From positions 45,542,711 through 45,606,710 of the forward strand of contig OZ038391.1 in the NCBI GenBank assembly GCA_964036045.1: a stretch of DNA of 64,000 nucleotides, written 5' to 3'. Below, piece by piece: positions 1 to 64,000 of the stretch (position 1 is its first letter; every line of letters starts with the position of its first letter). The DNA is from Eutreptiella sp. 'Long Island Sound 2002' (Eukaryota > Euglenozoa > Euglenophyceae > Eutreptiales > Eutreptiaceae). Position numbers and translations under genes: made by a program. Under the pieces are notes generated by a model that saw only the letters and a program-made list of their open reading frames with translations, was not told the DNA's origin and did no database searches.

Positions 1-100
1 TTGCAAGCACTGGTTGGGTTTCAGACGCTAGGGTCGAGACCACAACCCACTTCTACACCTCAAGGGTGTGGTGACAATGGACAAGTGTGATATTGGGGGG
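1..100. repeat. Direct repeat, copy 1
   Basis: These first 100 bases recur almost unchanged at 2466-2566, in the same orientation. Differences are a single inserted G and a G/C change near the end. The two copies bracket about 2.4 kb without a gene. This could be a long tandem unit or the two ends of a degenerate element; the copy is cut by the window edge, so its true start is unknown. Confidence 0.85.
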
Positions 101-683
101 AGTGTAATGCAGTGTGGTGCGGTACAGTGCAGGGGCTATTCCTAACTAAAGCACCAGGGCAAATCACAGAAAATTGTATTGTTTGCAACATCCCTAACCT
201 GTTAAAGTCCTTAAAAATGTGTGGAAGCCGAAGCCAGGAGGGGTTGGTCCATGTGGACCGCCCAGGCGGGGAGGGTGGAGAGGAACTTACAGGTTTTTAT
301 TTTTACATCCCACCCTGCTCTCTCTGACCCCTTGGGTGCCCGGGCGTCCTCTCCTCCCCCCCCCTGTAGGGCAGTGAAGGCAAGCCTGCCTGCCCAGGCA
401 CCCCGCCATCAGACAGCACCGTTTAACAGGCAAGAAAGTGTTCTCCAAAAATGAAAAAAAAAATTTCCGAAAGCGGTGCTGTCAGTGGCCCCCTTGTGTT
501 TAACTGACTTTTGTTTGTGCTGGTTGTTTAACAGAGGGTCGGGGAAGGGGTCGAGAGCAGAGGGGAGGGGTTTAAGGGGTATAGCTGCCCAGCCGATGAG
601 TCCCCCCTTGCAGGGGGACCCAGAGCAAACATACAGACACCCACGCATGCCCACACATACACACATACACACGCATTAAAAAC

Positions 684-798
684 AATTCACGGAGGGGTGA
701 AATAATTCACGCAAGGGGGTAAATAATTCACAGAGGGGTCAAATAATACACGGAGGGGTCAAAAAATTCACGGAGGGGTCAAATAATTCACGGAGGGG
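684..798. repeat. 20-bp minisatellite, about 5.7 copies
   Basis: The unit AATTCACGGAGGGGTCAAAT repeats head to tail. Copies vary at one to three bases and one is 21 bp. The unit contains no start codon and the array is not part of any supported gene. Confidence 0.9.
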
Positions 799-2035
799 AG
801 ACGCCCACGCGTAGCCCTTGCGGCCGCTGTGGGGGTGTCCCAGTGCCGTGGGTGGCTAGGGGGGGGGGGGGTCGGTCCTAACCCCTTCCTATCTCTTAGC
901 AGCAGCAGGCAAGTAAGCAGGCAGTACCGGGGGTCATAACCCCGGGGTAACAGTAGCCGGGACTCAACGTGAGTCCTCTTAACCATCAACAACCCCAAAT
1001 TCCGCCGGGGCTTAACTCCCGAACGAAACGGTATTTGGGGCCCCCGTGGGCCTTATAAGCCCGCGGAGTGTGCTGAGGCGTGGCTACCAGCACTTAAAGT
1101 CTGGCCTGCCATACCCATTGCTGGGCTCGCCTCAGCACGGCCGGTCGGGTCCGGCTCTGGGGGGTGCGCACGAAACTAGCCCCGGGAGAAGGGCCTTTTA
1201 CCCGGTTAAGCATTAATTACAGCAGTAAGCACTATTTATTACGTTAGATGTTTACTAAGCGCATGCTTTTACCCCGCAGACATGCCCCTTCCAGTGGTGC
1301 GCTCACCTTTGGGGCTGCCGTTGGGGGGTCCGGGGCTTTTACCTGGACCTCCAGCCCTCCCTGGCTGTTGGCCGGAGGCGTACATTATACAATACTGTGG
1401 TTCTTTCAGTAACGTACCTACATTACTTGATACATACACATCTGGGGCCTGGGGGGGATGGCGCCCCCCCTTGGTTCCAAAGTGATCATCGAAGTCGACC
1501 ACCTGGTGCGGCACGGTTGCAGGGTGCAAAACCACAGACATCTGGGCAATAAACCATCAGACATGAATGGACAGTCACTGACACAATGCAAATCAGGACG
1601 CACAGGCCTCTCTGTAGGCCAGAAACTGGCAGTAACCGGCTATCTGTGTGAATGCACATGACAGAGTGAAACGTGCAGTTACCCTACACAAATTCGTCTC
1701 CGGGGGGCCTCCCCTTGATTCACTATCGTCTCGGGACCGTTCCGAGGTCGCATTGCATGGCAGAGGCAGGGACGGGGGGGGCACCCCTTATTTCAGAACT
1801 GTATCGGTGCATCAATGTCTTTCAAATATCCCTGTAGACTAAAAGAGTACAAGATTTGTTCGATCTCCCCTGGATAACCACCTTCGTATGGGATGCGAAA
1901 ATTTGCTTTCTGAGACTGCAACACCCACCGAATCCGGAGTGCAGCCACAGCTATGAAAGTTGCTAGATTGATGAACCTGAAAAAGAAAAACAGGCATACC
2001 CTCCCTAACCTCAACCACACAAGCAGGGAAATGAC

Positions 2036-2215
2036 AGGGTGGGAGGGAGGGAGGGAGGGAGGGGAGGGAGGGAGGGAGGGAGGGAGGGAGGCTCTCTTGG
2101 GCGGCCGTAGGGGCTGTGTTGTGCTGTGCTGTGCTGTGCTGTAATAAACTGTGCTATGTTGTATGTTGTGTTGTGCTGTGATGTGCTGTGATGTGCTGTG
2201 ATGTGCTGTGCTGTG
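2036..2215. repeat. GGGA and TGTGC microsatellites
   Basis: A (GGGA)n tract at about 2040-2093 is followed, after a 25-bp spacer, by an imperfect array of GTGCT/GTGAT units up to about 2215. Both are typical slippage repeats. Confidence 0.9.
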
Positions 2216-2465
2216 CTCGAAACCCACTACCCCCCCTCTCAACAGTTCCGGCCCAACCCGATGAACCCCCACCCACCCACCCCACCAGCAAAACTGACCC
2301 GATTAGCTCAGGTGAGGTTGCTTGGGCCAGACATCAGGATTCTGTTCCCACTTGTCTTCAGTCACATATGAGCCCCCCGATCGGTTTGAGTCAGAGAGAT
2401 GGGGTGGGGTGGGGTGGGGTGGGGGGGGCGGGGGGGGGGGGGGGGGCGTACCATCATTGAAGGGG

Positions 2466-2566
2466 TTGCAAGCACTGGTTGGGTTTCAGACGCTAGGGTC
2501 GAGACCACAACCCACTTCTACACCTCAAGGGTGTGGTGACAATGGGACAAGTCTGATATTGGGGGG
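2466..2566. repeat. Direct repeat, copy 2
   Basis: Second copy of the 100-bp sequence that opens the window. It lies immediately downstream of a G-rich tract and runs into another G-rich tract. Confidence 0.85.
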
Positions 2567-3017
2567 GACACGGGGGGGGGGGAGTTTGACACGGGGGGGG
2601 GGGGGGGGTTAGAAAGGGTGTTGGGGTGGGGGGGGGGGGGGGGGGGTTGGGGGTGATGGTCCATAAAAGTCTGAAGTCTGAAGTCTGATAGCCCATTTGG
2701 TTACTATACCCATAGCTGGCGTATCGGAGGCAAAAATCGTCGCAGACACGGGGGGGGCAACTACATTTGGTCCGGATGCGACCCACCCCCCAGCTATCTG
2801 TCAAAACTTGCCGGGGGGGGGGGGGGGTATTGGCAGCTCAGCCAGGGGGAGGGGCTGCGCGCGACCCACTACTACCACAAGCATACCTCTAGGGTGTGTG
2901 TGTGTGTGTGTCTGGGGCCATGGGGGTATAGAGGTATGTATGCATTAATAGCGATTTCCTGGCTTTGCCAGGAGGAAAGTCTTAGGGGTCTTAAGGACCA
3001 AAGGCATAGTGCCCCCT
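2567..3017. other. G-tract-rich spacer
   Basis: Repeated runs of 8-18 G on the plus strand lie near 2574, 2591, 2629 and 2813, with a (GT)n patch near 2896-2911. No gene is supported. The density and strand bias of the G runs could form G-quadruplexes, and they also make local base counts unreliable. Confidence 0.6.
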
Positions 3018-3957
3018 TCAACCAAACATGGGACAAAAAAATTGGCGCCGTTGGCCCCCTGGCCCCCGCACCGCTATCTTTCAAAACTCGGGGGGCGGGC
3101 TCAAATGGTCAGGTGTGGACACGCCACTTAGCTCCAGTTGCGCCTGCCCCACGGCCTTCATCGCCTCTCCAGTTCCAGTGACTGTGCCGGGCTGATACCA
3201 TGTTCGCTCCACTGTGCTGGTCCCTCACCTCCGTGGTCGGGGTCAGCAGAGGCCAGCTGCCTGCGGGTTGACGGCTTTAGCGCCTGCTACCTAGTGGACT
3301 GGGTTTGGGTCGTGGCTTGCTAGTAGTGTTCCATGTTGGCTACTGTCGCCTGCACGGTGCGCTTGCTGTTGCTGGCCCCATTCGGCCACACACCTTACTA
3401 GCTACTTTCGCCAGGTCACGGAGGGTTTGGGGATCAAGCAGAGGTCAACCAAGTGGATTGCTGCCACCAATCCCGGCTTTGTTGCTGGTCCTTAGGATTG
3501 AAAAACCCCAGTGGGTACAGGTGTTTCGGTGTTAGCTTACACACAGCCACACACATGGGGTCAGGTTTGACAGGGATCAGGGGGAGCTGATGTTCATGAG
3601 TTCTGCTACTGGCGTGCAGCAGCAACATGAACCCTCTGTGCTGCACGTGATCCTGGACGCGGTGTCCGGTGTGGAGGGTGCCAGCCATTCATCATCATCA
3701 CTGGCTTTTGTGCCGCATTGTGATGGGGGCGAGAAGACCTCTGTGAAGAGCATTTGCCTGATGCCACACAGTGGCCCTTGCTCTTGTGGGGAGCGTCACT
3801 GGGCTCTCGAGCGCCATCGTGTGGTGGGGGTGCCCCCACTGGCATAGACACGCGGTCGTTTGGAGGCTGGCGTGCAGTCCTCCACGTCTACTAGGGCGGT
3901 GGCGTTTGTCCTGTGCTGGTGCTGGGGGGTGGAGGCCGCTAGTTTGCCGGGGAGGGC
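3018..3957 (-). mobile_element. Probable 5' part of another LINE copy
   Basis: The stretch from about 3109 resembles 7905-7970, which lies upstream of the endonuclease remnant of the LINE at 4.0-7.9 kb. The shared features are a GGTCAGGT start followed by GCGCCTGCCCC and TCATCGCCT blocks. I therefore read it as the 5' portion of a LINE relative lying directly against the 3' end of the next copy at 3958. No open frame covers it. Alternative: an unrelated repeat shared by both places. Confidence 0.35.
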
Positions 3958-4046
3958 CATGAGGCAACGGATACTGGGCTCGCATACGCCCCCGTGTCAC
4001 AGGCGCATGGTCATAACCACATAGTTCAGTGTTTTTCCTCGCTGCA
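3958..4046 (-). repeat. LINE 3' tail, copy 1
   Basis: A block of about 80-90 bp with CATGAGGCAACGG at its plus-strand left edge occurs four times in the window (here, 8370, 53,952 and 59,676). In two places it directly follows LINE RNase H coding sequence, so it is the LINE 3' untranslated end, read on the minus strand. Confidence 0.85.
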
Positions 4047-7000
4047 CTATTTGAGGGGGGGGGGGGGGTTGTGCCCCCGTCCCTCCCCTGCCTCTTCCGG
4101 GGACCACAGGGGTGCTTCTTCAAGGTCGGAGACATCCTCTAGCTTGTCGTCGTTGGGTGGACTTGCGCGACGCGTTGCTGTCACCAAGCCTTTTAATAGA
4201 GGGGATTGTCGGCGTCCCATGTCTGCCAGTGTGTCCGCCTCGGTGTTGCCGTGAATTCCCACGTGCGAGGGCACATGGAGCCAGCGCACTGCCGGTTCCG
4301 CACATTTAATTTAATGCAATAGTTGTTCCCAGAGGTCCACATGGCCTACCAGTCTCCGGAACCCTTGCCAGTCATGCCGTTGCCACTTGCTGGCCTTGCC
4401 GGTCGCTCCCATGACCACTAGTTGTGAGTCTGAGCAGATTAGGGTTCTCCTTTTGGGGTTGCGCAGGCGGATGGCGTGGAGTGCTGCCCTTAGCTCCCCC
4501 CGGCTAATGGTTTGCTTCTCCTTTGTGGGGAGGGGTGCCGCCATGTCCCCGCAGTCCCCGAAGTAGACCCCGTACCCACCCACCATTCCCGCCTGGGGGT
4601 GGGTGTCAGAAGAGCCATCGGTGTAGGCCACTTCCCATCCCCCCTGCATATACTCATCAATCACACTTTGCGCTGTTGCAGCCATTTCCGCTCCGTGGAT
4701 GTCTTTTTTCCTCTTCTTGCGTGTGGGTTGGTGCAGCTTTGGGGGGGGCACCAATGTGTCCAACCGCGGGTGTTGCACAACACCGGTATCCTTCATGTTC
4801 CCAAGGGCCGCATGTAATTCCTTGACTTCTGCCCGTGGGAGTGTGGGGAAGGGATGTTCATACCATTGCACCACAATGCTCATCCATTGGAGTAGATATA
4901 TATTCCATGTGTGGGGGGGGGGGGGGATCTCGGAACTTAACAGCGTTCTGCAGGTTCCAGTTTGCCATGATTGCCGTCCAGAGGACAAGACCCAGGGGGG
5001 TTTGGAGGGAGAGGGCCAATTGCTCCCACAGGATGACCTGTGGGTCGCTTTCTGTGAGATCATCCAATATCGCTGGGCCCATGCATTGTTGGGCGATGTG
5101 AAATGCCGGGGTGAGGAAGCGACAGCCGCACAAAGCGTGCTCAACATCCTCTACTTGTCCGTCAATGGGGCAGGGTACATTGTGCGGGAGCCAGTTGGCC
5201 AACCTGAGCCCAACCGGTATTTTCTTCCACAATGCTGTTTGTATGAATGTGTGATGCTTGGGTGGCACAGAGAGCTTGCTCCATGTCTGCAACACTTCTG
5301 GCGTTTGCCTGGCCTCTGGTGGCTGTTGTTGCATCAGGCAATGCTGCATCTTTTGCGTGTTCCATCCTCCCCAGAAGATGGCTGATGTTTCCTGAGGGGG
5401 GGAGAGGCGTGGTGGCAACCATTGTGGCCGCATCTGTGTTTGGTACGTGGGGAGCCAGGTGGGGGGTAGCGTGGCTTGCATATGTGGCGTGAGCTGCTGC
5501 ATTTGCGTAACCCCTGCTCGTATCAGTTTCGGCGAGAAGTAGGTGTTTTTGTTTGTAGCCCGAAACAGCACTGAATGCCAGCAGCTCAGTCTGGGCCACC
5601 TGGTCTGCATTCGGGGGTATCACGGGTGTCTGTTTTCTCAACAGTGAGAAAGCTTTGGCGGAGGTGCCTAAGAAAGGGTAGGTGTTCCAGGGGATCGGTC
5701 CCACCTGAAACCGAGGAAGGTCAGCCAGTTCTGCAGTGATTCCGAATCTGCGTGCCCATCCTTGAAAAGTGTCTAGCTGAGATAGGGGAGAGGGCAACTG
5801 GATTAGCCGTGGATGTGACAAATTTCGTGGCATGTTGCCACAACAGGTACACTGACGGCTTGGGAAGGGACAGGCCTCCCAGTTTGGGTGGCTTTTGCAA
5901 GATGGGGAGCGTCAAGCCCCAGGTATTGACACGCAAGGCTATCCGGTATATATGTGCCAGTATATTTGTCGTGCACTTCCTCAGTAGGGAAGTATGCTCT
6001 AGCTGGATAGATCAGCAGAGGCAGGATCCATTCCTGCAATAGTTGTACTCTTCTCGGAAGCGTCACGGGCAGGATCGCCGCAAATTGTGTTCGCTATGTT
6101 TTGAGGACGTGCAGGATGTTGGGCAGCAGCCGGATGATTAGGGATGGTGAAATGGGTATGTATAGCATGAGATTGTCCGCATAGAACAGGGCTCGTATGG
6201 CTGGGGACACCTCCTGGAGTTGTGGTATGAGTACGGAGCAGGCCATGGCACAAAGTGCCGGGGAGAGCGGGCCCCCCTGTCTCACCCGTGATTCTGGTTT
6301 TTCCTGCACTATGCGCACGACGCCCTTGCCCACCCCAAACACAAAGGGTGAGGTGAGCATGGATAGTATGAGCGATATCATGGGGGGGGGGGGGGAGGTG
6401 TTGGAAGAATGCGATGAAGTAGTTGTGGTGCACCGAATCAAATGCCTAAGTCAATGGATATGAATAGGCCACACTCCATCGCTTCCCACGCCGCTTGAGC
6501 CTCCGATATGTGTTCGAATATGTACCTCCCTTTCATGAATCCCTGCTGCTCTTGGGGGGTGGCATACAGGAGTAGGTCTTGGAGCATCAGATACAAGGTC
6601 ATGGAGACCAATTTGAAGAGGACACTCTCCTAGCAAAGGGGGCCTGAGGTTGTCGACAGAAATTGTTCCCTTCGGTTTCGGAATGGGGTTTGAAATGGCC
6701 AGTGCCCATTCCTACGTTCTTCTGCATGTGGCTAAGAAGATAGCAATTTGTTCTGTCATTTTGGGGACAAGTGTATCTGGGAGGACCATCAGAATCTCTG
6801 CTGGATTCCGTCCAGGCCCGGTGAGGATCCTCGCTTTGATTTCTCCAATGCAGTGAGAACTAGGTTGGACGTGAGGGGCTTCAGGAGGAGCGCTGCTGCC
6901 CCTTTCAACTGTGGGCACAAGGGGATGATTTGAAGGAACTCAGTGCATTCCTCCACTGTCTTATCCCCTGGGGACATGACTTGAGAGGAGTATCTCTGGT

Positions 7001-7900
7001 GTTCTGTGGCGATTCGTGTCGGGTCAGTCAGTATCTGTCCCGTGCGGTCCCGTATTGCTGTCAGTTTCCGTTTGGTATGTAGTTCTCTGCTGAGGCGCAC
7101 GATTTCTGCTCGTCGTTGTTGCTTGGTCTTCGGTTCCTGCGGTTGTTCATGGAGTACCGTTTTCAACTTGGACAGTACTATTTCCTCTGTTTTGGCTTGC
7201 ATGGCATGCTCGGCATGCGCAACGAACATGGTATAGGCTTGCCTTGTGTCAGCTGGAGACAATCCTTGTTGTTGCACGAAAGTCGCTGCCTACAGTGAAG
7301 TGTGTGTTAGCGTGCATGAGTGTAGGAGGGCCCAAATCTCTGTGACCCCTTTGGGGTTGACACGTTTCTCATAATCAAAGGCTGTGTGCCGTATGACCCT
7401 CAATCCATCCGACCACCAGCTCTCTCTTTGCCCTGTGTGCCTGCCAACTCGTGCAAAGTCTCTAGGGACTTGAGGAAGGAGGTAGGGACACGCTGTCTCG
7501 GGCGAATGTCATCCAGCATGGGGGGGGGGGTGAGGGTAATCACCATTGCCCGATGATCCCCCCCTCCCCATCTTGCATGTGAAGCACCTTCCCAACGACG
7601 GACACATGTGCTTGGAGAGGTGTATTTTATCTATCCGCCTGCGATGCGGTTGGTCTGTTTTCTCCGTGTGGAACCCCCATGCCCACCCCTTGGGTCTCCT
7701 GGGATCATCATGATCCAGTGCTGACCCATAGACCTTTGCCCAAGCGTCACTCATGGCGGTGGATGCGAGTGTGCTGAGCTCTTCCATTCTGGCTCTCTTT
7801 GCGTGGGGGGGAGGGGTTGTCGTGCTCTGAAATCACCTCTGAGTCCACGCCCGGGGTGATCACTGAGTCGTGATCAGCCAGCAATGTGGGGGTCCTCAAT
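4047..7900 (-). pseudogene. LINE ORF2 (endonuclease-RT-RNase H), decayed
   Basis: Read leftward, the remnant shows in order: the C-terminal part of an AP-like endonuclease (HRRRIDKIHLSKHM near 7640, then GDHRAMVI near 7545), an RT linker (SPGLDGI near 6815), RT fingers (QQGFMKGR), RT motifs RQGGPLSP and FYADN (6172-6183), a zinc-binding motif (CPIDGQ near 5165) and RNase H (YTDGSSD, then VPSHVGIHGNTEADTLAD near 4220). The order matches non-LTR retrotransposons that carry RNase H. The gene is dead: the frame changes several times, motif A is damaged near 6440 beside a C run, and the catalytic YADD reads YADN. A full-length copy would need the endonuclease N-terminus, which I can trace only to about 7900. 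Confidence 0.9.
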
Positions 7901-8369
7901 ATGGTCAGGTTGCAGTGTCCGCATTAGGCTCTGGCCGCGCCTGCCCCGCGACTGTCATCGCCTTCTGTCCATCTTGCCAACTCATGGCGCGTCCGTTGAG
8001 TGTCCGGTGTTCATCCCTCAACCCTACCTCCGCTGGCCACTTTAGCTGTCCGGGCTCTACTGAGTTAGGCGTACATGCTGGTCAGGGGCCACTCCCTCCC
8101 CGTGCTGCTATGTTCACACCGAGGTCTCTTGCTTACCTGTATTGGTGTGCAGATTTCAATGTCCCCCACCGGGGTTGGCGGTGGCGAGTTGGCCGGCGTT
8201 CCTTGTTGGGACCCCAGCGGGGTGTCTGCTTCCATACCTGCGCTGGGCGCTGACGCTGGCTGCGAGATACACTCCTCCTCTCACCCCCAGATGGAATCTT
8301 CCTGCTCCTAGTCCGATTCCTCGTCTTCTGGTGTGTGTGTGTGTGGGGGGGGGGGGGGGGCATGAGGCA
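7901..8369 (-). other. LINE 5' region, no clear gene
   Basis: This lies between the endonuclease remnant of one LINE and the 3' tail of the next, and shares a block with 3109-3180. It may hold the rest of the endonuclease domain or 5' UTR, but no motif confirms this. A (GT)n(G)n run ends it at about 8331-8360. Confidence 0.4.
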
Positions 8370-8460
8370 ACGGATACTAGGTTCGCATAGGCACCCGTGT
8401 CACAGGCGCATGGTCATCACCACATAGTTCAGTGTTTTGCATTGCTGCACTGCAGCGCAG
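8370..8460 (-). repeat. LINE 3' tail, copy 2
   Basis: Same 3' block as at 3958, preceded on the plus strand by a G run. It directly continues into LINE RNase H coding sequence, which fixes its identity. Confidence 0.85.
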
Positions 8461-10600
8461 TGTGTGTGTGGGGGGGGGGGCGGATGGAGATGAGCCCAAA
8501 AAGCACGGGGGAGCGGCGCCTTCTTACATCCGCCAAGTGGTCCGCCCGACCGTTGCCTTTTATGCCGGTGTGGGAGGGGGCATGAAGCCACGTTATGGCC
8601 TCTCCCCCGTTTTTCGACCAGATGGAGTATTCGTGTCCACAGGTCCACGTGTGCCACTGCCCCTGATTTGCTTTGCCATCCGTGCCTGCGCCATAATTGT
8701 GCCCAGCCCAGCACTCCATTGACCACAAGCAGCGAATTTGGACAGATCAGGGATCGGTGCCCTTCCCTGTGCCCCTGCACACTGCAAAGAGCCGCCCGTA
8801 GCTCCCCGCGGTTGTTGGTTTGTTCCTTTCCGAGGGGGATGTATTCCGCCGTGTCGCGGTGGTCGCCAAAAAACACCGTGTAGCCCCCCAGCCAGCCCCA
8901 CTCTGGATGTTTCTGTGAGGAGCCGTCCGGATATATGATGTCCCACCCTTGCGCACGGTATGTCTGGATGGTGGCCTCGAACTGCGCCGCAACTGCCTCC
9001 GCATTTTCAAACTTCTTTTTCCGCTTGCGCGCGGGTACATAGAGCTTCGGGGAGGAGCGTGTGTTGCAGACCGCCACCCTGGGGTGTTGGAGTACCATGT
9101 AGTCTTTCATGGACTGCAGGGCATGTACGAGCACTGAGATTTCCCCTGCGGGCAGTGTTGGCGTGGGGTGCTCTTCCCACCCCCGGATCACCTTAATCCA
9201 CAGAGTGAGGAATTGGTCCCATGACGGGCGGACCATGTGTGCGTTCATTTTAACCATACTGCGTGACCATGCCGCCCGGACTGCTGATTAGAGGGTGATC
9301 CCATAGGATGGCTGCCGTTTCCGGCCCATGGTCCGTGGTGGCGGGGCCCATGCATTGTGACGCCATATGTGCTGCTTAAGAAAAGTATTTGCAGGCCGTC
9401 AAAGCATGTTGCGTGGTTTCCAGTAGCCGGCAGATTGGGCATGCCGTCCCTATGAGCTGCCAATTCGCGAGCCAGAGTCCTACCGTCAGCTTCTTCCAAG
9501 GCGCTGTATGTATGAACTGCCTGTCCGCTGGGGGTAGAAGTCGCTTTTGCCACGCTTGCCTCACCTCTGGTTGTTGTCTGGGGGCCTCGGGGGACAGTTT
9601 CATGAGGTAGCAGAGCATGGGCCCTTGGTTCCATGCTAGCCAAAATGATGGGGTGGCCTCTTGGGGGGTGGAGGGTCGCGGCTTCGGCCGTGCGTGGAGT
9701 AGGCCCAACCCTGCCTCGTACAGTGGTGCCCACGTGCATGGGAGCCCCCCCCCATTCTTGGCTGTCCATATGCTACACCGTGTGGACCCCTTTGCGGATC
9801 ATTGCTGGCGAGTAGCACGTGTTGTTGTGGGTGTCTCTGAACCAGACGGAGTGCCACAGGGGCATCCCCCGCATCAGTTCGTCCCTGGGGCGGCCACTGG
9901 CGCTTTTTTTCCGAGGAGGGAAAAAGCCTTGCACGACATCCCCAAAAAGGGGTAGGTTTTCCATGGGATGGGTCCCAGCTGGAGCCATTGCAGGTACCTA
10001 CCATCCAGGGGTACACCATGGTGGTGTGCCCAGGCTTCGAAGTGCCTTCTAGATAGTGTTGGCACTCCCTGTGGTTCTACTCTGGATAGGATGAATGGTG
10101 TGGTGTGTTGCCACAATAGGTACGTGCATGGTTGTGGTAGGTGATTTCCCCCCAGGGCGGGGGGCATGGCCATGATTGGTAACGTCAGTCCCTTGCTGTT
10201 GAGGCGGACGACGACTTTGTAAATTACTGAGAGTTTCGCCACTACCTGTCTTTGGGGAAATATTCCCTGGCGGGGAAGATGAAAAAGGGAAGGACCCATT
10301 CTTGAAACAGGGCTACCCGTTCGTCCTGCGTCAGTGGCAGATTGTTCATGAAATGTGCCCGCAGTGTCCCCCTCGCCGGGACAGGTGTGTACGGCTCTTC
10401 ATTGGTCACATGGCCAAGTAGTATGCCCAGATATTTTACCTTTCGTTTGATGCTGATGCCAAAAGAGTGCAGGACTGCCACATACTGGTCAGGCCCACGT
10501 CCCTTTTGTCACGAACGCTGATTTGGAGAGGTTTATCTGCAGCCCCATGAATAGGCCGAACCGCCGGAGCTGCTCAAAAATGGGGGGGGGGGGGGGGCGC
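8461..10600 (-). pseudogene. Second LINE ORF2, 5'-truncated and decayed
   Basis: Read leftward it begins inside the RT palm (GLFMGLQINLSKSAFVTKG near 10,530; KYLGILLGHVT near 10,420). It continues with a region clearly homologous to the first LINE (LGPIPWKTYPFLGMS near 9960), a zinc-binding motif (CPICRLLETTQHALTACKYF near 9400) and RNase H (YPDGSSQKH, then WLHAPSHTGIKGN). Frameshifts separate these blocks. The endonuclease and the RT catalytic motif are missing: coding similarity stops near 10,600 at a C run, just before element A. The two copies differ strongly at protein level, so they are separate old insertions rather than a recent duplication. Confidence 0.88.
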
Positions 10601-10645
10601 ATACAAGGACCGGGCCCGGCCACCCCCCTGTGCCCTAGAGACCCA

Positions 10646-10745
10646 CGTTAAATCCAACATGTTAAATTTTCAATTCTAATTTTTGAAAGGTGTTAAATGT
10701 TAAACCGATAAATTGTAACATGTTAAACGAGAATACCTAGTAGTT
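10646..10745. promoter_or_regulatory. Element A left AT-rich motif cluster
   Basis: Several copies of GTTAAA(T)-type words, including CATGTTAAATTT and GTTAAATGTTAAAC, lie just inside the left TIR. Related words recur in the intron (about 11,690-11,765) and inside the right end (13,440-13,575), but not in the coding exons. Binding by the element's transposase is inferred from this placement. Confidence 0.5.
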
Positions 10746-10953
10746 TCTAGATTTTAAAGCATTTGCGCCGTTAATTGCATGCGTATGCTACGGTCTTGAG
10801 GAGGTTTAATGTGGTAGAATGTTGCCCAATGGGTTTGCAGAGATGTCGGATTGCCTAAGGGTTGGGTGTCCAACCCTTAGTCCTCTTCTTTGTGCCCACC
10901 ACCAACCCCACTCCATACCCCCTTTTCTCTTGTGTAGCACTTCTTATGCCTTT

Positions 10954-13102
10954 CCCTCGAGACACTATTCTCGAGCTTCGCATGACGCTTGTGCGCTTGA
11001 GTGGAGCCAAGAGTTTGCAGGATCCTTTGGTCTCCCAACTCCTTGGTGAGTGGGTGGCTTCATCTCCCTTGGCCTGAGCCTGATGGTCGGAGGCCACGGA
11101 CGTTGGCTACCCCTCCCTTATTCATACCAAGCAAGTGGAGGCGGTGAAACAATACGCCTCCTCCCTTTTTCCCACGCCCGAGTTTATTGGGGACCTCAAT
11201 GTCACAAAGACGGGGTTCCACCACCTCTCCGAGTTCATGACCCGGCGAGGAATTGACTATACGGCCGCTACGGGCATCCCAACGCGGCAAGCCTTGTTGG
11301 ACACGTGGAAGGATATGGCTAAGCCGCTAGAGTTGCGGCCCCCCGTGAACGTGGACGACCCACCCGCTAGTGGCCGCAGTTGGCCTATGCACGCATGGGC
11401 CAGCTACATTCAATCCCGTCCACCACTAGTAGACACCATTGATTGGGACCGGCCCCTCACGTTTATTGTGCACGGGGATGCCTACCCATGTGCGGGTGGG
11501 AGTTGGACGCGATTGTCTATTGGGCTCCTCAACCACGGCAAACAGGGCCGCACAGTCGCCTACTTGTGGGTCATTGGGATGGCCGTGTGCGGCGACAAAG
11601 ACATAGCCGCTTTGGCCACTATTTGGGCCGAGAACCTTCAGGTACTTGGCGCTTTTGTGTCGCATTGAATTCGGGCTCGCTTCGTTTCAAAATTCCTCGT
11701 TTAAAAGCGAAAAATTGTTTAAAATTTAAGCCACACGAGATTTGAAGCTAAAATTTAAACATGCCCGGATATCAATGCGCGCACTCTTTTGTAGGTGTTG
11801 CAGTCAATTCACGACTACAAAAGTTTCTGATGGGCATCCCGTTGGGTGCCTGCTGTGCTGGTCCTTGGGAGTGACCAGCCGTTTATTCGCCGCCTCATTG
11901 GGGTGTCCATATCACCCCAATTGGGGTCTATTTACATTATGGGGGTGTGGGACAAAGCGGCGGCGGCGTGGTTGCGGGTGGACGTGCGCCCGACTTTGGA
12001 CAACGAGGCGCCCGCCCGTCACCAATATCAAGTGATGGGTCGGAGCTTGGATAATGGGGGGTGCATAGCGGAACCTCACATCGTGGTTGACCGGTGTTGG
12101 GCTTTCCTATGCATCCTCCATTGTTGCATGGCCATTGGGCGGCTGCAAGTCGCTTTTGTTGAGGCGCGCCTGGAGTCACTTCCCAAGAAGAATGCGGAGG
12201 CCGTGCAACGGTTGTTGTACCGGGCACGCACGGGGGTGAAGCGGGGTGCCACCGCCGCACCCGATGGGGAGAAGGCTAGGGCCCTCTTCCTTGCATGGGA
12301 GGAGATGGGCCCACTATTGACCTACGCACCGGAGGACCCCGAATGGCAAGCCGTTGTTGCCATGAGGGATCTACTTGGGGACTTGTACAGCGACACACCC
12401 CCTCTCAATGACCTAGGGGCGTCTGCTATCACGCGGCAGTACCGTGCACATTACTGCAAGGCCGCCTGCCAGTCCAACTAGCTCCTCTACCTGGAGGAGG
12501 ATGTGACCACGGCGGTGGCTGATGCAGCACGTTTGGGGGTGGGGCCGGGGGCCGTGTGTGCGGATGTGGTAGAAAGCCTAAATGCCATTTTAAAACGGGC
12601 CTACAACGATCACACGGCCCGGGGGGGGGGGGGGGGGGCGATCGATGTCGAGTCGGACTCGGACAACGAGTCCGACAACCCTGCCTCTTGCTCTTCGTCA
12701 CCCTCCGGCGAGGACACCCCCCCCCCGAATAAGAAACCCCCCCCAAAGTCAAAGGCCGTCCCCGCCCCAAGAAAAGAAGGGGTGGGAGAAGAAGGCGGAG
12801 GGGGGTGGGAAAGAAGTGGGGGGGGGGGGGGGAGAAAGAGGAAGGGGGGGGGGGGCAATCCCCTCGTGGGATCCGCCGCCCACGTCCCGTACGGGGGCGG
12901 GGTAGAGGTGGGCACCGTCACCGGTGTCCACACCCGCAAGAGCGGGGTTGTTCGGGTGAGATACCCAAACAACCCCAAGCTCTCGGAGGTGGAGCGCCAC
13001 CTCATCTTCGGCACGGCCGAAGCTGCAGAGGCGCACCTCCAAAAGGTGCGCAAGGGCAAGACGCCCACCACCAACCCCGTTTGGAGTCGTGTGGTGTGCT
13101 AG
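10954..13102 (+). pseudogene. Element A transposase-like gene, stop-riddled
   Basis: Two exons (10,954-11,641 and 11,795-13,102) are separated by a GT-AG intron. The intron position matches exactly that of the homologous gene in element B (after AENLQ here, EDNIK there). Conserved blocks include FIVHGDAYPCAGGSW, a likely first acidic residue of an RNase H-like core, CILHCCMAIGRLQ and VVESLNAILKRAYN, a likely catalytic Glu. The protein ends with a Lys/Pro/acidic linker and a small domain (VVRVRYPNNPKL) that looks SH3/Tudor-like. In-frame stops lie at about 11,075 (TGA), 11,081 (TGA), in the first codons of exon 2 (TGA) and 12,479 (TAG), where B has sense codons at equal spacing. The family is not one I can name; the catalytic assignment is inference. 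Confidence 0.75.
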
Positions 13103-13439
13103 TCACAAGAGCAAGCACACGTCAGCACAAAAAAATCCTCATCAGTGGTACCATAGGCGCCTTTCGGTCTAGAAGGAGAGCCAACCCCCCCCCCCCCCTC
13201 CTACGAAGCCGGCTACCCCCCGACTAACCCCCAAGAAAACCCTCAACCCAACCCAAATACCCCCACTAACCCACCTAACCCCCCAAGCGACACCCAAGCT
13301 ACCCCGGCACTATGGGACACGGATACGGGCTCCCGAGAGGTGTAACACGGCAACAATGGCCGGAATGGCCAAGCACACGAGCCGTGAAGGCTAATAGGTA
13401 TGTTCTATGTGTTGTTGTGCTTGTGTAGGGAGGTTTCAC

Positions 13440-13575
13440 TTTTGAAAACTTTGTTTAAATTTGTTGGTTTAAATTTTAATCCCGGCGACGCATAATATTT
13501 AAAATTTACAAATTCTAAACCAAAAATTAATCTCAAATTTTAAAGCCGAGAGCCATTTTAATATTTTTACACATC
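13440..13575. promoter_or_regulatory. Element A right AT-rich motif cluster
   Basis: GTTTAAATTTG, TTTAAATTTTAA, ATTTAAAATTTAC and CAAATTTTAAA words are packed into about 135 bp. They mirror the left cluster and the intron, in a gene otherwise of high GC. Confidence 0.5.
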
Positions 13576-13793
13576 AAGACAGGTGAACCCCCCCCCAAAC
13601 CAAGCGGTAAAATGGTTGACAAACACACAAGGCACCCCGTAGGTGGTTGACAAACACACAGGGCACCCCGTAGGGATGAAAAATTTCCCAAGCGACGCCC
13701 CTAACCCCCCGCAAAAAGTGCATACTTCGGTTTAATCAATTAATTTTTGGCCAAAAATTAAATATATTGGATTTAATTTGGGTCTCTAGGGTG

Positions 13794-16085
13794 GTCGTAG
13801 ACACGCTTTGGAGATGGGGGGAAATCCGATGTAGCGGTACCCTGTATCCAAAAGATAGTATGTTTGTGGACGACCAATGTCCCGGAAGCCAAACAAGTCA
13901 AACACCAACGTCAAAAGGATCTACGGTGCTGCCGCTGCAATTTATTTTGCGCTTCAGCCTTACACTCTACGGCTAGATCCGGCAAAAGCAGCCCCAGCCA
14001 AGCACGTCAAGAAAGGGAGAAAGATAAACAAGAAGATAGCGCAAATAGCATCCACCATGGGGCCAGGACCAAAGGTTCACACTGCATGCATACTACATGC
14101 ACAACATTCTCACACACTATGAGGGATGCGAAATCATGCAGGGGTGCAGGGTCAATGGGGCGGTCCAGAATCATATGCTGGAACTTGCTTTGAATGCATT
14201 CCAACAAAGCCTCTACCAAAAAAAAAAAGCCTTCCTTCTCACCCAGGTTTGGCAGTCCCCCGCTCATTGCCCCTCTAATACTTCCTGGAGACCTGCAATT
14301 TCTCGCCCATCACTGCCTCCTGCCCCTGTAACACATCACTCCTTCCCCTTTCCGGCCCCCTACACTGTAGTGCCTCGGCTCTCTGGTGCCCCCTTGCAGC
14401 ACAGCAGCCGCAGGCATGCGCACACACATCCTCAGACCCCTGCATATGACACCGCTTTGTCCATGTAAGGGTTCATACCTTTTTGACTAGCCCTAGAGAA
14501 GGTGTTGTGCCGCCCACGACCAGATCGCCACAAAGCTCGATGCGGTGGGCACCCCCGCAGCAGGCATTTAGAGCACTTTGCACTGCACAGTGAGGCATAC
14601 AGAGCACTATAGGGTGGGCATTTTACAAATGGAGAGGAATCAGGCAAATGACCACAGGAAAGCCAACCAACTGCATCTTAGCGAAAAGTGAGGTGCTTGA
14701 CAGCAGTCATCACAGCAGCTTTCACCAGACCGTTGCATGACCTATGGACCCAAACGGCAGCATTTGCTACTCACTTCTCGCACCGGCCACTGGCAGCACA
14801 AACCTGAATCAACGCAGACTTCCACGTTCACAAATGGCATGTGCACACTGAAGGCCCAAGCGGGCTCACCGTGCTTTCACAGATTGTTGACATTGTCGAG
14901 TGCCCAGGTCCTCATGGCAAACCTCTGTGTGCCAGCATGAGTTCCACAGTGGCTCCATGAAACATGCCACAACCCGTGCAAGCTCCTATTGTACCCAACA
15001 ACAATGGGCACCAGGTCAACTGCACCAAGGTCAAGTACATGCGCAAATTCTTTGGAACAGGTCCGTTGCAGAAGCAACCCCATATCACTGCTTTGCAAAC
15101 ACACACCACGATAGTACTGCGGACAACACAACCCAGACCCACTGTCATGCTCCATGCAACGGCCAGTGCCCCCTCTCCTTACTGACCTCATTGCTCACTG
15201 ACGTGGCTTTTATAGCACCCCCCACCCCTCCTCACTTACTGCTTCAGTCTTCAGGGCACCCCTCCTGCACCCTCCTTACTTAGTGACTGCGCTTTTCCGG
15301 CTTCTCTGGTCCCACCCCTTAATTGTTCGTTCAGCCTTTATGGCACCCTCCCCCCTTTTTTACGTATTGACTGAGCCTTTGCCCCCCCCCCCCCCCGACC
15401 TTATGTACTCACTCAGCCATCACAGTACCCCGCCTGCTCCTTACTTTACAAGTACTCACTTCAGTAGCAAGGCTACACCACCATCTTCACCAACGGCTTA
15501 TCCAAGAGGCAGCCTACAGTGGGCTTAGTCACATATATGGTGTCTGCCCAGGGGGAATCCTTGCACTGCGCGCTACTTTTAGACTCGATTCCCCTGTGAA
15601 GAACCCCCACACCGACCCCTTCCAAACACCCTCAACATTCCATTGCCTTCGGCAGTGCACCTCGAAGAGAGGCTGACAGTCAGCCAATCAGTCAGTTAGT
15701 CAGGCAAGCAGTCAGTCAGACAGCCAGTCGGGCAAGCAGGCAGCCAGACAGAAACACACAGTTTGGGTTTTTTCAGTGGCAGACTCGGCTACAAGCAGTG
15801 GGAAGAGCAGCAACTGTCGGAACAAGCAATGGTTTTGCGTCTCCACCCTCCTCCCTGCACAGCCAATACAACTTGCAGTCACTGGCACTCTGGCAAACTG
15901 AAACTGTCTCCGGTCAGTCCATGTACAACTCTACCCATGCAACTATCATACCGAGACACGCAGTACACTAGTTGTTGTTACCGGCAGTCATATAGCATGA
16001 TAGCACAATATATCCCTGGCCTGCCTAACTTTATAAGACGTGGCACCCATGTCTGTGCATGGTGCCCACTCAGCGTCCGAAGCAC
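13794..16085. other. No recognisable gene
   Basis: Several open frames of 60-130 codons exist on both strands, but none shows a family motif, and the region has C-rich simple sequence (for example 15,380-15,397). It lies downstream of the retroelement's RNase H and could include that element's 3' untranslated end; I see no terminal repeat that would prove this. Confidence 0.5.
15674..15752. repeat. Degenerate CAGT/CAGC repeat
   Basis: About twenty imperfect tetranucleotide units of the CAGT, CAGC and CAAG type follow one another without a coding frame. Confidence 0.8.
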
Positions 16086-17341
16086 CTAGCTACATGCCTG
16101 TGCCTCAAACACTGCTCGCAGGCCACTGCCCCACTTAAAATTCCGTGATATTGAGTCTGCCGGGTTCCATCTCGAAGGCACGTACGTCAGCCGTAGTGCC
16201 AGTCCGCTCCAGCGCAGCGTCTTATGAATCCTGCGCACCACCGCGGCCCTGTCTCTGTGATGGATCTTTGACCGTCTGTTCAGCAGCACCCACACCGCCG
16301 CCCAGTTGTCGACCCCTAGGTTGAGCTCCTTCATGCCTCGGTATGCCGCCATCTTGACCACCTTCTCGACTCCAAGTAATTCGGCCGCCTGTTGGTTCCA
16401 TACCGTCGGTGGCGGCTCCCACAGTCTAGCGCCTGCGTCATCGGCCCAGACTCCCACCATGTATGTTGACTTCCACTCCGCCGCGTCTACGTATATGTGT
16501 ACCTCTTGTCCCACCAGCTGGCTGCTCACGACCCACGGCCCTATCGTCATGGCTATCGCCTGGCCCAGCGCCTTCAGGACTTTGGGCGGTGTATACTTTG
16601 CATTCTACGGTCCCCACACCATCCAGGCCAGCGGGCCACTGGTGAGCGGGCTCGTCTCACGAGACGGTCGGTCTGCCCATGCCAGCTTGCCCAGGAGTCG
16701 CCGCACCGTTTTTTGGCAGTACCCCAGGGTCGCCAGCTTGATCAACATGGTCACCATACCTGCCACATACCCCGCCGAGGACTGCATGCTCCATACCTGT
16801 CGGTCCATCCAGTCAATGGCCGTGGACGGTTCCAGTTGTGACTTTGGGCTGCACAGCCAGCCGTCGTGCTCCAGCACGTCCCATAGTTTCCGGCCTGCAT
16901 CCTTGACACGGTCTCTGTTGAATCCGTACACCACAATGCCGTCCACATACTGCACCGGCCGTATACCCGGCATGTCGCACTTCTCCAGCGTTTTCGCCAA
17001 GAGCTCAGTCGCGATCACTGGGCTGTGGGTCCACCCGAACGGCAAGCTGTGGAATCCCCAGACCTCGTCCATCACTCCTATTCTGATGGTGCTCCTCTCC
17101 TCCTCTAGCACCCAGCACGACCAAAACATGTTCGCCACGTCCAACTTGCAGAACCACTGTGTGTCTGTGACCTACGCGCCGCTTCCCGGAATGTGTCACC
17201 CAGGTTCTCGAGGGTGGGTAGCTTGATGTGCTGTCCCGGCGCCGCACATCGTGCGTTCACTGGCACCGTATTCATAATCATCACCCCTTTGGAGGCCGAC
17301 TTGTATTTAGTGAAGGCTTTCGCATTGGGCCTCCTCCCATC
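16086..17341 (-). pseudogene. Retroelement RT and RNase H
   Basis: Read leftward: RT fingers region (KSASKGVMIMNTVPVNA near 17,290), RT core (MDVANMFWSCW near 17,140; LPFGWTHSP near 17,040; YVDGIVVYG near 16,945), then RNase H (HIYVDAAEW near 16,500; QQAAELLG; LGVDNWAA; VPSRWNPADSISR near 16,160) ending at a TAG. The RNase H keeps its four acidic positions (D, E, D, D), and the ending VPSRWNPADSISR is typical of DIRS/Ngaro-like retroelements. The RT catalytic box reads YVDG instead of YVDD, and a frame change separates the fingers from the core, so this copy is inactive. An in-frame TAG at 17,344-17,342 divides RT from the upstream frame. Confidence 0.85.
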
Positions 17342-18749
17342 CTAGACTCGGTCAATCCGCCCGTCTGCATGCACTCTCTGTATCATCGCCGCCAGCTTGA
17401 TGTCTCTGCTGGCCCTCTGCTCCGTTGCGCCCTCGTGCGCCTCCGCCCAGTTGCAGGGCCTGAGCCTGTCCCACATCTCGCGCCGTACCTGCACTTTACC
17501 AGCCAGCCCAAGGCCTCTGCTCGCCGTCTCCACGGTCAACGTGCCCATGTCTAGGTTGCCATCCTGGTCCCCTGTCGGGCTTATGTCCCCTGTCAGGGAC
17601 ACATCCCATGGCTCCATCTCGTCGTCCCACATGGCCTGCAGCACCTTGACGTCATTTTCCTCGGCCGTGCTCTGCCTGTCCTCGTCGTCGCTCCGCTCCC
17701 GTACGAACACCGCCAGGTCTCGTAGAAGGCCGTGGATCGTCTTGGCCCTCCCCTTCTTGCTGGCCAGCTTCTCTGCCACCGCCAGCGTGAGGGCTGCCAC
17801 GTCTGTCCGTGGCCCCCTTTGCATTTTGTCCGGTGCATTGCAGGTGCACGGGGCACCAGAGCTAGAACCGGTTCCCCCTCTGAGGCGCGGTGACCACGTA
17901 TCCCTAGTGTGGGGCCCCGTCCTCCTCAGGCCCTCCGGGCACATCCACGTCGATGTACATCCGTCCGCTCGTCTCCCCGGCCTCTGCTGCTCGACGTCTT
18001 TCTTAGGCCACGCAAACCGCCCACCTTCACGGAAGCATAGGTGGCAGACCAGCATCTTCCTCTGGTGCTGGTGCCAGCACCAAATGGGGGGGTCTGTGGG
18101 CTCATTTTGATGGTGTCTTATTGTAGGCACAAAAACAGGGCCTTTTTGGGGGGTCTCAAACACGTTTCTTTCATTTTCATCTATTGAGCCTAGTTCCCAT
18201 TTCCTGGATTGAAGGTGTGATATCGGAGGAAAAGCACATGTAGGGCTTATTGCACCATGTAAACAGGAAGCTGTAAAATCACGCTGTTCTGGACCCCCCC
18301 TCAACTGTGGACACGAACAAGCACGCTGACACAGTGTCTCTATTTCCACATTGGGAACTTCGAATCGTATGCTTTGTAATACACTAGTAGTATCATATGC
18401 ACATACACAACCATACATAGGAGTCACCGCTGCGAAGTATATGCAAAATTCACCTGTAAATTGTTGTACCTGAAAGACAGGGCTGTTTACATGAAAATCC
18501 AGCTGAGCAGCTGGGGCCAGCACCAACACCTGGAAAAATGGCAATGAAGACAAGCAATTGGGCAAAGAGTAGCTGGTGCCAGCACTTCCTGAGGAAAACA
18601 AAGAAATAGTAGGTGCAAACCAAGCAGAGGTATTGTGAGTGCTGTGTAACAACAAAACCAACGGACAAGTGCATGATTGTGCAAGACGAACACTGACAGC
18701 GCTGTAGTGCAAAGCACTGGACCAGTCTTTATGGGATCAAGAAACATGA

Positions 18750-20198
18750 TTACTTCTTTGCTGCAGCAGCCCTGTTGATCCGGGCAGTCCAATTGGTAAA
18801 TCCAAGTCGTTTGGGTTTCACAGTGTCAGCAGGATCACCAGCGGCGCCTTCACTGTTGGACTTCTCCCCGCCAGTCGCAGACTGCTGTGCCCCATTGCTC
18901 GTAGCCTTCCCTGGAGTTGCACGTTTCGAACTACTGCTCTCCTCATCCTGCTTCCGCTTGGCACCGGTTTTTTTGGGCTTCGGCTTTTGGGCCAACGGCT
19001 CTGCTTCATGCTCGGCCACTTCCTCTCCACCCTCATCCTCGTCCCCCTGTTCCACGTCCTCAAGCTTGCGGAATTTTCCCCTGCAATCAATGGGTACCCC
19101 ATGGAGCATCTGATTTGTCACCCCAGTCCAGTCAATATTCGGCAGGCCATCAGCTTCCTTGCATCCAGCAACAGCATGTGTGACAAAGTCCTGAATTGCC
19201 GTATCCCCAAGGATACCAACCACCACATTGACAGGAATATGAAATCGAACTGTGAGGGCCCCGGGCAATGCGTGGGAGGAGGACAATAGCAGCAGCCATA
19301 TTTCTTGGTACACCACCATTTCACCAGCCAGTGTCAGCAAGTAACCAACAATCTCCACGGGCAGGTACCCCCCACTTGGGAAATCCGTCACAGTAATGTA
19401 TCGAGGCACCTTAAAGGGGGGAAAAAAGCAATTCTTCAATGAAAGGAGCTGGCCCCAGCTGCAACGAGGTGAAACGACCATTTTGTTGTGATTTTTGAGC
19501 GCGTGTCCGAACAACCAGGGTCGCAGTGTGGTCTAGATACCTTTTGTGGCAGCGGATGTTTCGAGAGAAGATTCACTTCAGTACACCCCATAGTAAATTG
19601 TGGTGACTTCTTGTTGAGGTGGTACACTGACAGCTTAATAGCACAGAACCCCGTATCTTGGTGCTGTTCACGAAGACTGTCCACAATGCCACGACAATCA
19701 CCAGGCTCACCGGCAACAACAACAAGAACGCCACGCTGCAGCACTGTACTGACCAATGCATGGATGCCCAGGGTAAAGCCACGGGGGGGCTCAATGTACA
19801 CCATTGTAAAAGAGATACCAGCCACTGCTGCTGGGATGGCCGAGCCAATTGCAGCTGGCAGCACCAGTAGTTTTCCGTCCGAGTCCCCTTCCAACTGCAA
19901 CACATTCATGTTCCAAGTGAAGTTCCGAGTGAAGGCCAAGCAGTGACGTCAGTGAATCGCTTTGCAACCGGGGTAGCACACAGACCTGTGAATTCTCCTC
20001 AGTGGCACCCATGTGCAGGTCGACGGTGAAGAAATTGTCCTGATTCGCCTGGACGGTTGGTAACACCAGTGGTTTCGACAAAGATTCTCGCAGACCAACA
20101 TAGCTGACATCCTTCCAAATCGGCGCACTGACAACGTATTTCCACGGTGGAAAAGGGTCCTCTTCTGTCCAACGCCACGTGTATGTCTTGAAATACAA
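18750..20198 (-). CDS. Element D downstream exons, basic-tailed protein
   Basis: Exons near 20,198-19,950 (YTWRWTEEDPFPPW), 19,900-19,500 (hydrophobic; VLVVVAGEPGDCRGIVDSL) and 19,410-18,750 align block by block with element E (47.4-46.1 kb). Best conserved is the stretch VPRYITVTDFPSGGYLPVEI to EIWLLLLSSSHALPGA, followed by an acidic then lysine-rich tail ending AARINRAAAAKK-like. The palindrome at 19,447-19,460 lies between two of these exons. Splice sites are not proven. The protein is unknown to me; a basic tail with paired acidic stretch suggests DNA or chromatin contact, which is inference. Confidence 0.55.
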
Positions 20199-20382
20199 GT
20201 CACTTCGGCTTGCCAGGAGGGATTCACACTTTTCTCGTTCACCCAGTCCACCTTAGCAATCATAGTACAAACTTTGAGACCCCAGTGTTTGCAGGCACCA
20301 AAACGGCATTTCCGAACGATGTGTGCTGGCCCCAGCACCTCTCACAACAAATTGCAATCGAACAGCCACCGCAGATGCATCC

Positions 20383-22084
20383 TTATGGGAGGGCAAACAT
20401 ACGGCGAGATTCATGGATGAGATTGTTCTCAGGATGACACAGATGCCAACTCCATAACCGATCCAGTTTCAATCGCTTTCCCATCTTCTTGAGCTGTGCT
20501 CCACCATTGGCCGTGTCAGCCATAAACTTGCAGATTGTCCGGATATCGGGGGGCACCTGTCCTTCAAAGCAACGCATTTGATTCACAGTCATGCTATGAC
20601 CGCGGGCCTCCAGCATCTGCACTGCAAACGCTGCTTCACGTCCACAAGTACTCACCAACAGAGCCACAGGAGACCACTGCTTTATCATATTGGCCTACAA
20701 GGGGTACCACAGGATTCACACCGGGCAACAGATGGCGGAGTACGGTGATAGGGCGATGAAACCACGAACAAACGGACGTGCTGACGGGCAGGCACACACC
20801 AGTGTGCCATCTTGAGCGCTGAATCCACCCTTCACCCACAAATTCGTCAGGTGCTCTCTGGCAGTCAAGTTCCCCTCGGTATCCCTTTCGTATTCCACCA
20901 CCAGTCGCTGAACTCTCTCACACAAAGTTGGTGCTCGTGCTGTCTGGTTGGCTTGACTGATTCCTGCCAGGGACTCACGAATGGTCAACGGGGTCTCAGG
21001 CCGCACAACAGTCGCCAAGAAATGGGAACACCATCGGGGAGGGGGCAAGTTTCGCTTCTCCAGCTCCAGTTTCACGCGCCGAGCAGCCTCCACTATGTGC
21101 TGGCCAGACAGTATCCAGTAGATCCCACCTGATATTGCACCCGGTCACAAATGATCAATTCATATCAATTATTAGGGGCATGGGGCGCCGGGTGTGCCAC
21201 TGTATGTCCTGGATCTCTTGTAGAATGTGTAGCAAATCAAGGATCCCACCGGTAGTCAAATCGGTCAACAACAGTGGCCGGAATTGTAGTGACCTAACGT
21301 TGTCCCGTTTAATATCGAGGGGAACACGAATAAACTCAGGCTCCGCATCAAGCGAAACCCGTGTAACATCGTTCAAGGAGCGAAGTGCAGTAGCAGTGGA
21401 ATGCACAGCTGAGTCCAGCTGTCCCAACACGGTTACCAAAGACGGATGCCCAGGGAAGGGACATAGGTCTGTAGTGTGCAACATTGCAAACACTGTCAGG
21501 TTCATGCTGGGATTGGGATGCTCTGGGTCAGTAGTAGACCTCTTCCACCACCAGTTATCAAACCACATAGCCATTTGGTGGTTTGACATGGACGACCACA
21601 GTTGTTGTGCAGCCGAGGTAGCCTTGGCAGTTAGTGGTACAGGGCGATTGGTAACAACACCACAGTTTGCTAAAACACGGCGAACACCCTGCGTCAAAGG
21701 TTGACCTGTAAGTGTGTCTTTCCGTGATACCTTACTAGTTGGACGTGCAGCCTTGTGCAGGACAGACCATAGCATATATAACTGTTTCGTGAAAACGGAC
21801 AACCAACGAGGCTTCCTATTTTGCTTACTTGCAACAACAATTTGAGGTACAGTCTTACGAGTACGACGGTTGCAGCGGACCTGTGCCAATAGGTGCACTA
21901 ACATCAGAACCCCCGGCTCGCCAGCATGGGCATCACGTAATAAAGAAGACCCATTTGAATAATGTCCAGTACGTAGTAGATGCCGAACAACGGAGTAGGA
22001 AAATTTCATTACAAAAGTCTGGTGATGCAAGTAAAAGACACGATGCACATGGTGGCAAAACACAGCACACTCCCTATCCTTCAA
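20383..22084 (-). CDS. Element D transposase-like core
   Basis: Blocks shared with element E, in the same order: IWSVLHK-like start (here LWSVLHKAARPTSK), MWFDNWWWKRST, NLTVFAMLHT, PFPGHPSLVTVL, VPLDIKRDNVRS, LLLTDLTTGG and PLIIDMN (22,084-21,155). These are followed by a region with VVEYERDTEGNLTAREHL (21,093-20,716) and LDRLWSWHLCHPENNLIH (20,688-20,383). The invariant WFDN and PLDIKRDN could supply catalytic acids, but this is inference. A TGA just after IIDMN interrupts the homology with E. An unnamed transposase family, co-inherited with the downstream basic-tailed exons. Confidence 0.65.
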
Positions 22085-22164
22085 TGAGATGCACGTACCT
22101 TATGAAGATAAACATCGGTGGAATGGATATGGGAATGGTACTAACCAGGTTGCTCACTGGAGTT

Positions 22165-22530
22165 GGTGCTGGTGCCAGCACTCATAGTCCGGAACATCAT
22201 CTCAGAGACTCGATTGCATTGAAAGGTGCTGGCACCAGCTACTTTGAGCCAAAGGGGGATTCGAGAAGACCATTTGAGTCAGCAGGTGCTGGCACCCGCA
22301 CCTTTCTGCCAAAGAGAACCAAGGAAAGGTGAAATTGCTTGCAAAGGTGCTGGCCCCAGCTGCTTCAATGATAAACTTGATACCAAAGATACAAAGTAAC
22401 AAGACATGTCCAATACCAGATACGCGGTGACTATAGTAACCAACATGTGCACGATTGAATATCACCAACAAATGTAATTGCGGGACATCCCACAAGTACT
22501 TTTCGTCAAGGAAGGTGCTGGCCCCAGCTG
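22165..22530. promoter_or_regulatory. Element D palindrome cluster
   Basis: Five copies of GGTGCTGGNNCCAGC occur at 22,165-22,182, 22,225-22,240, 22,285-22,302, 22,346-22,362 and 22,514-22,530, at the upstream side of the core gene. Further copies lie at 18,064, 18,509, 18,571, 19,447 and 20,323. None is found in E or F, which are related elements with different palindromes. Confidence 0.75.
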
Positions 22531-23396
22531 CAATCATGGGAAACATACTTTTGAGATCAGCATTTTCAATCATCATGAAGTAGTAGTGTAGAAAGGGTGT
22601 TTTGAACCCCTAACTTCATCGGCCGCGAAAATACACGTTCAAAAAAGGGGAGTTTTTTACACTGCTCTTTTTGGGTATAGAACCGGGCAAAAGTGTGCCA
22701 CGGGGGTGGGCGGTTTGCGTGGCCTAAGTCTTTTGGGGCTTCGTTCCTGCACCGGGTCTCTTTGGTCGGTTCCTCGCTTTCCCAGTGCCGCTCGCCCGGA
22801 TTCACGTACTGTCCATCTGGGGTGAGAGCAATCAGTAGAGCATGACGCTTCACTGGCGGTCCCCTTTGGCTCTGTCCCCGCCTCGTCCCAGCTGGCCTCC
22901 AGCGAGCTGCGGTCTCGTTCACTATCGATGGCTAAGTGTTTGCACTGCGTGCGCACTGCGTGCATACTGCGCACGCAGAGGCTAGGATACTCACCCAAGA
23001 ATACCACTCATCTGTCTAGTAGCACGGCGAAGCAGCAAAGCCCAAATCAGAACAACAAAACTGCCTGCCACCATGATGCACCACGCAACAAAGCGTGGAT
23101 TCAAAGATTGTCCCGGTTTCCTCAATAGCACCGGACGGTTGGGGCCCAATGATTTTTGGAAATGTCGCCCTTGTCTTGCCCTCAAGTATGCACGGATCTT
23201 CAGGTGGCGGTCTCGGCGAATTGGCTACACAGCCCCAGCAGACTCTGCCACAGGGAAGGGGCATTTACACAATTTACATTCCAAAATGGACAAGAATCTA
23301 GGAAATGGTTGACAATTCAAATATGCCACGTCCTAAATGCTTGGGAGGCCAAAAAACCCTTGTACGGAACCAAAAACTTGTCAAAAGGGGCCAAAA

Positions 23397-24980
23397 CTAG
23401 GGTTCGAGTATTTGCCGACATCCAAAACTTTGCACTGCGTGCATGGCATTCCCGATGTCTTCGGCATCCCGCCGGGCCCCTTCGTTTGATCCCGCTGCCG
23501 GGGCGGTCTCGTCTCCGCCTTGGGGCCCATCTTCTTGCTGATGTTTTCCTACGTGTCCTGCTGCGGCCACGTGCTCGTCTTGCTCCTCTCTGACCGCTGC
23601 AGCGGCCCCCGTACCGGCTCCTACCCCACGTGTAACGCCTCCGCCGCCATCCTCCTTCTCATGTCCTCGGGTCTGCATCTGCTCGTCCGCCGCCGCATGC
23701 TGCTCTCCGCGCTCTCCGTGCACTGCTCCTGGTCGCTCCTTGGCGCTATCTTCATGTCCGACTCCCGCTCCCGTGGAAGCCACTGGACTAGGCTCCACCC
23801 CGGGTTCTGCGGCCACCACACCGTCTTTGTCCGTGTGGCACGCCCCCTCTCCCTCGTTCTCGGAGGCTGTGGGTCGTGTCGTATCTCCACCTTCTGGCCG
23901 TTCTTCATCATCCTCCATGTTGTCGTCGTCCGACTCGCTGTCCACCTTCTCTGGGGTGATGGGCCGCGCGAAGTTCTGCACTGTGGGGGGCTGCTTGGCT
24001 CGTTTCCTGCCTGCATCCCACGCGAATGCATCCCAATGCCACAGATCCCGAGACGGCATCCACTCCCACTCGCAATCTCTTGTGAAGTGTCCAGTGTTCC
24101 CCGTGGGCCGCGGCAAGAGCACCCTGGTAGGCATCTTCCATGCTGGCGGGTGTGCTGCGTATCTGGCCGCCTGTCACGGTGTGCGCCATCGTGCCCATAT
24201 AGTGAGGGCCTGCAGGGACCCACCTAGTGCCCTGAAGCAGGCCGCCCCCATTCTCTTCCACGGGTGCCAACCTGAGAGGCTGCATTCCGTTCCCTTGAAC
24301 ATCTCCTATTGCAGCTTCCGTAGCGAGTCTGTCCCTCCTGGCAGGAACAGGGCGTCATCATGATGGTGGGGCTGTCGGTGTTGGAACAACCACTCGCGCC
24401 ACCGGTCCCAGAATGGCGGGACGGGCTGGGCACACATTTCTTTGGCCACTTTGTAGTCGAAGAAAACCATCCAGTTCTTGTACCCCAGCCACCCCCACCG
24501 CAGGACCGCCACATGTGATACTCTGAGGCACAGGGTGAACGCCATTCCGACTGCAAAGAACACCCTGGCCCACGCCCAGTGTACCCTGTGCTATGCCAGG
24601 GTTTGGAAATCTTCCATTGTCGCCCATATTCGTGGTCGGTCTTCTGCTCTGGCCATCTTGCCGATCGCGTGAAGCTGCAGCCTGTGGAGGTCGGTGATGG
24701 TGGCGGGGATGAGCTGTAGGCGTTCCAATATCCTGATGGCTACCACCAGGTTCTTGGCCGCTGATACCCCTCTCTTGCGCATTGCCAGCTCCCCGAAGCG
24801 CCGCTCGACAGCCTGTGCCAGTGGGACATCCGTGGCATATCCTCGGAGCGCCCCCCGTACTTCTTGCATGTATGTCTTGGACAAGCTGGCCTCCACTCCT
24901 CTGATGGCCATCCCTGTGCCCACAGTACCCCACTCCTCCGTTCTGGCGTGCATGACTCTATCGTGGGCTTCCCATGCCAT
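23397..24980 (-). pseudogene. Retroelement tyrosine recombinase
   Basis: Read leftward: an N-terminal SAM-like helical domain (24,980-24,591; KTYMQEVRGALRGYATD), then a catalytic-domain block FAVGMAFTLCLRVSHVAVLRW (near 24,540). This last block matches the box I arginine region of tyrosine recombinases (G-x-x-LRVSE type). A long acidic and glycine-rich tail follows (24,134-23,397). The frame changes between these parts. I could not place the C-terminal H-x-x-R and tyrosine motifs convincingly; the corresponding part near 24,250 is split over frames. Together with the RNase H this supports a tyrosine-recombinase retrotransposon, with the recombinase upstream of RT. Confidence 0.65.
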
Positions 24981-25159
24981 ACCGACCGTGGTGACCCCGT
25001 GGGCCGGGGCCAGGGGTCTCCACGGGCATCACGTCATTGCTGGGATCCCGGGTTCATCGCTCTCGACTGGAGCATGCCTTGGAGCATGCGGAGGACCGCG
25101 TCGTCCGTGCCGTCCGGTCCCGCCCTCCCTGTTTGGTCACAGGCCTGCGTGTCCGCCGC

Positions 25160-25938
25160 AGCAGCCGGCAATAGCGATACTCATCCCTGGGCCCCACATG
25201 GGAACATTGCCCAATGGGGCTGTCCGCAGCGCCTGCAATTCGCGGGTGGGGGGCTGTTCAGATCAAAAGTCCACCCCTTATTGTTGGTGAGTATCGTATG
25301 ATCCCCCACCTAGGATATCTTTGGCCTCGATGTGCGGCTCATGCAACGTGCCCGTGACCGCCGCCTGCGGGCACTATCGTGCCCAGTGCCCAAGTTGTCT
25401 ACATGAGTAGCACTGCGCCCCTCCCTCTGGGGCTCCGGCAACGGCTTGTCCGCCTGGCGCCCTGACTACTCTGCCGATTGGTGCCCCCGCGGTTCCGGGC
25501 GCTGGCGCCCCCGTCCCTTGCGGGATGGGCATGTGAAAGGTCCTTCCTTGGCGTTTGTTCCTAAGCTCCTTGTGTACCACCGTCCATATGGCCTTGGCCA
25601 GCTTGTGCGCATCCCAATTGGCGTCCGTCGCCGAGTATGCCTTCAGCGCCACCGCCAGTGTCTGCATCCATTGGTATGGCAGGCTCTGCGCGATGAGGCG
25701 CTCCAGCTGCTGCCTGGTCAGCCGTGGTATGGCGGCTGCCCTCAACCTGTCGTTCTCGAGCCTCGTCACTGCCAACATCTGCGCCTTCAGCCACCTCCTT
25801 CACACTCAAACCCTACATCGCTGGCAATGGCGGGCGGCTGGTCTCAGTGCCCGCGTTGATCACATCGTTCTCCGCAGCCCCTGCAGGCACGAACCTTTTT
25901 CCCGCATAGTCCGCCACCAGCTCCTTCTGTACCACGTA
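25160..25938 (-). pseudogene. Retroelement gag with zinc knuckle
   Basis: The frame 25,778-25,374 has a capsid-like helical region (LERLIAQSLPYQWMQTLAVA) and then the knuckle CYSCRQLGHWAR-stop-C, that is C-X2-C-X4-H-X4-C with a TAG at 25,376-25,374 just before the last Cys. A second cysteine cluster CRRCGQPHWAMFPC lies near 25,215. At the upstream edge, YVVQKELVADYAGKRF ends at the TA where pogo element H is inserted. It joins in frame to MDQDMFQVAVRC at 41,000 on the far side of H. Confidence 0.7.
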
Positions 25939-26127
25939 AACCCCCGCCCCAAAAATAAGAACTAGGCCCAAACTAAGAACCGCCACATGGTGCTGGGACG
26001 CACAGCATAGAAGGTAAAAAATGGTAGGAAAATGCTGAGCATATTGCTCAGGATATTTGGGGATGCTCAGCATTCATGCTCAGCAAATGGGACTCATATT
26101 GCAGGGTTCATCTCGGAAGTCCCAGCC

Positions 26128-26262
26128 AAAATTTCTTCCGAGCTCTCCCGGCACGGTCGGCTGGGAAGCCCATGGAACATTCCTACCAATATCGGTTGCG
26201 TTTTGGGACCCGATCTGGCTGCCAAAACTTCCGAGCATCTTTCCGAGGGATTTCAAAAACTT
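26128..26262. repeat. G subterminal direct repeat, left
   Basis: The block starting TTTCTTCCGAGCT and including GCCCATGGAACATTCC and TGCCAAAACTTCCGAGC recurs in the same orientation near the right end (36,779-36,905), and at both sides of G2 (38,459; 39,929). Direct rather than inverted subterminal repeats are unusual for a cut-and-paste element. Confidence 0.85.
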
Positions 26263-26849
26263 CCAGGCGTTTTTCCATCGGTTTTCTGTACGATGAACTA
26301 CACCGTTCTTGGTTCCCAAATCCCACACCTCAGCAAAGAAACACACACCCTTGGTACGCGTTTGAAACCCAATGTTCTTCCCGACTGGAATATTCCCAAT
26401 GGGAACACTTCCCGCCGGAACAATCTCGTTGGGAACACCACTGGAACAAGTGTCGCAGGCCAGATAACCAGATCCATCACTATGAGTTTCCAAGTTCGTA
26501 AATGATGTTTTTTGTCTCTTTCTTGCATGTATAACGCGTCCAAGGCTTGTCTTTCCCATCGGGGCCATGTTGACATCTTGTGAGCCGTTGGTGTCCACTA
26601 GGTGTACACATTTCAAACTTTTCGTATCCATTTGCAAGCCTGCTGTTTCTTGTAGTTCAGACGCAGCGTTGTATGACTTTTCAACGTTGGCGTCCCCATT
26701 CTCCCGTTTGATTTGTGCATTGTGGCCATGCCTAGGGTCCCATTTTGGTATTTGTTCCTTGCCTGAATGCTCGGTGGGTCTACGGGCATCTTCCCCTAGA
26801 GGTATGCATTGCCAAATTTCGCTTCGTAGTTCATTGTTGTAGCTTCATC

Positions 26850-29800
26850 ATGCCTAGATCGCAAACCCGCGTTGCGCAACTAACCACCCACCTCGTCCAT
26901 TTGGCTAGTGCTGTTAGCCTCCGGGACGGGGATCTTGTTGGGGAGCTCATAGCGGAATGGGCCATCTCCTCTCCACACGCCCGCCGCCAATTTGCGGTGG
27001 CCGTGCGCTTGGCCCAACCAAGCTGTGTACGAGAGATACAGCAGGGGGCAATCGCCAAGTACGCCTCCGAGGTGCTCCCCCCCGATGAGTGTTGCGAGCT
27101 CATCCTCAACCTGCGTGCGCCCAAATCCGCTTGGCGCACGCTCTCGGAAGTGTACACCCTCCGGGGGCTGAAGTACACCGCGACCACGGGCCTTCCATTC
27201 GCCCGTCTGATTTGCCCTGAGAGGGCTTTCCATCAGCGCTGGCAAGATCTACTGGCCCCCTTGGAGCTGGCCCCCGCGGTGAGCACTTCGGATCCCAAGG
27301 CCACGGGCATCAGTTGGCCGTGGGCATCATGGCTGCGCTACATTGCTAGCCAACCCCCGTTGTGCCGCATGATCGATTGGTCGTTCCCCCTGACTTTCAT
27401 TGTCAGGGGGGATGGCTACCCCTACGCAGGCGGGGAGTGGTCCCAATTGTCTGTGTCCATCGCCAACATGGGCCTTTGGGGACGAATTCCCGCCTGCGTG
27501 TGGGTCATCGGCCTCGCCATCTGCGGGGACAAAGCGATGGCGACCCTAGCAACCCTTTGGGAAGACAATATTAAGGTGTGCCGCGCACACACCGTGTTGT
27601 TCCGGCGACGTTCCGATAACTTGTTCCGGCGACGTTCCGGCGACGTTCAAGTGTTTCGTTGGAACCGCCACCGGAACAATCCGGTTCCAACAAAATTGAT
27701 GTTTTTTTCTTAGGCCATCCAGGAGGTCATAGACACCCACCGGGTGGTCTTCAATTCCCATGAGGAAGCGGCCGATGCCTGGCTCGGTGGTGATTCCCCC
27801 TGGGTGCGCCGCATTATCGGGATCACACCGGCCCCACAAGTGGGGTCACTATACAACGAGGGGATTGGGGACTCCGACGCCGCTGTGTGGCGGGGCAAAG
27901 ACGTGGTCCGGACCAACGAGTCGGACCACGCACAACGGACGTCCTTCTTGTTGGGAACACCATCGCTGAAGGCCGCAGGTTGTTCCGTGGAACCAGTGGT
28001 GGTCATTGCCCGGTGCCGCGTTGTCATGTGCATTCTGCACTGTTGCATGGCGATGGGCCGGTTGCAAATGACCAACATTGAGCGGTTGGCGGGAGAGCGG
28101 CTAGCCGGGGGCGATGAGGTGTCCCGTGCGGCGATTCAGGCGGTATTGCATGAGCATCGCACTGGGTGCCGCCTAGGCAAGGATTGTTCCCCGGATGGTG
28201 AGGAGACGTCGCGCCTGTTTGCGGCTTGGCCCGATGTTGCATTGTTGCTGTCGGTTGGGCCGGAGGAGCCCCTCTATAGGGCTGTGATGAGGATGGCGAA
28301 GCTTTTGAAGGACCTATACCACACCTATCAGGTGGGTACGCGTCCCCAATGCCGGGCAGCGGCAGCTGCCTTCCGGGAGCATTGTGCTCCTAGGTCCGCA
28401 TCCCATTACCTCTTGTTCCTGGAGGAGGATGCGGATCGCGTATTGGACAACATTTGGCCGTTCGGATTGGCAATGTTCTCCAATGACATTGTCGAAAGCC
28501 TTAACCGCTTCCTGAAGCAGGCTTTCAACGAACACAGTGCCCGGGGCGGTGGCCGGCAAACGGCTACTGGGACCGCCAGCTGCGGTCGCTCGCAGGCATC
28601 CATTGATTCGGACGCCGACGCCCTGCGGCAGGTGTTGCAATGGGTTTTCTTGTACTTTCACATTCATCTCCACCAACATGATGCTGTTCGACATGTGCCT
28701 TGTGTTCCCAGGGCTGCACTAGAGACCACCCCCTCTGCACCACCCCCGTTCCTCAGCTCTCTTCTTTCTTCTGCTCCTATCCATGGCCACGCCCGTCAGC
28801 GCAGATATGATGCAAATGATGCTGGCGCTTCTGAAGGCCACCAAGAATATGCAGGTTTGCGGGTTTGGGCTTGGGTGGGGGTTTGGGCTTGGGTTTGGGC
28901 TTGGGGCTGGGTGTGGGTTTGGGCTTGGCGTCGTTGGCCAAATGTGTCGCGGCCTGGCGCCCTACGCGTCAAGTGCGAGGACGACGCGCAGCGGCACCAA
29001 CAATCTGCCGTTCGGGCAGTGCTAGCGGAACGTGAGCGCACGCCGACCTCGCAATTGCGGCAAGCGTTGGCGGCGATCAAGGAGAACGTGGACACGCGCG
29101 TGCGGGTATGCCCCCCCGCAAGCATGTCCACATGGCCAATAGGGCCCAAAAATGCACATGGTTGGCGTGCCGGTGCATTGTTCCGGCGACGTTCCAAACA
29201 GTTTGTTCTGGCGACGTTCCAATCTGTCACCAAAAAACGTTTGAAAAGTCTTTTGAACGTCGCCGGAATAGCTTATTGGAACGTCGCTGAAACACTCATC
29301 CTGGCTATCCTCCATGTAGGTGGAGGACATCCAGGTCAACCCTTCGGACCCGCGCGCCGTTCGGGTGATCCTTCGTTGGCCAGGAAGCGATCCCCGGCCC
29401 ATCTATTTGGGTACGTTGCTTCAGCAGTTGCACTTGCAGCCCGTCGCCGTGCTCGAGTTCCTCACGGCCATGATGGACTACGTGGCAGCCCGCGGCAGCG
29501 TTCTCGCGACGCGCATCGAGGGGTGGGGCAGCATTGGCGACATGTCCCCAGCGCCGCCGCACTGCCAACAAGTGGCCGCAGAGGCCCCCGCCCCGCCCGC
29601 GTGTGCACCGCCCGTGCAACCCCAACCCCCGAACCCCCACCCAGCCCCCCAAAGAGCACCCAAACCCAAACCCAAACCCCAACGCCCCCCCAAGCGGGAA
29701 CCCAAGAGCGCCCCCAAACCAGCCCCCCAAAAAAGGAAGAGGCTCCCGGGGGAGTCCTCCAGCGAAGAGTCGTCCAGCGACTCCTCAACGGACTCCTCCT

Positions 29801-30583
29801 CGGGGTCCACCACCGACTCCTCGGCGTTCGAGGAGCCCCGGCCCCGCCCCCCAGCCAAGGAGCCCACCAAACCCCCTCGCAAGGCCCCCAAGAGAGCCGC
29901 GCCCCCCCAACCCAAGGCCCAGCCCCCCCAACCCCAACCCAAAGCCAAGCCAAAGGCAAGAGGGGGGGGGGGGTGCAAATACAAAGCGGGGGAGCAAGTG
30001 TATGTAGTTTTTCGGGACAATGGGCAGTAGGGGATTGAGCAGGGCAAAGAGGCCCTTGCCGCGGGTGGCCCCCCCCGGGGTTGGGGAGACGTGGATCGCC
30101 TTCCCCAAAAACCCCGAACTCTTCGCCATCCCGAGAGCGTCGGTTTGGAAAACCAAGACGCAGGCGAAGAAGTTCCTCGCCAAGATGATGGCGGCTGAGG
30201 AGGAGGACAAGGAGGACGACGCGGACGCGGACGAGGAGGGGGACGAGAGCAACGACGGGGACGGGGACGGGGGAGACGAAGGGGATGGACCGGGGGCAGG
30301 TTTGGGTGCTACCGGGGCTAACCGGGATGGGGGCGTCGGGGAAGAGGTCGAAGGGGTGGAGGGGGAAAGGATGGAGGTCGAAGGGGTGGAGGGTGAAGGG
30401 GTGGAGGGTGAAGGGGTGGAGGGTGAAGGGGTGGAGGGTGAAGGGGTGGTGGGTGAAGGGGTGGAGGGTGAAGGGGTGGTGGGTGAAGGGGTGGTGGTCG
30501 GTGAGGGGGATGGGGGGGATAGTGGGGCGGGTGACAAGAGTTCGGGGGCGCCCGCCGGGCCCCCGACCACGCAGGACTTTTAG
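26850..30583 (+). CDS. Element B transposase-like gene
   Basis: Exon 1 (26,850-27,575) starts MPRSQTRVAQL and ends LWEDNIK. A GT-AG intron (27,576-27,713) follows, then exon 2 from 27,714 to about 28,640 (VMCILHCCMAMGRLQ; DIVESLNRFLKQAFN). Later coding parts are less certain: about 28,960-29,105 (KCEDDAQRHQQSAVRAVL), then after an intron (29,106-29,319) VEDIQVNPSDPRAVR and a long proline/lysine and serine linker. A TAG at 30,028 and a frame change precede WIAFPKNPEL, which matches the C-terminal SH3-like domain of A. The end is an acidic GEGVEG repeat. The first two exons are open throughout; the break near 30,030 beside C and G runs may be a pseudogene lesion or a miscounted homopolymer. Confidence 0.75.
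27599..27650. promoter_or_regulatory. Element B intronic motif array
   Basis: Three overlapping copies of GTTCCGGCGACGTTC(C) lie in the first intron. More occur in the intron at 29,180-29,290 (both orientations, for example 29,180-29,195 and 29,205-29,220), and diverged ones near 30,690-30,735 towards the right end. They are absent from the exons and from element A. Confidence 0.75.
30351..30495 (+). repeat. 15-bp coding repeat (GEGVEG)
   Basis: The unit GGGGTGGAGGGTGAA repeats about nine times in frame, encoding GVEGE, in the acidic C-terminus of element B's protein. Length in frame suggests copy-number change without frameshift. Confidence 0.9.
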
Positions 30584-30999
30584 GTGAGAACAAGAGACTA
30601 ACCCGATGGGCCCCCGGGGGCACCCTACACAACAATGTATGTTACCATTTTACCCTTCCTTGTGCTTTGCTCTTGTTGTAGAGTGCTTGTTCCGGCGACA
30701 TTCCAATAACTTGTTCTAGCGGTGTTCCAATGGTGCTCTAACAAAAACTGTTTTTGAAAACAAGTTTTTTTCACGTGGCAACGCGCCGGGCAACAAATAT
30801 GAGCATACCAGCGGGGACCCCCAAGGCTAGCAAACAACATATTTTGCCACCATGTACGGGTAGGCTTGGTTGGGGGGTAAATAAATTTTGAACTTTTTTT
30901 GTTCCGGCCAGATAGCCTAGAACATTGGAACAATTTGGCCGGAACAACATTGGGTTTCAAACGCGCACCAAGGGAAAAAGACAAGCATGACCGTTCACT

Positions 31000-31290
31000 T
31001 ACGCTTGAAATGTGAATGCTCAGTGGCTTGCGTGTTCATTTGAGCTTGAACAGTGAATGCTGTACTCTCCTTCGCTGAGCATCTGCACAGGATAGCCATC
31101 GCTTGACATGGCATCCACATCCACCACCACATGGCGATACTTCTTGGGTTGAGGTTGGGGTTCAGGGTTGTCACTGGATGATGAGGAAGAATCTGAGGCA
31201 CTTAGTGTGGAGGCACCAGATAGGTGCACAGCATCATCATCCGAATCATTATCCTCAGGACTGCTACTGCTCCCACTATCACTGCTGCTG
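31000..31290 (-). CDS. Element G 3' exon, serine-rich then basic
   Basis: Encodes the block VHLSGASTLSASDSSSSSSD, then PQPKKYRHVVVDVDAM and a terminal stop. The same block is retained in G2 (38,738-38,926) and G3 (63,010-63,198), so it is the 3' part of the G gene. The deletion breakpoint of G2 and G3 lies just upstream at about 31,288. Function unknown. Confidence 0.5.
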
Positions 31291-32316
31291 GGCCTCCTTC
31301 AGGGCTTCGAGGGCGACCTGGTATGGGGTTGAGTGGGGTCTGGGCAGAGGACTTGGAGAGGTTGGTGCGCGGCTGGGTGGAGGGGGAGAGGGGGGCGGTG
31401 TGGGCAATGGAGGTTGGGGCGAGGCCAGTTCGCTGAGACACTTCTCAGCGTCAGAGTCCCACGGTGGCGACGCGGGTTGGTCTCCGAACCGCACGAGCTC
31501 CGGCAAATCTCCCCAGCCGTCCCGGAAGGAAGGGCTGCAGGGGACAGAAGAGGCCACGCTAAGGGGGCTAGACGACATGGCGAGCTGAAAAGAGAGGGTC
31601 ACGGGTGCCAGACGCCTACTTGGCGGGAGAAAGGGGGGTGGGGGGGGCGGGGGAGCACTCAAGGGTTTGGGCCAGTACCTTTCACCACAACCTTTTTTTG
31701 CCAGGATTGCTCCAACCAGTTTCGAGATCTAAGGGTCCAAAGTGTGCTCGACTATCCGCCCCCTGCCACAGGCACAACAAGCACAAGCTGGGCAGTTCAT
31801 GGTACCATTCATGGCAATTCATGGTGGTGTTGAAAAACACCGTTGGGCCCGTGGAGTGGTGGGGGCACACTACAACACAGGCGGAGGGGGTGGAGGGGGT
31901 GACGGGGCCCGGGGATATTGCGCCCACTGCTGTAGGAGGGTGGCCAGGGCCGCACGGGAAGCGGCCCTGACGACTGCCTGCCGCTGAGGGGCGGGGATGT
32001 CCCTCCAAAGGGCTCGACTGACACCCAAGTGGAGGCTGATGACACCTTGTGGGCGATCACCGAGGTCTAGCACCGACATGTTTCCCTCCGCACGTCTCGC
32101 CCGAACGTCGTACATGTCCTGGGCGAAGACGTCCATAGGGAAGGCTGGGATAGGGGCGGGTGGTGCAGGTGGAACCGGTGGGGGGGGGGGGGTGCAGCAG
32201 GGGCCGGAGCAGGGGCAGGGGCAGGGGCGGATAGGGCAGAGGAGGAGGCTATCTCTTCGTCCTCGACCTTGACCTTGGGGTCCTTGGCCTCCTACGGCTC
32301 CTCCTTGGGCTCTCAG
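31291..32316 (-). CDS. G1-only coding region 1
   Basis: Minus-strand frames with S/P-rich composition (31,662-31,279; LELASPQPPLPTP type) and a better structured block at 32,322-31,870 (PMDVFAQDMYDVRARRAEGN, ALWRDIPAPQRQAVVRAASR). These lie only in the long G1 copy. I do not recognise a family. Exon limits are not established. Confidence 0.35.
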
Positions 32317-33045
32317 CCCCAACCAGTACCTTTCACCAGAACCTTCTTTTGCCAGGATTGCTCCAACCAGTTTCGAGATCTAAGGGTCCAAAGTGTGCTC
32401 GACTATCCGCCCCCTCACTCTGCGCCACTGTTTTGGTTGGTAGCAAGGAAACCATGTATGGAAAGCCCCAACCAGTACCTTTCACCAGAACCTTCTTTTG
32501 CCAGGATTGCTCCAACCAGTTTCGAGATCTAAGGGTCCAAAGTGTGCTCGACTATCCGCCCCCTCCCTCTGCGCCACTGTTTTGGTTGCTAGCAAGGAAA
32601 CCATGTATGGAAAGCCCCAACCAGTACCTTTCACCAGAACCTTCTTTTGCCAGGGTTGCTCCAACCAGTTTCGAGATCCAAGGGTCCAAAGTGTGCTCGA
32701 CTATCCGCCCCCTCCCTCTGCGCCACTGTTTTGGTTGGTTTCAAGGAAACCATGTATGGAAAGCCCCAACCAGTACCTTTCACCAGAACCTTCTTTTGCC
32801 AGGATTGCTCCAACCAGTTTCGAGATCTAAGGGTCCAAAGTGTGCTCGACTATCCGCCCCCTCACTCTGCGCCACTGTTTTGGTTGGTTTCAAGGAAACC
32901 ATGTATGGAAAGCCCCAACCAGTACCTTTCACCAGAACCTTTTTTTGCCAGGATTGCTCCAACCAGTTTCGAGATCTAAGGGTCCAAAGTGTGCTCGACT
33001 ATCCGCCCCTTGCCACAGGCACAACAAGCACAAGCTGGGCTGGAA
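31672..33045. repeat. 149-bp tandem array plus outlying copy
   Basis: Units start with CCAGTACCTTTCACCA at 32,323, 32,472, 32,621, 32,770 and 32,919, each exactly 149 bp apart and nearly identical. A homologous part-unit starts at 31,672. The first and last copies end in GCCACAGGCACAACAAGCAC, whereas internal ones end in a CTGCGCCACTGTTTTGG segment. The unit length is not a multiple of three, and the array sits between G1 coding blocks, so it is probably intronic. Confidence 0.92.
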
Positions 33046-33125
33046 GCATGAATGGATGCCAACAGGCAGTTCAGGTGCCGCTGCAGTTCATTTCAGTGCC
33101 TCGAATGGGAATATATACCTCCCTC

Positions 33126-34975
33126 TCAGTCCTCCCCCTCAGACTCAGGCTCGGGCTGAGGCTGTGCCTTGTGAGAGGCCTCGGCCTTGGTCTCAGGGGG
33201 CACAATGAGGAGAATCAACTTCCCTGGCCCGGAATCACCCCCATGGATGAGGGGGAAGGACCTCATCCAATTGCGTGGTTGGTGGGCACACCCCTTCACA
33301 TAGTCAAGGACAGTCCTGACCTGTGTGACTATGCGAAGGGGCAGTGACCCCTGGTCCCCTGGTCCCCCTCCACTCCAGCCTACATATGGGCTGCGGCTGA
33401 TCTTCTTCCTCCTTTTACCTGAAGGGGCCCCAGAGTCAGGGGCCGCCCGCCCTCTCTTCACGCCTGTGGAGGAAACAGGCACCTTGGAATCTGAGTCAGA
33501 TGACTCAGGGGCCACCTGCCCTCTCCTCACCCCTGTTGAGGAAATAGGCACGTCTGAGTCAGATGACTCAGAGTGTGAAACGTCCAAACCCCCTTCCCCT
33601 TCCCCTTCCCCCTCCCCTTACCCTTACCCTTCTCCTTCCCCTTCCCCTTACCCACTGCAATCTCTAGGGCAGAGTCTGAAGAGTCTGAATCACCCCCCCC
33701 CTTCACCCCCCCCTTCCCCTTCCCCTTACCCTTACCCTTCTCCTTCCCCTTCCCCTTACCCACTGCAATCTCTGGGGCAGAGTCTGAGGAGTCTGAATCA
33801 CCCCCCCCCTTCCCCTTCCCCTTCCCCTTCCCTTTCCCCTTACCCACACCAGGGATAGCAGGGCCAGAATCAGGGTTCGCGATGCAAAAAAGTACCACAA
33901 TGGGCACCATGTTGCCGGAGAGGGGGGCAAAGGGGAGAGGCCCTTTGCCCCCCCCAACTGGGGCCAACTGCCCGGAGACTTCTTTCATCTCCTTCAGGGC
34001 CGCAGGGCCCCAGCCAGTGCGGCGGCACTTCCAGTTCCCTTTCACCTGGGCCCATGCCCGAGTTTTGTCCAGCAACTCCCGGCACTGGCGCCCCCACATG
34101 GCAAAATGGCTCAGGGCGGGGGGGGGGGGGGGGGTGTCCCAAACACTCACAGGGTGGCTCATGTGCCACAAAATTATCTTAACCGCCACATACATGCAGT
34201 TGCGGCGGTTGCAGGAGTCGGGGGCGGTGTGCATCCTCACCGAAACTCCCGTGTCCCTCAGCTTTTGGGTGCACGACCTTGAAACAGCCGTAGCTGCAAG
34301 GTCGTACACCTCCCAACCCCAAGGATGCCCTGCAAAAACCACCCCATGCAAGAGCTCCTCCTAGTGTCCCCCTGTCACCTCCCATTTCCCAAAGGGGGGG
34401 AGGGTGCTGGGGGGCATCTTGGGGAGGGGGGCCTTAAGGAGGCGGCGTTTCTTTGCCTCCTCCCAAGCCCCCCGCATCTGCCCCAGCAGACCCTCTGCCC
34501 TTCCCTGCTGGGCAGTAGCTGCTGCCCGCAGCTTTCCCTCCCTGCTCTTCACCCCTTGCCCCCCTTGCCTCTTCCCCCCCACCCCCTCCCGGACAGCCTG
34601 CTCAGCCTTCTTGAAGGACTGGCAGGCCTGCTGAAACTGCGCTTTCAACTTGCAGTACTGATCGGCTGGTGATCGGTACTCCTTGAGGACCAGTTTCCTC
34701 AACTGGTCCGGAACCCCCAGCTCCCCACACACTGCCACACTCCGGTCAAAAATGGCCAGGTCCAGAACCACCTTGGCCAGGTTTGGGGGCATTTGCCCAA
34801 TTGGAGCACGATGCTCCACTTGCCTGCGGGAGGTCACGCCCCCCCGAGTGACCCACACCACCACCCCCTCCCCCTCTGGCCCGTAGCGTGCCCCGGCCGC
34901 GAACCACGACACTGTCTTCTTACTCAGCTGTGCAAGCACCATCTGGACTTGCACAGCTGCAACAGCCGCCAACAA
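33126..34975 (-). CDS. G1-only coding region 2
   Basis: Three leftward blocks: 34,975-34,361 with a long helical, probably coiled-coil part (KLKAQFQQACQSFKKAEQAV) after a hydrophobic start; 34,351-33,527 with CRELLDKTRAWAQVKGNWKC and ALKEMKEVSGQLAP, then glycine-lysine repeats; and 33,587-33,126, an SD-rich region followed by VTQVRTVLDYVKGCAHQPRN. The W-x-x-VKGNWKC and KEMKEV pattern reminds me of trihelix/Myb-like DNA-binding helices, a weak impression. Whether they are one spliced gene is unknown. Confidence 0.4.
33594..33843 (-). repeat. Gly-Lys coding repeat with duplicated unit
   Basis: Hexanucleotide CCCTTC/CCCTTA runs on the plus strand encode (GK)n on the minus strand. They appear twice, each next to the same SDSSDSA-EIAVGKGKG block, so a larger unit of about 120 bp has been duplicated. 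Confidence 0.85.
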
Positions 34976-35243
34976 AGCTGCGCAGTGGGCAGCCTGCTAC
35001 CCTTGGGGTCCTTCGCATCTTCTGCTGCGGCGGCGGGCCCTGCTGCTGCTGCTCCTGCTACTCCTCCGACTGCTGGCGCCTCCCACAAAGCGGGGGTGGC
35101 TGGCGAAGGGTTGCTGGCACCGGCACTGCTACCGGCGCTGGGGTTCCCACTCCCAAGTTCGGCTAGTCGACCCGAGGAGATGGGGACGGCGGCAGGAGCT
35201 GGTGGCTAGGCGCGGGCAGCCAGGGCAGCAGAGATGGAAGACA

Positions 35244-36350
35244 TCAGAGCGAAAAAGAGGGCTGATGAAGACCCAACACAGTGCATCCCCAGCTTAGGCA
35301 GGGGGGGGGGGCTTCTGCGGTCTCAACCTGGCCCTGGACCTCACCCTTGGCGTGCAACCATGCACCTAAGATGGTAAGTCGCTGCCGCTTTGGTGCGCCC
35401 TCGGAAGAAGGTTTGGGGGCTGGGGCCAAAAGAAACTCAATGCCCCACAAGACACCGTGCGCATGGTACGTGGGTTGCTGGTCTGTTCTGACAACCTCAC
35501 CGTCGGGGGGGGTAACCACCTTTTCCCACGTGCCTGAGGGGGCTTGGTCCCACACCCGCCAGCCGTCCTTTTCCCCGAAAACCTCTACCGCATGTGCACC
35601 TGTGATGGTGGCTCTGAGGGCGCTGTGAATCGTTGCATGTGGGGACTCGCAGAAGGCATCGTTTATGATAACCCTCAAAACCTCGAACGGAACATTAATA
35701 AATGAGAGGGGGGGGAACTGGACGTTGCAAGTAACTACTTTTTTGGACCGCTTCTTGATCTTGGCCTCTTTGAACCAAGTAACTACATCGCTTTGGGTCC
35801 ACTTTAACTCGCGAATGGTACTGTCCGGGTGTGGGGATAGTATTGATTTCAAGTACATGTAATGTACACGCAGCCTCTCTTCAGATTCCTCTGCAAAGGT
35901 CCGGTCCGTGTTGTATTTCGGATCCGGACCAACAATGCAGAGGTTTCTGTATTGTACACCGTACGAGGTCTCATGTTTGCCGGGGCTTGTCTTGCCCACA
36001 GCCTCCCGTGTCGTCAAGACAGGGATTGAAAAATGCTTATGCATAAGCATAGCCAGCAAGGTATCCTTCGGCTGGATGCGGTATGCATCAGGGACGACCC
36101 TGTCCAAAAAAACCCTTAGCATTCTGGGTTCAATGGTCTCTGACGGCTTATGCCGCAGGCACAATGCTGCTAGGGCGTGTTGGAGGCGCGATTGTGTATC
36201 ACCTGGTTCGGGAACTTCGGTATTGGCTGTGTCCGCGTCAATGAGCTCGCCCTCAAGCTCCAAATCTGGTTCCGGGAGCTGCTAAACTGGCTGGGGGGGC
36301 TGAGCGGACGAAGACGAGGCACTAGCGGCACTGCCTTGACTACCAGACAT
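35244..36350 (-). pseudogene. Element G first exon protein
   Basis: Starts MSGSQGSAAS at 36,350 (MSNSQGSAAS in G2 and G3), meets a TAG at 36,284-36,282, then runs open for 339 codons from ELEGELIDADTANTEV. Recognisable features are only composition and conserved phrases (RMLRVFLDRVVPDAYRIQ; HAVEVFGEKDGWRVWDQAP). G2 and G3 keep the first part down to EESEERLRVH, then jump to the 3' exon. G2 has a 1-bp loss in the C run after SSSAQPP, and G3 an extra A near 63,541, so all three copies are broken differently. I cannot assign a function. Confidence 0.6.
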
Positions 36351-36778
36351 GTCTGTTGCAGGTGACAAAAAGTGTTCTGAGCACAAAAAGGGAATACATT
36401 AGTGAGTCTACTCAAAGGGGCCTAGGTGAGAAAGCGACACACATGCAAAAAGAAAACCACAAAAGCAGGCACAAAGCTTCACAAGGCACAAAGGGCAAAC
36501 ATTCATAAGCTTGAGTACAGTGTTCTCGATGCAAGTTTGTAGGCAAAGCAGCCACCAAGGATCAAACTGGCGTTGCACATGTCAAAAGCAAAAGTCCAAA
36601 TTCACAAAGGAGCACAAAGGGGAAGCAATCATAAGCTTGAGCACAGTGTTCTCCATGCAGTTTTGTAGGCGAAGCAGACAAAGGGTAGACAAACATTAGC
36701 TTCAACCTGCTGTTCTCCATGGCATCTTGCAGGCAAGGTAGGCACCAAGCATCCAACCAAAATTCCACTGGGTTCGGG

Positions 36779-36905
36779 CTGAAAAATTTCTTCCGAGCTC
36801 CCCCGACACGGTCGGCTGGGAAGCCCATGGAACATTCCTACCGATATTGGTTGCGTTTTGGGACCCGATCGGGCTGCCAAAACTTCCGAGCATCTTTCCA
36901 AGGGT
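36779..36905. repeat. G subterminal direct repeat, right
   Basis: Same-orientation partner of the repeat at 26,128. It differs at several bases and diverges after CATCTTTCC. Confidence 0.85.
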
Positions 36906-37153
36906 TTTCGAAAACTTCCAAGCGACAGACCGAAGCATATCGCATGCACGTCGGTACACATTTCCTAAAATAGCCACCGGTAACGGGACAATATTGGTCT
37001 CTCTTCCAATGTTCTATGCTGGGCACCGGTGGTACATGTGCCCCAAAAATAAGAACCACCTGGGGCTTTCCACCGAGCGGGCCAAAAATAAGAACCACCT
37101 TGGACACAAGCAAGACAAAAGCGGGGAACACTGAAGAGTTTTTTGTGCATCAG

Positions 37154-40100
37154 TTACTTGCGGAAATAGGAAGTAATGGTAGCTTGGCGCTTTGCTGCTG
37201 GCAGGTTGCAGACAGGATCAGGTTCAAGCACTGCCTGAGCCCTTGCAGCTACCATTTGCTGAACATGCTGCTCCACGTCAGACATTGGAACAAAAGTGTA
37301 AGAGGGCAGAACCCGCAGCTTGATGTCAGATGGGTCAGCAGGGAGATAGCCCATCTTTTTGAAAACCTCGTGTCGCTTGGCATTGCCAGCACTGATTGTT
37401 AAGCTGTGGGCCTTGGCGACAATGCGTGTCACCAACACCCGTCTATCTCTGGCTAACAACCCTTGCCCTTTCAGCTTAGGCTCCACCCTTGTGGTAAAAA
37501 TATTAGCATAATTATCTTTGAACAAGAAGTTGAAATCTGTGTCCATGTACTGCCCAACAGATGTTGTTGATTCCTTCAAACGGGCAAACAACGTCTTATC
37601 CGAGACGTTGCATTTGGCTTTGGGGGTCCAATGTGGTTTGGCTGCATCCCCAACCAGCATGCGGGACACATCACCAAGAAATCTGTCCCACTCAGCATAA
37701 ATAAGAGACATCAAATCTTCATCCACGACACCACTGGACTGGAAATACATAGACACATCAGGGTGGTATAGGGGTTTTTCATGTTTGAACACATTCCCTT
37801 CACCCTTGAAAATCACAATTCGCTTTCCGTGTTTTTCAATGGGAGTGCCGTCCACATTTACCAGCACAAAAGGCAGGTATGCGAACAGTCTCTTGGACTC
37901 GGCTGCGGCATTGCTTTTGAATGCAATTGTTCCCTCCGCCATCTCTCCTTTTGCTACGACCAACAGCTGCAAAAAATAACCATTGAAACTCACATGGGCC
38001 TCATCAAAATTACCAACCACTGACACCGGCTTCAAACGATGCATAGCTTGCACATATGTGTGAAATGCACGCATGCGGGCAACCAATTCGTCTTTTGAGA
38101 TCTTCATTGATCGTTTTTGGCGCACAATGTGTAGATTGTGCCGCTGGCGGAACCCCCTTTTCCAACTACGACCCAGCTTGGCAGTGATGCCCAAGTTGCC
38201 CTTCACTTCTCGAACCTTTCGACAGAGCACGGAGGGGCGAATTTTGTTTCCATTTGCAATCTCCTGCCGCCTCCATTCAACAACGGCGCTCTCCAGGTCT
38301 TTGTGCAGCACATGGTGCTGGGACGCACAGCATAGAAGGTAAAAATTGGTAGGAAAATGCAGAGCATATTGCTCAGAATATTTGGGGATGCTCAACATTC
38401 AGGCTAAGCAAATGGGACTCATATTGCAGGGTTCATCTCGGAAGTCCCAGCAAAAATTTCTTCCGAGCTCCCCCGGCACGGTCGGCTGGGAAGCCCATGG
38501 AACATTCCTACCGATATCGGTTGCGTTTTGGGACCCGATCTGGCTGCCAAAACTTCCGAGCATCTTTCCGAGGGATTTCAAAAACTTCTAGGCGTTTTTC
38601 CATCGGTTTTTTGTACGATGAACTACACCGTTCTTGGTTCCCAAATCCCACACCTCAGCAAAGAAACACACAAAAAGACAAGCATGACCGTTCACTTACG
38701 CTTGAAATGTGAACGCTCAGTGGCTTGCCTGTTCATTTCAGCTTGAACTGTGAATGCTGTACTCTCCTTCGCTGAGCATTTGCACAGGATAGCCATCGCT
38801 TGACATGGCATCCACATCCACCACCACATGGCGATACTTCTTGGGTTGAGGTTGGGGTTCAGGGTTGTCACTAGATGATGAGGAAGAATCTGAGGCACTT
38901 ACTGTGGAGGCACCAGATAGGTGCACAGCATCATTATCCGAATCATTATCCTCAGGACTGCTACTGCTCCCACTATCACTGCTGTTGTTGCTGCTGTTGC
39001 TGCTACTGGTACCGTTAATGTGTGTACACGCAGCCTCTCTTCAGATTCCTCTGCAAAGGTCCGGTCCGTGTTGTATTTCGGATCCGGACCAACAATGCAG
39101 AGGTTTCTGTATTATACACCGTACGAAGTCTCATGTTTGCTGGGGCTTGTCTTGCCCACAGCCTCCCGTGTCGTCAAGACAGGGATTGAAAAATGCTTAT
39201 GCATAAGCACAGCCAGCAAGGTATCCTTCGGCTGGATGCGGTATGCATCAGGGACGACCCTGTCTAAAAAAACCCTTAGCATTCTGGGTTCAATGGTCTT
39301 TGACGGCTTATGCCGCAGGCACAGTGCTGCTAGGGCGTGTTGGAGGCGCGATTGTGTATCACCCGGTTCGGGAACTTCGGTATTGGCTGTGTCCGCGTCA
39401 ATGAGCTCGCCCTCAAGCTCCAAATCTGGTTCCGGGAGCTGCTGATCGGGCTGGGGGGCTCAGCGGACGAAGACGAGGCACTAGCGGCACTGCCTTGACT
39501 ATTAGACATGTCTCTTGCAGGTGACAAAAAGTATTCTGGGCACAAAAAGGGAATACATTAGTGAGTCTACTCAAAGGGGCCTAGGTGAGAAAGCGACACA
39601 CATGCAAAAAGAAAACCACAAAAGCAGGCACAAAGCTTCACAAGGCACAAAGGGCAAACATACGGTGTTCTCATTGCAAGTTTGCAGGCAAAGCAGCCAC
39701 CAAAGATCAAACTGGCGTTGCACATGTCAAAAGCAAAAGTCCAAATTCACAAAGGAGCACAAAGGGGAAGCAATCATAAGCTTGAGCACAGTGTTCTCCA
39801 TGCAGTTTTGTAGGCAAAGCAGACAAAGGGTAGACAAACATTAGCTTCAACGTGCTGTTCTCCATGGCATCTTACAGGCAAGGTAGGCACCAAGCATCCA
39901 ACCAAAATTCCACTGGGTTCGGGCTGAAAAATTTCTTCCGAGCTCCCTCGGCACGGTCGGCTGGGAAGCCCATGGAACATTCCTACCGATATTGGTTGCG
40001 TTTTGGGACCCGATCTGGCTGCCAAAACTTCCGAGCATCTTTCCAAGGGTTTTCGAAAACTTCCAAGCGACAGACCGAAGCATATCGCATGCACATCGGT

Positions 40101-40867
40101 ACAGATTTCCTAAAATTGCCACTGGTAACGGGACAATATTGGTCTCTGTTCCAATGTTCTATGCTGGGCACCGGTGGTACATGTGGGGCATGGCGTCCGC
40201 TCCCGCTCACAGATTGTCGGCTTCGCAACGCCTTTTGTGCCTTTCCAAGCTCCACCAGAAGTTCCATGATGGTGGCCTTTTTTTTGACATATCCTGACAC
40301 TTGCTTTACACCACTGTTGCTTGAGAGACGGAAGTTCCGGGCAGTGGCATGGTAATTTTTGCACTGTTCGTATTGCAAAACCATACAAGCTTGTTCTAGA
40401 ACATCAGATCGGCGCCTCTTTTGACGGGTTCCCTCCATCTTTTGAGCAAAGCGCTCAATCACTTTTTGAACTTGCTCCTCTGGACTTGCACTGGCAGGAA
40501 CAGCACCATCTCCAGGTACCACAGCAGCCCCAGGGACATCAGCACCACCATGTCCAGCAGCCCCAGGGACAGAAGGAGCTCCAGGCAGAAGAGCATCTGC
40601 ACCTTCAGGGTCCACAACATCTGCACCTTCAGGATCCACAGGGTCCCCAACATCTGCACCTTCAGGTTCTGCAACATCTGCACGGACAGCGGCATCTGGA
40701 GTAGGCAGCTCACTCTGCGCAACGTCCACAATGAGTCTTGCAACATCAGCCTCCGCAGGCTCAACCAACTGCTCAATCACCTCCATATCCGAGTCCTCAG
40801 ATGAGTCTGATTTTTCCACGTCAATGGAGTCCGCACACTGTGGGTGCAAGCCATCAAAAATGTCCAT
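37154..40867 (-). CDS. pogo-like transposase, interrupted by G2
   Basis: Read leftward, residues before the interruption (40,867-40,186) hold an acidic, proline-rich N-terminus with EPEGADV repeats, then a helix-turn-helix-like block (NYHATARNFRLSSNSGVKQV). After G2 (38,308-37,157) come a CENP-B-like region (VVEWRRQEIANGNKIRPSVL) and the DDE core: NFDEAHVSF (first D), MLVGDAAKPHWTP (second D) and GQYMDTDFNFLFKDNY (third D). The spacing is as in Tc1/mariner-pogo transposases. The C-terminus QATITSYFRK fits the PCNA-interacting (PIP) consensus Q-x-x-I-x-x-Y-F; a PIP box is known in Drosophila pogo transposase. Removing G2 and one duplicated base brings the two parts into one frame of about 610 codons with no other stop. 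Confidence 0.88.
38309..40185 (-). mobile_element. Transposon G2, internally deleted copy
   Basis: Same CACATG/CATGTG ends as G1, 1.88 kb long. Relative to G1 it lacks everything between about 31,288 and 35,868, and lacks B, so it is a non-autonomous deletion derivative. G3 has the same junction, showing that the deleted form multiplied. A single G flanks each end (38,308; 40,186). Both subterminal direct repeats are kept. Confidence 0.92.
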
Positions 40868-40996
40868 TTTTTCTGAAGGCAGGAGGAGGTGTCAAGCGCA
40901 ATAGGAACCGGCCCCAAAAATAAGAACCCCCCCTGCTACCGCCACCAACTGGGTCAAAAATAAGAACCGGTTCCTATTTTTTGGGGGGGGGGGTTA

Positions 40997-43586
40997 GCAT
41001 CGTACCGCCACTTGGAACATGTCCTGGTCCATGTGGCCCAGCCCCATAGTGTTGGCAAACTCCGTGACCGTGTTTGCCCCCACTGTTAGCTAGCTCGACG
41101 ATACGCTTGTGCTCCTGTAGCAACCACTCTCCCTTGTTGTTTTGGAAAGTAGGCTGCTGCTGGATGGTCCCGAATGGGCCCAGGCACCACATCCGGAATT
41201 TGAGAGAAGCCTGCTTGACGTCTTGTGGGTGCACCACTGTGGTTGAGTCATGTTCCATCAACCGTTTTGTTGTTTACACAGTGGTGCCACCCTGCGATCT
41301 CTCAAGAAATATAAAACTCACCTGAACCGGAATGCAAACCATATGTTTTTGACAAAACATTGGTCGAATGGTAATGCAGCTGTCCACGGCACCGACCGAC
41401 CTGTCAACTCTGCCCAATCTGACCTTACCCTCATTCAAACCCTGTGAGCACAAACTTTTAACCCCTTCCCCAGCCCCCCCACCCCCGGGCCCCCACCCCC
41501 CCACCCGCCCCCACCCCAAAAGAAGTGATGTCCAGTTTGAGGGGATAGAGGCCTCATAATCAAAAAATCCATTGGGTGATTGTCTTATTGGGCAAGACAC
41601 TGATTTTACAAGGGGTGGACATTAAATATCATGCCTTGGGGTATGCTACGCAAATGACCCCAAAAAAGGGGGGGTATACAACGCTCGCCTGCGCTTGATC
41701 AACAACCTATCTTCGAGGTGATAAGGCCACCCCAGCTACCCTAGCTCAAGACGGTTGCGTACCTTTCCCTTCCCATCAGATGCCATGCAATAATGTCCCT
41801 TCACTCTTTGAAGCCCTTTAGGATTCCAAAGAGGAACAGCCGCCAATGTCACAAGGAACAAAGGAAAATCTTTCCACCCATGGAATCTTGGCAACAACAG
41901 GATTCAAGTAAGACTACAGACAATGCACATTTGCCCACCATGCATCCTCGGATTATCGAGTTGCCCTTTGTCTAATGGTCTTCATTTGCATGCTTGTCAT
42001 CTGCATGTTGATCTTTACCTTGACAATTGTATCCGACACAAAATGCAAATCAATAGAGGCCGATGCAGAGTGCCCAAATTGAGGGCTACCACATGGGCCG
42101 AATCACGAGGTTTTTCCGGCTACTCAAGCCCCTCAAGCTGGGATCGACGCCACAAACAGCTCGTAAGGGCAACCATTGTTCAAGTTGTGACCGGTACTGC
42201 AACGGTTTCGGCTTGCAATGCTAGCACCCATTCGGCCAACCAAAGTCCCCTGCTTGTCCCATATGTACAACACCGCGGTGTGCTGATCTGTGCGACCCCT
42301 GTCTGAGAACCTGCCTGACACTCTCCCTCCCCGTGCAGTTCACACGCTGCACTGCACCCTGTTCGTGTGTGTGTTGTCATCTCTTCGCCTGCTGCGACAC
42401 AGGATGACCCAATGGCCGGTAACCACAAGTAAAGCAAAGCTGGCCACAGCAAGGACTCATCCCCTCTGGTAGCGATAGGGGCACATGCAAGACAAGGCTT
42501 TTTTGGGCTGGACTCGCCTCCCCATAGCCAGGGCTAGCTCGCGCTACTCGGCGCTTACCAAATTAGGTGGATCAGTAAGAAAGCGCCAGTCAAGGTACAA
42601 CCTTGGAGGAAGTAGTAGCTGGTAGAGACAATGCTTTAACCCCAAGGGGACAACAGAGGCCACTGCGAGAAATCTGCCACTACATAAATTGGCGTGAAAC
42701 CGCTGGTGAGATCTGGATCAAAGAAGTGTGGTATGCAGTACCCCACCTGTCGCACCTCGTCTGCATGGGAGGCCGGCTCATGGGCTGGCGGCCGCTCGGC
42801 CGCCAGCTGCTCCAGCGAAAAGTCTAGGGACAACGTGCCTCTTCTTCCTGCTGTATTTCATGGGGTTGTTGTTGAATGTGCCACGGTCGTGGCAGGCTCT
42901 GACGGGCATGCTTGTTGGGAGTATCATGATGCAGTTCGGCTCGTCGTTTGCCGGTAGGCATGCTTGCTGGCCCCACCAAAGTACGCTCCGCCAGAAAAAA
43001 AAGAAGGGAAAATGGATATGGCCGCAGTGGCCATATCATTGTAACCAGGAACCTGCCCTTGAGCCAAAACATGCGTTCCCTCCGTTCCACAGGACCTATC
43101 TGTGTTGCCTGCTCCTTTTCTGCTTGCGGGCTGGCCGCCCCTGCCTGTCACTAACGTCTGTGCTGTAATCGCATTCGTCGGCGAACAGCACCTGACCCAC
43201 TGGGGGTTCACCCTCGGCTGGGTCTGGTAAAGGGGATACAATGCACAAATATCTCCAAAAGCAGGGCTTTGTGGTTTGAAGTGGGCAAACACTCACAACA
43301 AATGTGTCCATGACCCTACATATGTGGCAACGTGTCACCAAACCCATGTCTTATGTGGCTACGCTGCATTTGTACCGAATCAAATTATGTACCCAATTAC
43401 TACAAGTCCCTACACTCGCTATAGCGTGGACAATGCGTAGCTTTACAAGAGGGCTACACATTCATCGCCATGGCTTAGAATCTACCAGGTGAGTGGCGTA
43501 CATTCCGGTCAGAGTCCGGTCCCGTGGTGCACCTGCTTGTAGCTGGCCCCATTCATCCAATACCCCTCGGGACAATGGTCGTGGTC
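40997..43586 (-). other. Upstream part of the retroelement, poorly resolved
   Basis: The block just right of H (about 41,080-40,997) reads TVTEFANTMGLGHMDQDMFQ in the frame that continues into gag on the other side of H. Further upstream, leftward frames at 42,833-42,636 and 43,292-42,924 look protein-like but have no known motif. No LTR or split direct repeat was recognised. A low-complexity C-rich stretch lies at 41,466-41,518. Confidence 0.4.
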
Positions 43587-44544
43587 CTTAGGTTGCAGCC
43601 CCCGTGGGTTCTGGTCGCCAAAATACAAAGCAATGAAGCATGAGAAGCCTCAGGAATGCGGCTTGAAAACCCTTCTTGCAATCATACACCATGCGGAAAA
43701 ACTGCACATGCTCACCACTTGAAAATGCCTTCGAAGATGCCTTTGCCTGAGGTTTACTTGGGGGTGCAAACCTCACATGCCGGGCTAGCGGGGACCCCAA
43801 AAACCTTCAAAAACTTTCACTGTTGGCCTCTAGGCTAGCAGTGAAACTCACATAAAAACTCAGTTTTCCAAAACTACACTCCGGGGCCCATATTTCATAA
43901 TGTTTCACTGTCAATAGTGAAACAGCAACTAACGTCGAAGCATTGAGGTCTCACGGACAGCATCCCCCAACCCCCCCCCCCTTCCATTCCATGCCATATG
44001 TGGCCGTGGACCACATGGAGCCACGAACGACTTCCCCCTGTGACAAACGAGTGCATGTAAAGGAGCAACACAAAACATAGGGAGGGCACTTGTGCACATA
44101 GTAGAGGTGCATGTGAAGAAGCATATTCGTGATGAAACATAGTGGCACTGGGAAATGACAGCAACAAGGGAGAGACTTTCTTTCTTTTTTTTTTTTACTT
44201 CCGGCGCCACATAAGTTCGAAGTTCAAAGTCTCGCTATGAACAAAGGAGAGGCACTCATAGGCAGGTTGCCTAGCATCAGTCTAGCCGTAGTAACTATAA
44301 CCACAGGCTTCGTGCAGGTTATGCACGTCCATCAAGGACGCCTGTGGGGACAAATTATCCCACAAGTCGGCTGACAGTGGTGTGCAGATGTGCTCTGCCA
44401 CGGGCAGTGTCTGCCCAGTTCGATGTGTCACGTGTGGTATTCCCAACGTACTGGTTTTCGAGCCACACGTCACGTGCGGTGGGTCCTAGGAGACCCAGTC
44501 AGCTGAATCTCCCACGGGTCTGTCGGATCAGGGTCCCCAGGAAG

Positions 44545-45349
44545 TTAGATGTAGTCCGGGGTGTCGGAGTGGTGCGCCCTGTACCGCTTGAAACGCCGAC
44601 CCGGTGACAGGTCGACTGCACTTGCACGCCTCTTTTTCTTGTCCCGCACAAGGCGCCACCGCCTTGCAATTTTCTCTAACCAGGCTTGGTGTTCCATTAG
44701 CCACCAGCTCATACAGGTCCGCACCTCCTCCAGTGACTCTTGCCGCCATTGTTTCATGGACCTATGTTGGCTGGTGCGGGCGAGTTGCAAGGCATTGCAC
44801 ATGGCCGCGGTCAACCACTTGTCTTTGTTTCCCAGCCTATGGGTCACCATAGCAGCCCATGTGCGGAACTTCTAGTAGGCCAGCTGTTGGAGGCTAATGT
44901 TGGCCCGGGCAACCGTGGCCGTGTGGGCGAGCGCAGAGGGCAGCGCCAGTTCCAAAACGTCCATGTGCTGCAGGGTCCGTGTGGCTAGGCGGCGTCACGC
45001 GGACACTATGGTGGAACCAGAACCATGTGCGCTGGGCGGACACGGCGAGCACCGTGGCACAGGTGTCCACGTGGGCGGCCCACGTCAGTGCCACTCGTTC
45101 CGCCAGGATTCCCCTAACAGTTCCCCTGCTCAGTGATTGGGCCGTCTGTATCAGGACGCTAGCCGCAATGTAGGTTGCCCCCGTAACCGGCCGCCATTGT
45201 TTTGCGGGGGTCACAGACGGTGTCAAGTGCATGCCTGTGTCGAGGAAAGTCTCCGCACAAGTGAGCCCGTCCCCTGTCAGCACCGGTAGAGCCCTGATTA
45301 GCATGCATGCCCTTGGGACAGTGTATGGTTGACGCAGAAGTTTCGCCAC
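44545..45349 (-). CDS. Element F terminal exons
   Basis: Two leftward blocks: 45,349-44,894 (TWAAHVDTCATVLAVSAQRT) and 44,850-44,545. The latter (LGNKDKWLTAAMCNALQLAR; RWRLVRDKKKRRASAVDL; stop after HSDTPDYI) is basic. They occupy the end of the element on the side where D and E end in a basic tail. Sequence similarity to D or E is too weak here to call homology by eye. Intron limits not proven. Confidence 0.4.
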
Positions 45350-46140
45350 CGTGCGTCTGGTGTCCAGCCTGCAACAAGGGAGAGACTTTCACTGTTAACA
45401 ATGAAACAGATTTTCATACTGCACTCCGAGGTGCAACATGGAAACAACAGAGCACATATACTTAGGCGGCTCTATACGCACGTAGCAAAATTGCCACAGT
45501 TCCCAAATGGGTACCACCCCAAAACGGGGGCTGAAAAACCACTTTGAAAAATTGCACAATTGTGCTTTGCAGGGAACACCCCCAAAAACCTGTGAATTAT
45601 CCAAAATGACTGTGTGTAGGGGGTACAACATGTGCGAGTCAAAAGTCATGTATCCCCTTCAAATTTGGGCACTGCAGTGTCCATCCAAAGAAAAATCCAA
45701 TTCTTCCAAATCATCCGCTTCAACATTTCGAACCACACCGTAAAATGCAACCTAAAAAATGAAGCAAGGAGGACGACAGGCAAACACATGCAAAAGTCTC
45801 GTTTGCTTTTTGTTACCACATCTGCTGACCCATTCACTGTGATTGTATGCGAAGCATCAAGAATGATGCACCACCAGTGGTGCCGACCAACAACGGAGGC
45901 GCCGCCAGTGCAGGCAATCCAATAATAAATGACAACAACAATGCCTGCAAAAGAAATGGCCCAGCAGGGGTAAAAAAAGGGCGAGTCGCTGAGTTTGGGC
46001 ACTGCAGCGCCCAAAATTACCAAAACATGAAAAAGGGCACCAGTCTCACACCTGCATAGAACAGGACACGCGTCAGTGTGCAAATCGAGGCGAAAAAACT
46101 ACTGACATGGTCACAGGCAGTGCCAACCGCACAACGCAGT

Positions 46141-46986
46141 CTACTGCTTCTTTGGTGGAGCCTTCTTACCCTTGGCCTGACCTACTTTGGCGTGAAACAT
46201 ATTGAGGGGGGTACTGCCCTTGGCCTTTTTGGTTGGCCTTTTGGGGGGATCATCAACCTTATCCCCACTGTCGTCGGAGGACGGCTTCTTCTTGCTGGGG
46301 GTGCTCCTCTTATTGCTCTCACCACCTCCGACCAGCACGATCTCGTCATCCTCCTCTTCCTCCACATCGTCCCCCCCCTCCTCATCTTCCCCTTCCCCAG
46401 GCCGCTGCACCACAACTGGCATACAGTCCCTAATCCTTGGCATCCAAGCGTCCCAGTTAACCAAGTAGACACAGTCCATCTCCTGCACATACGCCGCTAG
46501 TTGTTCACAGAACTCGTTAAACAAACCCTGGCGCCCAGTGAAGCAAGCTGCCAGACAGGGGGACTCAGGAAGGCAGGACAGGAGCTGTGCTGGCAATACA
46601 GCCGATGCTGTCAAAAGCAGGAGCCAGACTTCATCCTCGGACTGTCTGTCGCGTCGGGGAACAATACCAAGCACACGCAGGAGCCAACCAGCCGCTGCCA
46701 GACCAATGGTGCTGCCGTATGCACCCTGATCGCACATGAAAATATTCGGGACCTTCACCCCAAGCTTGTCGGGGACACAGAAGCAAATAGTCCTCTCCTC
46801 GAACCAATAGGTCGGGTGACCGACTGCCTCATCAAAAAAAGAGGTCATAATATACTGCCAGCCTCCACACTCCTCAGAGTCGCGCAATTGATTAACCAGG
46901 AACTTAACGTCGGCCGCCATTCCACCAATAGCCACAGGTACCAACTTCGCAGCAACCTTCAGCACCAGCGGATGGATATCGTCCAT
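46141..46986 (-). CDS. Element E basic-tailed protein, last exon
   Basis: Open for 281 codons. The N-terminal half aligns with D (KVPNIFMCDQGAYGSTIGLA; EVWLLLLTASAVLPAQLL; VYLVNWDAWMPRI) and, in part, with F (YGMTAALIACMHGWLLRLL near 53,290). The rest is an acidic run (EDEEGGDDVEEEEDDE) followed by SNKRSTPSKKKP and a lysine-rich end. The ATG at 46,986 may be internal to a larger spliced gene. Function unknown. Confidence 0.6.
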   Translation of the reverse strand: MDDIHPLVLKVAAKLVPVAIGGMAADVKFLVNQLRDSEECGGWQYIMTSFFDEAVGHPTYWFEERTICFCVPDKLGVKVPNIFMCDQGAYGSTIGLAAAGWLLRVLGIVPRRDRQSEDEVWLLLLTASAVLPAQLLSCLPESPCLAACFTGRQGLFNEFCEQLAAYVQEMDCVYLVNWDAWMPRIRDCMPVVVQRPGEGEDEEGGDDVEEEEDDEIVLVGGGESNKRSTPSKKKPSSDDSGDKVDDPPKRPTKKAKGSTPLNMFHAKVGQAKGKKAPPKKQ

Positions 46987-47079
46987 TTGTTCCTTCGTAC
47001 ACTCAATGAAGACCTGTTGTCAAAAGCACATTTCATTACAGATGGGCACTGCAGTGCCTAAAGTGACCAGCAATGCGAA

Positions 47080-48081
47080 ATCGATCCCATTCTTATGCCT
47101 AATGGTTGCATACCGCTTTGTACTCCCTCAATGCAATTGTATACGGGATAGCCTTGCCAGGAACCAACGCAATTGCCTATGCCCGAGCTCCGGTTGCTTT
47201 AGTCCCATCTTGCGACTTGTTGAGCCAGATAGTTGTTGATTTCTCCTCATCAGTCGTTGTCACTGCAGTTTCCTTGACAGGCCTCGCCAACGCAATCCTC
47301 AGGTCAGCCCATTCCTCATCCTACCACAGCGGTGCTTTCTGGATGGTGTCCCAGCTTGGTAAGGGATTTTCGGCACTCCAGGTCCATTTCCCCAGTGACA
47401 ATTTGGCGGCCCTCGGCGACTTTGCAAGCAGTTTGCGGACTCTTTGCATTCAATGCACGTTCACTGTTAGAACAGGAGACCACTGGTACCACTGGGATCG
47501 AAAAAGCCTGGCGTCGTGGGTCCGGGGGGGGGGGGGGGGGGCAACAGCGATCACGCCAGACCCTGCCGCCCCATAAACATACGTTGAGAAGGATGGATGA
47601 GCGTGTTGTCCGGGTGAAGGTACAGCATCTCCCACAGGCGGTCCCGCTTCAGCAGTCTGGCCTTGGCATGTAGTCCTCCGATCTTGGCCCCATCTCCAGC
47701 CATGTACAGCAATATTTCATCCATCTGGTCACCATGCAGTCCCGTCAACGGCCGCAGAGTGTAGGGATTGAGCACTGCAGTGCTAAAATTAGGGTCGCAT
47801 CGAATTTGGGCACTGCAGTTCCCATGAACACCAAAAGACGACGAAAACAGGTGCTCAGAGGACATAATACCTTCACCGGCAGTCTTCTCAAAGGTGTCAA
47901 TAAACTCAGCCACGCGGCCACCAGATATCTGCAGTAATGAAACCAGCGGTCTCCAATTTTTCCAGATTGAGTCCTGGCAGGGATACAGTGTTGGACAGGC
48001 CACAGGTACGCAAAGGACTGACAACGGTGGTCTCATCGTGCATCTCTCATACCACAGATGTTTTCTCGCCCAGCCGGCCAC
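47080..48081 (-). pseudogene. Element E middle exons, with stops
   Basis: The block LKRDRLWEMLYLHPDNTLIH (near 47,620) aligns with LKLDRLWSWHLCHPENNLIH of D. WTWSAENPLPSWDTIQKAPL (near 47,370) aligns with YTWRWTEEDPFPPWKYVVSA of D. Two TAG codons interrupt the second block where D is open. The palindromes at 47,770 and 47,808 lie between exons upstream. Confidence 0.55.
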
Positions 48082-48365
48082 ACTTCCGCAGAGCCACCAG
48101 CAGCATCTCTTTCGCTTTGCCCTTCTGCACTTCAGTCCAAATTCGAGCGGCCACTTGTCCCATACTCAGCTTGCTCACTGAGTGTTGTACCGCATTGTGA
48201 TCGCCTCCAATAATCTCTCAGATGTCAACAGGACAGTCGTGTCTGATCTCCTCACAGTAGACGTGTTGTAACCAGTCTGGCAGTGCCCGTGACTTCTCAC
48301 AGTATTGTCAGTGAAGTCTTTGGAGTGCTGTCAGGATATGAGCCCCGCCCAAGCAGTAGGGAATT

Positions 48366-48818
48366 TCAGGTGATAGAAAAATGGACCACAGGGAGATGGG
48401 AGATGGGAGATATCAGCGAGATGGGCACTGCAGTGCCCAAACGACCAGACTGTGTCAAAATTACGACGCGTGTGTGACAGGATGGTAGTGTACCTTCGTT
48501 TCGCCATATGAGAATGTTTGAGATAGGCCGGCAGGGTGGATTTGTCCTCAGGCTTGCGATCCGCGATAGTACTGAGTCCTCGTCCCTCTCTCTGGTCTGC
48601 CCACGCATGAGGTCGGTGTCAAACTTTATCTTGGTCAGCTGTATCTTGACCAGCTCCTTTTTGATCCACGTTGTCCGGAATGTTTCCGTTGCCCGCTCTG
48701 TCCCCGTCCGCTTCACTGGAGCCTGCCCCGACCGCGCCCGTGTCTTCTCTGCTGTGTCAACGGCTTGCGATGCGGTCTCCTGCTCATCCCCTTCCGGCAG
48801 TTCGGTATCCGAAGGCAT
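48366..48818 (-). CDS. Element E small charged protein
   Basis: Starts MPSDTELPEGDEQETASQAV, with an acidic then basic N-terminus, followed by a conserved-looking helix (TTWIKKELVKIQLTKIKFDT) and CRPISNILIWRNEG. After this a GTAC donor-like site begins a stretch holding the palindrome at 48,423. No relative was found in D by eye. Could be a separate small gene of the element or an exon. Confidence 0.4.
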   Translation of the reverse strand: MPSDTELPEGDEQETASQAVDTAEKTRARSGQAPVKRTGTERATETFRTTWIKKELVKIQLTKIKFDTDLMRGQTRERDEDSVLSRIASLRTNPPCRPISNILIWRNEGTLPSCHTRVVILTQSGRLGTAVPISLISPISHLPVVHFSIT

Positions 48819-48894
48819 AGCTTAGCAAAGGGGCTAACAAAGGGTCACACAACACACTACAAAAGGCCACAAGGCTGCAAATTGTTGATTTACA

Positions 48895-51375
48895 GGCTTC
48901 TAATGTTGATGACTACTGGCAGCGCTCGACGATTGAACACAGATGGCAGAAATAGCATCACAGTCGGATGCACTTGGTAAAAATCGAGGGTCAAACTCAT
49001 TCAGCTCCGAAAGGACAGCCACGGGGGCGTCGGAATCATCACTGTGAACAGACACTGCTTCTGGAGGGGGGGGGGTCCGGGTCCCATCCATCATCACCCA
49101 CAAAATCAACAGCCCTCCGGTCTGGATCTCCGGCTGCCCCACTAGCAGGGGTGGGGGGGGTCCTCATCACTGTCACTGTCGCCATCAGCATTGGGGGGGG
49201 CGGGTATCCGGGCAGGGTCCGTTTGCGCAAAAGCGCGTGCTGGCCGGCGTCGCTTGTACCGGTCTGGTGTATTACATGCGCGTAACACAGGAACATGTCC
49301 TGTGCCTGTGCTACTGTTGTGTCCATATCACCTGGAGGACGCTGTGGCACGTGTCTACCCAGCTCTGTCATCACATCAGCATCAACTTTAACAGGTTTAA
49401 CAGTTGTCTGCAATGTCTTGGCACATAGATCTCGGTAATGCTCTGCAGTGAGCACCGTATCTAGTGCGCAAGGAAAATCCATCTTGGCAAGATCCCACCT
49501 GTCTTGCACGATAATCGACTTCTGACTGGACCAGGGGGGGTATAACACCAACATCGAATCGCGCCATAAATCTGGTGAAACGACGATCAACCAGGTGTGG
49601 CAGTCCCTTGGGAACATTAACGTACTGCAGGTCCTTTGGGGTCTGGTCTGCAACGGGAGTGAGTATAAACAGGTCATGCACCTGTTGCAACGTACAGTTC
49701 CCAGGGTGTTGTGCCATTAAGTGCACAACACCGCTTAACAGGGCCTCACACGGTTCCTCACTGTGTGCCACCTCAGGTAAGCGGGCAAACCACTGGGACC
49801 ACAACAGCCTAGCAACAACAATGGTGCGCACATATTCAACCTTGTCCTCATAACCTAGGGTGAGCCTCAGAAGGACGTGTAGACAACGGCTCAACAATGG
49901 CCCCGCAGCGTGCTGCTCTCCCTGTGCAGACAAATGACAATCCCTCACTTGCGACCCAATAATAAACAAGGCTGGAATGTAACCATACAGCAGTGTTACC
50001 AACCCTTGCACCTGTGTAAGAAGTGTGCTGTGATTAGCGTTACCCGGTCGGTGCAAACCCCTTAGAGTCTGTAACTTCTGTTCCAAAGGTTGGCGCCACT
50101 TGTGGGCCAAGTGCAAGAGCACTAGAATCATACGCTCCATATAGATGAGTTTCGGAAAGTTGGGCACTGCAGTGCCCAAATTGAGTGAACCATAGGAAAA
50201 ATAGGTAAATAAAGGGAAGAATATTCTGTAGCACAGGGTTACACAATATTTATATGGGTGCCATGTGCCGTACACTACCGGGGTACGTGTAATGAACAGG
50301 GGCACGTTGTACCGATCATAGCTGATGCTGTAAACGAGCTTAAGGACACGGTAGTGAATATTTTCGTCGACCAACAATGGAAGACGGTGCTGTGTGTGCT
50401 GCTGCACCTCCTGGAGCCCGTGAATAATAGAGACAAGGTCGGGGTAGCGGACACAGTTAGGTCTGTGAGAAAAAAGGGGGTCCTAGCTGGGCTGGTAACA
50501 TTATCCCGTCGTATGTCCAAGGGACAACGAACGTGTTGAAGGCGGATGGGGTCGTCCATCAACCTTTGGAAGCCATCAATGAAGTTTTTATGGCTCTGCA
50601 CCAACAAGTCTGCAGTGTACCCAATCCTCTGCCGCAAGACGGAGAGGCTAGGAAAAGACGGCATAATGTCGACAGGTCGTTTCAAGAGTATGATAGCACC
50701 AGCTGTACAATTAAGGGACCGGTTCTCATTACCAGGCACAGGCCGGAAGTTACGTCTATAAAAATTATCAAACCATAGAACAGCGGGTTTACCTTCCAAG
50801 GTCTGCCAAAGACTGGTGCACGCAGTTGCTCCTTGAACTGCAAAGGAGGGTACATTGTAAGAACATTGACCCATGTGAGCCAAACACCTACGTTGCACAC
50901 GACTCTTGGGTTGGCCACCTACAGCCCTCTTGGCACGTGGACGACACCTCTTGTGTAGAACAGACCATATATTAAAAATCTCTTGCTCAGCAACACGGAA
51001 CCATTGGTCCGGCAGACAATTAACGGTCCGTCTGTCCCTTTGTTGGATGTATTCACCAACAGACCGCCTACTTCTCCACTCCAACCGGAGATCTAACACC
51101 CACGTACAAAACGCATCGGCACCCTTATCCACACCCACAGCCTGAGATAGATCCTCCTTTGAAGCATATACCTTCGAACTAAGGAACTGCCGGAAGGGAG
51201 CCGCATCCATGGACAAAAGTCCTGTTCGCAGGCAGCAAAGGTAAGGGGACAAAGAAAACAGAGGCACCATCACAAAACAAACCTGATGCGGCATAGACCA
51301 AAAGCAACTAGCGAAGATCCAAACAATGTATCCCCCAATGGACGTGGGACGTTCCAAAGCCTGGGTACACTCCAA
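48895..51375 (-). pseudogene. Element E transposase-like core
   Basis: The long frame 51,375-50,400 holds NIWSVLHKRCRPRAKRA, VLWFDNFYRRNFRPVPG, SLNCTAGAII, MPSFPSLSVLRQ, RCPLDIRRDNVTS and FFLTDLT, each matching D. A one-base frameshift follows LTDLT near 50,450, after which YPDLVSIIHGLQEVQQHTQH and PLLVDENIHYRVLK continue the homology. The downstream frame (50,407-49,397) is long and open: SQVRDCHLSAQGEQHAAGPL, a leucine-rich helical part and VPKGLPHLVDRRFTRFMARF. An acidic tail (SDDSDAPVAVLSELNEFDPR) closes near 48,900. Probably a recently inactivated transposase; the catalytic residues are not known. Confidence 0.65.
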
Positions 51376-52145
51376 GGTGGCAGCAAGACAACCGGCAATA
51401 TATTTCCAATGAGCAGAGGATGAGTACCAACGTCCGATGATTCATACGTCCTTTGTCAGGTGTTACGCAATGGGAACCATGCAATAGGAGTGAAATACGG
51501 AGTTTTCAATTTTTTGGACACTGCAGTGCCCAAAAGTACTGGAAGTCCATTTTCAAGTGCACATTTGGACAGGAATGGAATTGATTGGGCAAGGTACATG
51601 GTACGTGGCCTTCCGAGTATAACACCGCGGTGCGATGACCCATGGATAACGGGTATGCCAAGGTTTGATGCATGCTGCTGCAGTATGACATCACCTGTGG
51701 AGATGACTACAGAGGTGTACTGGAGAACCCACTGAAAAAAGCCATTTCAAATTTTTGGGCACTGCAGTGCCCAAAAATTTTAAATGATACAATTTTCAGC
51801 CCGGAATAGGGGGTGTATACGTACACCTCTGGAAGCAACAAAAGGCAAGGTTGTTGTATCCCACGATGAAAATCCACGTGGGGTTGGCCGAAAAAATGAT
51901 ATGCTTTTTTTAGGTGCAAAAAACGGATGTTGAAATCGCCATGAATCGTGCCTTTTAGCAACGAAGTCTACGTGCGTATAGAGCCGCCTAAGATATATGA
52001 CCTTGTTGGTGAAACTCAGATAGAAGATAAATGGTACGCGGGTGTTGCAATGAAGGACAGTGCAAATACACAGGGACAGTGCCATATGTCCGTGCAGTCC
52101 AATATAGAGGCTCAAGGGCGCATTTAATGGTTTATAAATGATTGT

Positions 52146-53395
52146 TCATGTCCGATGGAAAACAAAAGCAGAATCCAATATAGTGCACTTCTGGACGAAG
52201 CTGTGTAGTAGGTCATCACACAGCAGTGCAGTGACAGGAAAAAATCTAACGCTGGTTTCAGGCAATTCGGGCACACGTGTCATTATGACAGTGTGTTTCA
52301 CAGTTGTCAAAAAATGTACAGTGTGATAACCCGGTAGACCGGCAGACATTGTCAGGGCAGCAAAGTAAAAATAGAAGCAGCTCTCAAAAAAGCACAACTG
52401 ACAAGTCCTTCCATTCAGCCTACGACTTTGCACTGCGGGTCCTCCGGGAAGCCTGGGGATGGTCACGGCCGGGGCTTTGGGTTTGCGTTTGAGCCACGAA
52501 GCTCCTCGTCCGCCAGACCCCGCATTATTGGCAGCCTCAACCTGTGCTGCAATAGCCTCCTGCTGGGCCTTGTCAATACTGGGTACATCCACCCTAGTCT
52601 CCACGTCCATTTGAGTGAGTGTGGTCTGCTCAGTCTGCCCCTTTGCACGTGTCTTGGCAGTGGTCTTGGACTTCGCCTTCTTGCTCCTTGTTGCCTTCGC
52701 GGGAGCTGGCTTTGCATCGGCACTGACAGCATTGAAAGCACCGTCCACGTCAGTTGGGGGCACATGAACCACAGGATTGACAGCACTGGATGAGGCAGCT
52801 TCAAGACCGACACTTTCACTGTCAACAGTGAAATCTCCTCGGACAGTCCGTTTTTTTGGAGTGGTGGTGGTACGGAATGGGCTATCAAGGAGCCTCGGAT
52901 GTTGGCTTCCTTGCTTGTGTTCAACAACAGCCTTTGCACCATTCTCTTTCCGTGACTTTTTTGGCGCCGCCAACTTATCCTTTTCCCGTTGCTTCGGAAA
53001 CCAACCAAATTCCGCCTCTCGTGATCCAGTTTCTCTGCCGCCTTAGCATCACGTCAAAGGTTCTTGTCAAGCAAGCGTAGTAGCTGCACATTCACTAGCG
53101 TTCTGCCCATCCACAACTCTCCTTTGGCTTGCAAGTTTGCTGCCGGTTTCTGTGCACATGGCTGCACAACCCGCACCAGGTTTCGCTTGATTGAGTTGAT
53201 TCCCACTTTCCATGCATCCGGTACCAAGAGCCTTAACAACCAGCCATGCATACAGGCGATCAACGCTGCTGTCATCCCATATACTTGTGTCGGTTTGCGG
53301 AGGGCGCTGACATCACCACAATTGCCGGCAGCTCTGCTGCACTTTGGGGGCTCAATGGTCGGTACTAATTGACTGAATGTCCCCGCCATAGACAC
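52146..53395 (-). CDS. Element F basic-tailed protein exons
   Basis: The block YGMTAALIACMHGWLLRLLV (near 53,270) resembles YGSTIGLAAAGWLLRVLGIV of E. It is followed at 52,973 by a lysine-rich tail (MAAPKKSRKENGAK; KATRSKKAKSKTTAKTRAK). The F palindrome at 52,814 is translated in frame here as FTVDSE, showing that it can also sit in an open frame. The layout matches the acidic/basic tails of D and E. Confidence 0.5.
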
Positions 53396-55705
53396 TTTCA
53401 GCCGTTAGTTCGAATGTTCGTGTGTTCCGGGCAATTGCAAATGCAAAGTGTCCCCTTCTTGGTTCGGGTGCTCCACTATCTATGTACGTAGCCGAGGTCA
53501 GCTTGCGTTGGCGACCGTTCAGTGGGCGCCGCCCGGGGCTGGTTAGTTGCTGCATTCAAACCCAATACTCAGCCCGCCAAGAGAATAAAGCGTCAATCAA
53601 GGATCGACTGCATTCTACCACTACCCATGTTCCTCAGGCTGCTGATGCATGGCACTCACCCGGCCTTACCCTTGGTCCATGGAAGATTACGGTTTCACAG
53701 GGTAAACACTGGTGGTGGAGTTGAGAGAGAGAGGCATTCAGTAAACAGGGGGGGGCAGAGCCAAAAAAGCGCTGCTGGCCTAGGGGGGGAGAAAGACAGG
53801 AGGAGAAGAGGCATGCTTGTGGCGATTGCCATCAGTCGAGTAGGATCGCCCACCATCCGTACTGCAGCTTGATATTTGTGAGTGATCCCATGTAGCTGTG
53901 CCACTGCCGGAGTCTATACCCCTACTGCCCTGGGAGCTTCCTTGCAGCGGCCATGAGGCAACGGAAACTGGGCTCGCATACGCCCCCGTGTCACAGGCGC
54001 ATGGTCATAACCACATTGTTCAGTGTCCTTGCAGCGGGGAGGGGGCTCCTGAGTCGTTAGCATCAAGTTCATTTTCAGGGAGTGCAAAAAGTTGCTTAGT
54101 GCGCACTTAGTACCACAAGGCCTCGAGCCACCGATCCCAAGAGGCAGCCGAACCACGATGGCCTCCAATCCAAGTTTGTAGCGACGTGTGGCGCGTGCTG
54201 TGCAATACTTCCAGGTGTCACCAAGATAGCGCACGGGGTTCGTGTTGTCGACTGATCAAGCTTTCGGCTTGTGAACAGCAGGTCTTCTCGGGGGGTGTAC
54301 AGCTGGATAGAGGTGTACCGCAATTACCGCAGTGGTGCAGCCTGTTCGAATAGACACGCCAAGGTGCACTTCACATTTGGACCGTACATGATTGTTGGGT
54401 CCCCTTTAGCGGCAAGCTTCTTTCAAAACCCGGGCGGCAGAAGTGATGTCTCACTTCTTTCTGGGACCTCAATGTACAGGAGGTGGGCTTTCGCAAACAC
54501 ATGCTTGTCCATGTCGCCGGTGAGGTGGATCATCCTTAGGGATCCGGCAAAGACAGCAGCACACTCCATCCAGCTCCGATGCACCTCCACCACTACCAGC
54601 TTTAGCCTCCTCGGCCTCCTCAGCACATAGTGCTTCCCGCAGCGACCTTTGTGCGTTAGTACGCAAGGGGACATTCCATAACTTTGCCTTCCGCGAATTA
54701 TCCCATGTCAGTTGACCAGTCCCCAACCGGTACCTTGCTGCCTCCCGGCCTGTCGCTCCCCATGCCCAATGTCTCCTTTTTTTTTTGAGTTCTGCCGCTC
54801 AATGTGTCATTGAGCATACTCGGGAGAACCCCGGAAAACACAACGTCCATTCATGTACAGCACTGGCGCACCCAGAATCTGGGCAGACCATCGGACCTGG
54901 CTTCATACCATCATAACATGCGTTGATCCTTCATATTTTAATGCAATGGGTTTGCCACGCCCCTTGGGCACTCATTTTTGGAGCCAATCCAGTCGTGTGT
55001 AGACAGTGCAAATGTTGTGTGCGTTGTGTGCACTAGATGGGCGGGGAGTCATTGGTGTCTACCTCCAATGCACCTGCATTGGAGCGTGCCACGTCACTCC
55101 AATCTCTGTCTGCTTGAGTTGGATTGTGGAGTTCTTCTTCGCACCGGTGCCATCCGTTTGGAAGCCGAAGCGGGTGCTTGGTGATAAGTTGTTTGACTCG
55201 TGGTTTCTTCGTTCTTTGTGGGCGGTGTCTTCACCTGCATCTTGGGCATCCTTTTGGTGGTGCCAGCGATCGCCCCACATACCATTGCCGAGTTGCAGGT
55301 GGGAATAGCCATTCCTGGCAATCGATATAGAGCATCACCGTAGTTGGTTCACATGCATGCCTTTTCGTCATTTCGGCTGTTTTTTTTGCCGGCACTCCTT
55401 CCCAACTCTCATCGGAGCCGTCACCAGTTCGTACTTCATCACACAGCAAGTGACAAAACGTTGACGGCAGGCTTTCGCAGTGTCACCATTTACTCCTAGA
55501 CTCGTGGCTCGGTGTAGATTGACTCTTATGGGCTCTTCCAAGGTTGTATAGAGCTGATTACACGCATAAGGTTGGTGGACATGAATGGGCTCGCTGACCG
55601 TTCTTCAACAGACATGTCCAACACTTCACTGCGGACATGAAAGGTGGGGAGCGGCCACGCTCAATGCACCAAAACATTGCATTCCGTGTTGGGTGCCGCA
55701 AGATG
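53396..55705 (-). other. Element F interior, exons uncertain
   Basis: Leftward frames at 54,674-54,423 (LKLVVVEVHRSWMECAAVF) and 55,449-55,231 (MLYIDCQEWLFPPATRQW) may be exons of F. A LINE tail sits at 53,952. Nothing else is recognisable; GC content falls towards 55.7 kb. Confidence 0.35.
53952..54037 (-). repeat. LINE 3' tail, copy 3
   Basis: Same CATGAGGCAACGG block as at 3958 but without LINE coding sequence upstream. It is a severely 5'-truncated insertion of about 85 bp, or a SINE using the LINE tail. Confidence 0.8.
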
Positions 55706-55740
55706 TACCCTTCGTGAACGGCCGTTAAGTGGCCGTTTGA

Positions 55741-56052
55741 ATAATTGCGTGAATTTCACGTGAATTTACCCAAATTTTGAGGTTTTTGGGGGAAAATGCC
55801 ATATTCTTGGTTCATTTCAAGGGCTTTGAGGGGCCAAAATTCCTCCCCTAGCTTTGTTACACATCATCCAATGAAAGTCCCGCCCCAAAAGCATGCATCA
55901 TGACCGCACCGTGCCCAAAACGAGAGGTGCCGGAACCCGGCAAGCCTGTAGCCGGTTCACAGCCGTGAATTCACGTGAATTCGTACGAAATTCGTACGAA
56001 TTTCGTACGAATTTCGTACGAATTTCAGGTGAATTCACGTGATTTTACACAA
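55741..56052. promoter_or_regulatory. Element C left subterminal array
   Basis: CGTGAATTTCACGTGAATT words near 55,748 and, at 55,967-56,045, consecutive GAATTCGTACGAAATTCGTA units overlapping each other form a dense palindromic array. The same units recur at the other end only. Confidence 0.8.
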
Positions 56053-56155
56053 ATGTTACCCGTGTGCACCCCCTAATTTGTCCTCACACCCCTAGTAAGC
56101 CCCCAAGCATGCACCCCGGTCAAAGGCAACAATGGTCTGGGTTCGTAAGGTCATC

Positions 56156-57891
56156 TCATGTCCGTCTCTTGCGGCACCGGAACCGCCGCTGTAGAGTCTG
56201 AAGGTGCTGCATGTCGGTTAGAAGCCGTCTTCTTGTGCGGCTTGCATACGTTTGTACACTTATGGGCCCTTGCCCATGTTGAGCCCTTTTGGTCGCATCC
56301 CACCCATGCAACCAAAGGCTATCGTCAATGGTGTGGTTGTCCACAACCACTTGCACCCCTAGTCTCCCCCGGAGGAGGCTTAGGCCCCCGCTGTTGCGCA
56401 ACATGCGCTTCAGCCTCCGGTGACTTCCCTCCATGGCAAAGCAGGAGAACTTTGACAAGATTCTCCACTTCTTTGCAAAATGATACATGTGGTCGATCCA
56501 AAGATGCGTCCACAGAAGTTTGCCCCACTGAAGCTCATTGTGGGCAGCGCCCATGGCTATGCTATGGTTCCGGAGCCGCCCCAAGTCGGCCCCGGAGAAC
56601 CATGCGGAACGCCACGCGTATACACACATGCTTGCAAAACTCTCCCACCACGTTTTGCACACCGACTCCCAACTTTTTCCCCCTACTTGATGCTGCCTGA
56701 CACTAGGCTGCTCTAGGCAAGCATCTATTATCTTCTCCCAACCCCTATGGCGCATGAAATGGATGGCAGCAGCACACTCCATCCTCACCTTCCCCTTGCT
56801 GTTTGCCTTGTCATTATTTAATGAGGCACGGGTGCAAGTTCGTGCAGCAAGCCGTGCCTCATCTAGAACCGGTTGCAGCATATTGCGTGCCACAGTGGCC
56901 GGTGGCCAGTGGCCTGCTCCTCACTCCGCGCGGCGTTGAAAAGGAGCTCAAAATTCTTTGCGACGACTTTTTCGTCGCCGCTGCCCCACGCCTTCATCAC
57001 CTTGTTCCACCCCACCTCACAATCCCGTGCCTCCACAAGCCCCCGAAGCACAATGTAGTCGTTCCCATCAACAAAGTTGAGGGGCGGCTGAGAGGGGCCA
57101 ACCCTGTCGGGGGCGGGGTCAGGGCTGCCCATCACCCCATGAGGGGGGTCGGGAAGGGGTTCGGTGCGGAGGGGGGGTTCACTCGAAATGAAGGGGGGGG
57201 CGCATGAGGCACCACGGTACCATTGCAAAGAAGTTGTGCTATAGAACGTGGGGTGGGTGACGTCGGGGATGTGCACCTGGGGGGGGATGGTGGGATGGAA
57301 AGGGGCGACGCCCAAATCATCCCACCACGGGGGGTTGGCAAGATGCCAAGAAAAGGGGTAAAAAGAGTGGTCTGCTGGTGCACCTGCAGCAAGATCCTGC
57401 AGGCACACCATATCGCAGTGGGGGGGGGTGTGGACGAGGTTAGTGGTGGGGTACACCTGGACGTGGGCGTCCTTAGGCTTCCCCACAGGGTTATTCCTCA
57501 TCGAGTTGAGGAGCTGGTCAACACTGGAGGGGAGAGGGGTTAGATGGAGAAATTTGAGGGTGGGGAGTTGGTGGCGCAGTTCCCTCCACAGGGTTGTGGC
57601 CCATCCCCTCCCCCCGAGGTAGCTGTTGCGGGTGGGGCTGCGCATGTCGATGTGGATGACATCGGGGGAGGGGTCGAGGGAGGCTGCCCAGCCCACGATG
57701 TCATCCACCCCCAGTGCCTCCGACTCGTACGTTGCCTCCTCCAATTGATGGTGGGCAACGGGGAGGGCTTGGTAGTGGGCGAGGGTGTCGGCTGAGGGGT
57801 CGGGGCGCGAGGCCAGGCTTGCGAGTTGAGACATAGTCTGCTGCGACATTGTCAAAAGAGAAGAACGCGAGGGCTTTGAGAGCTGTAACAA
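56156..57891 (-). CDS. Element C transposase-like gene
   Basis: The first frame (57,891-56,863, likely start MSQQTMSQLAS at 57,849) includes VIHIDMRSPTRNSYLGGRGW, DAHVQVYPTTNLVHTPPHCD, FVDGNDYIVLRGLVEARDCE and KVVAKNFELLFNAARSEEQA. The second (to 56,156) continues one frame over: MECAAAIHFMRHRGWEKIID, HFAKKWRILSKFSCFAMEGS, HRRLKRMLRNSGG and a basic end. The frames overlap for about 30 bp near 56,880, so a single-base shift (mutation or programmed) would make one protein of about 560 residues. EGSHRRLKRMLRNSGG resembles the VESLN-x-x-LKRAYN block of A and B and may carry the catalytic Glu; this and the transposase role are inference. Confidence 0.65.
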
Positions 57892-57912
57892 AGCGAAAGA
57901 GTGGAGAGGAGG

Positions 57913-58065
57913 GTAAATTCGTACGAAATTCGTACGAATTTCGTACGAATTCGTACGAAACTCGTGCGAATTTCACATTCTCGTGAATCTGTGAATCTAG
58001 CGTGAATTTTTGCGTGAATTTAGGTGCGTGAATTTCACATTCACGCGAATCTCACCAAATGTGTT
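57913..58065. promoter_or_regulatory. Element C right subterminal array
   Basis: Four to five overlapping AATTCGTACGAAATT units are followed by GTGAATTT-type half sites (GTGAATCTGTGAATC, GCGTGAATTTAG). The array lies directly upstream of the gene's start, so it could also affect its transcription. Confidence 0.8.
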
Positions 58066-58244
58066 AAACCATGCGGGTACTTTAAACCTCTAAATTGCAC
58101 CTATTTGTTGCATCTTACTTTGGGCGAAGGTAGCACGACAAAAGCACACGATGGCACCAAGTTACGAGCAAAACACAGCAAAATTGGGTGAAATTCACGG
58201 TACCGTGAATCTCGGATTCAAACGGCCGGTTCACGAAGGGTACA

Positions 58245-59675
58245 GAATCACAAACTCAACAACTTCCTTCTATTGCGCGTTTCCCGGATACGTTGGATCG
58301 TGCGGAGCATGGTGTTGCTGAGAGCTGCAATACGACAAGCTTGTTTGTTCGTCGGCGGACACACCTTTCGTTGCGCCCAGGCCGGGAGCGGCAGGAGCTG
58401 GTGCTTCAGCGAACTTGTACACGTGTGGTTCCGTACTTTGCAACGGGTCCGAGTATGCAAGAGCATGGTGAAAACGGCAGTAAGGGTAGGAGCGGCATTG
58501 TCATTGATAGCCGCAAACCGGAGTCTTGAGAAATTGTGCTGCATATTGTGTCACAAACGCTAGAACTGTAGGTAGTATGGCAGTAAGCGCTATCGTGGGC
58601 TGCGGAAACACTAGCAGCTGCGCGTTGCAGGGCCTGGAGCTCTATGGCCTGCTACATGAGACAACACGTAGAGAAATGCAAATCCTGGGCTTACAGCCTG
58701 TCTATCCAATTCAGCTACAGGGCAGGCTAGGGTGTGCCAGTCCATTATAAAATGCTGGCATAAAAAAATATTAGACACTGAGTCGCTCCTAATGCCCAAT
58801 ATCTCTCGTCCCATTTCACCGCATTGCACAGCAGCTGCACGGTGGTCTCGGTTCCTGCATTGCAATGAGACACGAAAGGAGCTTCACTGCTAACATCGAA
58901 TCGGTGCAACGTCAAGCAGTGAAATCAAGAAACAACAAATGTGAGTATGTTGCAAGACGGAAACAGGCATACGTTGGCTGGCGTGGATCTCTAGAGTGCT
59001 TGGGCAGAACACATGACTCCGAACGTGATACAGGCACTTCAGGGGTGCGGGCTTCTGTGACACTGCATGAGTTGTAATCGTGGACCCCGGACTTACCACC
59101 CAGTTGACGAACTCCAAAAAGTACGTCCGCGGTAGCTTAGCGGATTCCTTGAAGGCAGCATGACCGAAACACTTCTTCTCGTCAAACGCCGCAACAACCT
59201 GCGTGAACTTGTCACCAACATCCCGTATCATCCGACAGAACTATGCCAGACCCCTCCACTCATTGACAGCCTTGGTACGCTGAGGAGCAAGACAGAGGTA
59301 TTTTCACCGTTCACAGTGAAACTCAGTGGAAACGCGGCCCTGTCAGTGCATATTCACTTTTCACATACGATTGTGTCAATGTCCATATACACCTTGCGTG
59401 GCACCCCAACATCTCTGGCCACTTCCCAAACCTCACCAACATCGGGAGTGGCGTACTTCTGGCCGGTCCTCTTCACGATTTCAGCACAACGTTGTAAAAT
59501 TGCAGCAACCACCTCAGAAAAAGCAGTCTCACAGAATTTCCATAGGGCCCTTTGGGGTGCACAATAAAGGCGGAAATTAATTTTGCACTACTGCAATGCT
59601 ACCATGAGTGATATCATGCTGGCACCTTTTGAATGCGCAGTGCATGGACAACAGACCCACAACAGGCAGGGGCCA
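58245..59675 (-). other. Element F interior with one probable exon
   Basis: A leftward frame at 59,231-58,890 (TQVVAAFDEKKCFGHAAFKE; PRTYFLEFVNWVV then a GT donor-like site) looks like an F exon. The F palindrome at 59,301-59,322 lies just upstream. The rest shows no motif. Confidence 0.35.
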
Positions 59676-59773
59676 TGAGGCAACGGATACTGGGCTCGCA
59701 TACGCCCCCGTGTCACAGGCGCATGGTCATCACCACATAGTTCAGTGTTTTTTCTTGCTGCACTGCAGCGCAA
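59676..59773 (-). repeat. LINE 3' tail, copy 4
   Basis: CATGAGGCAACGG block extending to GCTGCACTGCAGCGCA, the same upstream limit as the LINE 2 tail. Like copy 3 it has no LINE coding sequence attached. Confidence 0.8.
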
Positions 59774-60344
59774 ACTAGTTCTGTACCACCCCAGGTGGCT
59801 GCTGACTGTGCTTTGGACTTGGCCATCTGTACATTGAGGTCAGCTCGCACCCACCACCCTCCCACAGTGCCGGTTAGTCTCTAACCCTTGCTCTGCGGGT
59901 CTTGCTCTTGCTGCACCTGTCTTGCCCTTGCTCTCTGGCACGTGAAGACGTGTCCTTTTCGAACTCCGGGGGCGCAAGGGCGTCTTTACGTTTCACCACC
60001 AGACCTTTCTGATTGACGCTTCAACAGGTGCTTTGCTGTACTGTTGTGCTTACCTGTTCAGTACCACTCCATGTGCGCGCTGGCCGCCCACATTTCCAGG
60101 CCAGCTCGCACCCACCCTCCCGTTGGCCGCACTCTCGCTGCCCCTGTCGTGCTCCGGCATTCTGACACGTCATGACGTGCCATGCCCGTGTCTTGCCCGT
60201 GCTCTGGGGGCGCAAAGGCGTCCCGATGTTTCATCACCAGGCTTTTCAGCTCTTTGCTGCAATGGCTGCCCACACACCCTGGTCAGCTCGAACCCACCAT
60301 CCTCCCACGGTGCCAGTTAGTCCTCGACTCGTGCTGTGCAAGTC
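59774..60344. repeat. Threefold degenerate repeat
   Basis: A unit containing GGTCAGCTCGCACCCACC and GTGCCGGTTAGTC recurs near 59,838, 60,100 and 60,281, with GGGGGCGCAAGGGCGTC near 59,968 and 60,206. No gene is supported. Confidence 0.6.
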
Positions 60345-60570
60345 TCTCTCCCCCTCTCTCCCTCTCTCTCTACCCTGCCCTCTCTACCCTGCCCTCTTTC
60401 TCTCTCTCTCCTTCTCTCTGACCCTCCTCCCACTGTGTCCCACTCTCTCTCTCTCTTTCGCATAAAGGGGTTTTCGGGATGTTCGGTGGATCTCTATCCC
60501 CCCCGGGGTTCGAACCCTCCTCCACAGGACAGAAGAGGTGCGGTATACCCACTAAGCTACGACGATGTGT
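60345..60570 (-). mobile_element. tRNA-derived SINE
   Basis: Read on the minus strand from about 60,570, the sequence has a perfect RNA polymerase III A box (TAGCTTAGTGGG, 60,548-60,559) and B box (GGTTCGAACC, 60,507-60,516), about 30-40 bases apart. It does not fold as a full tRNA: the acceptor and anticodon stems fail. A (GA)n tail follows (60,470 down to 60,345). This is the layout of a tRNA-headed SINE. Confidence 0.7.
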
Positions 60571-60914
60571 GTTCTGCATTGTTGTTCCGACCTGTCCTAC
60601 TCCCCCCTGCATGTCATCCCCAACAGGCAGGGTGAAGGGAGACCAAAAGTGCCATGTACCACGCGCGCAGAATGTTGCACTGGATGGCAGTGTATGCACT
60701 GTCCCCCATATCGGTCCCTTGTTTCCCAGGAGTTTCACTGTCAATAGTGCAAGTGCTCTGTGATTGTATGCTTTTCGTGTAATTATGATCTACGCACCAT
60801 TGCATAATCGTCCTGTTATATGTCCCGGCCTGCTTCACCTTGTATTTCAAAGTGGACAGTGAAAGTCACTCCCTTTACCCCCTCTTGATGGCAATTGCAC
60901 TGGACACACAACCA

Positions 60915-62193
60915 TCAAGAAACCCACGGTAAGTGGACACAACAAACCGCAACCATTGGCAGCATAAAAGATCCATTAGCCACTGTACATCTGTGTTCCG
61001 GAGCATTACCAGCCTTACCTAACCAAGATACATTCTTCGTCACCGCTTTCAGAATCAACATAGCACAACTCTTCCTCACCCAATGCCGTAGCATCAAGGT
61101 TGACATCATTTCCTCGGTCTGACTGAGACCCGTTTTGGTCACCAGTGCCACCTGCTCTTTTGTGTTTCCTGGGTACTTTTTCCCAAATGCGCAGACCCAA
61201 AGCCGTAGCGTCACGTGGTAGCATGCCGCGTAGGCGTGCAGCTCTTCCTGCATAGTCATCAAAAAGGGAAGTGTAATTACGACCACTGGGCGGTTGCTGG
61301 TGCTCGATGATGTGATCAGCCACAACCCGCGATCTGCCGTGTCAGACACCTTACCACAGAGGTAAAAAAGAGTGTAAAGGCTTTGGTGCACGATAATACA
61401 CCCCGAATCAACCAGGCTTGTAAAGTCCATAGAGGCATGTGGAAACTTGAAACTGTGTGGCCAAATGTTGGTACCTATTACACAAGCAACCTTAGGATTA
61501 TCCTACATCTCACCTGTTCTGATATCTATAAATGGGGTGGTGCCTGAGGTCAAAAAATGCAACAGATTCTGCAACCTACCCTCCACCGTTAGGACACATT
61601 CCAATCTTATAATCTTATATATGGGGCTTCTGCTAGAACGTGGTTCCTTGTCGAGCCTTTCTGATGGTGAAAAGCAGGGACTCAGATTGCTCCAGTGTGG
61701 TAGCACTGAGATCATGCTTGGATGCTTTCACAAGACGAGACATCATAGATTCCCCTTTCTCTTCAACACGTGCGGTACCTAGCCATGCATGATGGAAGGA
61801 ACTTCATAGAAGGAGGGCAATGCGGGTCGTGTTCTTGTAGTTGCCGTCACTAAGTGTCGGCTTGATCTTCTGCTGCACAAACAAGCGGCATTCTGAAACC
61901 TTGCATGCCGCAACACCAATGCCCTAGGCTCGATGTCTCCAGCACCAGTCACGCACCATTATCCCTAGCTGCAAGACACTAGAAATATAAGCCTGCAATA
62001 ATTCCAACAGGGCCTCCCAGCGCTCCTTCCATAAGGGAGTTTCACTGTCAACAGTGAAACTCCGAAAGCCAACGTCGTATTGAGACTGCAGTGCGGGATA
62101 CACAAGGTGGCAGGAGAGAATGAGCCTCGCCGGGACAATGAAAGGGGGTACTAGTACACCGTGTGAAAATTGGATCCAATAAGAAGCGGTCAT
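60915..62193 (-). CDS. Element F core exons
   Basis: Blocks at 62,193-61,924 (LLQAYISSVLQLGIMVRDW, resembling YGYIPALFIIGSQVRD of E), 61,715-61,503 (CVLTVEGRLQNLLHFLTSG) and 61,323-61,015. The last has GLRIWEKVPRKHKRAGGTGD, then an acidic tail YVDSESGDEECILVR with stop, comparable with the acidic tail at the same place in E. The F palindrome at 62,040 lies within the first block. Confidence 0.5.
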
Positions 62194-62327
62194 ACTCTAG
62201 GCAAATAAAAAAAGGTGGAAAAACCTTATATAAAGCAGAGACACACGCCTTCTATGCGTGCCAAAACCCATAGACAGGGCATACGTCACGGAGCGCACCG
62301 CGTACTGGGGAAGTAGCATGCTCCCTA

Positions 62328-62580
62328 TTGTACACAACCTTTGCAACCCTCGATCATATGTTCATGGCACAAAGTAATACCTTCACCAGGTTCTGGTTCC
62401 CAAGATTGTCTGGCAATAACCGGACCAACACGTCCCCCAATCCCGCCGTCTTGATGACATTGATGTCCCATAACCCGTACGGCTGCCATGATGAATTCCT
62501 GAGGTTGTTCCAGCGAGTATCCAACGGACAGCGAAGAAGACCAAGGGGCACTCGATCTGATCCCAGGTCCCCCACAACAG
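62328..62580 (-). CDS. Element F transposase block, cut by G3
   Basis: SDRVPLGLLRCPLDTRWNN aligns with the RCPLDIRRDN block of E and the VPLDIKRDN block of D. In F the pair of acids after PLD is changed (TRWNN). The frame ends abruptly where G3 begins, so the gene continues beyond the window. Confidence 0.55.
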
Positions 62581-64000
62581 CACATGGTGCTGGGACGCAC
62601 AGCATAGAAGGTACAAAATGGCAGGAAAATGCTGAGCATATTGCTCAGGATATTTGGGGATGCTCAGCATTCATGCTCAGCAAATGGGACTCATATTGCA
62701 GGGTTCATCTCGGAAGTCCCAGCCAAAATTTCTTCCGAGCTCCCCCGGCACGGTCGGCTGGGAAGCCCATGGAACATTCCTACCAATATCGGTTGCGTTT
62801 TGGGACCCGATCTGGCTGCCAAAACTTCCGAGCATCTTTCCGAGGGATTTCAAAAACTTCCAGGCGTTTTTCCATCGGTTTTTTGTACGATGAACTACAC
62901 CGTTCTTGGTTCCCAAATCCCACACCTCAGCAAAGAAACACACAAAAAGACAAGCATGACCGTTCACTTACGCTTGAAATGTGAACGCTCAGTGGCTTGC
63001 CTGTTCATTTCAGCTTGAACTGTGAATGCTGTACTCTCCTTCGCTGAGCATCTGCACAGGATAGCCATCGCTTGACATGGCATCCACATCCACCACCACA
63101 CGGCGATACTTCTTGGGTTGAGGTTGCGGTTCAGGGTTGTCACTAGATGATGAGGAAGAATCTGAGGCACTTACTGTGGAGGCACCAGATAGGTGCACAG
63201 CATCATCATCCGAATCATTATCCTCAGGACTGCTACTGCTCCCACTATCACCGCTGCTGTGGCTGTTGTTGCTGCTACTGGTACCGTTAATGTGTGTACA
63301 CGCAGCCTCTCTTCAGATTCCTCTGCAAAGGTCCGGTCCGTGTTGTATTTCGGATCCGGACCAACAATGCAGAGGTTTCTGTATTGTACACCGTACGAAG
63401 TCTCATGTTTGCTGGGGCTTGTCTTGCCCACAGCCTCCCGTGTCGTCAAGACAGGGATTGAAAAATGCTTATGCATAAGCACAGCCAGCAAGGTATCCTT
63501 CGGCTGGATGCGGTATGCATCAGGGACGACCCTGTCTAAAAAAAACCCTTAGCATTCTGGGTTCAATGGTCTTTGACGGCTTATGCCGCAGGCACAGTGC
63601 TGCTAGGGCGTGTTGGAGGCGCGATTGTGTATCACCTGGTTCGGGAACTTCGGTATTGGCTGTGTCCGCGTCAATGAGCTCGCCCTCAAGCTCCAAATCT
63701 GGTTCCGGGAGCTGCTGATCGGGCTGGGGGGGCTGAGCGGACGAAGACGAGGCACTAGCGGCACTGCCTTGACTATTAGACATGTCTCTTGCAGGTGACA
63801 AAAAGTGTTCTGGGCACAAAAAGGGAATACATTAGTGAGTCTACTCAAAGGGGCCTAGGTGAGAAAGCGACACACATGCAAAAAGAAAACCACAAAAGCA
63901 GGCACAAAGCTTCACAAGGCACAAAGGGCAAACATTCATCAGCTTGAGTACGGTGTTCTCGATGCAAGTTTGCAGGCAAAGCAGCCACCAAAGATCAAAC
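62581..64000 (-). mobile_element. Transposon G3, internally deleted, right end not seen
   Basis: Begins with the same CACATGGTGCTGGGACGC end as G1 and G2 and shares the deletion junction of G2 (GTACCGTTAATGTGTGTACAC at about 63,282). It lacks B, giving an empty site at about 62,940. It is very similar to G2, indicating a recent common source. Confidence 0.9.
63005..63783 (-). pseudogene. Truncated G gene in G3
   Basis: The first exon starts MSNSQGSAAS at 63,783 and is open through LELEGELIDADTANTEVPEP, but an extra A in an A run near 63,541 shifts the frame after RMLRVF. The 3' exon block (VHLSGASTVSASDSSS, PKKYRRVVVDVDAM) follows after the deletion. Not able to encode the full G protein. 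Confidence 0.65.

Follow-up and report, generated by a model that had tools for sequence, protein, structure and literature searches.

What are the short repeated words that lie in the introns and ends of several DNA transposons in one stretch of genome, and what might read them? We analysed a window of 64,000 nt; coordinates are window positions, called window-equivalent where they lie beyond 64000, except those of G, an element outside the window. We found that the words are family-specific, dispersed, scarce in coding DNA and retained both by other copies and by shortened derivatives.

Repeated words in the elements of the window

The elements, with the genes and sites of D, E and F, are as follows.

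10633–13791, plus strand: element A, encoding a protein related to that of B
18002–22728, minus strand: element D, with a 24-bp terminal inverted repeat starting CTTAGG, a 5-bp duplication (TCTTT), and minus-strand genes for a transposase and a second protein
22168–22528: 5′ group of D, five GCTGGNNCCAGC sites (22168, 22228, 22288, 22349, 22517)
20325–20336: D palindrome in the gene-2 intron that follows the exon ending at 20395
19448–19459: D palindrome in the intron preceding the last gene-2 exon
18067–18583: 3′ group of D, three sites (18067, 18510, 18572)
26348–30974, plus strand: element B, with non-palindromic GTTCCGGCGACGTTCC repeats
43587–64000, minus strand: element F, old and broken, with E and C inserted within it and interrupted from about 62578
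43903, 45387, 52814, 59302, 60733, 60845 and 62040: F sites, TTTCACTGTNNACAGTGAAA
45461–51992, minus strand: element E, with a 25-bp terminal inverted repeat, CTTAGGCGGCTCTATACGCACGTAG, and a 5-bp duplication (ATATA)
about 51211–49085, minus strand: E transposase gene, frameshifted in the window copy
about 48821–46141, minus strand: second gene of E
51516–51772: pair of E palindromes close to the 5′ end (51516, 51757)
50162–50177: perfect E palindrome, coding, within the transposase (translated NLGTAVPN)
48423–48438: perfect E palindrome, within a gene-2 intron inferred at about 48493–48328
47770–47823: E sites 47808 and 47770, within an inferred gene-2 intron or at its end
47044–47059: E palindrome in the inferred intron preceding the last gene-2 exon
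45667–46012: pair of E palindromes close to the 3′ end (45667, 45997)
55704–58244, minus strand: element C, with TTCGTACGAA arrays near both ends only
55978–56026 and 57915–57974: the two arrays of C

D, E and F carry distinct palindromes of 18–22 bp with 10, 9 and 7 sites, the numbers given in the preliminary description, when up to one, three and two mismatches are allowed. In D, GCTGGNNCCAGC occurs nine times exactly and once with one mismatch (22288), always within 18002–22728, and the first four sites of the 5′ group are spaced by 60–61 bp. An eleventh one-mismatch match, at 21408, is exonic and could be due to chance. In E, GGGCACTGCAGTGCCC is exact at three sites and present at eight with at most one mismatch; the ninth, at 47770, has three mismatches and overlaps an inferred 3′ splice site. 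TTTCACTGTNNACAGTGAAA is exact at two F sites and present at seven with at most two mismatches. F continues beyond the window, with the N-terminal part of its transposase at window-equivalent 64650–64153 and its right end probably at window-equivalent 65178; its left end is uncertain, as it lacks a matching duplication and similarity to a relative (L036) begins only at 43757.

We also counted palindromes in each element without a prior motif. This recovered the D, E and C words in their own elements, as identical exact palindromes present three times in D, five times in E and five times in C, against a top recurrence of one in 100 dinucleotide shuffles of each of these elements. F, which is split into three by inserts, yielded one two-copy pair only, and this count found no recurrent palindrome in A or B. 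The control stretch at 30975–43000 also contained two-copy palindromes, arising from duplicated elements. The claim that each transposon has its own palindrome goes too far: it stands for D, E and F but not for A or B. The GTTCCGGCGACGTTCC repeat of B, for which at least five sites had been claimed, has six with at most one mismatch, and its reverse complement has two at two mismatches; the repeats lie in intron 1 (27599–27649), in a second inferred intron (29180–29293) and near the 3′ end (30689). A structure model for a B-type protein was of low quality, with a mean pLDDT of 43.4, and was set aside. Intron 1 of A is AT-rich and positioned as intron 1 of B, and TTTAAA, as a simple count, occurs 11 times exactly in the window.

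With the exons of D and E drawn by hand from the sequence, without RNA, none of the ten D sites is coding, against a coding fraction of 0.63, and one of the nine E sites is, against a coding fraction of 0.67. The motifs had been described as avoiding most exons and lying in introns and inside the ends. This holds for most sites of D and E. The arrays of C lie near its ends only, and the sites at 50162 in E and at 52814 and 62040 in F, the latter two in frames reading as coding, rule out that all sites are intronic. The perfect dyads of D and E occupy unlinked places with differing flanks. The words of D, E and F are distinct, as had been proposed, but their half-sites have letters in common: CACTG in E and F, and CTG in all three.

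We scanned 171 kb of contiguous genome, comprising the window with 50 kb of left flank and 57 kb of right flank. The left flank holds a relative, G, with its own palindrome. At the thresholds used, all E, F, G, B and C sites in the 171 kb lay within their own elements, and the short D word at one mismatch or fewer occurred 11 times inside its 4.7 kb versus 9 times in the 166 kb outside. Across the genome, exact matches numbered 866 for the E word, 943 for the F word and 234 for the D word, versus 0, 13 and 0 for the reversed patterns; the motifs are thus rare in unrelated sequence. Related elements also differ at equivalent introns: the intron that carries the D palindrome at 20325 carries a different word in G (26447), and in the intron preceding the final gene-2 exon, D has its own word (19448) and E likewise its own (47044). 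Judged by eye, the G exon at 26688–26479 matches the D/E exon. Two other candidates were rejected, one in the right flank as paired arms of a single long inverted repeat and one in the left flank as a tandem array.

Sites in other copies and shortened derivatives

Loci L005–L024 were picked around exact E palindromes, so perfect sites in them are conditioned on that choice. Nine further full-length E copies keep all nine sites in register, save one deletion, and all nine have 5-bp duplications; E copies are 95–97% identical. A half copy of D (L037, 18002–20714 equivalents; 98.9% identity) keeps five of five D sites, and the F sites are also present in L036. Within the copies and scans covered here, none of the three refuting conditions named in the preliminary description was observed. 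Between F and L036, 2 of 60 site bases and 274 of 1,527 comparison bases are mismatched, a comparison that we do not count as support because L036 was picked around exact F palindromes, which conditions its perfect sites. Two of the E loci, L023 and L024, are shortened derivatives that retain only the ends of E, sites included, and each has three extra E sites in interior DNA without match to E. These extra sites suggest that there is a use for the sites, or that they at least persist, where genes and introns are missing, and they favour a role at the DNA level over one in splicing. By eye, the interiors of both derivatives are inverted repeats.

Among the ten full-length E copies, site variation was not significantly below that of other non-coding DNA (permutation fraction 0.25). 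Pooled over 20 loci, which share ancestry and are not independent, six E sites showed 43 mismatches where 71.3 were expected (Poisson 2e-4). The pooled test was confined to the six sites that are imperfect in the window copy and were not used for picking loci, and it skipped gapped cells and repeated positions. Taken singly, two of nine diverged E loci fell below 0.05 (L016 and L017); the other seven did not.

The transposon group and its closest parallels

The elements D, E, F and G belong together as related DNA transposons of the cut-and-paste type. As read from their sequences, D and E encode an RNase H-like transposase and a second protein. The D/E-type transposase has the RNase H-like fold of DDE transposases, and in an alignment of 19 sequences D148, D232 and E359 are invariant, with D282, E485, E486 and E489 nearly so. 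A Pfam search of this transposase found no match, and a PDB sequence search with its profile returned 0 matches; the group may still belong to a named superfamily beyond those listed by the fold search. The gene-2 pieces scanned contained no known DNA-binding domain and no Pfam family at its cut-off, and the gene-2 search gave P0003 as its sole match. Rfam gave 0 matches at gathering scores, and none of 152 pattern-matching stretches in viral contigs encodes relatives.

The CACTA-like affiliation suggested in the preliminary description did not hold. CACTA/EnSpm elements have CACTA-type termini, a 3-bp target duplication and subterminal transposase-binding arrays. D and E resemble them in having short putative binding words repeated inside the ends, but these words extend into introns, and the D and E termini (CTTAGG...CCTAAG) and 5-bp target duplications rule out membership. 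Transib elements share the 5-bp duplication but end in CACWATG-type termini rather than CTTAGG. As described in the available text of PMC12730594 and PMC12477816, Kyakuja-Dileera-Zisupton elements are, like the D/E group, large multi-gene DNA transposons of eukaryotes, algae included; their ends and their duplication of 7–8 bp (PMC12730594), as against 5 bp here, exclude D and E. The Mutator-like element Muta1 of Aedes aegypti is characterized in the accessible parts of PMC5225508 by a 10-bp terminal palindrome, repeats within its terminal inverted repeats, 8–9 bp duplications and many non-autonomous copies with foreign interiors. It is similar in its palindromic motif, end repeats and such copies, but its palindrome is terminal, its duplications are longer and those parts describe no intron array.

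Our best reading is that the site layout of D, E, F and G resembles that of VANDAL/VANC targets, although the DDE transposon group that carries it is apparently unrelated to VANDAL. In Arabidopsis, VANDAL elements encode VANC anti-silencing proteins, for which demethylation has been demonstrated, and VANC21 and VANC6 have different short motifs in introns and in intergenic and terminal non-coding parts, according to the available portions of PMC5735166 and PMC10398659. Common to both systems, on that text, are multi-gene DNA transposons and family-specific non-coding motifs that differ between related elements; in D and E such a motif lies mainly in non-coding DNA, including introns. VANC motifs are tandem repeats, whereas the words here are largely dispersed palindromes of 18–22 bp: the E sites are dispersed, four D sites are spaced by 60–61 bp, and a tandem-repeat search listed no array at D or E sites. 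The term ‘palindrome’ does not occur in the two papers. The Pfam scan of the gene-2 pieces gave no sign of a relationship between VANC and D/E proteins.

A possible reader of the palindromes

We propose, at about even odds in our judgement, that the palindromes are binding sites of a dimer encoded by each family and serve self-recognition, most likely for anti-silencing and perhaps for pairing of the element ends. The transposase may read the sites, as the preliminary description had it; D and E also appear to encode a second protein, which would be the more likely binder. With sites in ends and introns, such a protein could recognize its own family along the entire element, and the most likely outcome would be that copies stay open and expressed despite host silencing, as with VANC for VANDAL. 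Most sites would be non-coding because coding DNA seldom tolerates the word. This proposal is consistent with the dyad symmetry and spacers of 0 or 2, which suit a dimer on double-stranded DNA over an RNA hairpin; with the different words of related elements, even in the same intron, and their near absence outside; with the non-coding bias in D and E; and with the E sites of the nine further copies, the extra sites of L023 and L024 and the pooled shortfall of mismatches. Against it stand the three sites that read as coding, the lack of a known DNA-binding domain in the gene-2 pieces scanned, the absence from E of tandem arrays of the VANC kind, the arrays of C, confined to its ends as plain end binding would have them, and the full-length E copies, whose sites are not significantly constrained, while the loci of the pooled test share ancestry.

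A rather unlikely alternative is that the palindromes are transposase-binding sites for end assembly and that internal copies are spares without a separate job. Sites near both ends (five and three in D, two and two in E), derivatives that keep of E just the ends with their sites, and the end arrays of C, which do not involve introns, are all as this alternative would have it. Against it, inferred introns hold four of the nine E sites and two of the ten D sites, each over 1.4 kb from an end, and the derivatives carry extra sites in their interiors. It is quite improbable that the sites are functionless, each family's word being a product of chance or slippage that duplication and gene conversion propagated and that is still visible since copies are young, with coding insertions selected against. 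The youth of the E and D copies and the lack of significant constraint in full-length copies and in most single diverged loci are in keeping with such an origin. Evidence to the contrary comes from the perfect D and E dyads, which sit at unlinked places in differing surroundings, from introns whose word differs between related elements, from the renewed occurrence of sites in derivative interiors without match to E, and from the pooled shortfall. A role in RNA, as hairpins aiding splicing or as transcript-processing sites, is very unlikely: several sites do lie within short inferred introns, and that at 47770 overlaps an inferred splice site, but about half of the sites are outside genes, no loop separates the E half-sites, sites occur in L023 and L024 in the absence of matching E genes, and E sites altered on one side, such as 45667, 47044 and 47808, persist without a compensating change opposite in all copies shown.

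Somewhat less confidently than the dimer proposal itself, we suggest from these sequences that D, E, F and G may represent a second, independently evolved self-address system, in which a family dimer and its own palindrome defend or mobilize that family’s copies only and a given intron acquires a new word when families diverge. The ends, the introns, the shortened derivatives and even coding loops that tolerate it would all carry the target. VANC and VANDAL are a known case of transposons marking their own non-coding DNA for sequence-specific anti-silencing. If our suggestion is true, a parallel arrangement in a transposon group without relation to VANDAL would mean that this strategy arises repeatedly, and the co-evolution of word and protein would be measurable across families in one host, with clean dyads predicting dimer binding, many young copies and derivatives.

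Elements and their words

The limits of five DNA transposons in the window were set by inverted-repeat search; the words listed are short repeated motifs, each proper to one element family.

10633-13791, element A
18002-22728, element D; word GGTGCTGG NN CCAGCACC
26348-30974, element B, related to A by protein
45461-51992, element E, related to D; word TTTGGGCACTG CAGTGCCCAAA
55704-58244, element C
limits uncertain, element F, related to D and E and enclosing E and C; word TTTCACTGT NN ACAGTGAAA

D and E both start with CTTAGG and are flanked by 5-bp target duplications, TCTTT at D and ATATA at E, and a 5-bp duplication likewise flanks nine of nine additional full-length copies of E, which are 95-97% identical. 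The F transposase is broken, interrupted from about 62578 and continuing past the window end; what interrupts it is one copy of another element (copies at 35863-40080, 25981-26280 and 62578-64000), whose copy at 35863-40080 contains an ORF (37154-38398) matching a Tc5-type transposase DNA-binding domain. A has an in-frame stop at 12482, where its relative B reads on, so this copy of A looks broken. We also observed tandem arrays of 149-bp units (32315-33009) and, in the right flank as joined from consecutive pieces, of ~85-bp units (52064-53822), together with a long inverted repeat (joined 21020-28037) whose two arms are very alike and each several hundred bases or more.

A motif-free palindrome count gave three identical exact palindromes in D, five in E and five in C, against a maximum of one in 100 shuffles of each; in the same count the F word, in its separate pieces, did not recur beyond one pair, and no recurrent palindrome was found in A or B. 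Within a contiguous 171 kb, no match to the E, F, B, C or G word fell outside its own element at the thresholds used (G is a further element, described below), and loose matches to the short D word numbered 11 inside D versus 9 outside. Searching the whole genome (2.28 Gb, 2205 contigs; window at C14:45542711-45606710) for exact words returned 866 matches for E, 943 for F and 234 for D, with 0, 13 and 0 for the reversed controls. Among the matches listed, which make up a fraction of these totals, many for E repeat the distances between sites 48423, 50162 and 51757, and many D matches lie ~2258 bp apart, the distance from 18067 to intron site 20325.

Placement relative to coding DNA

With exons drawn by hand, none of the ten D sites is coding, at a coding fraction of 0.63 (binomial 5e-5), and one of the nine E sites is, at 0.67 (binomial 9e-4). 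Five D sites lie near the 5' end, two in introns of gene 2 (the second protein gene, beside the transposase gene) and three near the 3' end; E has two sites near each end, four in or at gene-2 introns and one in a transposase exon. The E site in coding sequence translates as NLGTAVPN, and its counterparts in relatives read SPGDIVPSFPK and EPGTAVPSFRK, which places it in a variable stretch. F 52814 translates as FTVDSE in a tail, the word being present also in the corresponding tail of an F relative (L036), and F 62040 likewise lies in a frame that reads as coding. An imperfect E palindrome at 47770-47785 overlaps the 3' splice site inferred for a gene-2 intron, and the splice signal there may therefore come from the word.

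Exon alignments of D and E placed D 19448 and E 47044 in the final gene-2 intron of their respective elements, a shared intron with a different word in each. Element G, found in 50 kb of left flank, carries palindromes of the TTTACGGC...GCCGTAAA type at joined 22817, 23214, 23238 and 26447 (<=5 mismatches to a 22-mer). G is matched at 26341-26207 by a gene-2 exon of D (E value 8e-4), and its exon at 26688-26479 looks by eye like the HPxNxLI exon that D and E have; palindrome 26447 lies between these exons, in the intron that carries 20325 in D. No G transposase was found in the 50-kb left flank, and the 57-kb right flank yielded no further element of the D/E/G kind. Intron 1 is at the same position in A and B, containing B's own repeat in B and AT-rich sequence in A.

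Copies elsewhere in the genome

In the nine additional full-length copies every E site keeps its register, except site 45997 in L008, most of which is removed by a deletion. Because these copies were picked via exact E palindromes, the bias is nearly absent only from the six sites whose window version is imperfect. Pooled over 20 loci, these six showed 43 mismatches where 71.3 were expected (Poisson 2e-4), a shortfall that is suggestive only because the loci share common ancestry; in ten full-length E copies, the variability of site cores was not significantly below that of the remaining non-coding DNA (permutation fraction 0.25). A D half copy (L037, 98.9% identical) has five of five sites, one with a substitution, and in the F relative L036, whose alignable parts are ~80% identical, 12 sites occur within 3.5 kb (<=3 mismatches).

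Two loci match E at the ends only, L023 over 622 + 239 bp and L024 over 636 + 239 bp, and their interiors of ~2.5 kb each hold three further E-type sites (<=2 mismatches):

L023 interior, 4165, 4744 and 6312
L024 interior, 1377, 2945 and 3524

These shortened E derivatives of ~3.4 kb (L023 3705-7116, L024 588-3999) appear foldback-like, with E ends flanking what is by eye an inverted-repeat interior.

Possible role of the palindromes

The main rival explanation is that the palindromes serve purely in end assembly. In the available portions of open-licence papers, Muta1 is the case found for end palindromes and VANDAL/VANC for layouts such as these, and no report was recognisable as the D/E/F/G group. 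VANC21 is reported to be placed by a short motif in VANDAL21 introns, intergenic and terminal non-coding regions, and VANC6 uses a different motif (PMC5735166, PMC10398659). We take VANC as a published parallel for the layout of the D, E, F and G words, with no claim of VANC family membership. CTG/CAG occurs in the half-sites of the D, E and F words alike, and CACTG is common to E and F; judged from sequence, these common letters may point to one ancestral binding specificity. We propose that the palindromes are putative dimer-binding sites for an element-encoded protein, which would recognise its own family along the whole element, and that this self-recognition would serve, most likely, against silencing.
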